Positions 1 to 41,498 of a stretch of DNA of 41,498 nucleotides are shown here, piece by piece. The stretch comes from Rhodobacterales bacterium (lineage in GTDB: Bacteria; Pseudomonadota; Alphaproteobacteria; Rhodobacterales; Rhodobacteraceae). The DNA is taken from contig JAPLPF010000204.1 of assembly GCA_026400325.1 (NCBI GenBank), positions 1-41,498 of the forward strand. The letters run 5' to 3'. Numbering within the stretch: the first letter of the stretch is position 1; every line of letters begins with the position of its first letter. The notes below the pieces were generated by a model, which was given only the letters and a program-made list of their open reading frames with translations, was not told where the DNA came from and did not search any database. A program made the translations under genes and the position numbers.

Positions 1-31
1 AGGCCCATCCCCTGATCCGGAGTCTTCCGCC

Positions 32-1621
32 ATGACCGATGCCTCAACAGACCTGCCAGAAAACCATCAAGAGGGCACATCCGATCTCGACCGCCGCAGC
101 TTTCTTGCGGCATCGGGTGTCGCGGCGGCCTCTGGGCTGATCGGGCTCGGTCCGTTCGCAGCGGGCAAGGCCCTTGCCCAGACCTCTGGCACCGAGATCG
201 TGGACTGGACGGCAGACACCCTGTCGGGCCACATCAAGGCCAAGGATGTGTCCTGCCGTGAAGTGATGGAGGCCTACCTTGCCCAGATCGACCGGGTGAA
301 CCCCCAGGTCAACGCCATCGTCGCGCTGCAGGATCGTGAGGGTCTGCTGGCCCAGGCAGACGAACGCGACGCACAGCTTGCCCGTGGCGAATACCTGGGC
401 TGGATGCACGGGATGCCGCAGGCGATCAAGGATACGGCGCTGGCCAAGGGGATCAGCTACACCTCGGGCTCACCCATCCTCAAGGATTACATCGCCCCGG
501 TCGATTCCATCATCGTCGAGCGGGCGAAGGCGTCGGGCTGCATCATCATGGGCAAGACCAACGTGCCGGAATGGGCGCTGGGGTCGAACACCTTCAACCC
601 GATCTACGGGGCGACCGTGAACCCCTACAACCTCGCCAAGACGGTCGGCGGCAGCAGCGGCGGGGCAGCGGCGTCGCTTGCCTCGCACATGCTGCCGGTG
701 GCCGATGGCAGCGATTTTGCCGGGTCGATCCGCAACCCCTCGGCCTTCTGCAACATCTACGGCCTGCGCCCCACCGCAGGCATGGTGCCCTTCTGGCCCT
801 CGGACGAGCTTTTCGTCCAGCAGTTCGCGATCGAAGGGCCGATGGCTCGCACGGTCAGGGACGTGGCGATGCTGCTGTCGATCCAGGCCGGTAGCGACCC
901 CCGCGCGCCGCTTTCCGTCAACGTCGATGCCTCGATGTTCGCCGGGCCTCTGGAAGCCGACATGAAGGGCAAGAAGATCGCCTGGATGGGCGACTGGAAC
1001 GGCTATTTCGCGATGGACCCGGGCGTGATGGACGTCTGCAAGGCCAACCTCAAGACCTTTACCGACCTTGGCTGCGAGGTGGTCGAGGACGTGCCCGACT
1101 TCGACCCGGCCGAGCTTTGGGACACCTGGCTTACCCTGCGCGCCTGGATCATCGGCAACTACCTTGGCCATTACTACGCCGACCCGGCCCTGCGCCCGCT
1201 GATGAAGGAACCGGCCCAGTGGGAGGTGCAGCGGTCCTTCGGCCTCGCCTCGGACAAGGTGTTCGAGGCTTCGATGTCGCGCACCCGCTGGCACGGCGCG
1301 GTGAACGACTTCTTCGGCAAGTACGACTTCGCCCTTGCCCCGACCGCGCAGGTCTTCCCGTTCGACGTGACCACGCCCTATCCCACCACGGTCGGCGGCC
1401 GCGAAATGGAGACCTATCACCAGTGGATGGGGGTCGTGCTGCCATGGAGCCTCGCCGGAACGCCGGTGATGAACCTGCCCGCTGGCTTCAGCACTGACGG
1501 TCTGCCGATGGGCATGCAGCTGATCGCCAAGCGGCAGTCGGAGATGGCGGTTCTGCAAATGGCGCGGGCCTATGAACAGGCAACCGGCTGGGTCGAGAAG
1601 TATCCGGCGCCGGTCCGCTAA
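32..1621 (+). CDS. Tat-exported amidase (amidase signature family)
   Basis: Predicted 529-residue hydrolase of the amidase signature family, which cleaves amide bonds; the substrate cannot be read from sequence. Residues 20-50 form a twin-arginine signal (DRRSFLAASG, then a hydrophobic stretch ending in AQ), so the mature enzyme probably acts in the periplasm. The Ser-Ser-Lys catalytic set is visible: Lys133 (in QAIKDT), Ser208 in GGSSGG and Ser232 in FAGSIR, with the family's usual spacing of 24 residues between the serines. The length suits 6-aminohexanoate-cyclic-dimer-hydrolase-like and other secreted amidases. The ATG lies 31 bases into the window, so the promoter is out of view. It is transcribed in the same direction as ygfZ but 220 bases apart, and lies outside the photosynthesis genes. 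The family call is firm; the substrate is unknown. Confidence 0.9.
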   Translation: MTDASTDLPENHQEGTSDLDRRSFLAASGVAAASGLIGLGPFAAGKALAQTSGTEIVDWTADTLSGHIKAKDVSCREVMEAYLAQIDRVNPQVNAIVALQDREGLLAQADERDAQLARGEYLGWMHGMPQAIKDTALAKGISYTSGSPILKDYIAPVDSIIVERAKASGCIIMGKTNVPEWALGSNTFNPIYGATVNPYNLAKTVGGSSGGAAASLASHMLPVADGSDFAGSIRNPSAFCNIYGLRPTAGMVPFWPSDELFVQQFAIEGPMARTVRDVAMLLSIQAGSDPRAPLSVNVDASMFAGPLEADMKGKKIAWMGDWNGYFAMDPGVMDVCKANLKTFTDLGCEVVEDVPDFDPAELWDTWLTLRAWIIGNYLGHYYADPALRPLMKEPAQWEVQRSFGLASDKVFEASMSRTRWHGAVNDFFGKYDFALAPTAQVFPFDVTTPYPTTVGGREMETYHQWMGVVLPWSLAGTPVMNLPAGFSTDGLPMGMQLIAKRQSEMAVLQMARAYEQATGWVEKYPAPVR

Positions 1622-1684
1622 ACCCTGTCTGACGCAGGTAGAAGCATCAGGCAGGCTTCAGCCCCCTACCGGTCGCCGGTCTTT

Positions 1685-1711
1685 CGACAAAACCGCAGGC
1701 CAGTTTTGTCG
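1685..1711. terminator. Perfect inverted repeat after the amidase gene
   Basis: CGACAAAAC at 1685-1693 pairs perfectly with GTTTTGTCG at 1703-1711 around a 9-base loop, 64 bases past the amidase stop. There is no clean T run after it, so a role as a transcription end or mRNA 3' stabiliser is inferred. The rest of the 1622-1841 gap shows nothing else recognisable. Confidence 0.4.
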
Positions 1712-1841
1712 GACAGGCTTCAAGAGGCAATGTCGTGGCGGCAAGGGCTGTGGTCCGGAACGGCAACCAGGCCTCTGCTGCCCGAGGGTGCTGAACATCT
1801 GGTCCTTCCCCCGGGCGCCGCGGCAGCCTAAGGTTGCCCGC

Positions 1842-2639
1842 ATGACCCAAGGCGAAGCTGCCCCCGACCGTACCGTCTGGTCCCTGACCGGCAAGGATGC
1901 CTTGACCTTCCTGCAAGGGCTGGTCACGAACGATCTCCGCCCGCTTGACGCAGGGCCCGGAATCGTGTGGACCGCGCTTCTTACCCCACAGGGCAAGTAT
2001 CTGGCCGATTTCTTCGTGCTCCGCCGGGCCGGGGGCGAGCTTCTGATCGACATCACCACGGTCCTGGCCCCAGCGACCCTGCGCCGGTTGACGATGTACC
2101 GCCTGCGCGCCGATGTGCAGATTGCCGCCACGGCCCTGCATGTCCAGCGCGGGCTTGGCCAGACCCCGCCCGACGCCCCGTCTGATGCCCTCGCCGACCC
2201 CCGACACCCGGCGCTCGGCTGGCGGGCCTGGCGCGCGGAACCGGGCACCCCACCCGTCATCGACTGGGACAGGATCCGCGTGGCGCATGTCATCCCTGAA
2301 AGCGGAACCGAGCTTTTGCCGGATGAAAGCTACATCCTGGAAGCCGGGTTCGAACGGCTGCATGGCGTCGATTTCCGCAAGGGCTGCTATGTCGGCCAGG
2401 AAGTTACCGCCCGGATGAAACACAAGACCGAATTGCGCAAAGGCCTCGCCCGCGTGTCGGTCAAAGGCAAGGCGTCGGCCGGCACCGAGATTCTGGCTGA
2501 CGGCAAGCCTGCCGGGCAGCTTTTCACGCGGTCAGGCGATCAGGCCATCGCCTATCTGCGCTTTGACCGCGCGGACGCAACGCTGACTGCGGGTGCTGCG
2601 TCGCTCCAGCTTGACCCAACCTCGCCGGGGCCAACCTGA
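1842..2639 (+). CDS. ygfZ: YgfZ/GcvT-like folate-binding protein
   Basis: A 265-residue protein of the YgfZ family, tetrahydrofolate-binding relatives of GcvT that help maintain or repair certain Fe-S cluster enzymes in the cytoplasm. The N-terminus has the family phrase LTGKDALTFLQGLVTNDL. Near residue 180 is the signature KGCYVGQEVTARMKHK, whose cysteine is the conserved functional residue. The frame stays open upstream to 1572, but the family begins where the ATG at 1842 lies, so that start is used. The downstream gene converges and stops 4 bases away. Nothing is unusual in length or composition. Confidence 0.88.
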   Translation: MTQGEAAPDRTVWSLTGKDALTFLQGLVTNDLRPLDAGPGIVWTALLTPQGKYLADFFVLRRAGGELLIDITTVLAPATLRRLTMYRLRADVQIAATALHVQRGLGQTPPDAPSDALADPRHPALGWRAWRAEPGTPPVIDWDRIRVAHVIPESGTELLPDESYILEAGFERLHGVDFRKGCYVGQEVTARMKHKTELRKGLARVSVKGKASAGTEILADGKPAGQLFTRSGDQAIAYLRFDRADATLTAGAASLQLDPTSPGPT

Positions 2640-2643
2640 CCAC

Positions 2644-2925
2644 TCAGCCCTTCGGGTCCCGCCAGCGATTGATCAATTCGTGCTCGATGGCCTTGAAGCC
2701 GAAGTACAGAACCAGCGCAAGCACAGCCTTTACGCCGATTTCAAGCGCCTGCAAAAGCCCGCCCTCGGCAATCGCCATCGGGCCGAACTTGGTCAGGAAG
2801 GCAAGGTTGGCCATCGCAAGATTGAACAACCCGAACGAGATCCATGCCAGAAGGGCGGCTGAAATCCCCATTGCCGCAAAAAGAACTAGCCAGTGATAGC
2901 TGGAAAGGTAAAGCCATCGGGCCAA
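2644..2925 (-). CDS. Small integral membrane protein
   Basis: About 93 residues with three hydrophobic segments (roughly residues 9-33, 36-55 and 62-82) and a basic C-terminus ending RWRDPKG. I do not recognise a named family. A TTG at 2925 is chosen as the start because AAAGGA lies 7 bases upstream; the frame also opens at a TTG at 2958 that overlaps the efp stop, but that extension has no ribosome site. It sits directly downstream of efp on the same strand and is probably cotranscribed with it. A function cannot be assigned. Confidence 0.6.
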   Translation of the reverse strand: MARWLYLSSYHWLVLFAAMGISAALLAWISFGLFNLAMANLAFLTKFGPMAIAEGGLLQALEIGVKAVLALVLYFGFKAIEHELINRWRDPKG

Positions 2926-2954
2926 GTGGTGTTCCTTTCCGGGGACCAGGGGGC

Positions 2955-3518
2955 TCAAGCCCGTTCAGAATATTCCATCAACTCGGTATGGACCACGATC
3001 ACCTCATCAATGTTGATGAAGGGCGGCACCATGATCCGCACGCCATTGTCCAGCACCGCCGGCTTGTAGGATTTGCTGGCAGTCTGGCCGTTCTGCACCG
3101 GCTCGGTTTCAACCACGCGACAGGTGACTTTCTGCGGAATCGTCACGTTCAGGGGTTCTTCGCCGAAATACTGGACTGACACGGTCATCCCGTCCTGCAG
3201 GAACGGTCTGCGATCCCCCAAAAGCTCGGCATCAAGCTCGATCTGCTCATAGGTCTCACTGTCCATGAACACCAGCCGACCGTCGGTTTCATACAGGAAC
3301 TGCTGGTCCTTCATCTCAAGCTCGACCTGCTCGACCTTGTCTTCCGACCGGAAGCGTTCGTTCAGCTTGCGGCCATCACGCAGGTTCGTCAACTCCACCT
3401 GCGCAAAAGCGCCGCCCTTGCCGGGCTTGACATGGTTCACCTTGACCGAGGCCCAGAGACCGCCATCATGTTCCACAATGGTTCCGGGGCGGATTTCGTT
3501 TCCGTTGATCTTCGGCAT
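2955..3518 (-). CDS. efp: Translation elongation factor P
   Basis: A 187-residue elongation factor P, which binds stalled ribosomes near the E site and promotes peptide-bond formation at polyproline stretches. The start [22 protein letters not shown], the KPGKGGAF loop and the C-terminal domain ([18 protein letters not shown] through [14 protein letters not shown]) are all typical, and the length is the family norm. The KPGKGGAF loop carries the lysine that is modified in many bacteria. It is transcribed away from the plus-strand gene at 3737, with a 218-base gap that must hold both promoters; I could not place them. A housekeeping gene outside the PGC proper. Confidence 0.97.
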
Positions 3519-3736
3519 GGGACGGACAAGGCCTTCGCGGATTGGTTGAAAAAGACTGAACGGCCCCTATATCTGCGATAAGTGGCCCCGGCAATACGAC
3601 TATATGCAGTAGCGCTTCTGACAAGCCATGCAGCCAGTGCATAGCCGTTATTCGAAACATGAAGCCCCGAATCGTGATCAAATCGTTACAACCGTCGAAC
3701 GCAGAAAAAGACAAGAGCAAGAACAAGGACCGACCG

Positions 3737-4063
3737 ATGTTTGATTCCATCGACAGCACTGCCTTCAACTTCGAACAAGGCCAGCGTTCGCGCAAGCTGT
3801 TCGCCGCCGTGGTTCTGGCCGCGCTGGATGACGCCATTGCCGATGACAAGAAATATGGCAACGGACCAGACCAGATCGCCCGCTGGGCGCGGTCGCGTGA
3901 CGGGCGTGAAGTACTGTCCTGCGCTGGGATCGACCCGAACGAGCGGGTCGTGAAGGGTCTGATGGAGTTTGTCGGCAAGGGCGTGCGCACCTCGGTGGCC
4001 CTCAGCCGCGAAGAGTCGGAACGCCGCCACCTGCTTGAGGCTGACCAGGCAGAAGCTGCCTGA
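3737..4063 (+). CDS. Small conserved alphaproteobacterial protein (DUF6280-like)
   Basis: A 108-residue soluble protein starting MFDSIDSTAFNFEQGQRSRKL. It resembles a small family common in Rhodobacteraceae and annotated as a domain of unknown function (DUF6280 by recollection). It is mostly helical and mixed-charge, with no signal peptide or membrane segment. The frame is open upstream to 3659, but the ATG at 3737 is preferred: an AAGGAC sequence lies 8 bases before it and the family begins there. A strong terminator follows at 4092. No function can be given. Confidence 0.75.
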   Translation: MFDSIDSTAFNFEQGQRSRKLFAAVVLAALDDAIADDKKYGNGPDQIARWARSRDGREVLSCAGIDPNERVVKGLMEFVGKGVRTSVALSREESERRHLLEADQAEAA

Positions 4064-4091
4064 TCCCGCGGACTGTCAAATTGCACCAAGG

Positions 4092-4129
4092 AAAAGACGC
4101 GCCCCGCTGTGGCGCGTCTTTTGCTTTTC
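4092..4129 (+). terminator. Rho-independent terminator
   Basis: AAAAGACGCGCC at 4092-4103 pairs perfectly with GGCGCGTCTTTT at 4111-4122 around a 7-base loop, followed by more T residues (TTTTGCTTTT). It lies 28 bases after the stop of the 3737 gene and 18 bases before the convergent gene at 4148. The A-rich left arm lets it work on both strands. Confidence 0.9.
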
Positions 4130-4147
4130 CGGCGCCCGGCCCTGTGG

Positions 4148-4891
4148 TCAGTCCAGGGAACGGGCCGTCAGGGCACGGTTGATTTCGGCCCGCACGAGCT
4201 TGCGGACATTGTGGGTGATCCGCTCGCCCAATGCGCCCTTCAGCTCTTCCCGGATCAGCTGGCGGATGATGTCGTGCAGGGCAGCTTCGTCCAGAACGGT
4301 CAGCGGGTTTCCGTCCGTATCAGTCAGCGTCTGCGGCATTGTCGACACCGGAGGGACCGGGTCAGATATCCGCTCCGGCCCGGGCTTGCCGGGTGACATG
4401 GCCGGAAAGGGCACCACCGGGCTTGGCCCGGCGCTGTTCCAGTCGGGCTGGAACTCGGCCGCGACCTCGGCACCCGCTTCTGCCCCCTCGTCCGCCATAT
4501 CTTCGGGCGATGTCACAAGTTCAGCCTCTTCGACGGCAAGCGCAAGTTCTGCCAGGGCCGTGTCAGGGTCCGACCAAAGATCGTCCTCCCAGTCCTCCTC
4601 GACATCGACGGCCATGGCCGCTTCCTGCGGATCTGCGACAATAGGTTCGGCTTTTCCAGAGTCAGGACCGGCATCCTCTTCAACGGCGCGTTCGGTCAGG
4701 ATAAGCGGCGCGGCGTCGGTCGCTTCGGCGACAACGCGCAAGGACGGGGTCAGCACAAGCCGTTCCGTGACCGCACCCGGCGCACCCGGCCTCTGCCGGA
4801 CGTCAACCGACACAAGCCTGCGGACCGATGAGACGACATCCTCGATCTCGTTGGAACTGAGCGGCCCTGACATCTGTGTCCCGTCGTTCAT
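4148..4891 (-). CDS. Acidic protein with a C-terminal amphipathic helix region
   Basis: About 247 residues. The middle (roughly 90-190) is rich in Glu, Asp, Ala and Pro and is probably disordered. The last 45 residues (ALHDIIRQLIREELKGALGE, then ITHNVRKLVRAEINRAL) form an amphipathic helical segment. That layout recalls the DUF2497/PopZ pole-organising proteins of alphaproteobacteria, but similarity is only general and the homology is unproven. The start is uncertain: ATGs at 4891 and 4873 and a TTG at 4909 are possible. It follows the TolC-type gene on the same strand with a 79-base gap. Function unknown. Confidence 0.6.
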   Translation of the reverse strand: MNDGTQMSGPLSSNEIEDVVSSVRRLVSVDVRQRPGAPGAVTERLVLTPSLRVVAEATDAAPLILTERAVEEDAGPDSGKAEPIVADPQEAAMAVDVEEDWEDDLWSDPDTALAELALAVEEAELVTSPEDMADEGAEAGAEVAAEFQPDWNSAGPSPVVPFPAMSPGKPGPERISDPVPPVSTMPQTLTDTDGNPLTVLDEAALHDIIRQLIREELKGALGERITHNVRKLVRAEINRALTARSLD

Positions 4892-4970
4892 TGCCACGAT
4901 CCAGATCAACGTAACCCGCCAACCGCATGTGCGGCAACGTCTTTCTTGTCGGCTGTCCCGAAAGGGAGTG

Positions 4971-6326
4971 TCAGTTGCCGATCTTTTTCAGAATGCGGTC
5001 AAGCTTTGCGCCCTGGACCGAGTGGGCTGGCGCATTCTTCACCGCATTGAAATAGGCTTCGGGATCATAGGTCGGAATGCCAAGCTGCAGATGATTCACA
5101 GTCAGCAGCCCCATCGAGGCCAGCACAAGATACACGCCGACATAGCGCTGCGCCACGGCCTCAAGCCGGGCATTCTTGGCGTCCAGAAGTTCCTGCTCGG
5201 CGTCCAGCACGTCAAGGGTGGTACGGGCACCAACTTCGGCCTCCTGACGCACGCCATCGAAAGCGGTCTGCGCTGCGTTGATCTGCTGATCCGTGGCTTC
5301 GATCGACGCGAAGGACACGTTCAGGTTGGCCCAGGCGACGCCCACGTTCTGCATCACCAGCACAGCTGTCTGCTGCAGAGCGGCGCGTGCGGCGTCCTTG
5401 CCGGCAATGGCCTGGCGCTGCAGGGCCGAGATCCGGCCCCCTGCGTAAAGCGTCTGGTTCATTGTCAGCCCGATGCTTTGGGTATCAAGACCCAGATCGT
5501 CGCGGCGGAGTGTAACCCCTGCCCCGACCGTCGGCAGGCGCGCGGCCTCGGCGAGCGCGACCTGCAGGTCAGAGACCGTCACCAGTTGCTGCGCTTGCCG
5601 GATCGACGGGTTGGTATTGCGGGCGACTTCCTGTGCCTCCTCCAGCGTGCGTGGCAACGCAGGCAAGGTTGGCAGTTCGCGAAGCGTGCCAGGGTAGCCG
5701 CCGGTCGCCGCCTTGTATGCCTCGCGCGCGACAAGAAGCGTGCCCTCGGCAACTGCAAGCTGCGCGTTCGACCCGGCAAGACGCGACTCGGCAATCGCCA
5801 CATCAGTGCGGGTGTTCTCTCCCACCTCGAAGCGGGCTTCGGCGGCACGCAGCTCTTCCGTGATCAGGCGCAAGTTGTTCTGGCGCAGCAGGACAACCTC
5901 TTGCGCCACACGCACATCGGCAAAGGCCTGAACGGCAGCCAGAAGCACTTGCTGCTCAACGGCAATCAGTGCCTGCCGGGTTGCCAGGACACTGCGCCCG
6001 AAATCAAGCAGGGTCAGCTCGGCGCTAAGCGTCAAGGACGCGCTCAACCCCTCGACGGTGGTCCGCCCGAAAGCGGTCGCAAGGTCGGCCTTGCTCCAAC
6101 CGGCCTGGGCCGTATAGGCTACCACCGGGCGCAAGGACGATACGGCCACTGCCACATCTTCGTCGGCGGCCCGCAACACGGCGCGGTTCTGTTCCAGAAG
6201 GTTGGAGTTTCGATACGCGGCAATAAGGGCATCCGTCAGACTTTGCGCCCCCGCCATGGGTGCCGCAGCCGACCCTGCCAGAACCCCAGCCAGAACCACC
6301 GTGACCGCTTGAAGCCAAGCCCGCAT
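4971..6326 (-). CDS. tolC: TolC-family outer-membrane efflux channel
   Basis: A 451-residue outer-membrane channel for type I secretion or tripartite efflux. The ATG at 6326 opens a signal peptide (MRAWLQAVTVVLAGVLAG, cleaved near AGAQS). The mature part shows the two internally repeated TolC halves: LTDALIAAYRNSNLLEQNRAV early and GVTLRRDDLGLDTQSIGLTM mid-protein, with long helices such as VGARTTLDVLDAEQELLDAK. The length matches TolC. The frame runs 52 codons further upstream, but that part lacks signal-peptide character. No fusion or pump protein lies beside it, so its partner is elsewhere. The call is firm at family level. Confidence 0.92.
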   Translation of the reverse strand: MRAWLQAVTVVLAGVLAGSAAAPMAGAQSLTDALIAAYRNSNLLEQNRAVLRAADEDVAVAVSSLRPVVAYTAQAGWSKADLATAFGRTTVEGLSASLTLSAELTLLDFGRSVLATRQALIAVEQQVLLAAVQAFADVRVAQEVVLLRQNNLRLITEELRAAEARFEVGENTRTDVAIAESRLAGSNAQLAVAEGTLLVAREAYKAATGGYPGTLRELPTLPALPRTLEEAQEVARNTNPSIRQAQQLVTVSDLQVALAEAARLPTVGAGVTLRRDDLGLDTQSIGLTMNQTLYAGGRISALQRQAIAGKDAARAALQQTAVLVMQNVGVAWANLNVSFASIEATDQQINAAQTAFDGVRQEAEVGARTTLDVLDAEQELLDAKNARLEAVAQRYVGVYLVLASMGLLTVNHLQLGIPTYDPEAYFNAVKNAPAHSVQGAKLDRILKKIGN

Positions 6327-6426
6327 GCCAAACAACCCCTCATTTGCCCGCCACCTGCCGCGGGCGATCCGTTTCTTGGTCCGGACGGGCAAGACTGCGC
6401 CCGGGACGGACAGAGTCCCTTCGGAC

Positions 6427-7080
6427 CTAAAGCGAAAACACCCGCGCCTTGCCGAACCCGGCAAGAACCGGGGCAGCGGCATTGAACACCGGGCGCCAGG
6501 TTACGTGGCCGTCGTTCTTGAAGCCGATCATGGCGACCCCAAGCGCACCGTCCATGAATACGGCGCCGACCCGCCCACCCTCACGCAATTGGGCTGCCAG
6601 CGCCTGTGGAAACTGCTCGACACCGCCCTGCACGGTGATCACATCGTAAGGGGCGTGCTTTGCAGCCCCGGAGGCAAGCGGAGCATGAACGACAAGTGCG
6701 TTGTCCACGCCCTCTTGCGAAAGGATGCGCCCGGCCTCGGCGGCAAGCGACTCGTCTTCCTCCACCGCCACGACCGTATCGGCCAGCCGGGCGATCACCG
6801 CTGCCGAATACCCAAGGCCACAACCCAGATCGAGAACCATTTCGTCTGGCTGAATGTCCAGCGCATCCAGAAGCTTGGCCAGCGAACGGGCCTCCAGCAC
6901 CACACGACCCTGGCCGATGTCGAGGTTCTCGCCGACATAGGCGACGTCGCGCTGGCCGTCGGGAACGTAGGTCTCGCGCGGGACCGTGAGCATCGCGTCG
7001 ATGATCGGAAACTTGGTCACATCAGACGGGCGGACCTGCGTATCCACCATCATGACCCGGCGGTTTTCGAACTCGCTCAT
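6427..7080 (-). CDS. pcm: Protein-L-isoaspartate O-methyltransferase-like protein
   Basis: A 217-residue SAM-dependent methyltransferase of the Pcm family, which methylates isoaspartyl residues in damaged proteins. N-terminal MVDTQVRPSDVTKFPIIDAM is the short alphaproteobacterial form. The SAM motif MVLDLGCGLGYSAAVIARLA lies at about residues 90-110, with AVEEDESLAAEA as motif post-I. The glycine-rich PDVGEN-type loop is replaced by AYVGENLDIGQGR. It sits 100 bases upstream of the TolC-type gene and probably shares its operon; in related bacteria Pcm-like genes often precede tolC. Whether it still repairs proteins is not shown by the sequence. Confidence 0.85.
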   Translation of the reverse strand: MSEFENRRVMMVDTQVRPSDVTKFPIIDAMLTVPRETYVPDGQRDVAYVGENLDIGQGRVVLEARSLAKLLDALDIQPDEMVLDLGCGLGYSAAVIARLADTVVAVEEDESLAAEAGRILSQEGVDNALVVHAPLASGAAKHAPYDVITVQGGVEQFPQALAAQLREGGRVGAVFMDGALGVAMIGFKNDGHVTWRPVFNAAAPVLAGFGKARVFSL

Positions 7081-7133
7081 TCTGGACCCGTCAGTATACT
7101 TCTGCTCTGCTCATGGTTTGCCATAGAAACCGG

Positions 7134-7159
7134 GGGATCGCAATCGGGGATCGCAATCA
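7134..7159. repeat. 13-bp tandem direct repeat
   Basis: GGGATCGCAATC occurs twice head to tail (7134-7145 and 7147-7158) in the leader upstream of the Pcm-like gene. It could be a regulatory direct repeat or a local duplication; nothing else identifies it. Confidence 0.45.
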
Positions 7160-7242
7160 GGCTGGCACCTGCACAACGCAAGTGGCGCTGTGTCAACGCC
7201 TCTCCGTAGTCCCGCGCAAGACCTTCGGGGCCGACTTTCCTG

Positions 7243-8235
7243 TCAGATGTCCGGCCCGTCCGCCTTGGAGCTTTCGGGCGTCCAGCCGACCGCCTTTTCC
7301 CCAAGAAGCCGGAACTTGGTCGAAGCCCGGGTCAGCCGACCGCGCCACTCGGGCGTGGGTTCCTGGCCTTCGGTGACCTTGAAGAATACCTGCAGAAGAC
7401 AGGCTACCGCAAAGGGCTCGATCAGCGCGGCCTTGACTGCCCAGGCAAAGACCACGGCAAAGACGAACATCCCGGCGCTGCCGTCGCCGGGCAAAAGCCA
7501 GACCACTGCGGCGGCTGGTCCCAGCATCACCAGAAATACCAGTACCGACAGCACCCAGGTGATCAGCGTCAGCCAGGCCGCCGCCACCAGCATCGGCCGC
7601 GTGTTCTGCGCATAAAGGACCAGCCCGTCATGCGCCGCTTCCCAGGCATTTTCCGATCGCGTGCGGATCGCGTGGCCAAGGATCACCTCGTCCACCAGCC
7701 CCACCGCCAGCCGAAGATAGGCCCGCAACACCCCCGCCAGCCGGTCAAGCCCGGGGATCGGGATGAAGGCCATCAACCCTTCAAGCAGCCCGGTGATCAC
7801 CGTGACCACCCCCTTGATCAGCCGGTCCAGAGCGAACAGCGCCGATGCCTGGCCGAACCGGTCTGTCACAACCGTTCGGGCATAGGCGATCTGACCCTGC
7901 CCCCCCGGAATGGGTCCGTCTGGACGTGGCGTGTCGTCCAGAAGCTCGACCATGACCGCGATATGGCCGGCCTTCACCAGATAAAGGATGTAGTCGCGGA
8001 AGAAGAAGATCACGCCCGCCGTCAGGCCAAAGCCAAGGGTTCCCCCCCAGAACGTGCTGGTGGCCTGAAATTCGTCATCTCCGAACACGCCGATACCATA
8101 GCCGACCCCCGCGCCGGTTCCGGTCATCAGGACCAGTGCAACGGCAATGCCGAAATAGACGACCACACGGAACAGGATGAAGGGCGCTGTGCGCAACATC
8201 AGGCTCAAAGCCTTGGAAACACTGAAATCCCACAT
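7243..8235 (-). CDS. Polytopic membrane protein, function unknown
   Basis: A 330-residue inner-membrane protein with about six hydrophobic segments: near residues 20-45, 60-80, 130-160 (LIKGVVTVITGLLEGLMAFI), 215-245, 250-280 and 285-305. Homologues occur beside dxs in Rhodobacter-type clusters, from memory, but no function is known to me. The ATG at 8235 (MWDFSVSKALSLMLRTAPFI) is chosen over an open stretch up to 8289 because the protein looks complete from there. The dxs stop is 57 bases upstream on the same strand, so it may be cotranscribed with dxs. No catalytic motif is visible. Confidence 0.75.
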   Translation of the reverse strand: MWDFSVSKALSLMLRTAPFILFRVVVYFGIAVALVLMTGTGAGVGYGIGVFGDDEFQATSTFWGGTLGFGLTAGVIFFFRDYILYLVKAGHIAVMVELLDDTPRPDGPIPGGQGQIAYARTVVTDRFGQASALFALDRLIKGVVTVITGLLEGLMAFIPIPGLDRLAGVLRAYLRLAVGLVDEVILGHAIRTRSENAWEAAHDGLVLYAQNTRPMLVAAAWLTLITWVLSVLVFLVMLGPAAAVVWLLPGDGSAGMFVFAVVFAWAVKAALIEPFAVACLLQVFFKVTEGQEPTPEWRGRLTRASTKFRLLGEKAVGWTPESSKADGPDI

Positions 8236-8292
8236 GCAAAACCCCTGGACACCCACCGTCACGGTGACCGGCAGGCGCAATAAATGCAAGCG

Positions 8293-10227
8293 TCAGATCA
8301 GCCGCGGACGCGCGATTGACACGACAGTCTGTTCCAGTTTCTGGGCCAATCCTCGCAACATGGCCGCAATGTCCGCGGCGCGCAGACCAGCTGCGGCATA
8401 CATCTCGGCCGGGCTGGCCTGATCAATGAAGGTGTCTGGCAGCGTCAGCGTGCGGACCAGACGCCCGCGGTCAAGGCCGCCTGACCCGGCAAGATAGTGC
8501 AGCACTTGCGCGCCGAACCCGCCGGTGGCCCCCTGCTCCAGCGTGACAAGGGCGCCGTGCGCGTCAATCAGCCGGTCGATGAGCGCGGTGTCCAGCGGCT
8601 TGGCAAAGCGGGCATCGGCAACGGTGACCAGTATCCCCTCTTCGGCCAGAAGATCGGCCGCTGCCAGCGCCTCGGACAGATGCGCGCCGAAGGACAGGAT
8701 CGCCAGCGTGCCGCCCTCGCGGACCATGCGCCCGCGCCCGATTTCAAGCACTTCACCCGTTGCGGGCAGGTCAAGCCCGACCCCCTCGCCCCTGGGATAT
8801 CGAAATGCGATCGGCCCTGTGTCATGCGCGGCGGCGGTTGCCATCATGTGCACAAGCTCGGCCTCGTCCCCGGCCGCCATCACCACCATGTTGGGCAAGT
8901 TGGCCAGAAAGCCGATATCGAAGGCCCCGGCATGTGTCGCACCGTCCTGGCCGACCAGCCCGGCCCGGTCGATGGCAAAGCGCACGGGCAGGTTCTGCAA
9001 GGCCACGTCATGCACGATCTGATCATAGCCGCGCTGCAGGAAGCTGGAGTAGATCGCACAGAAGGGGCGCATGCCGCTGGCTGCAAGGCCTGCGGCAAAA
9101 GTCACGCCATGTTGTTCGGCAATGCCCACATCGAAAACCCGCGCCGGAAAGCGCCGTGCCATGATGTCCAGTCCCGTGCCACCGGGCATCGCCGCCGTGA
9201 TCGCCACGATCCGGGGGTCACGCGCGGCCATCTCGGTCAGCTTGTCGCCAAAGACCTGGGTATAGCTTGGCGCATTCGACTTGCCCTTGGCCTGTACCCC
9301 GGTCGCCACGTCGAACTTGGCCACGCCATGATATTTGTCGTCCGCCCCTTCCGCCGGGGCATAGCCCTTGCCCTTGACCGTCACGCAATGGATCAGGACC
9401 GGCCCCGAGGCCCGCGCCTTGGCCGCTCGCAAGGTCGCAAGAAGCTGAGGAATGTCATGGCCATCCACTGGCCCGATGTATTCAAAGCCGAACTCCTCGA
9501 ACAGGGTGCCGCCACCGGGCAATCCGGTGACAAGGCTGCGCGCGCGCCGCGCACCGTCACGAACCGGGCCGGGCAGTGACGCCTCCAGCCCCTCGGCCGC
9601 AGCCTTCAGCACGGCAAGCGGGCCCTTTTCGGCGATTGCATTCAGATAGGTAGACATTGCGCCAACGGGTGGAGCAATCGACATGTCGTTGTCGTTCAGG
9701 ATGACAAACAGCCGCTCCTTCAGGTGCCCGGCGTGGTTCATCGCCTCATAGGCCATGCCGGCGGTGATCGCCCCGTCTCCGATGACCGCGATGGTATCGC
9801 CGACCGGCATCCCCATCCGGCGCCCCATGGCAAACCCAAGCGCGGCACTGATCGAGGTCGAGCTGTGCGCCGCGCCAAAGGGATCATACTCGGACTCGGA
9901 TCGCTTGGTGAAACCGCTGAGGCCCCCCTTCTGTCGCAAGGTTCCCATCGCCTCGCGCCGACCGGTGATGATCTTGTGCGGATAGCACTGGTGGCCGACG
10001 TCCCAGATCAGCTTGTCAAAGGGCGTGTTGAAAACCGCGTGGATCGCCACCGTCAACTCGACCACCCCCAGCGATGACCCCAGGTGCCCGCCCGTGCGGC
10101 TGACAGTCTCGATGGTCTCGGTGCGCAACTCTTGCGCGACAAGCGCAAGGTCGGCATCGCTCAGCGCCTTGAGGTCAACCGGGCTTGCCACCCGGTCCAG
10201 CGTCGGTGTGCGGCTTGGCGTTTCCAT
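8293..10227 (-). CDS. dxs: 1-deoxy-D-xylulose-5-phosphate synthase
   Basis: A 644-residue thiamine-diphosphate enzyme that condenses pyruvate and glyceraldehyde 3-phosphate to make DXP, the first step of the MEP isoprenoid pathway that feeds carotenoid and phytyl tails. Visible motifs are the histidine region [18 protein letters not shown], the TPP motif [18 protein letters not shown] with NDNDMSI, and the transketolase-like C-terminal half with [19 protein letters not shown]. The ATG at 10227 follows an AGGAG site 6 bases away (TCAGGAGACAGC). It lies directly downstream of pufX as in R. capsulatus and R. sphaeroides, but a terminator separates the two, so dxs expression may be partly independent of puf. 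Confidence 0.98.
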
Positions 10228-10242
10228 TGCTGTCTCCTGATG

Positions 10243-10277
10243 AAAAAAGTGCCGTGCGGACAGGGCCCACACGGCAC
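10243..10277 (-). terminator. Rho-independent terminator of the puf operon
   Basis: Read on the minus strand, GTGCCGTG (10277-10270) pairs with CACGGCAC (10256-10249), followed at once by TTTTTT (10248-10243). It sits between pufX and dxs, 15 bases before the dxs start codon. It should end most puf transcripts while allowing some read-through into dxs. Confidence 0.88.
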
Positions 10278-10384
10278 CAGGTCCCTGTCGCCAACAGGAA
10301 GGGAACCGGGCTCATGGTCGCGCCCCGGAACCGGGCCGGCGATGGCCCGGAAGGCTGTGCGGGGGGCGCCAGCAACGGCCCGCC

Positions 10385-10451
10385 CCCCCCGATCTTTCAG
10401 GCCCCCGGATCCTTCAGGCCCCCGGATCCTTCAGCCCCCGGATCCTTCAGG
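10385..10451. repeat. Four tandem 16-17-bp repeats at the pufX 3' end
   Basis: The unit CCCCCGGATCCTTCAGG occurs four times in a row: 10385-10401 (with GATCT in place of GATCC), 10402-10418, 10419-10434 (one base shorter) and 10435-10451. The last copy contains the pufX stop codon. Each copy carries the palindrome GGATCC and, on the minus strand, a TGA. This looks like recent slippage duplication. The sequence from here to the terminator at 10277 contains no gene. Confidence 0.9.
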
Positions 10452-10686
10452 CCAGAGCGATGGCCTGCGGTCCGGGCACCGCCAGGCTGCTCCAGGTGTT
10501 CGGGTCAGGCGCCTGACGGCTTTCTTCCGGAAGCAGGGTGCCGATCAACCAGATCACCGTCAGCACCAGCCCGAAGCCCACCACCAGTATCGCGGCGTAG
10601 CCTGCACCGCGCAGCATCTGCCCGCCGATCCAGGTGGTCAACTGCGCCCGGCGCGAGATCGAGAAGTCATGCTCGTTCGTGGTCAT
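10447..10686 (-). CDS. pufX: PufX, reaction centre-LH1 core polypeptide
   Basis: A 79-residue single-span membrane protein that organises the LH1 ring around the reaction centre and leaves an opening for quinone exchange. The N-terminal part is polar (MTTNEHDFSISRRAQLTTW). QMLRGAGYAAILVVGFGLVL forms the glycine-containing membrane helix, and LLPEESRQAPDPNTW matches the conserved post-helix segment of Rhodobacter PufX. Length is close to the 78-82 residues of known PufX. The gene starts 10 bases after the pufM stop and ends inside tandem repeats. PufX is restricted to the Rhodobacter group, so this gene is the best taxonomic marker in the window. The C-terminus differs from that of R. sphaeroides. 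Confidence 0.93.
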   Translation of the reverse strand: MTTNEHDFSISRRAQLTTWIGGQMLRGAGYAAILVVGFGLVLTVIWLIGTLLPEESRQAPDPNTWSSLAVPGPQAIALA

Positions 10687-10696
10687 TGTGATCTCC

Positions 10697-11620
10697 TCAG
10701 TTCAGCGGTGCGTAGCCGTGCAGCTGCGCCCAGACATACCAGTTGTCGACGACTGTTCCAGTCAAGAGGATCCCGATACCGCCAGTAAGCGTGACCAGGA
10801 TGGCGAACCACCAGGCCCAGCGGTGGATTCCCTCCATCGTGGCGTTGAAGCCCATGGTCCAGCGCCAGAACAGGGCGGCACGTTCCGAGGCGGTGCCCCG
10901 ATCGGCGATCTGCTCCAGTTCCCGGTCGCCGCCAAAGCGGCTGACGGCCAGGATCGTCGCCCCGTGCATGGCGAACAGAAGCGCCGAGCCGTAGAGGAAG
11001 ACAATCGAAAGCGCGTGGAACGGGTTGTAGAACAGGTTCCCGTAAGTAAGGCTGAAGTTGTTGGTCCAGTCGAGGTGGGTGAAGATGCCGTAAGGTACGG
11101 CCTCGCTCCACGATCCCATCAGGATGGGCCGGATCAGGCCCAGGACCAGAAACAGCCAGATCGCGCTGGCAAAGGCATAGCAGACGTGTTTGCCCATCCC
11201 CAAAGCCTGCGCCCGAAGGTAGGTCCGAACCCACCAGGACAGCACACTGACCAAAAGAAAGAACGAGGCGATCAGGTAGTAGCCGCCTTCCGCCATCGGC
11301 GGGATGCGCAGGCCATAGTCCGACGACGGCGGGTCCAGCGACAGCCAGAACAGGTCGCGCAGGAATACCGCCGGGTTGAACCCCGCCTGATACCAGAACC
11401 ACGCACCCACCATGGTGAACCACACGGTTCCGGCAAACAGCGAGATCACCCCCATCGTGCCCAGATAGATCGGCCCAAGCTGGGCATTCCCGATCCAGCC
11501 GGCCAGCGTCGAGAAGGTCGCTCCCCGCCCCCGGTTGCCGAGGTCCACGCCTTCGACCATCCCCATTTCCGGGGCGCCGCGCACCTGAACCTGGTTGAAG
11601 ATGTTCTGATACTCAGCCAT
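10697..11620 (-). CDS. pufM: Photosynthetic reaction centre M subunit
   Basis: The complete 307-residue M subunit of the type II reaction centre in the intracytoplasmic membrane. Residues match R. sphaeroides numbering exactly: His182 (accessory bacteriochlorophyll), His202 (special pair), the iron ligands His219, Glu234 and His266, and Trp252 beside quinone A. Five membrane helices are evident. The start ATG overlaps the pufL stop by 8 bases, the normal translational coupling. It is intact, unlike its partner pufL. Confidence 0.98.
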
Positions 11621-12355
11621 TTACGCCTCCCGGAATGTTTGCCCACCAGGGCAGCTGCAGCCACCAGTCCCACCAGGTAACCCACTGTTCGAACCAGATG
11701 GTGCCCGAGATCACGATGCAGACCGCGCTCCAGAAACCCGCGTTCAAGGCCAGAAGCAGGCCCAGCCGGTGGATGCCCAGCGTGCCGACCGAATAGCCGA
11801 TGAAATCGCGAAAGAACGTGTCCTCGTGTTCCGGGGTGCGCATTTCCTTGCCCTTTTCAGGGTTGGCCGCTGACAGGATCAGCGCACCATGCAGCGCAAG
11901 CGCCAGCGCGTTGGTGAAAAAGAAGCTCACCGCGATCATGTGCGCCGGGTTGTAGTGGAAGTTTCCATAGTTGTAGCCGGTGTTCGACACCCAATCGAGA
12001 TGGGTGAAGATGCCGTAAGGAAAGTGCGGCAGATTTCGACCTCGCGCAGGGCCCAGCTGACAAAGGCGCAGGCCGCGCACATCGTGATCAACTGCCAAAG
12101 CCCACCCTCTCGCAAGGGTGCGAAGGCCAGGCCGTATTCCACGGGCGGCGGGTCGATCGAGATCAGCCAGGGGTTCCAGACCCCTTCAAGCGCGGTCCCG
12201 TAGAAGATCAGGATCGTGCCAAGGGCTGCAAAGAAGAAGGTCGTGACGCCGAAAAAGCCGACGTAGAACGGACCAACCCAGAAGTCGAAGAGGTTGCCTC
12301 CGACCAGCGTGCCGCCAGGCACGCGATATTTTCGTTCGAAGCTGAGCAATGCCAT
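11613..12355 (-). pseudogene. pufL: Reaction centre L subunit, broken by an internal deletion
   Basis: PufL, partner of PufM, binding the special pair, accessory pigments and quinone B. The 5' part (12355 down to about 12025) encodes the usual N-terminus through [13 protein letters not shown]. The 3' part, in another frame (about 12023 to 11613), encodes [20 protein letters not shown] to the normal end [10 protein letters not shown]. Between them only two bases remain where about 36 codons are expected. A deletion near 12024/12025 has therefore removed about 106 bp, covering membrane helix C and a conserved His-containing loop, and shifted the frame. Read literally, translation stops soon after the junction with no functional reaction centre. 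Both flanks are perfectly conserved, which suggests either a very recent lesion or a sequence-assembly loss. Confidence 0.9.
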
Positions 12356-12436
12356 GCTTCACTCTCCGCTTGGTCCGGGGTCGAGCGATCTGGGCGCGTG
12401 ACGCGTCTGGCCCTGGAATGTGACGTTCTTTCAGAT

Positions 12437-12472
12437 GTTGCGGGCGGCGGCGGTCAGACCGCCGCCCGCAAC
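12437..12472 (-). ncRNA. Stable intercistronic hairpin between pufA and pufL
   Basis: GTTGCGGGCGGCGG (12437-12450) pairs perfectly with CCGCCGCCCGCAAC (12459-12472) around an 8-base loop, 13 bases after the pufA stop. In R. capsulatus a hairpin at this place protects the pufBA segment from 3' exonucleases and gives excess LH1 over reaction centre. The same role is inferred here; it has no U run, so it is not a terminator. Confidence 0.85.
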
Positions 12473-12485
12473 GAAGGCCTTTGGC

Positions 12486-12671
12486 CTACTCGGTCGCAAC
12501 CACGCCTTGTGCAGCCATCGCACGGGCACCAGCTTCTTCAAGCCAGTTGAAGCCGGGCGTGCTGAGAAGCACGAGGTGGATCATCGCGGCCAGAAGGAAC
12601 AGGAACACGCCCTGGGCCACGAAAACCCTGCGGGGGTCGAAGATCAGCCAGATCTTGTAGAACTTGGACAT
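12486..12671 (-). CDS. pufA: LH1 antenna alpha polypeptide
   Basis: A 61-residue light-harvesting 1 alpha chain. [20 protein letters not shown] is the classic N-terminus, and the single membrane helix ends before [10 protein letters not shown]. His32 is the bacteriochlorophyll ligand (AAMIHLVLL), at the standard position. AGGAGG lies just upstream of the ATG. It follows pufB by 13 bases and is followed by the stabilising hairpin at 12437. Confidence 0.97.
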
Positions 12672-12684
12672 CTCTTGTTCCTCC

Positions 12685-12834
12685 TCAGAACCACGGGCGC
12701 CAGATGAACACCGCCAGATGAGCGACGACGGCAACGGTTACGAACAACCAAAGACCGCTCATGTAGACAGAGTGCAGCTCTTGCGCTTGCCCGTCGGTGA
12801 GACCTGTAAAACTCAGGTCGGATTTATCAGCCAT
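12685..12834 (-). CDS. pufB: LH1 antenna beta polypeptide
   Basis: A 49-residue light-harvesting 1 beta chain beginning [20 protein letters not shown]. The two conserved histidines are His21 and His39 ([14 protein letters not shown]), the latter ligating bacteriochlorophyll. A GGAGGA ribosome site lies 4 bases before the ATG. Together with pufA it gives the repeating LH1 unit. Length and sequence are typical of Rhodobacter. Confidence 0.97.
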
Positions 12835-12960
12835 TCGATCCTCCGGATGGGCAGACTGACGCCGCATACCCTGCGGCTGGGTTCACGGGTCGGCGGTATG
12901 CCTCCCCGAGTTTCTCCGCACCCCCCACCCGTCAGACGGAAGGGATACGGTGAATTCTGG

Positions 12961-12989
12961 TCCGGTGGGGCGGGCGCGCGCCCACCGGA
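12961..12989 (-). ncRNA. Hairpin in the pufQ-pufB leader
   Basis: TCCGGTGGG (12961-12969) pairs perfectly with CCCACCGGA (12981-12989) in the 235-base pufQ-pufB interval. A second stem, TCCGGCC/GGCCGGA (13062-13080), overlaps the pufQ stop. In relatives this interval holds 5' processing and stability elements of pufBA mRNA, which is the inferred role. No further gene is visible in the interval. Confidence 0.6.
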
Positions 12990-13069
12990 AAGATCGAGCT
13001 GCCCCAGTTTCCGGGTGCGGCAGAGCTGCCCTCGACGCCAGCGGCGTGTCGGGCAATGACGTCCGGCCC

Positions 13070-13290
13070 TTACGGCCGGAAGATCGCCGGGGTGATGGCC
13101 CCGGCTTCGCGCCAGGCGCGGGCCAGCGGCCCATGCACCGGCATGTGACGGTCGCGGATCATGGCGACCCCCCAGGCCACGGCGGCAAAGGGGATGGCGA
13201 TCAGGAAGATCAGCGAGAAGTAGACATAGAATTCGGCCCGCGGCGTGCGGTGGCCAAGGCCTGAGCCATGGCTTGCGCCGTGGGAATTCG
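13070..13290 (-). pseudogene. pufQ: PufQ, 5' end missing
   Basis: PufQ is a small membrane protein needed for normal bacteriochlorophyll levels, possibly as a pigment carrier. The surviving frame encodes [20 protein letters not shown] followed by a membrane helix ([20 protein letters not shown]), a basic stretch, and the conserved end [20 protein letters not shown]. No plausible start codon or ribosome site precedes it. Upstream sequence in this frame runs directly into bchZ at about 13284-13292, so the pufQ start and the bchZ end have been lost together. The open frame does reach an ATG at 13339, but that lies inside bchZ and is not a credible start. The gene identity is firm; the broken state depends on the accuracy of the sequence. 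Confidence 0.8.
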
Positions 13291-14705
13291 AAAACCACCC
13301 GTTCCGCCCCCTGATCAAGCGCCGATTTCTCGGCCGCATCGCGCAGGGTCCGGGCCGCTGAAATCCTTGTCAGGATCGGATGCTCGCTCACGATCCGGTC
13401 CAGTTCGGCCTGCGCGTCGACATCCCAGGGGAAATCGCGGCGCAGCGTCGTGGGCGTGGCGGCAGCGCTGTCCATCTCGGTGCCCAGCGGCAGGATGTGG
13501 AAAAGCGCATCGAAAAGGCCGTTGCAGACCTCTTGCAAAAGGTAGACCGCGCCGGCGTAGCCCATGAAGGGCGTGCCCGTGGCACGGCGGATTGCGGCAC
13601 CGGGAAAGCTTGCCGGGATGAAGCTTGGCGCGGGTCCATGCCCGCCCTTCAGTTCCGCGAGATACATTTTTTCGTTGATCGACCCCATGACGATCAGCGG
13701 CCGGTGCTGGCGCAGGCCCGCACGCACGGCCTCATTGTTCGTCTTGGTCCCGGCCACCCGCGCCACAGCCAGCGCGCAAGGCAGGCCAAGGTCGGTTTCC
13801 AGATAGTTGCGGATGCCGCGCGTGTAGGTCTCGTTCGCGACAATGGCGAAGCTGGCCGTCGCGAAGAAATCCTGCGTGACGGACCGCCAAAGGTCCCAGA
13901 GGGGCTTCAGCGTGGAATGCTTTTCCTTGGCGATGAACGGCTCGGGGTCCAGACCCAGCATTTCGCCCAGCTGGCGCAGGAATTTCGTGGTGCTTTCGAG
14001 CCCGATGGGCGCTTGCAGGTAGGGCTTGCCCAGACATTCGGCGAGGCCCCGGCCAAACTCGCGGTACATCACCACGTTGACGTCAGCGTTCACCAGGTTC
14101 CGCATCTCGGCCAGATGCGCGCCCAGCGGCATCACCATATTGACATCGGCACCGATGCCTTCGACCAGACGGCGGATCTCGTGCAGATCGCTTGCCATGT
14201 TGAAGGTGCCGTACATCGGCCCCAGAATGTTGACGCGCGGCTTGTCATGGGCTTCGCGCGCCTTTTCGGGTGGCATCCGGCCCTTGGTCATCCCGAACTC
14301 GGTGAAGATCCAGGTCATCGCCCGGTCGGCGCATTGCCACTGGTCCTCATCGATGGTGCGCGGCAGAAAGCGCTGGATGTTGGTGCCCGCCGGGGTGACC
14401 CCGCCACCGATCATCTCGGCAATGCTTCCGGTGACCACCACCGCCGGCAGCGCCGGATCAAGCGTTTTCCAGGCCCGCGCCATCGAGCTTTCCGTGCCCG
14501 ATGACATCTCGCCCTCACCCAGGCCGGTCACGACGATCGGCAACTCATGTGGCGGCAGCGCGTCGGTGTAGTGCAGGACGGATGTCACCGGCAGGTTCTC
14601 GCAACCGACCGGGCCGTCGATCACCACCTGGAGGCCCTTGACGGCACAGAAGGCATAGATCGCCCCCCAGTAGCCGCCTGCCCGGTCATGATCCTGGATC
14701 AGCAT
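13285..14705 (-). pseudogene. bchZ: Chlorophyllide a reductase subunit Z, 3' end missing
   Basis: BchZ forms with BchY the catalytic half of chlorophyllide a oxidoreductase, which reduces ring B in bacteriochlorophyll synthesis. Cys35 (GPVGCENLP), the fourth ligand of the NB cluster in the R. capsulatus system, is present. The protein is well conserved through [19 protein letters not shown] and AERVV at about residue 472. It then runs out of frame into pufQ and pufB sequence, with no proper stop until 12813. BchZ is normally about 480-490 residues, so only the tail and stop appear lost. The start ATG overlaps the bchY stop (TGATG). Activity could survive if the tail is dispensable, but a long aberrant extension would be attached. 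Confidence 0.88.
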
Positions 14706-16273
14706 CAGATCATCTCCTCGGCCTTGGCAGCCTTGGCGGCCTTGTCGAGTTTCTTCTGATGGATCGCGCGGAAGTCGGGCCGCAGGTTCGGCGATCCTTC
14801 CCAGATGCCGGCCGTATCGCCCGTGCCCACACCTTCAAAGAAGTCCTTCATCCCTTCCATGCGGGTCTTGCCGCCAATGGCGGCATTGATGACCTGCGCC
14901 AGCGACCCGGCCCCGGCAGGCCCCATCATGGGTCGGGCAGAAATCAGGTTCGTGAAGTAAAGCGATGGAATCGCTTGCGCTTTCGCCTTCTGCACTACCG
15001 GAGTGGTCCCGATGGCAAGATCAGGCTTGAAGCCCTCCATCGCGGCCAGATCATCCTCGAGGCTGGCGCGGAACTTGATCGCCACGCCCTTGGCTTCCAG
15101 CCAGTCACGATCCGCCGCCGACCATTCGTTGCGTGCGCATGCGGTGCCGACGTAGGGCACATCCGCGCCGCTTTCGATCAAAAGCCGCGCCACCAGAAGT
15201 TCGCTGCCTTCATATCCGCTTAAGGTGATCCTGCCCTTGATCGGCGTCGCGGCAAGCGCACCCTTGATCGAAGGTCCAAAGGCGTTCTGCGCAGCAGCCA
15301 CCTTTTCGGCAGAAATTCCATAGGCTTCACCGATGGCCTTCAACCACCCCATCGTGCCGTCATAACCGACCGGAGCCGACCCCACGACCGCCCGGCCAGC
15401 CGCCTGAAACTCACGGATTGCCGCCGTATAGAACGGATGGATCGCCGCCACGACGCCGCAATCCAGCGCGGCGTAAAGCTCACGCCACTCACGGCACGGA
15501 ACCACAGGGCCAGCCGCCAGTCCCATCGGGGCCAGCATCGCGCCGATCATCATTGGGTCAGCGGGGAACATCTCGCCCAGCAGGGCCACGGCAGGACGAT
15601 CCGACCGACCCCGCTCGGGCGCCTGGACCGGCCCGGCCTCAACCTCGGCGCGGGCGTATTTCAGCATCGCCCCTGCCAGCACGTCCTTGGCCTCGGCATG
15701 GGTCGGCACGCCAAAGCCCGGCACATCGATACCGACGATCCGCACGCCGTTGATTTCGCTTGGCAGCAACTTCAACGGAACACCGGAAGCTGTTGGAACG
15801 CAAAGGTTTGTCACCACAATGGCATCATAGCGGTCAGGGTCGGCAAGTTCATGCACCGCATCGCGGATGTCTTCGAACAGCTTGCCTGTGACCAGCGATT
15901 CCGAGTTGAAGGGCACATAGCCCACCGACCGCCGCGCGCCGTAGAAGTGGCTGACAAAGGTCAGGCCATAGACGCAGCACGCAGACCCTGAAAGCACGGT
16001 CGCCACCCGCCGCATCCGCAGTCCCACGCGAAGCGAGCCGAAGGCCGGGCACATGGATTGTGGTTTGTCGTGCGGGCCTTGCGGGTAGTCCTTCGCGTAG
16101 CCGTCAAGCAGGTCCGAATTTCCCGCCGCCCGCGCCGCCGCGTCCATCTGCGCGGCACCAGCATGGCAACCCATGCCGTCCGTCATGACCTGGGCATCAG
16201 CCCCGGCGCCGGGGCCTTCTCCCCCCGCCTGGGGGTCCGCAGCTACCAGAGTGTGCCGAAGGCCTTCGGTCAC
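14705..16273 (-). CDS. bchY: Chlorophyllide a reductase subunit Y
   Basis: The BchY subunit of chlorophyllide a oxidoreductase. The three cluster cysteines are conserved with R. capsulatus spacing: in SMCPAFGSL, 25 residues later in SACCVYG, and 58 later in VTNLCVPTA. The phrases [10 protein letters not shown] and [20 protein letters not shown] are characteristic. Start: a GTG at 16273 has GGAAGG 7 bases upstream and overlaps a tiny upstream frame as GTGA, giving 522 residues. An ATG at 16186 would give 493, closer to the family length of about 497, but has a poor ribosome site. The first 29 residues ([15 protein letters not shown] region) are low-complexity. The gene is intact, between bchX and bchZ. 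Confidence 0.95.
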
Positions 16274-16344
16274 TTGGCGACCTTCCGGGCTTCCAGCGCT
16301 TTCAAGGCTGCTTCCAGAGCAGCAAGGGCTTCGAGATCACACAT
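16270..16344 (-). CDS. Possible 24-residue coupling peptide between bchX and bchY
   Basis: A short frame begins with an ATG at 16344, overlapping the bchX stop by 8 bases, and ends with a TGA that overlaps the bchY GTG start (GTGA). It encodes a Leu/Ala/Glu/Lys-rich peptide (starts MCDLEALAALEAALK, ends ARKVAK) that should form an amphipathic helix. The strong bchY ribosome site GGAAGG lies inside it. It may be a translated coupling leader, or the original N-terminal part of BchY displaced by an indel. No homologue is known to me. Confidence 0.4.
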   Translation of the reverse strand: MCDLEALAALEAALKALEARKVAK

Positions 16345-17330
16345 TGTCATACACCACTTCCAGCGAAGGTTTGACGGCGGCGTTCTTGCCGCGCATGTCA
16401 GCGTCGGTCGCCGGGGTCAGCACGAAATCCGCCCCAGTGGTTTCCGCGCTGAAAAGGCCCAGAAGGCCATCCTGCGACAGCGGCTTCGGTTTCACCGGCG
16501 GCGCTTCGGCCACGGCAATCCCAAGCTGTTCGAACATTGGGCCCCACTGGCTTTCATACGAGCCAACGATCTGATAATTCGCCGATTTCTTGCGCAGGTC
16601 ATCATCCTGCGGGATCGCTGCCAGCACCGGGATGCCCACGGCGTCCGCGAAAGCCGCCGCTTCACCCGTGCCGTCGTCCTTGTTTATGACCAGCCCCGCG
16701 ATGCCGACATTGCCTGCGGAAGTATTCCACCGCCGAACACACGTTGTTGGCGACGTACAAGGACTGCAGGTCGTTCGAGGCGACGAGGATCACCTTCTGT
16801 GCCATGTCGCGGGCAATCGGCAGGCCAAACCCGCCGCAGACCACATCGCCCAGAAAGTCGAGCAGGACATAGTCGAAGTCCCAGTCGTGGAACCCCAATT
16901 TCTCAAGCAGTTCAAAGCCATGGATGATCCCGCGCCCACCGCAGCCCCGGCCAACCTCCGGTCCGCCAAGTTCCATCGCAAAGACGCCACCGCGCTTGAA
17001 GCAGACATCGCCGATCTTGACCTCTTCCCCGGCAAGCTTCTTGCGGGTCGAGGTTTCGATGATTGTCGGGCAAGCCTTGCCGCCGAACAGAAGGCTGGTG
17101 GTGTCGGATTTCGGATCGCACCCGATGAGAAGGACCCGTTTGCCCATCTCGGCCATCATGTGGCTGAGGTTGGCCAGCGTGAACGACTTGCCGATCCCGC
17201 CCTTGCCATAGATCGCGATGATCTGGGTCTTTTTTGACGGCGGATCATGGGGGATCTCCAGCGTCGGCTCTTCATGGGCCTCCTCGCGCAGGCGGGCATC
17301 GAAGGACTTCAGGTTCGGTACGTCGTTCAT
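16337..17330 (-). pseudogene. bchX: Chlorophyllide a reductase iron protein, frameshifted
   Basis: BchX is the NifH-like ATP-dependent electron donor to BchYZ. The 5' part encodes the P-loop IIAIYGKGGIGKSFTLANLS, the switch region LIGCDPKSDTT, and both cluster cysteines (VGRGCGGRG and DVVCGGFG), through SAVEYFR. The frame then breaks near 16714/16715. The other frame continues NVGIAGLVINKDDGTGEA and GIPVLAAIPQDDDLRKKSAN to the normal end LEVVYDNV. Where the family has KLGG only four bases (AGGC) remain, so about 8 bases are missing. Literal translation ends at 16662, removing the last third. The start ATG overlaps the bchC stop (ATGA). Confidence 0.9.
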
Positions 17331-18271
17331 GCGTGGCCCTTCCAGTCGAGAATCATTTTCAGGCAGCCCGCGTCGGTGAAAGCGGTCTCATAGGCCTGTG
17401 CTGCATCGGCAGCGGGGCGGTGATGGGTGATCAGACCCGACAATGACAGCGCGCCACTTTCGATCAGCGACCGGGTGGCAGTCAGGTCTTCGGGCGCCCA
17501 TTCGCTGGCAATCCGAAAGCGCGCCTCTTTCATGAAGGCGGGCGGAAAGGCAAAGGCGACGGGGTCGGTGTAAAAGCCGGCCAGCACGATCTCGCCACCC
17601 TTTTTCAGGCGCATGACCAGCTGGTCCAGAAGACCAGGTGCACCGCTTGCGTCATAGATCGCGCGATAGTCGCGGCGCGGGTCATCCTGAGGGTCGATGA
17701 CGGGGTAACCCGGTGCCCCTTCCCGACGAATCGGGTTGGTCTCCCAGACCGTTGGCGCAGGCGCACCGGCCGCAAGGGTCAGCCGGGCCAGAAGGCGGCC
17801 AAGGGTGCCATGCCCCACGATCAGGTCAGGAAGGGCGGTGTTGAACCCGGCCAGCGCATGCCGCGCCGTTGCCGCCAGCGCCAGAAGCGCGCCTTCCGCC
17901 CCCATGCCCGAATCGATCCGCGCCACGCGGGAGGCTTTGGTCACCAGATGCCGCGAGGCGCCACCGAAGAGGCCCCTTACATTGCCGGTAAAGCAGTTTG
18001 CGCCGGGCACAAAGACCGTCTCACCAACACGAAAGCCGGTGTCGGCTCCAGCCTCGACCACCGTGCCCGCGGCCTCATAGCCCGGAACCAGTGGATAGCC
18101 CATGCCCGGAAAGGGCGGCATCGTGCCGGACCAGAACAGCTTTTCCGTCCCGGTGGAGATGCCGGAATGCAAAACCTCGACGACCAGATCATCCGGGCCG
18201 GGGGCCACAAGACCCAGGGTTTCCAGCCCCAGCTTTCTTGCCCCTTGCAGGATAACTGCCGTCGTTTGCAC
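17327..18271 (-). CDS. bchC: Bacteriochlorophyllide a dehydrogenase
   Basis: A 314-residue zinc-dependent alcohol-dehydrogenase-like enzyme that oxidises the 3-hydroxyethyl group to 3-acetyl, the last ring step before phytylation. [20 protein letters not shown] and [15 protein letters not shown] are diagnostic, with the nucleotide-binding region [15 protein letters not shown]. The GTG at 18271 is used ([20 protein letters not shown]), with GGAGAG a few bases upstream; the frame is open to 18304 but without a ribosome site. It is the first gene of the bchCXYZ-puf superoperon and sits directly behind two PpsR operators. Confidence 0.96.
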
Positions 18272-18306
18272 GTCTGTCTCTCCCCGGCGGCAGTCTGCGG
18301 CCATAG

Positions 18307-18324
18307 TGTAAGTTTAACCTTACA
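18307..18324 (-). promoter_or_regulatory. PpsR/CrtJ operator, bchC proximal
   Basis: TGTAAGTTTAACCTTACA is a TGT-N12-ACA palindrome covering the bchC -10 region. It is separated by exactly 8 bases from a second operator, the spacing known for cooperative CrtJ binding at bchC. Confidence 0.92.
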
Positions 18325-18338
18325 TTTCAGACTGTCAA
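18311..18338 (-). promoter_or_regulatory. bchC promoter (-35/-10)
   Basis: On the minus strand TTGACA (18338-18333) is followed after 16 bases by TAAACT (18316-18311), a good sigma70-like pair. One PpsR palindrome covers each box, as described for the R. capsulatus bchC promoter. Confidence 0.7.
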
Positions 18339-18350
18339 TTTAATTAGACA
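18333..18350 (-). promoter_or_regulatory. PpsR/CrtJ operator, bchC distal
   Basis: TGTCAATTTAATTAGACA is the second TGT-N12-ACA palindrome. It covers the -35 box of bchC and overlaps the end of crtF, whose stop is at 18340-18342. Confidence 0.92.
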
Positions 18351-19482
18351 GTTTCGGGAGGGAATCTGCAGGCGCCGTGGCGGTCAGGGTCGACGTCACG
18401 AACGGCCGCAAGCTGCGCACCGGCGAGATGGCGTCAAACCCTGCCTGCCTCAGCAATCCGGCGATCTCGGAGGCCGACCGTGTTCTGCCGGTCTGCATCG
18501 CCAGGGTGTAAACGGTGAAGTAGACATCGGTCGCCGGATCAGGCCGCGCGCCGCCTGACATCGGCTCGGAAATGATCAGCCGACCGCGGGGGGGCAGCGC
18601 CTGCCGGACATTGGCCAGCAAGGCCGCCACGGTGGCATCGGAATGGTCATAAAGGACGCGGATCAGGCTGATCGCATCCGCGCCTTGCGGCAGGGCCTCG
18701 TCGCGAAAGCTGCCGGGCAGGATCGCGACATCCGCCCCCAGCCGCGCCCGCGCCCCGGCGACGACCGCAGGCAGGTCGAACAGCGTGCGGCGCAGGCCCG
18801 GATGCGCCTGGCCGACCGCTGCCAGAAACGCTCCGGTCCCGCCGCCCACGTCCATCAGATGCGTGATCCCGCGAAAATCCACCAGCCGCAGCGTGTCTTC
18901 CGCCACCAGCCCCTGGCTGTCGGCCATCAGATCGGAATAGCGCGCGGCAAGGTCGGGGTCAGCCGCCCCGCCCGCACCAAAGACATAGGGCCAGAAGCCT
19001 GCCAGTTCAGGCGAGGTTTCGCCCCGGAAAAAGGCAACCGGATCAGCCAGATCGCGGTAAAGGACCGGATGATGCCGCACCATCGCCTCCAGCCCCGGCA
19101 CGGTCAGAAAGGCCGCACCGCGCGTGGTCAGGTGCCAGTCGTCACCCTTGCGCCGAACCAGTTTCAGCGCCGCTCCGGCCTGCAGCAGCACGGCCATCCG
19201 GTCGGAGGGTACGCCGCACAGGGGGGCCAGCCGGGCCGTCGGCAGCGGCCCCTCGGCCAGACGGTGCAGCACGCGCAATTCCACCAGCGCCAGCAGCGCC
19301 TGGCTTTGCACAAAGCCCGAAACGATGGAGAACAGCGCCGATCCTTCGGCTTTCGCGATCCCGCTCAGGCCCGGAACCCGGGCGCAAAGGCGGTGGAACC
19401 AGGGTTGCAACGCAAGCTTTGCCGCCCAGCCCGGGCCTTTGCGCGGGCGGGGCAGCCCGGCATCAAGGCCGGTCTCGGTCAT
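18340..19482 (-). CDS. crtF: Demethylspheroidene O-methyltransferase
   Basis: A 380-residue SAM-dependent methyltransferase that methylates the C-1 hydroxyl of demethylspheroidene to give spheroidene. There is an N-terminal dimerisation/winged-helix part with [15 protein letters not shown], then the SAM motif [19 protein letters not shown] at about residue 212, and [20 protein letters not shown] near the active site. It starts with an ATGA overlap on the crtE stop, so crtE-crtF form one operon reading toward bchC. The stop lies within the distal bchC operator, so transcripts from crtEF run into bchC, the classic superoperon arrangement. Confidence 0.95.
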
Positions 19483-20384
19483 TTTGCCGCCGCGACCCGC
19501 GAGGTTGCTTGCGCCCCAAGATCAACCGGCGTCATCTTTTCGGCATAGGCGCGCACCAGACCGGCCAACCTCGCCTCGCCCGGGCAGGACGGGATCGAGG
19601 CGATGGCCCCGCCAAGGATGTCCTTCAGATGCCGGACCGCGCCCTGCACGCCCATCAAGGCAACCGCATTCGGACGGCCGTGCGCCGCGTCCTGTCCTGC
19701 GGGCTTGCCGGTTTCCTCGGCTGTCAGCAGCGCGTCCTTCAGATCGTCGGCCACCTGAAACGCCTCACCGATGCGGGCGCCAAGTTCTTCCCAGGGTTCA
19801 GGCTCTTGCCCGGCCGAGATCGCGCCAAGCTGGGTTGCCGCCACGAAAAGCGCCCCCGTCTTGGCCCGGTGATAGGCTGCAAGGTTGACCGTGGGTTCCG
19901 ATTCCCAGCCCTGCCCCGCACAGATGCCGCCCGGCATGCCGGTGCGCTGCGCCAGCGCCAGCACCAGCCGCAAGGCCCGGTCAGGCGCGACAGTACCAGC
20001 CCGCGCCAGCACCTCGAAGGCAAGGACGATCAGGCTGTCGCCGGCAAGAATTGCCAAAGGCTCGCCATAGGCGCGGTGAACCGACGGCTTGCCACGCCTG
20101 AGGTCGGCGTTGTCGAAGGCGGGCAGGTCGTCATGGACAAGGCTGGCGCAATGGATCAGCTCCAGCGCCACCGCCGCCGCATCCGACAGCGCGGGCCGGT
20201 CGTCGCCGCAGGCCAGCGCGACCGACAGAAGAATGGTGGGCCGGATCCTTGCACCGCCTGACATCGTGGCATGGCCCAGGGCCGCCGCCAACCGTTGCGG
20301 CACCGCCTCGGCCCCGGCAGGTGAACGTTGGCCCAGAAGGACAGCCCCGGCAAGCGCGGATTCTAGTCTTGTGGAAAGGTCCAT
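19479..20384 (-). CDS. crtE: Geranylgeranyl diphosphate synthase
   Basis: A 301-residue prenyltransferase making C20 geranylgeranyl-PP, the branch-point precursor for carotenoids and for the bacteriochlorophyll tail. The first aspartate-rich motif is [20 protein letters not shown] (DDxxxxD) and the second is FQVADDLKD (DDxxD). Lys/Arg positions near GARIRP are typical. The ATG at 20384 is used; the longer open frame to 20441 is intergenic. Promoter-proximal sequence carries a PpsR operator shared with the divergent crtD. Confidence 0.96.
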
Positions 20385-20454
20385 CACACACCTGCAAGCC
20401 AGCCGGGTGGCCCCGGTGGCACCCTGACGCAAGACTGGCACCGGGGGGGGCAGT

Positions 20455-20496
20455 TGTAAACTAAAACTTACAGTCCGATGCTTGTTTTGGTTTACA
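20455..20496. promoter_or_regulatory. PpsR/CrtJ operators between crtE and crtD
   Basis: TGTAAACTAAAACTTACA (20455-20472) is a full TGT-N12-ACA site in the 140-base divergent region. A second element, TGTTTTGGTTTACA (20483-20496), has half-sites 8 bases apart and may be a weaker site. Both probably repress crtE-F and crtD-C in air. Confidence 0.85.
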
Positions 20497-20524
20497 TCAT
20501 TTTGCGACAGGCTAGATTGACCGC

Positions 20525-22120
20525 ATGAACAACCCAGCTGAGACTGTCATCGTGATCGGGGCCGGAATGGGCGGACTTGCCGCCGCGATCCGGCTTGCGG
20601 CGGCAGGTCAGCCCGTCACCCTGGTCGAGGCGGCGGCAGGTCCGGGCGGCAAGATGCGCACGGTGCCGTCCGCTGCGGGGCCGGTCGACGCCGGACCGAC
20701 CGTCCTGACCCGGCGCGCGGTCTTTGACGATCTTTTCGCCTTGGCAGGCGAGCGGATGGACGATCATCTGTCCCTTCTGCCGCAAGCGGTTCTGGCCCGG
20801 CACTGGTGGCCCGACGGCAGCCGTCTGGACCTGACCGGCGCAACTGAAACCGACGCGCAGGCGATCGCCGCCCTTGCCGGTCAGGATGAGGCGCTGGCCT
20901 TCCGCCGCTTTGACCGGCTGGCCAGCGCCCTGCACGTCGCCTTCGATGCTCCGGTCATGCAGGCGGCCAGACCGGACCTGCCCGCGATCATCCTGGCAGC
21001 GCTGCGCGATCCGTCGCTTTGGCCCGCTCTTGTGCCGGGCCGGTCGCTGTCGGGGATGCTGAACCGCCAGTTCCGCGACCCACGCCTGCGCCAGCTTTTC
21101 GCGCGCTATGCCACTTACGTCGGCGGAAGGCCTGACCACTCGCCCGCCGTCCTGTCGCTGATCTGGCGGGCCGAGGCGGCGGGGGTCTGGGCGGTGTCGG
21201 GCGGGATGCACCGGCTGGCCCTGGCCCTGGCCGATCTGGCAAGGCGGCTTGGCGCCGATCTGCGCTGGTCAAACCCCGCGCGGCGGATTGTCCGGCAAGG
21301 CGGGCGGGTGACGGGGGTCCAGCTTGCCGATGGCCAGACCCTGCCCTGCGCGGCCTGCGTCTTTGCCGGCGACCCTGCCGCGCTGGCGGCGGGTCACCTG
21401 GGCGAGGGGCTGGAGACCGCCCTGCCCCGCAGCGCCACTGGCCCGCGCAGCCTTTCGGCCTGGGTCTGGTCCTTTGCTGCCAAAACCGAAGGCCCGCTTG
21501 CGCATGACCTTCTGCATCACAACGTCTTTTTCCCGGACGACACCCGCGGCGAATTCGGCCCCCTGTCGCGGGGCGAGATGCCACAGACCCCGACACTTTA
21601 CATCTGCGCCGAGGACCGTCATGCCCCGATCCGCCCGCACGGGGACGAGCGGTTCGAGATCATCGTCAACGCCCCCGCAGACCACCCCGACCAGCCAGAG
21701 GATTTCGCCCGATGCCAGGCCCGCACCTTCCAGACCCTTCGCAAACAGGGGCTGTGGTTCACGCCCGAGCCGGGCAGATCGACGCTGACAACGCCCGCGA
21801 TGCTGGACCGGCTTTTCCCGGGGTCCGGGGGGGCGATCTACGGCCGCAGTCCGGAGGGGACCTTCGCGGCCTTCGCGCGACCGGGGGCGCGGACGAAGGT
21901 GGCGGGGCTGTACCTCGCGGGCGGGGGGGCGCATCCGGGGGCTGGAGTGCCGATGGCGGCGCTCTCCGGCCAGCACGCGGCGGACGCGGTGATGGTGGAC
22001 CTGACCAAAAGGGGCCTGACCAAAAGGGGCCTGACTTCAGCGTCCATGTCGGCCCGGACTGCTATGCCTGGTGGTATCTTGACGGGGTCAGTGACGACGG
22101 GGCACGCGCCGTCTCGGTGA
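20525..22120 (+). CDS. crtD: Methoxyneurosporene/hydroxyneurosporene C-3,4 desaturase
   Basis: An FAD-dependent phytoene-desaturase-family enzyme (531 residues) that introduces the 3,4 double bond on the way to spheroidene. The dinucleotide motif VIVIGAGMGGLAAAIRLAAA begins at residue 9, and the C-terminal FAD motif GLYLAGGGAHPGAGVPMAAL is at about residue 460. The usual family length is near 495. The extra length is a tail after HAADAVMVD that includes an in-frame duplication (LTKRGLTKRGLT) and dual-coding overlap with crtC upstream sequence. The TGA stop overlaps the crtC GTG start as GTGA, so the two genes are translationally coupled. Confidence 0.93.
   Translation: MNNPAETVIVIGAGMGGLAAAIRLAAAGQPVTLVEAAAGPGGKMRTVPSAAGPVDAGPTVLTRRAVFDDLFALAGERMDDHLSLLPQAVLARHWWPDGSRLDLTGATETDAQAIAALAGQDEALAFRRFDRLASALHVAFDAPVMQAARPDLPAIILAALRDPSLWPALVPGRSLSGMLNRQFRDPRLRQLFARYATYVGGRPDHSPAVLSLIWRAEAAGVWAVSGGMHRLALALADLARRLGADLRWSNPARRIVRQGGRVTGVQLADGQTLPCAACVFAGDPAALAAGHLGEGLETALPRSATGPRSLSAWVWSFAAKTEGPLAHDLLHHNVFFPDDTRGEFGPLSRGEMPQTPTLYICAEDRHAPIRPHGDERFEIIVNAPADHPDQPEDFARCQARTFQTLRKQGLWFTPEPGRSTLTTPAMLDRLFPGSGGAIYGRSPEGTFAAFARPGARTKVAGLYLAGGGAHPGAGVPMAALSGQHAADAVMVDLTKRGLTKRGLTSASMSARTAMPGGILTGSVTTGHAPSR
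22000..22035. repeat. 15-bp tandem repeat in the crtD tail
   Basis: CCTGACCAAAAGGGG occurs twice (22000-22014 and 22015-22029), followed by a partial third copy, CCTGAC. The length is a multiple of three, so both crtD and the overlapping crtC-frame sequence stay open. Probably a slippage duplication. Confidence 0.85.
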
Positions 22121-22956
22121 TCGGGTTCATCGGGTCGGTCTTTTCACCCTGGTATCGCTGGTCCGGCCGGCGCGAGCCGCAGAACCACGTCTGCCTGAAT
22201 GTCGCGACCTACGGGCCGGGCGGGCGCTTCACGATGACCGACCGGGGCCGCCCCGCGCTGCGCCAGACGCCCGACCGGCTGCAGATCGGGCCATCGTCGA
22301 TGCACTGGACGGGGCAGGACCTGGTGGTGGAGGTCAATGAAATCTCGGCCCTGCCGCTGGTATCCCGGGTCCGGGGCACGATCACCCTGACGCCCGAGGC
22401 CCTGACCGGGGTCGAGGCGCGGCTGACGCCGGACGGGTCACACAGCTGGCGACCCTTTGCCCCCATCGCGCGGGTGAAGGTTGACCTCAGCCAGGGCCAC
22501 AAGTGGGAAGGCCACGGCTACTGGGACGCGAATTTCGGCACGGCGGCACTTGAGGCCGACTTCCGGTTCTGGACCTGGGGACGTTTCCCGCTGAAGGATC
22601 GGACGGTCTGCTTTTACGACGCGACGCGCCGTGACGGGTCCACCCTCGCGCTGGGGGTCGAAGTCTTGCGCGACGGAACCGTGCAAGAGATTGCTCCGCC
22701 ACCGGTCGCGCCCTTTCGCCGCAGCCTTTGGGCTTTGCGACGGGAAACCCGGGCGGATGCCGGGTTCCAGCCACGCCAGAAGATGAGCCTGCTGGACGCG
22801 CCGTTCTATTCCCGGTCCCTGGTGGAAACCCGGATCGGGGGTGAGACCACGACCGGGGTGCATGAGGCGCTTGACCTCGTGCGCTATCGCCAGCCCTTGC
22901 TGAAACCGATGATCGCGGTCCGGGTGCCGCGTCGCAAGGGCTGGGTGTTCGACTGA
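22117..22956 (+). CDS. crtC: Acyclic carotenoid 1,2-hydratase (hydroxyneurosporene synthase)
   Basis: A 279-residue hydratase that adds water across the 1,2 double bond of neurosporene-type carotenoids. Characteristic phrases are FIGSVFSPWYRWSGRREPQN, CLNVATYGPGGRFTMTDRGR, GHGYWDANFGTAALEADFRF and ETTTGVHEALDL. The GTG at 22117 (VIGFIGSVFSPWY) overlaps the crtD stop and gives about the 281 residues usual in Rhodobacter. The same frame just upstream, inside crtD, encodes CYAWWYLDGVSDDG, which resembles the N-terminus of longer CrtC proteins, but no start codon precedes it within the crtD end. The true N-terminus is therefore slightly uncertain. Confidence 0.93.
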   Translation: MIGFIGSVFSPWYRWSGRREPQNHVCLNVATYGPGGRFTMTDRGRPALRQTPDRLQIGPSSMHWTGQDLVVEVNEISALPLVSRVRGTITLTPEALTGVEARLTPDGSHSWRPFAPIARVKVDLSQGHKWEGHGYWDANFGTAALEADFRFWTWGRFPLKDRTVCFYDATRRDGSTLALGVEVLRDGTVQEIAPPPVAPFRRSLWALRRETRADAGFQPRQKMSLLDAPFYSRSLVETRIGGETTTGVHEALDLVRYRQPLLKPMIAVRVPRRKGWVFD

Positions 22957-22971
22957 GGCCAGCGGCTTGCG

Positions 22972-23451
22972 TCAGACCCCTGCTTGCGCGCCGACCGACG
23001 CCTCGGGGTTCAGGCGCACAAGGGCCAGGTTCAGTGCCCCGGCCACGGTGACCCAGACGACATAGGGCACGAACATCAGCCCGGCCCAGAAATCCACCGT
23101 GAAGAAGGCGATGCAGGTCGCCGTCACCGACAGCCACAGCCCCGCCATCGGCACCAGCGCCGCGCGCATCCGCCTCAGCCCGAAGAAGATCGGGGTCCAG
23201 AGCGTGTTGAACGCAATCTGCACGGACCAAAGTGCCAGGCCGACGCTGGCCCCTTCGAACAGCGACGCGCGGGCGGCGGCGGCTGACATCAAGATGTACA
23301 GCGACATCCACGCCACCGGGAACACCCAGTTCGGCGGGTTCCAGGACGGCTTTTTCAGCGCGACATACCAGGGGCCGGTGGGAAACATCGCCCCCGTGGC
23401 CGCGGCGGCACCACAGGCGGCAAGGTAGATTGCGAACAGCCCGAAATCCAT
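22972..23451 (-). CDS. tspO: TspO/MBR tryptophan-rich sensory protein
   Basis: A 159-residue outer-membrane five-helix protein (formerly CrtK), known in R. sphaeroides as an oxygen-linked negative modulator of photosynthesis genes that binds tetrapyrroles. Tryptophan-rich loops such as GPWYVALKKPSWNPPNWVFP and IAFNTLWTPIFFGLRR are diagnostic. The ATG at 23451 has AGAGG 8 bases upstream. It converges with crtC (15-base gap) and precedes crtB's stop region on the same strand. Length matches the 158-residue R. sphaeroides protein. Confidence 0.96.
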   Translation of the reverse strand: MDFGLFAIYLAACGAAAATGAMFPTGPWYVALKKPSWNPPNWVFPVAWMSLYILMSAAAARASLFEGASVGLALWSVQIAFNTLWTPIFFGLRRMRAALVPMAGLWLSVTATCIAFFTVDFWAGLMFVPYVVWVTVAGALNLALVRLNPEASVGAQAGV

Positions 23452-23534
23452 GCACAGCACCTCTTTGCAATCCGGGATATGCCGGTTTCATCCGGTAGAC
23501 AACTGCCGATCAACCGCGAAAGGCGGGACAGGGG

Positions 23535-24523
23535 TCAGGCCGAAAGCCCGCGGTCACGCGCTTCAAGCTGGGCCAGCACGGACATGAGCGCGTCGCTGCG
23601 GCCCCTTGCGGACGACTGGCGCGCCGCAGCGCGGACAAGGAAGGCGACCTCCGGCTCGGGTGGGGCGTGCAGGGTTGCCGGGCGCGGCATGACCATGGTG
23701 CCTGCCGCCTGAACCGTGGCAAGCCCGATCCAGCCCAGCTTCTGCGCCTTGGTGGTGCGGGCTCGGGCGGTCAGGCTGTCGTGCCCGTTGCGCGCCACCG
23801 ACGCGCCAATCCCGCCATAGATCGACCGGGCAGCAAGGATACCCGGGCGGCAGGCCACGGGCAACGCCGGAACGCCGGCCCCGGCCCGCAGGTAAAGCTG
23901 GTCCGCCTTGGCAAGAAGCCGCGCGATGGTCTTGCGGATTGCGGGACTTGCCTCCGGTTTGTCGAGAAACCCGTCAGGGTCGATCCCGGCATCTGTCAGC
24001 CAGTCCACCGGCAGGTATAGCCGACCGGCGCGGGCGTCTTCGCCCACGTCGCGGGCGATGTTGGTAAGCTGCATCGCAAGTCCCAGATCGCAGGCCCGGG
24101 CCAGCGCATCGGCGTCACGCACCCGCATCAGCACACACATCATTGCGCCCACGGCCGCAGCAACCCGGGCCGAATAATCCAGCACCCCGGACAGATCGCC
24201 GTAGCGCCGGCCGGTTGCATCCCAGGCCATCCCCTCCAGCAGCGCATCAGGCAGCGCGCGGGGCATCTCGAACGCGTCCACCACGGCGGCAAAGGCGCGG
24301 TCGGCTGGCGCGTTGCGCGGGCGGCCTTCGAAGACCAGATCCAGCCGGTCGCGCAACGCCAGCACCGCCGGGGCCTTATCGTCGCATTCATCCACCGCAT
24401 CATCGGCGTTGTGGGCAAAAGGCGTGACGCGGCATGGAAGGAAAGGCTGCCGGTGCGGATCGCTGCGCGGCAGGCCTCAAGGTCCGCAGCCGCGATGAAC
24501 GTCGAGGGGGGTCGGGCGGTCAT
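23535..24523 (-). pseudogene. crtB: Phytoene synthase, frameshifted near the N-terminus
   Basis: CrtB joins two geranylgeranyl-PP to phytoene, the first committed carotenoid step. The ATG at 24523 overlaps the crtI stop (ATGA) and reads MTARPPSTFIAAADLEACRA, then GSLSFHAASRLLP. The frame then breaks at about 24408-24412. The downstream frame starts at ADDAVDECDDKAPAVLALRD, which carries the first aspartate motif (DDAVDE), and continues normally through QLTNIARDVGEDARAGRLYL (second motif) to the end. The expected 16-residue stretch of the ALALYAFCR type is missing, with 5 bases left, implying loss of about 43 bp. A literal reading has no functional phytoene synthase, although a restart at ATG 24395 is possible but would lose DDAVDE's first residues. 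Confidence 0.88.
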
Positions 24524-26076
24524 TCGGCGGCCATCCTGACTGGGGGGGCGGTAGCGCGGACGGCGGGCTCGGGGATCAAGTGGCCCAGGATCTCGGCCGT
24601 GCCGATCACGCCGGGAACACCCGCGCCCGGATGGGTGCCCGCGCCGCAAAGATAAAGGCCGGGCAGTTCCTCGGACACGTTGTGGGGGCGGAACCAGGCC
24701 GACTGGAAGATACGCGGCTCCAGCGAGAAACCGGCACCGTAAGGCGAATTGTAACGGGTCTGGAACGTCTCGGGCGTGAAGACACGCTCGGCTGTGATGC
24801 GGTCGCGAAAGCCGGGCAGCATCGGCTCCAGCATCTTGGCGACGCGGGCCTTGTAGGTTTCGGTGAAGGTAGGCCAGTCGGCGGCATCATGGCCAAGATG
24901 CGGCACCGGGCTGAGCGCGTAGAACGTGTCATCGCCGTCCGGCGCTGCAGACGGGTCGGTCACCGTGGGGCGGTGGACATAAAGGCTCATGTCCTCGGTG
25001 ATCTTCCCCGTACGAAAGAGATCGCGGATGTGTTCGCGGTAGTGCGGGCCGACAAGGATGGTGTGGTGCCCGGCATCCGGCCACATCGCGCGCGTGCCCT
25101 TGGTGCCGAAATACCAGACGAAAAGCCCCATCGACCAACGCGACCGGGCCATGCGCTTGTCGGTCCAGCGCCGTTTCTTGTGGTTGCGCAGCAACGTGCC
25201 ATAGGTAAAGCCGGGGTCGGCGTTGGAAATGGTGATTTCGGAGGCAAGGGTCTCGCCCGTTTTCAGCCGGACACCGGCCGCGCGGCCATCCCTGGTCACA
25301 ATCTCGTCCGCGTCGGTCTGCAAGCGGACCGTGCCGCCCTGTCCTTCGATCACCCGGACCATGGCATCGGCGATCGCCTGCACCCCACCCATCGCGTAAT
25401 GCACCCCGAAGGACGATTCCAGATGGCTGACCAGCGCGTAAATCGAGGTCACGCGAAACGGGTCGCCCCCGATGAACAAGGGGTGAAACGACAGCGCAAA
25501 ACGCAGGGCCGGGTCGGTGACACGCCGCGCGGCATGGGCGTGGACCGACCGGTCCGCCCGCAGCCAGGCGAACTTTGGCAGGACCTTGATCAGGTCCCAC
25601 AGCCGGTGCATCGGGCGGCGGCCAAGATCCTCGAACCCGAAGTCATAGCGCGTGCGGGCATCGGCCAGGAAACGGTCAAACCCGGCCGAATCAGCAGGCG
25701 ACAGGCGCGCAGCCTCGGCCCGGATGGCCTCGACCCCGGGGCGCATGGTGAAGTGGCGGCCGTCCTGAAAGCGGATTTCATAGAACGGGTCCAGCGGGCG
25801 CAGATCGACATCCTGGTGAAAGTCGCGACCACAGGCCGACCACAGGTCACGCAGGATCTGCGGCACGGTCACGATGGTCGGGCCAAGGTCGAACCGGTGG
25901 CCCTGGTCAGTGATGGACGACCCCCGCCCGCCGGGTCGGTCCAGCCGGTCGATCACGGTAACACGCCAACCCTTGGCGCCAAGCCGCATGGCGCTGGCAA
26001 GACCGCCCAGCCCCGCGCCGATGACAAGAGCCTGGCCTTGTGCCTGACGTGGGACCTGGGGGATGATCTGGTTCAT
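24520..26076 (-). CDS. crtI: Phytoene desaturase (neurosporene-forming)
   Basis: A 518-residue FAD enzyme that desaturates phytoene in three steps to neurosporene in Rhodobacter. The dinucleotide-binding motif ALVIGAGLGGLASAMRLGAK is at about residues 17-35, with VIDRLDRPGGRGSSITDQGH next. The C-terminal carotenoid-desaturase signature GLYLCGAGTHPGAGVPGVIG is complete. The ATG at 26076 is chosen over an open frame to 26124, which would run across the PpsR operator. It leads the crtI-crtB operon, transcribed divergently from crtA, and is intact. Confidence 0.96.
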   Translation of the reverse strand: MNQIIPQVPRQAQGQALVIGAGLGGLASAMRLGAKGWRVTVIDRLDRPGGRGSSITDQGHRFDLGPTIVTVPQILRDLWSACGRDFHQDVDLRPLDPFYEIRFQDGRHFTMRPGVEAIRAEAARLSPADSAGFDRFLADARTRYDFGFEDLGRRPMHRLWDLIKVLPKFAWLRADRSVHAHAARRVTDPALRFALSFHPLFIGGDPFRVTSIYALVSHLESSFGVHYAMGGVQAIADAMVRVIEGQGGTVRLQTDADEIVTRDGRAAGVRLKTGETLASEITISNADPGFTYGTLLRNHKKRRWTDKRMARSRWSMGLFVWYFGTKGTRAMWPDAGHHTILVGPHYREHIRDLFRTGKITEDMSLYVHRPTVTDPSAAPDGDDTFYALSPVPHLGHDAADWPTFTETYKARVAKMLEPMLPGFRDRITAERVFTPETFQTRYNSPYGAGFSLEPRIFQSAWFRPHNVSEELPGLYLCGAGTHPGAGVPGVIGTAEILGHLIPEPAVRATAPPVRMAAE

Positions 26077-26092
26077 GCTGGGGATGATACGG

Positions 26093-26110
26093 TGTCTACC
26101 CAGATTTACA
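26093..26110 (-). promoter_or_regulatory. PpsR/CrtJ operator of crtI
   Basis: TGTCTACCCAGATTTACA is a TGT-N12-ACA palindrome 17 bases upstream of the crtI start. Another lies 57 bases away before crtA, matching the divergent crtA-crtI control region of Rhodobacter. Confidence 0.9.
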
Positions 26111-26167
26111 ACTACCCTGTTCATGCGGCAAAACAGCCCCTTCCCGTGCGAATGTTTTGCGATAGAC

Positions 26168-26185
26168 TGTCAGTGTTTTCTTACA
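26168..26185 (+). promoter_or_regulatory. PpsR/CrtJ operator of crtA
   Basis: TGTCAGTGTTTTCTTACA is a TGT-N12-ACA palindrome 12 bases upstream of the crtA ATG, with the crtA ribosome site (GGAGG) immediately after it. Confidence 0.92.
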
Positions 26186-26197
26186 CTGGAGGCACGC

Positions 26198-27157
26198 ATG
26201 CCCACCGCCAGCCTCAGCCTCTTCCGCTTTCAGGGCGTCTTGCCCCGGCTTTGGGCCGTCGGCCAGATGGGGGCCGCCCGTCTGGCCCTGCGGCGCGAAC
26301 CGCATCTCATGTTCTGGAAACTGTGCGGGTCGGGCACGGGCGAAGGCTTTACGCCAAAGCCGAACATGGGGGTCTGGGCAATCCTTGCGGTCTGGCCGGA
26401 CGAGGCGGCAGCGCGGGCCGGAACGGCCAGCAGCCCGGTCTGGCGACGCTGGCGCAGGAAGGCCCGCGAAAGCAGCACGGTGTTCCTGTCGCCCCTGTCT
26501 TCGCGCGGGTCCTGGGGCGGCGTCAATCCCTTTGTCCCCGAACCGCACCCCGCCGATCCCGAAGGCCCGCTGGCCGTCCTGACCCGCGCCAGCGTCAAGC
26601 CGGGCCGGGCGGTGCGGTTCTGGAAGCGGGTGCCCGACATCTCGGCCGTTATCGGCGCTGACCCCGATGTCCTTTTCAAGATCGGCATCGGCGAAGTACC
26701 GCTTTTGCACCAGATCACATTCTCGATCTGGCCCGACGCCGCCTGCATGACCCGCTTTGCCCGGGGTGACGGTCCGCATGGCCGGGCGATCAAGGCCGTG
26801 CGCGAAGAAGGCTGGTTCACTGACGAGCTTTACGCCCGGTTCCGCGTCCTTGGGGTCGAGGGGCGGTGGAACGGTGTGCCGCTTCTGGCCAGCCCGACCC
26901 GGACCGCGCCAGCCCCGCTTGCACATGCCGCAGATACGGTGCTGACGGGCCGAGCCTCTTGCCCGGTCGCCCTCGCCACGCAAGGGGGGAAATCCCCTGC
27001 GACCCTCAGCCGAAGGGGGCCAGGCACCCAATCCAGCGGGATTGTGCCCGCCAACCCCATGATACATGGCGCAGGCGCATTGCATACGACCCACACCCGC
27101 CCCTTGCAGGAGGCGCCTCTCCTTCCCCCTGCCGGAAAGGGCTTTGGCCACACATGA
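26198..27157 (+). CDS. crtA: Spheroidene monooxygenase, with an unusual C-terminal tail
   Basis: CrtA oxidises spheroidene to spheroidenone, the keto-carotenoid made in the presence of oxygen. Conserved parts are HLMFWKLCGSGTGEGFTPKP, SPLSSRGSWGGVNPFVP, FWKRVPDISAVIGADPDVLF and KIGIGEVPLLHQITFSIWP. After VLGVEGRWNGVPLLASP, near residue 232, family members as I recall them end soon. Here the frame stays open for about 80 further residues of Pro/Arg/Ala-rich sequence with no family resemblance, probably translated intergenic DNA (total 319 residues). The ATG has GGAGG in front of it. bchI starts 46 bases after the stop, so crtA heads the crtA-bchIDO operon. Confidence 0.93.
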   Translation: MPTASLSLFRFQGVLPRLWAVGQMGAARLALRREPHLMFWKLCGSGTGEGFTPKPNMGVWAILAVWPDEAAARAGTASSPVWRRWRRKARESSTVFLSPLSSRGSWGGVNPFVPEPHPADPEGPLAVLTRASVKPGRAVRFWKRVPDISAVIGADPDVLFKIGIGEVPLLHQITFSIWPDAACMTRFARGDGPHGRAIKAVREEGWFTDELYARFRVLGVEGRWNGVPLLASPTRTAPAPLAHAADTVLTGRASCPVALATQGGKSPATLSRRGPGTQSSGIVPANPMIHGAGALHTTHTRPLQEAPLLPPAGKGFGHT

Positions 27158-27203
27158 CACCCGGCTTTCCCGATCTTGCCCTGCCCTGCCGCATGAGGAC
27201 CCG

Positions 27204-28214
27204 ATGACCCAGCGCCAACCCTTTCCGTTCTCGGCCATCGTCGGCCAGGAGGACATGAAGACCGCCATGATCCTGACGGCCGTCGATCCAGGCATCGGCG
27301 GCGTTCTGGTTTTTGGCGACCGGGGCACCGGCAAATCCACGGCCGTCCGCGCGTTGGCAGCGCTTCTTCCGCCGATCGAGGTGGTCGAGGGTTGCCCCGT
27401 GAACTCTCCCCGGCGCGCGCTTTCGCCGGACTGGGCGCAGGGCGTGACCGACCGGATCGTGACCCGGCCTACCCCCGTTGTCGATCTGCCGCTTGGCGTG
27501 ACCGAAGACCGGGTGGTGGGCGCCCTTGACATCGAACGCGCGCTGACCCGGGGCGAAAAGGCGTTTGAGCCGGGCCTGCTGGCCCGGGCGAACCGCGGGT
27601 ATCTTTACATCGACGAGGTCAACCTCTTGGAGGATCACATCGTCGACCTGCTGCTTGACGTCGCGCAGTCGGGCGAGAATGTGGTGGAGCGTGAGGGCCT
27701 GTCGATCCGACACGCCGCACGCTTTGTGCTTGTGGGGTCCGGCAACCCCGAGGAAGGCGAGCTTCGCCCGCAGCTTCTGGACCGGTTTGGCCTTTCGGTC
27801 GAGGTGGCAAGCCCCAGGGACATCGAAACCCGGGTTGAGGTCATCAAGCGGCGCGATGCCTATGAAAACAGCCATGACCGTTTCATGAAGACCTGGCGGC
27901 CGATGGATGCGGGGTTGCGCAACCAGATCCTTGCCGCGCGTGCGGCGCTGCCAAAGCTGAAAACCCCCGGTGCCGTGCTGCATGACTGCGCGGCCTTGTG
28001 CATCGCGCTTGGATCAGACGGGCTGCGGGGCGAGTTGACACTTTTGCGCGCAGCCCGAGCTCTTGCCGCCTTCGAGGGTGACACGGCCGTGCACCGCAGC
28101 CACCTGCGCAGGGTGGCACCGCTGGCGCTGTCGCACCGGCTTCGCCGCGACCCGCTGGACGAGGCGGGATCGGCGGCCCGGGTCAGCCGGTCTCTGGCCG
28201 AGGTGCTGCCCTGA
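27204..28214 (+). CDS. bchI: Magnesium chelatase subunit I
   Basis: The 336-residue AAA+ ATPase of magnesium chelatase, which inserts Mg2+ into protoporphyrin IX with BchD and BchH. Walker A is GDRGTGKST and Walker B is RGYLYIDEVNLL. ENVVEREGLSIRHAARFVLV and GSGNPEEGELRPQLLDRFGL are the insert and sensor regions. The family begins with FPFSAIVGQEDMK, so the ATG at 27204 is used rather than the open frame upstream to 27066. The bchD ATG lies 5 bases after the stop. Confidence 0.97.
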   Translation: MTQRQPFPFSAIVGQEDMKTAMILTAVDPGIGGVLVFGDRGTGKSTAVRALAALLPPIEVVEGCPVNSPRRALSPDWAQGVTDRIVTRPTPVVDLPLGVTEDRVVGALDIERALTRGEKAFEPGLLARANRGYLYIDEVNLLEDHIVDLLLDVAQSGENVVEREGLSIRHAARFVLVGSGNPEEGELRPQLLDRFGLSVEVASPRDIETRVEVIKRRDAYENSHDRFMKTWRPMDAGLRNQILAARAALPKLKTPGAVLHDCAALCIALGSDGLRGELTLLRAARALAAFEGDTAVHRSHLRRVAPLALSHRLRRDPLDEAGSAARVSRSLAEVLP

Positions 28215-28219
28215 CCAGA

Positions 28220-30151
28220 ATGTCACCTCCCAGCGCCACCGACACCCGGTCTGCGGACCCTGTGGCAGCGCCCCCCCCGGCCGTGGGCGAGGTGGCGTCG
28301 GCCTTGCCATGGGCGCGGGTGTGGCTGGCGCTGATGGCGCTGGCGGTCGATCCGGCGGGGCTGAAGGGGCTGTGGCTGCGGTCGCGCGCAGGCCCGGTGC
28401 GCGACCGGGTGACCGACGTGCTGTCCGAGGCTTTGCCCCTGCCCCACCGCCGCCTGCATCCGGCCCTGGGGGATGAGGCGCTTTATGGTGGCCTTCACCT
28501 GACCGCCACCCTTGCCGCAGGGCGCCCCGTCCGGTCCGAAGGGCTTTTGGCGCGGCCGTCGGCCCTGGTCCTGACCATGGCGGAACGTTGTCCCGCCGGG
28601 CTTGCCGCACGACCGCTGGGCGGTCCCGGTCATTGCCTCATTGCGCTGGACGAAGGGGCCGAGCCCGAAGAGGCGCTGCCCCCGGCGCTGGCGGACCGAC
28701 TGGCATTGTTCCTGACGCTGGACGGTCTCGCCGATGCCGATGCCCCGCCCCTTGTGCTGGACATGGCCCGGATCACCAAAGCGCGCGCGCAGCTTGCCAC
28801 CGTGCGGGTGCCGAAGGCTGCGTTCAGGCAACTGACCTCTGTGGCGCTTGCGCTGGACATCCCGGGGCTCCGCGCGCCGCTTCTGGCGTTGCAGCTTGCG
28901 CGGGTGGTCGCCGCATTGCGTGGCCACGCTGGCATCCGGCGCGACGACCTGACAACAGCGGCAGAACTGGTCTTTGCACATCGGGCACGGGCAATGCCGC
29001 AGGCCGAGGCCGAAGCACCCCCACCCCCCTCGCCCGAGCCCGACCCGGGAAGCGAACCCGACGCGCAGACCGAAAGTCTGGACCTGCCCGACGAGTTGAT
29101 GCTTGAAGCCGTGAAGGCGGCCTTGCCCGCCGATCTTCTGGACCGTCTGGCCGCCGCGCGGGCTGCGCGCGCAATGGCAGGGGGCACCGGGTCGGGCGAG
29201 GCGAAGGTCGGCCACCGGCGCGGCCGGCCCCTGCCCTCACGCCCCGGGCGGCCCGACAGCGGGCACCGGCTTGACCTGATCGCCACCCTGCGCGCGGCGG
29301 CCCCATGGCAAGCCGTGCGCCGACGCGAGGTTTCGGCCACGTTGTTTCCGCCCCCCACCGCCATCCCCTCTCCACAAGGAGGAGGGATGGAGCCTGAGAC
29401 CACGCTGCGCCCTTGGGGAAATCACCCTGACGCAGCCATGCCACCAGCGCCCCCCTCCCCCCTCGTGGGCGAGGGATGGGGTGGGGGGGGCATCCCCACG
29501 TCACCGGACCCCGTATTGCCGGATCGCCGCCTGCACATTCGCCCAGCCGACTTGCGCATCCGTCGCCATCAGGAACGGACGGAACGGGTGGTGATCTTCG
29601 CCGTCGATGCCTCGGGGTCCGCCGCCCTGGCCCGGTTGGCTGAAGCAAAGGGGGCGGTCGAACTTCTTCTTGCCCGGGCCTATGCACGGCGCGACCATGT
29701 GGCGCTGATCGCCTTTCGCGGGGCTGGGGCCGACCTGGTGCTGCCGCCGACCCGGTCGCTGGTGCAGACCAAGCGACGGCTCGCAGGGCTGCCGGGCGGC
29801 GGAGGCACGCCCCTGGCTGCAGCCCTCAGGCTGGCCCATGACACGGCCCTTCGGGCGCGAGCGCGCGGGCTGACGCCGGTGTTGGCCCTCCTGACCGACG
29901 GGCGGGCGAATGTCGCCCTGGACGGCGGCCCGGGCCGTGATCGGGCCGAAGCGGACACCGCCCGGATGGCGCGTCTTTGGCGGGCAACCGGGGCCGCTTC
30001 GGTGGTGATCGACACCGCCAGCCGCCCCGAGGCCGGGCTGAAACGGCTGTCGGCGGCGATGGGCGGGGTCTATCTGCCCCTGCCCCGCGCCGATGCCGCG
30101 CGGATGTCGACGGCGCTTGAGGCGGCGCTGGGTCCGGTGCAGTCTGCCTGA
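28220..30151 (+). CDS. bchD: Magnesium chelatase subunit D, with an in-frame insert
   Basis: BchD pairs with BchI rings in magnesium chelatase. It has a degenerate AAA+ N-terminal half, an acidic/proline linker (AEAEAPPPPSPEPDPGSEP, about residues 262-280) and a C-terminal integrin-I (VWA) domain with the metal-binding phrase VVIFAVDASGSAALARL. Length is 643 residues, against about 560 in R. capsulatus. Most of the excess is an in-frame stretch at about residues 377-432, encoded by two GC-rich palindromes that look like an intergenic repeat element. It sits before RRLHIRPADLRIRRH, at the linker/VWA boundary, where an insert may be tolerated. Stop TGA and bchO ATG abut. Confidence 0.95.
   Translation: MSPPSATDTRSADPVAAPPPAVGEVASALPWARVWLALMALAVDPAGLKGLWLRSRAGPVRDRVTDVLSEALPLPHRRLHPALGDEALYGGLHLTATLAAGRPVRSEGLLARPSALVLTMAERCPAGLAARPLGGPGHCLIALDEGAEPEEALPPALADRLALFLTLDGLADADAPPLVLDMARITKARAQLATVRVPKAAFRQLTSVALALDIPGLRAPLLALQLARVVAALRGHAGIRRDDLTTAAELVFAHRARAMPQAEAEAPPPPSPEPDPGSEPDAQTESLDLPDELMLEAVKAALPADLLDRLAAARAARAMAGGTGSGEAKVGHRRGRPLPSRPGRPDSGHRLDLIATLRAAAPWQAVRRREVSATLFPPPTAIPSPQGGGMEPETTLRPWGNHPDAAMPPAPPSPLVGEGWGGGGIPTSPDPVLPDRRLHIRPADLRIRRHQERTERVVIFAVDASGSAALARLAEAKGAVELLLARAYARRDHVALIAFRGAGADLVLPPTRSLVQTKRRLAGLPGGGGTPLAAALRLAHDTALRARARGLTPVLALLTDGRANVALDGGPGRDRAEADTARMARLWRATGAASVVIDTASRPEAGLKRLSAAMGGVYLPLPRADAARMSTALEAALGPVQSA
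29349..29513. repeat. Palindromic GC-rich repeat element inside bchD
   Basis: Two imperfect hairpins lie 60 bases apart: CCATCCCCTCTCC/GGAGGAGGGATGG at 29361-29390, and CCCCTCCCCCCTCG/CGAGGGATGGGG at about 29454-29481. Such stretches (reading PSPLVGEGWGGG in one frame) are common as dispersed intergenic repeats in alphaproteobacteria. Edges are estimated from where BchD similarity stops and restarts; the insert adds about 55 codons without breaking the frame. Confidence 0.65.
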
Positions 30152-31009
30152 ATGACCGATGATCCTCCAAAGGACTGGCCCCTTCGCACCCATGCCCGCC
30201 GCATCCGCGCCCGGCATGACTGGTGGGTGGTCGAACACGGGACCGGTCCGCAGGTGCTGCTTTTGCACGGCGCCGGGGCTTCGGGCCATTCGTTCCGGTC
30301 GCTGGTGCCCGCCCTGGACGGCTTTCGCTGCCTGGTGCCCGACCTGCCGGGCCAGGGCTTTACCAGGCCCGGATCGCGGGGCCGCTTCGGCATCCAGCCC
30401 ATGGCCGAGGATCTGGCAGCCCTTTGCGCGGCGGCCGGGTGGGCGCCCCGCTATGTGATCGGCCATTCGGCGGGGGTGCCGCTGGGTCTGCAACTGTCAA
30501 CGCTGATGCCCCTTGACGCCGTCATCGGGATCAACGCGGCGCTTGGCCAGTTTGACGGCGCTGCCGGGTTCCTGTTTCCCCTTCTGGCGCGGGCTTTGGC
30601 GGCGACGCCGTTCGTGCCTTCTGTCGTCAGCCGGCTTTGGGGCAATGAAGCCAAGGTCCGGCAGTTGATCGAGGGCACCGGCTCACACCTTGATGCCGAC
30701 GGTATCGCGCAATACGCAACCCTGGTCCGGCGCGCAGGCCATGTCGACGGAACGCTTGGGATGATGGCCGCCTGGCGGGTGGACCAACTGATGGCGGGGG
30801 CGTCCGGTCTGACGGTTCCGACGCTGCTGATTGCAAACGCAGGCGACAAGGTGGTGCCGCCGCGCGTGTCGGCCGAGGCGGCCCGGATGCTGCCCCGGGC
30901 AGAGGTCCGCGAGATGCCGACCCTGGGCCATCTGTCGCATGAAGAAGACGCCAGAGCGGTGCTTGCGGTCATGAAGGACTGGCTGCGCGGCCACGGCCAA
31001 ATTTCTTGA
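30152..31009 (+). CDS. bchO: BchO, alpha/beta hydrolase of the magnesium chelatase operon
   Basis: A 285-residue alpha/beta hydrolase found with bchID in Rhodobacter. Its exact role in bacteriochlorophyll synthesis is not settled. The oxyanion-hole region VLLLHGAGASGHSFR and the nucleophile elbow GHSAGVPLGLQL (Ser) are clear. An Asp in LLIANAGDKVVPP and a His in TLGHLSHEEDARAVL complete a plausible triad. The ATG immediately follows the bchD stop. The gene's own stop lies inside the inverted repeat shared with the convergent idi. Confidence 0.93.
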   Translation: MTDDPPKDWPLRTHARRIRARHDWWVVEHGTGPQVLLLHGAGASGHSFRSLVPALDGFRCLVPDLPGQGFTRPGSRGRFGIQPMAEDLAALCAAAGWAPRYVIGHSAGVPLGLQLSTLMPLDAVIGINAALGQFDGAAGFLFPLLARALAATPFVPSVVSRLWGNEAKVRQLIEGTGSHLDADGIAQYATLVRRAGHVDGTLGMMAAWRVDQLMAGASGLTVPTLLIANAGDKVVPPRVSAEAARMLPRAEVREMPTLGHLSHEEDARAVLAVMKDWLRGHGQIS

Positions 31010-31021
31010 GGAAGAAATTTG
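30998..31021. terminator. Bidirectional terminator between bchO and idi
   Basis: CAAATTTCTT (30998-31007) and AAGAAATTTG (31012-31021) form a perfect 10-bp stem with a 4-base loop, embedding the bchO stop codon. It is AT-rich in GC-rich surroundings and lies between two convergent operons, so a shared transcription end is likely. Confidence 0.7.
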
Positions 31022-31033
31022 CGGGTTTTCGCT

Positions 31034-31585
31034 TCAGCGCACGCTCATCAGCCGATCACCGAAGATGCGGTCAAGGTGGTCGGTCAGGTAGATGTGCAGC
31101 CAGGGGGTAAAGCGGTCGGGTTGGCGCAGCACTTCGGCCTTCAGATCGTAAAGATCGACCCAGCGCACGGCTTCCACCTCGGCGGGGTTGGGCGTGATCC
31201 CAAGACCGGAACCAGCCTCGGCGACGAAGATATCGACAAGCTCGTGCTCGATCAGGCCGCGCCCGACATCGGCGCGGTATTCGACGCGGCCGGAATAGCT
31301 GGGGTAAATCCCGGTGATCCCAAGTTCCTCGCGCAGACGGCGGATCGCACAGGTTGCGGCCTCTTCGTCCCAGCGGGGATGCGTGCAGCAGGTGTTGGCC
31401 CAAAGGCCGGGCGTGTGGTACTTGCCCGCCGCGCGCTTCTGGATCAGGACCCGCGGGCCGTCCATCACGAAGACCGACACCGCCTTGTGGCGCAGACCTC
31501 GCTGGTGCGCCGCAAGCTTGCCCACCGGGGTCAGATGTCCGTCCACCCAGGCGGGAATCATTTCTTCCAGGCTGCCGTCCATCAT
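31034..31585 (-). CDS. idi: Isopentenyl-diphosphate delta-isomerase (type I)
   Basis: A 183-residue Nudix-fold isomerase interconverting isopentenyl-PP and dimethylallyl-PP, the ORF176 protein of the R. capsulatus cluster. The active-site cysteine phrase ANTCCTHPRWDEEA and the Nudix-like ATCAIRRLREELGI are intact, with glutamates in GLIEHELVDIFVAE. The ATG at 31585 overlaps the bchP stop (ATGA) and is preferred over 31594. It ends the bchE-J-G-ORF428-P-idi operon, supplying isoprenoid precursors beside the geranylgeranyl reductase. Confidence 0.95.
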   Translation of the reverse strand: MMDGSLEEMIPAWVDGHLTPVGKLAAHQRGLRHKAVSVFVMDGPRVLIQKRAAGKYHTPGLWANTCCTHPRWDEEAATCAIRRLREELGITGIYPSYSGRVEYRADVGRGLIEHELVDIFVAEAGSGLGITPNPAEVEAVRWVDLYDLKAEVLRQPDRFTPWLHIYLTDHLDRIFGDRLMSVR

Positions 31586-32766
31586 CCGACCCATCCGGGC
31601 CGAACCCAGCCCAGGAGATGCATCACGTTCTTCACGCCGATCTTCAGATGGGCCAGGGGCCGCGCGGCGACAAGCTTCTTGTTCATGTAGGCCTCGAACG
31701 TCAGTTTTTGTACATCGGTGTCATGGCACAAGCTGACAAAGCGTTCCCGGCGGTCGTCCGACTTGTAGTAGGCGTCCTGCATAGACCGCAGCACCTTGAA
31801 CACGGTCTTGTTGTCCTTCATGAACAGTTTTCGCGCCAGTTTCAGGTCCTTTGCCTGGCCCGAGGCAAGGCAGGCCTGCGCCGCCGTGGCCGCAACCCGC
31901 CCACCCAGCATGGCGTAGTAGATCCCTTCACCGGACGAGGGGGCAACCACCCCCGCAGCATCACCCGCCAGCACCACGTCGCGGCCATTGTCCCACTTGT
32001 CCAGGGGTTTCAAGGGGATCGGCGCGCCTTCGCGGCGGATCGTCTCGCAGCCTGTCAACCCTGCCGAGGCGCACAACGCTGCCGTGGCTTCCTTCAGGTT
32101 CACCCCGTCAATGCCGGTGCCCATCCCCACGCTGGCCTGATCGCCATGCGGGAAGACCCAGCCGTAGAAATCGGGGGAAATCCGGCCGTCATAGATCACG
32201 TCGCAGCGGCCGGGGTCATAGTCCTTGTTCGCAACAGGCGCCTTGATGATCTCGTGGTAGGCGATGACGTAAGGGATGGTGTCGCCGCCCGGACCCTCAT
32301 CCCGGGCCACAACCGACCGCGCGCCATCGGCACCGATGATCAGCTTCGTCAGACTGCGCCGTTCCTCGCCGCTGGCCTTGTCGCGCCAGACGACATGGGT
32401 GCCGACTGCGTCCCTCTCGATCCTGAGGTAGGTGCCGGTCAGTCGGTCCGCCCCGGCCGAAACCGCGCGGACCCGCAGGAATTCGTCGAAATGTTCGCGG
32501 TCCACCATGCCGACATAGCCCTTCTCGATATGGATATCGACCGACCGGCCCGTGGGCGAAATCATGCGCGCCACATTGACCTTGGCGACGATCATGTCTT
32601 CCGGAATGGCGAAATCCTGGATCGCCCGGGGCGGGACAGCACCGCCGCAGGGCTTGATCCGGCCATCGCGGTCCAGCATCGCCACACGCTTGCCCGCACG
32701 GGCAAGATCCTCGGCTGCTGTTGCCCCGGAAGGACCGCCGCCGACAACGAAGACGTCATAGGTCAT
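31582..32766 (-). CDS. bchP: Geranylgeranyl reductase
   Basis: A 394-residue flavoprotein that reduces the geranylgeranyl tail of bacteriochlorophyll to phytyl in three steps. The N-terminal FAD motif YDVFVVGGGPSGATAAEDLA begins at residue 3. RDGRIKPCGGAVPPRAIQDF and VVLAGDAAGVVAPSSGEGIY are diagnostic. The ATG at 32766 is used; the longer open frame overlaps the transporter gene. The gap to the upstream gene is one base, so they are cotranscribed. Intact. Confidence 0.96.
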   Translation of the reverse strand: MTYDVFVVGGGPSGATAAEDLARAGKRVAMLDRDGRIKPCGGAVPPRAIQDFAIPEDMIVAKVNVARMISPTGRSVDIHIEKGYVGMVDREHFDEFLRVRAVSAGADRLTGTYLRIERDAVGTHVVWRDKASGEERRSLTKLIIGADGARSVVARDEGPGGDTIPYVIAYHEIIKAPVANKDYDPGRCDVIYDGRISPDFYGWVFPHGDQASVGMGTGIDGVNLKEATAALCASAGLTGCETIRREGAPIPLKPLDKWDNGRDVVLAGDAAGVVAPSSGEGIYYAMLGGRVAATAAQACLASGQAKDLKLARKLFMKDNKTVFKVLRSMQDAYYKSDDRRERFVSLCHDTDVQKLTFEAYMNKKLVAARPLAHLKIGVKNVMHLLGWVRPGWVG

Positions 32767-32767
32767 C

Positions 32768-34054
32768 TTACTCTCCAGGAACGAGTTGAGGGGATGGCGC
32801 GCGCAGTCGCCCGCCGTCAATGATCCGCCAGGCCATCAGGCCGGCGGCAAGAAAAAGGGCGGCTTCGATCACGAAGACCGCGCCGAAGGCATCCGCCGTG
32901 TCACCCGACAGGCGCAGCACATCGACCAGCGCCGCCCCGGCAAAGCCCCCGGCCCCTTGCGCGATGGCCTGACTTGCGCCCCAGACCCCCATCCGCGTGC
33001 CCTCACGCCCGGGCCGACCCTGGCCTGCAAGCTGCATCATCGCCCCGATCGACGCGATGGCGAACATGCCCGAAAAGACGCCCAGCACGGCCACGGCAGG
33101 CGTCAGGAACCCGATGCCAAGTTGCCCCAGGGCCGCGATCACCGCGAGCATGACAGCAGACCCGACGCAGCCCGCCGTGACCCAGGCCCGCAGCGACCCG
33201 ATCTTCAGGCCCGACACCGCGATGCCCACCGCCAGCATGCCGACGAACATGCCGCCGTGCTGCGCGCCCGACAGGCCGGTGGACTGGCCCGGCGAAAAGG
33301 CGAAGACAAGGCCGGCATAGGGCTCAAGGATCAGTTCCTGCAGGAAGAAGGCGGTCATCGACAGGAAGATGAACAGGGTAAAGACGCGGGTCCGCGGCTC
33401 GGCCCAGATCTCGGCCAGTCCTTGCATCAGCGGGGTTTCATCGGGCAAGCGGGCAGGAATGACCCGGCGCTCGATCCCTTGGACGGCGACCGCGGTCAGC
33501 ACGACCGCGCCAAGCGTGACCACCGCGACAATCGCCATCAGGCGCTGCGGTGAGTAGGGATCCAGCAGCGCGCCGATCACGCCAGAGGTGACGGCGATGC
33601 CGAAGATCATCATCAGCCAGGTGATCGTGGCTGCAGCCGCCCGACGCTCTGGTGCGCAGCCGCTGGCCAGAAGCGCCAGCAGGGACGTGCCCGACGCCCC
33701 GGCCCCAATCCCGATCAGCGCATAGGCCAGAACCGACACCGCCAGCCCCCAGCCCTGCCCGGCGCTGCCCATGGCAACCATCAGCGAGGCAAGAAAAGCC
33801 CCGCCCGACAGGATCGCCATGCCGCCGACAATGAATCGCGTGCGGTTGCCTTGTGCGTCGGACCAGAAGCCCCAGCTGGGCCGGGTGATCTGGACAAAGG
33901 AATGCAGCGCCACCAGTGCCCCCGACAGCATCGCCGGCAGCGCCAGTTCCACCACCATCAGCCGGTTGAGCGTTGACGTCGTCAGCACCACCACCGCGCC
34001 AAGGCACAACTGCACCAGACCAAGCCGCACGATCTGAAGCCAGCCAAGCGTCAT
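32768..34054 (-). CDS. BCD-family MFS transporter (ORF428/PucC-like)
   Basis: A 428-residue, 12-helix major-facilitator protein of the bacteriochlorophyll-delivery (BCD) family, related to PucC and LhaA. It corresponds to ORF428 between bchG and bchP in R. capsulatus, whose length is identical. Its role is probably handling bacteriochlorophyll for complex assembly. Family phrases are LNRLMVVELALPAMLSGALV, RPSWGFWSDAQGNRTRFIVG and LILEPYAGLVFAFSPGQSTG. The ATG at 34054 overlaps the bchG stop (ATGA). The frame runs open to 34732, but that part is a shadow of bchG. Confidence 0.93.
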   Translation of the reverse strand: MTLGWLQIVRLGLVQLCLGAVVVLTTSTLNRLMVVELALPAMLSGALVALHSFVQITRPSWGFWSDAQGNRTRFIVGGMAILSGGAFLASLMVAMGSAGQGWGLAVSVLAYALIGIGAGASGTSLLALLASGCAPERRAAAATITWLMMIFGIAVTSGVIGALLDPYSPQRLMAIVAVVTLGAVVLTAVAVQGIERRVIPARLPDETPLMQGLAEIWAEPRTRVFTLFIFLSMTAFFLQELILEPYAGLVFAFSPGQSTGLSGAQHGGMFVGMLAVGIAVSGLKIGSLRAWVTAGCVGSAVMLAVIAALGQLGIGFLTPAVAVLGVFSGMFAIASIGAMMQLAGQGRPGREGTRMGVWGASQAIAQGAGGFAGAALVDVLRLSGDTADAFGAVFVIEAALFLAAGLMAWRIIDGGRLRAPSPQLVPGE

Positions 34055-34945
34055 GCCAGCCCCCGCAGCGCAAAGGCGGTAACCATCATGCCGGCAACGT
34101 AAAGGACCACCCCGGTGCCGTTGTACCACGGCGCCTTGCCCTTGGGGTCCCTGAACAGAACCCGCATCGCGGCGATCTGGGCGGCAAGAAGTGCCGCAAC
34201 CGCCAGGGCGTGCCAAGGCTTGTCCAGCACCAGCAGGAAGCAGACCACCAGCGCTTGCGCCATGCCCATCACCGTGCAGGCGATCCTGGCGGCAACTTCG
34301 GGCCCAAGGACAACCGGCAAGGACCGGACGCCGTGCAGGCGATCGCCTTCCAGGGCCTTGAAATCGTTCAATGTCATGATGCCATGCGCCCCAAAGGCAT
34401 AAAGGGCGGCCATGGTCACGGTCTCGAACCTCGGCGCAGTCCCCAGCAGCACCGCGGCACCGGTGAACCAGGGCAGACCTTCGTAGGAAAGCCCCACCAG
34501 ACCCGGACCCCACCAGCCCGAGCGTTTCAGCCGGATCGGCTCGGCCGAATAGGCCCAGGCAGCAATGACGCCAACCACCGTCGCGCCGAACCCCCAGGGG
34601 CCGAGAAGCCAGCCGACGGCGAGGCTGAGGACGGTCATCGCAAGCGCGATCCACAGCCCCCAGCGGCCGGGGATGCGGCCGGATGGGATGGGGCGGTCGG
34701 GTTCGTTCACGGCGTCGACGTGGCGGTCGCACCAGTCATTGGCGGCCCATCCCGCAGACGATGGGACCGGCAAGGATCATGCCAAGAAGGACAGTCTGCC
34801 AATTCGCGCCAAGCGGGATGCCGGACGACACCGCACCGCACAGAAAGGCCCAGATCGGCGGGAACCAGGTGATCGGCTTGATCAGCCGCAGCATGGCGCG
34901 CGGTTCGGGATATTGCCGTGTTTGGAAGGTATCGCTGACACTCAT
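34051..34945 (-). pseudogene. bchG: Bacteriochlorophyll synthase, frameshifted
   Basis: BchG is a UbiA-type membrane prenyltransferase that attaches the C20 tail to bacteriochlorophyllide a. The first 65 codons are normal: MSVSDTFQTRQYPEPRAMLR, IKPITWFPPIWAF and LAGPIVCGM. At 34747/34748 the frame changes. The other frame continues AANDWCDRHVDAVNEPDRPI, the conserved prenyl-diphosphate motif (NxxxDxxxD type), to the normal end. The family has SQ between M and AA; ATG followed by GGCC implies loss of about 5 bases. As written, translation stops at 34736. No ribosome site precedes the ATG, and a PpsR operator abuts it. Confidence 0.9.
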
Positions 34946-34946
34946 G

Positions 34947-34964
34947 TGTCAATTAAACATTACA
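34947..34964 (-). promoter_or_regulatory. PpsR/CrtJ operator abutting bchG
   Basis: TGTCAATTAAACATTACA is a TGT-N12-ACA palindrome ending one base before the bchG start codon (34945). Its position leaves no room for a ribosome site between operator and start. The rest of the 34946-35085 gap shows no gene. Confidence 0.88.
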
Positions 34965-35085
34965 ACTTGGAGTCGGGCAAGCGCCGATTTGCCGCAGTTC
35001 GGGCGTTTCGGGGCCGCTCTTCCCCCTTGACGGGCGTCATCGCTGCGCCAAGCGAAGTGCGCCCGCAAGGAAGCGATGAGCGGCT

Positions 35086-35655
35086 TTAGCGGGGATGTAC
35101 AATGAAGCGGGTCGCGCAACCCTCGTCGAACGCATCGACCCGCACCTCGGGCCATACGAGAACCTTGAACAGGCGGATGAAAACTGCGCAATGCCAAAGG
35201 CTGGGGCGGCCCGGAAAGCCAAGCGGGTTGTGCCAGATCTCGAACGTCAGCGGCGCGCGGGAGAGGATGCGGAATTCGCCTGACCCGGCGAAGGTCCAGG
35301 CGTGGCGGGCGATGGCGGTGGACAGAAGGCGCGCGCCAAGAGACGCGGGAAGCGCGCGGATCAGCGCCTTGGCGGGACCGGGGATCCGGTGGGCAAGGAT
35401 GTAATTCGCGGTGCCCTGCCCCGCTTGGGCCAGAATCGCCGCCGCCCGGTCGCCGCAGCCTTGCCAGACCGCCAGATGCGCAGCACGGCAGGCGGCTTCG
35501 GGCCACATGCCGGCCTCCGCCGGGGGCAGGTCGATGCCCCACAGCAGCCGGTCGCGCCCTGCCCGACCAAGCGCGCCGTCCAGGATGGGGAGGAGTTGCA
35601 GGATCGCGTTCGGCCCGATCCGCGCATCCGACTCGGCCTGAAAGCCGCCATCCAT
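35086..35655 (-). CDS. bchJ: BchJ, V4R-domain protein of bacteriochlorophyll synthesis
   Basis: A 189-residue protein with a V4R (4-vinyl-reductase-like) fold. It was once thought to be the 8-vinyl reductase and is now regarded as an accessory protein for tetrapyrrole intermediates. RIGPNAILQLLPILDGALGR opens the family region, and TFEIWHNPLGFPGRPSLWHC is near the C-terminus. It starts 3 bases after the bchE stop, in the bchE-bchJ-bchG order typical of Rhodobacter. Intact. Confidence 0.92.
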   Translation of the reverse strand: MDGGFQAESDARIGPNAILQLLPILDGALGRAGRDRLLWGIDLPPAEAGMWPEAACRAAHLAVWQGCGDRAAAILAQAGQGTANYILAHRIPGPAKALIRALPASLGARLLSTAIARHAWTFAGSGEFRILSRAPLTFEIWHNPLGFPGRPSLWHCAVFIRLFKVLVWPEVRVDAFDEGCATRFIVHPR

Positions 35656-35658
35656 TGC

Positions 35659-37332
35659 CTATTCCGCCGGTTCCGGCATCTGCTGGCGCCCACCGCCACA
35701 GGCCCTGACCTGAAGATCCGCCGGCCCCGGGTCCGGCACGCCCGCACGATCCTTTGCCCGGTCCATCATCTGGGTGCGCACCGCCTCTTGCCGCTCCTTG
35801 TGCTTGCGGCTGCGTTCGGCCGTGGCGTCCCAGTCCTGCATCTGCGCCTCGGCGATGGTGCGGGTCTCGTCAAAGTGGAAATCCACTGATGCCTTGGTCT
35901 GGGGCCCCCAGTATCCAGCCTTGCCAAGGTCATAAAAGGTGCGCTGGACACCAGCCTTGAGGAAGGCCTTGAGGCAGCCGAGAAGATACTTGCGCCGGAA
36001 TCCGGTCCCGCGCCAGGGATAGTGGAACAGCGCCTTTCGCATGTAGAAGCGGCGGTAGTTCTTCATCACGCCGTCCAGAAGCTCCCCCCTGGTCAGGGCG
36101 GCGGGCTTCATGATCGGGGTGACGAAGTTGTATTTGGAAAAATCGAAGACCTCGACCTGGTCCTTGATCTCCTGAAAAAGCGGCGTGAAGGGCCAGGGCG
36201 TGTACATCGCCCAGTTGGCAAGGTCGGGCTGCCAGTCCCAGGCCATCTGGAAGGTTTCCTCGAGTGTCTCGGCGGTTTCGTTGTCAAGGCCCACGATGAA
36301 CTGCGCCTCGGTGAAGATGTCGGCCTCACGCAAAAGGCGGATCGCCTCCTTGTTCTGGGCGACGGTGGTTTCCTTGTTGAACAGGTCGAGCTTCATCTGT
36401 GCTGCGGCCTCGGTGCCAAGCGAGATGTGGACCAGCCCCGCCTCGCGGTAGAATTTCAGCAGGTCGCGGTCGCGCCAGATGTCGGTGACGCGGGTGTTGA
36501 TGCCCCATTTCACACGGCTGTTCAGGCCGCGGTCGATCAGTTCCTGGCAGAATTCGACGAATTTCTTCTTGTTGATCGTGGGTTCCTCGTCGGCAAGGAT
36601 GAAGAAGCCGATGCCGTGGTTGTCGACCAGATCCTCGATCTCGTCGGCCACCTTTTTCGGGTCGCGCACGCGGTAGTCGCGCCAGAACTTCCACTGGCTG
36701 CAGAAACTGCAGGTAAAGGGGCAACCCCGCGCCATGTTGGGGATTGCGACCTTCACGCCAAGGGGGATGTAGATGTACTTGTCCCATTCCAGGATCGACC
36801 AGTCCGGTTTGATCCCGTCCAGGTTCTTGACCGTGCTGGCGGCCTGGGTCGCCACGATCTCGTCGCCGTCGCGGAAGGCAAGGCCCCTGATGCGGCGCTT
36901 GTCGTCCGGCCAACGGCCATCACGCACCGCTTCGGCCAGCGCCACCATGATCTCTTCGCCTTCGCCCCTGACGATCACGTCCACCCAGGGCGCCTCGGTC
37001 AGGACCTGGCGGTACATGAAGGTGGCATGGATGCCGCCCAGAAGGCGCACGGCACCGGGCACGACCTCGGAGGCGATCTTCAGCACCGCCTCGGCCTCAT
37101 AGATCGCCGGCGTGATCGCGGTCACGCCGACAAGGTCGGGCTGCAACTCGGCCAGACGCGCGCGCAAGCTGTCGTGGTCGATGTGGTGGGTCATCGCGTC
37201 GATGAAGTGGATGTCGTCGAAGCCGGCGGTCCCGAGCGACCCCGCAAGATAGGCAACCCAGGCAGGGGGCCAGTTGCCGGCAATCTCGGCCCCGCCGGAA
37301 TGGTAATTCGGATGGACAAAGACAATGCGCAT
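35659..37332 (-). CDS. bchE: Anaerobic Mg-protoporphyrin IX monomethyl ester cyclase
   Basis: A 557-residue B12-binding-domain radical SAM enzyme that forms the isocyclic ring E without oxygen. The N-terminal cobalamin-type domain starts [20 protein letters not shown]. The radical SAM cluster motif [11 protein letters not shown] (CxxxCxxC) is at about residue 200. [20 protein letters not shown] and [15 protein letters not shown] follow. The ATG at 37332 is used; the open frame upstream crosses the operator region. Control is unusually clear: a PpsR palindrome and an FnrL-like box lie within 70 bases upstream, fitting an oxygen-sensitive enzyme. No aerobic cyclase (acsF) is in view. Confidence 0.97.
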
Positions 37333-37349
37333 GGAACGAACCTCCCTTG

Positions 37350-37367
37350 TGTCAACCAATGTTGACA
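37350..37367 (-). promoter_or_regulatory. PpsR/CrtJ operator of bchE
   Basis: TGTCAACCAATGTTGACA is an almost perfect TGT-N12-ACA palindrome 17 bases upstream of the bchE start. Confidence 0.93.
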
Positions 37368-37386
37368 CTGTGGCGGGGCGGCTTCC

Positions 37387-37400
37387 TTGACCTGAATCAA
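37387..37400 (-). promoter_or_regulatory. FnrL (FNR-type) box of bchE
   Basis: TTGACCTGAATCAA differs by one base from the FNR consensus TTGAT-N4-ATCAA. Its centre lies about 62 bases upstream of the bchE ATG. Class II activation (-41.5) would put the transcription start near 37352, with its -10 inside the PpsR operator. FnrL control of bchE is known in R. sphaeroides. Confidence 0.8.
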
Positions 37401-37434
37401 TCGGTGATGTCGCCAAAGGGCGTTACGGTGCGAC

Positions 37435-38847
37435 CTAGTCGCCGTCGCGGTTCACCAGCCCGTACTTGCGCAGCTTGACATAAAGCGACTGGCGCGACAG
37501 CCCCAGCATGTCGGCCGCGGCAACCCGGTTGTTGCGCGTCAGTTCAAGCGCGGTTTCGATGCACATCTTTTCAATGACATCCGTGGTTTCCGCCACGATG
37601 TCCTTCAGCGTCGATGACCCGACCAGTTCCATCACCGACCGCGCGCCATCATCCGGCATGCCCGTGCCAGACCGCCGCAGCGCGTCGGCGCGGCTGGCGT
37701 CCCGCACGACAAGAACCAGCACCGGATTGGGCCCATCGTTCAGCCAGCTTGCCGAAAGCTCGACCGCCACCTGGCCGGAGAAGTCGGTTGTCAGCCGCGT
37801 TGCGTAAAGCCGCAGCTGTCCAGTCCGCTTGACGTTGTCCAGAAGCACCCGAAGATCAACCTGCCCTCGCACCAGATAGTCGGCGATCGACCGACCACGC
37901 ACGGCGGCGATGTTGCTTGCATCGGTCAGGTTGAGGAACGCCTCGTTCGCCGCGCGGATGACACCTTCGCTGTCGGCAAAGACAATGCCATCGGCGCCGG
38001 CATGGTACAGCCGTTGCAGGTCGTCGGACAGGTCATCAGCCGGTCTGGACTGCTTGTCGGCCGGGTCGATCAGGCACAGCAGAATCCGTTCTCCGGCCGC
38101 GCGGAACAGACGCGGCGCGACAAGCACCCGACGCTGCGAGCGGCGGGCGGTCACTTCGACCGGGGCGGCCGCCTCGGACGCCGCGACATTGGCAAGCGTC
38201 TCGATGAACTCTCCCCGGCGCCTGCCGTCAAACTCCTGCGCGACGGCGCTGCCCACGAGTTCGGCGCGCGTTCCGCCCAGAAGCTTTGCCGAAGCCGGGT
38301 TGAGATCGGTGATCCGGCCAGAGGAAACCGAGACCAGCATGACAGGATCGCGCGTCATCTCCATCAGCACGCGGTAACGGGTGTCGAGTTCGCGCTGCGT
38401 CTCGTAATCGCGCTCCATCGCAAGCTGCGCCGAGACGAGTTGCTGCTGCACCTCGGCCAGGGGGCGCAAGTCGCGGCCAAGCATCAGGAACGATCCGTCC
38501 GCACCCACCCGATGCAGCGCATAGCGCACCGGGAATTCCCAGACCTGCTGGCTGACATGGTTCAGTTCCAGCGCGACCGAGACCTGGCCGGAACGCAGTT
38601 CCTGCAGACGAAGATCAAGCTTGCGATTGCTTTCTTCGGTCAGGATGTCGGCAAGCGCCATACCTTCCCAATCCGTGAGCTGGCCAAAGGACCGGTGTCC
38701 GGGGTTCACCAGAACCGACACCACGCGCCTTGCCGGCGTGACCAGAAGCGTCAGGTCGGCAGCACTGGCCAACAGCTCTGTCATCAGTTCCGGGGCAATG
38801 ACGGGCAACTTGCCAGCCGCCCTCAGGTGGCGTCCATCCGTTGTCAC
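37435..38847 (-). CDS. ppsR: Photosynthesis gene repressor PpsR/CrtJ
   Basis: The 470-residue aerobic repressor of bch, crt and puc genes. There is an N-terminal PAS-like domain, a Q-linker, two PAS domains (about 155-260 and 275-385), and a Fis-type helix-turn-helix at the C-terminus (VAAADMLGLSRQSLYVKLRK). The two redox-sensing cysteines are present: Cys258 (RILLCLI) and Cys429 in the HTH region (EKMCIETAL), close to C251/C424 of R. sphaeroides. Its nine likely targets are in this window. It lies 49 bases downstream of aerR/ppaA, same strand. Confidence 0.96.
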   Translation of the reverse strand: MTTDGRHLRAAGKLPVIAPELMTELLASAADLTLLVTPARRVVSVLVNPGHRSFGQLTDWEGMALADILTEESNRKLDLRLQELRSGQVSVALELNHVSQQVWEFPVRYALHRVGADGSFLMLGRDLRPLAEVQQQLVSAQLAMERDYETQRELDTRYRVLMEMTRDPVMLVSVSSGRITDLNPASAKLLGGTRAELVGSAVAQEFDGRRRGEFIETLANVAASEAAAPVEVTARRSQRRVLVAPRLFRAAGERILLCLIDPADKQSRPADDLSDDLQRLYHAGADGIVFADSEGVIRAANEAFLNLTDASNIAAVRGRSIADYLVRGQVDLRVLLDNVKRTGQLRLYATRLTTDFSGQVAVELSASWLNDGPNPVLVLVVRDASRADALRRSGTGMPDDGARSVMELVGSSTLKDIVAETTDVIEKMCIETALELTRNNRVAAADMLGLSRQSLYVKLRKYGLVNRDGD

Positions 38848-38896
38848 GTCGCGTTCAACCGTTTCCCTGCGGCCGCTGCCGCAACACTTCTGTCCA

Positions 38897-39700
38897 TCAG
38901 ACTGTCTCGCCGGATGGCGCCACCGCCGTCATGCAAGCACCCGCAATCGCGACCATCGGATCACTGGTCACGATGTCGGCGCCGGTCCGGCCCTTCACAT
39001 CAACCGGGCGGTCCAGCACCGCGCCGCCAACCGCCACGCCCAGCCCGACGCCCCGGCCCCGCCGGGACCCGTCCTTCAGCGCTGCGACAAGCTTCTGGCA
39101 GATCGCCAGCTTTTCCTCGCATCCGACCGAAATCATGGCCAGATCAAACCTGTTGCTCTGGACAAGCGCGTTCAGCCCGGCAGGCGTTGCGCCAATTTCA
39201 AGCCGGACAGAAATGCCGTGCCGACGCAACTGACCGGCCAGAGTTATCGCGCCAAAGCTGTGCTGTTCGCCTTCGGGCAGCACCAGAAGTACGGTGGCAC
39301 TGTCCGCCCGCGCCAGGGCGTTGCTGGTCCAGTCCCGACCCACCTGACGCAAGATCGCCTGCATCCGCGCGACGCCGATCGACACGTCGGTGAACGGGGC
39401 ACGATCTTCTGCCCAGGCACAACCCAGATAGCGGGCAACGGCCGGAAAGTAGCTGTCCACCAGCTCGGATTCGGAAATGCGGGCCCGGCGCATGTCGGCC
39501 CGCATCGCACGGAAGGCAACCGGATCGTCTGAAACGACGGCTCTTGCCAGGGCCGCCACAATCTCGTCATCCAGTTTTCGCGATCCCGCCGACGAAAGAT
39601 CCGCGTCACGCAAGGCCAGCTGAGCCACAACAGTCCGCGCCAGAACAGACAAGCCACCCCCAGGGTGGTGATCCAGCCCGTCCTGCCGAGTGTCGCGCAT
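38897..39700 (-). CDS. ppaA: Cobalamin-binding antirepressor AerR/PpaA
   Basis: A 267-residue regulator with a B12-binding Rossmann domain that antagonises PpsR/CrtJ in response to light through a bound cobalamin. The signature residues are Trp and Ser in GRDWTSNALA and His147 in LPEGEQHSFGAITLAGQLRR, close to AerR His145, the cobalt ligand. The ATG at 39700 is preceded by a strong AGGAGG site; the open frame to 39754 is not used. It sits directly upstream of ppsR, the usual pairing, and has its own PpsR operator. Named aerR in R. capsulatus. Confidence 0.94.
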   Translation of the reverse strand: MRDTRQDGLDHHPGGGLSVLARTVVAQLALRDADLSSAGSRKLDDEIVAALARAVVSDDPVAFRAMRADMRRARISESELVDSYFPAVARYLGCAWAEDRAPFTDVSIGVARMQAILRQVGRDWTSNALARADSATVLLVLPEGEQHSFGAITLAGQLRRHGISVRLEIGATPAGLNALVQSNRFDLAMISVGCEEKLAICQKLVAALKDGSRRGRGVGLGVAVGGAVLDRPVDVKGRTGADIVTSDPMVAIAGACMTAVAPSGETV

Positions 39701-39809
39701 TCCGCCTCCTAAGCCGCCACCAGGGGAAAGCTTCCTGACCTGACGGATTCGCACGCGGGCCAGACAGCGCCCACGCCTTCCCTTTCAGTGTCCGCCAAGG
39801 CCCGTCTAT

Positions 39810-39827
39810 TGTCAAAGCAAATTGACA
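39810..39827 (-). promoter_or_regulatory. PpsR/CrtJ operator of aerR/ppaA
   Basis: TGTCAAAGCAAATTGACA, a TGT-N12-ACA palindrome 109 bases upstream of aerR/ppaA. It suggests autoregulation of the antirepressor-repressor pair. It shares the 323-base divergent region (39701-40023) with a bchF operator; no gene lies there. Confidence 0.9.
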
Positions 39828-39950
39828 CTATGGGCCTTCGATAGGCGGCGTTGCGGCAGTTACGGCAGAATATGCTGAAAAACAAGCACCTTCAGATGCC
39901 CCATGGCTTAAAAAGTGCCACCTGCAGGCAGATATTCTCTGCGGAACAGC

Positions 39951-39968
39951 TGTAAGTTTTAGTTGACA
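39951..39968 (+). promoter_or_regulatory. PpsR/CrtJ operator of bchF
   Basis: TGTAAGTTTTAGTTGACA is a TGT-N12-ACA palindrome overlapping the -35 box of bchF, 56 bases before its start. Confidence 0.92.
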
Positions 39969-39990
39969 CTTCTGCCCACACAGCTAACTT
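39963..39990 (+). promoter_or_regulatory. bchF promoter (-35/-10)
   Basis: TTGACA (39963-39968) and TAACTT (39985-39990) are 16 bases apart. The -35 box is inside the PpsR operator, so PpsR would block polymerase. Confidence 0.55.
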
Positions 39991-40023
39991 TACCTTCAGG
40001 GGCAGCCGCAGGAGTGAGGCTTA

Positions 40024-41498
<1,475 letters not shown>

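Follow-up and report, generated by a model that had tools for sequence, protein, structure and literature searches.

Short sequence losses in a photosynthesis gene cluster of a Rhodobacteraceae draft genome are very probably assembly artefacts

The losses that interrupt photosynthesis genes in this draft genome are very probably artefacts of assembly, caused by scaffolding or gap-joining errors that would extend over the whole genome; comparison with related genomes leads us to place the probability of this reading at about 0.96. In the part of the draft that was examined, genes of many functions lack short stretches (2 to 146 bp at the sites measured) or, in a few cases, contain an inserted or exchanged one. 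Three observations support the artefact: lesions occur elsewhere at a rate similar to that of the window (the whole stretch of 41,498 nucleotides that was analysed), 5 of 15 of them lie on N runs, and some of the broken genes are single-copy ones that a cell is expected to need. We found no evidence here for a loss of phototrophy in the organism, a reading that is unsupported because the lesions reach beyond the photosynthesis genes, including tolC within the window itself. The features concerned are as follows.

1..41498, no strand: the whole contig (C75), one of 233 contigs in the draft, without N
5990..5993 (about 5990), minus strand: probable tolC joint, 30 bp of a conserved stretch missing and frame kept
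12024..12025, minus strand: pufL joint, 106 bp missing and frame broken; segment carried by 20 of 20 flank-matched relatives
13273..13284 (about 13283/13284), minus strand: bchZ/pufQ joint, 67-88 bp missing relative to 7 of 7 relatives aligned
16713..16747 (about 16714), minus strand: bchX joint, 8 bp missing relative to 7 of 7 relatives
24410..24419, minus strand: crtB joint, 43 bp missing by DNA alignment with one relative only (G005)
34742..34770 (about 34747), minus strand: bchG joint, 5 bp missing relative to the 3 of 3 relatives aligned there

Frame switches were located by comparing the window in six frames with the proteins of four relatives of the same genus, and the lengths of the losses were obtained from DNA alignments. 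Both approaches confirmed the five losses and the accompanying frame switches at the places named in the original prediction, which had estimated about 106 bp for pufL, 8 bp for bchX, 43 bp for crtB and 5 bp for bchG; the measured values were 106, 8, 43 and 5 bp. The loss at the bchZ-pufQ junction, for which no size had been proposed, is also present, and amounts to 67, 67, 75, 85, 85, 85 or 88 bp depending on the relative used. It removes approximately the last 21 codons of bchZ, which is truncated at the junction, together with the first codons of pufQ. The 106 bp of pufL are missing in comparison with all seven relatives in the DNA alignment, and the segment is carried by every one of the 20 same-genus relatives that match both flanks (11 of 31 gave no match); in one of these 20, G028, arithmetic gives 107 bp, with a one-base indel nearby. 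For crtB, the frame break is also visible against the proteins of G002 and G023, and the alignment of seven relatives gave none there. Close relatives having the same shorter sequences in frame were also looked for, and this check did not refute the original prediction.

The flanks of the five losses are clean and align well to the relatives. NCBIfam names the intact counterparts in G005 as BchX, CrtB, BchG, BchZ and PufL. No NCBIfam model matched the pufQ-like ORF of G005 at E 1e-12, and pufQ is a putative name for it. Inspection of the aligned joints by eye revealed no evident direct repeat, and a deletion between short repeats was for this reason judged unlikely. Among the best 80 of 593 named genome records with a pufM relative, 77 have a pufL that keeps a single frame for 250 residues or more; two of the exceptions begin at the end of the record. 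In the third, a Tabrizicola sp. Prado224 MAG (L084) that is publicly available, pufL matches in one frame only to residue 243 of 293, and this stop may mark a further joint.

The original prediction had limited the losses to five photosynthesis genes. These five stood, but the list was not complete, as a probable sixth lies in a non-photosynthesis gene inside the window. The gene at 4971-6482 (minus strand), assigned to the TolC family by NCBIfam, lacks 10 residues of a conserved stretch in comparison with four of four relatives. At the DNA level the 30-bp gap is clean, and both of the relatives alignable there (two of five) carry the 30 bp. Judging from these alignments, the gap probably marks a sixth joint resembling the five others; it had been overlooked because the frame is kept. 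In-frame gap clusters near 26891-26918, 28613 and 35627-35646, seen against three relatives, were taken as ordinary variation. Small in-frame insertions at 7926 and 21976-22035, present against all four relatives compared, are probably ordinary variation as well.

To what extent the window differs from the remainder of the draft was assessed with a single relative, G005, as reference (1.2 Mb plus its photosynthesis region, ∼29% of the genome). From the 232 other contigs of the draft, 40 were sampled, up to 20 kb each; six consisted wholly of N, which left 34 usable, and the G005 ORFs of at least 100 residues were searched against the draft contigs. Raw frame switches were found in 20 of 170 genes outside the window and in 5 of 35 within it. 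Five doubtful rows were dropped outside: for R|220331, P|2711 and R|635235 the start assigned to the reference ORF is probably too early, R|804792 falls in a tRNA region, and R|827596 was removed as well. One row, an antisense ORF over the puf genes, was dropped inside. The retained frame breaks amount to 15/165 outside, a count that depends partly on our own filter, versus 4/34 in the window (Fisher p = 0.75); keeping R|635235 and R|827596 gives 17/167 (p = 0.76). The bchZ/pufQ joint truncates rather than switches frame and is not among these counts; when it is counted into the window, p = 0.36. Both inside and outside the window, there is about one retained break for every 9 to 11 kb of coding sequence that was aligned. 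There was no sign of a difference between the break rate of the window and that of the rest of the draft.

These numbers bear directly on the possibility that the photosynthesis cluster underwent a real and very recent multi-hit inactivation, in a laboratory or environmental lineage that has given up the use of light. Five broken photosynthesis genes whose flanks align well to the relatives are what such an event would leave, but the lesion rate is similar elsewhere in the draft, the one clear glmM of the draft and its one birA match are affected too, and tolC in the window is also short of 30 bp; we regard this inactivation as extremely improbable. Natural decay, a recent lineage-specific loss and mutator-like deletion were likewise rejected on the draft-wide rate and the genes affected. 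A natural loss of phototrophy would be expected to concentrate lesions in photosynthesis genes; instead, lesions of the same type occur across the draft regardless of gene function, as is expected of an assembly artefact.

It is also expected of such a loss that single-copy essential genes are spared, and glmM and birA, both of them expected to be essential, are broken. For birA the draft has a single match, which ends at position 130 of 235; 76 bp are then missing and the rest continues in another frame, whereas most of the family length is found in 30 of the 31 other members of the genus, G012 being the exception. The only glmM above the family cut-off is split, with positions 1-373 in one frame and 382-441 in another. 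It is a weaker case than birA, because the break amounts to only 2 bp and the 69 residues beyond it are less similar (70% alike, versus 92%). In 28 of 31 other genus members glmM is whole and in one frame; in G008 it keeps one frame but runs off the end of its contig, in G012 it lies in three pieces, and in G009 no match above the cut-off was found. As the draft is 90% complete, the assembly could have missed another copy of either gene. Also broken outside the window are nuoM, ctaD (cytochrome oxidase subunit I) and recJ, the latter on an N run. A CdsA-like gene is broken too, but its essentiality cannot be invoked here, because the draft also contains another, whole member of that family.

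A real wave of small deletions over the whole genome, as might follow failed repair or occur in a dying population, would have reached the photosynthesis genes by chance. Such a wave would be in agreement with lesions that are spread over the examined contigs and are mostly deletions. We nevertheless consider it very unlikely, given that the lesions reach single-copy genes presumed to be essential, that N runs stand at 5 of the 15 lesions, that at one site an overlap is repeated on either side of Ns and that another is a stretch without match to the gene. Similarly, a real population with fresh, blunt small deletions in many genes, whose essential products would come from other copies or minority variants, seems to us barely credible.

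The marks left at the lesions outside the window point instead to assembly. The 34 readable contigs contain 13 short N runs of 8-65 bp. Where such runs cross genes (five sites), the run is shorter than the sequence of the relative by 17, 23 and 28 bp at three sites and fits it to about 1 bp at a fourth. At the fifth, 34 N are flanked on either side by an identical 16 bp. N runs or overlapping flanks, as an artefact would leave, accompany 5/15 of the lesions outside the window, one of them with the duplicated 16-bp flanks. The ten other retained breaks outside are free of N: eight are deletions of 2, 20, 37, 76, 88, 101, 119 and 146 bp, and the remaining two are a 32-bp insertion in ctaD and a replaced stretch in nuoM (contig C32, L175, ∼18968-19087). 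The lesions outside the window are thus similar in size to those within it. In nuoM, ∼118 bp between the matching parts gave no tblastn match in the NuoM of the relative, which looks like a wrong fill. A second copy of this odd stretch was not found in the draft. Its identity as a piece of a transporter was considered and dropped, since Pfam returned only YesK (E = 0.018, below the cut-off) and the search of the draft gave no other copy.

For metagenome-assembled genomes, local assembly errors have been described by Chen et al. 2020 (PMC7111523), including N runs set despite overlapping flanks in IDBA-UD and CLC assemblies. Their errors and those of the present draft are alike in that wrong or missing stretches spoil protein-coding genes, and one site of the draft shows the same N run despite overlapping flanks. 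Their diagnosis uses mapped reads, whereas the one made here comes from relatives and the draft-wide rate.

The contig sequence was checked at the six joints of the window, and no N is present at any of them. One could imagine that N runs originally stood at these joints and were later stripped from the contig by a handler, in which case the losses would still be artefacts. The short N runs of 8-65 bp kept by other contigs of the draft are in line with this, but C75 has no N at all while N runs are still present in other contigs, and N is likewise absent at 10 of the 15 breaks retained elsewhere; we find later stripping unlikely. Under the assembly error that we favour, neighbouring contigs would have been scaffolded or gap-closed with wrong gap sizes, and some would have been joined directly, without N; six such joints would lie inside the window. 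The exact joining step of the assembler is inferred, because the six joints carry no N. The living organism most likely keeps bchX, bchZ, pufQ, pufL, crtB and bchG whole, with a phototrophic potential as in its relatives. Between the two interpretations initially offered, local loss of sequence in assembly is thus the one favoured by the rate, the N runs and the state of glmM and birA, while the recent non-phototrophic lineage is not supported, given the lesions in tolC and the other genes.

Matching regions of other genomes of the genus, searched with the same G005 proteins, served as controls. The raw counts were 0/20 in G001, 4/44 in G002, 1/42 in G023, 2/18 in G008, 3/17 in G025 and 3/17 in G012. 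The four switches of G002 were judged by position to be antisense or shadow ORFs, and all those of G023 and G008 as well as two of G025 were judged by position and identity to be antisense, shadow or over-long ORFs. After this filter, breaks remained only in G025 (1/17) and G012 (3/17), both of them drafts in many contigs. The controls indicate that such breaks also occur in some many-contig drafts, and are unseen in real genes of better-assembled ones. In G012 (L039 and contig C323), the frame breaks affect dxs, tolC and a third gene of the cluster, and glmM lies in three pieces; these breaks are the same class of error as in the present draft.

The draft genome comprises 233 contigs and 3.56 Mb; its listed completeness is 90.4% and its listed contamination 1.35%, and despite these values about one gene in 11 (15/165 in the examined part) is broken at a joint. 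Claims of gene loss or pseudogenes made from this draft would consequently often be false. Caution is warranted, and the genus has at least one further draft with similar breaks, G012.

The draft is likely a metagenome bin, and the organism is most likely an ordinary bacterium of the Tabrizicola/Rhodobacter type whose photosynthesis gene cluster is whole. Among its relatives in the same genus are Rhodobacter sp. YIM 73028 (G002) and a MAG from a pond (G023), and the closest PufM among named genomes, within the best 80 of 593 records with a pufM relative, is that of a Tabrizicola MAG (95%). Matches to the window in a plasmid collection came from 9 records, all at 60-80% identity. The window resembles the photosynthesis gene clusters of Tabrizicola/Rhodobacter-like Rhodobacteraceae: from ∼1.8 kb to its end, it is largely colinear with G005 and G023. 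It differs from them in the six short losses at joints, which are absent from the compared relatives. In G002 (L027 and L028), the part matching ∼22999-30991 of the window is inverted with respect to the window, G005 and G023.
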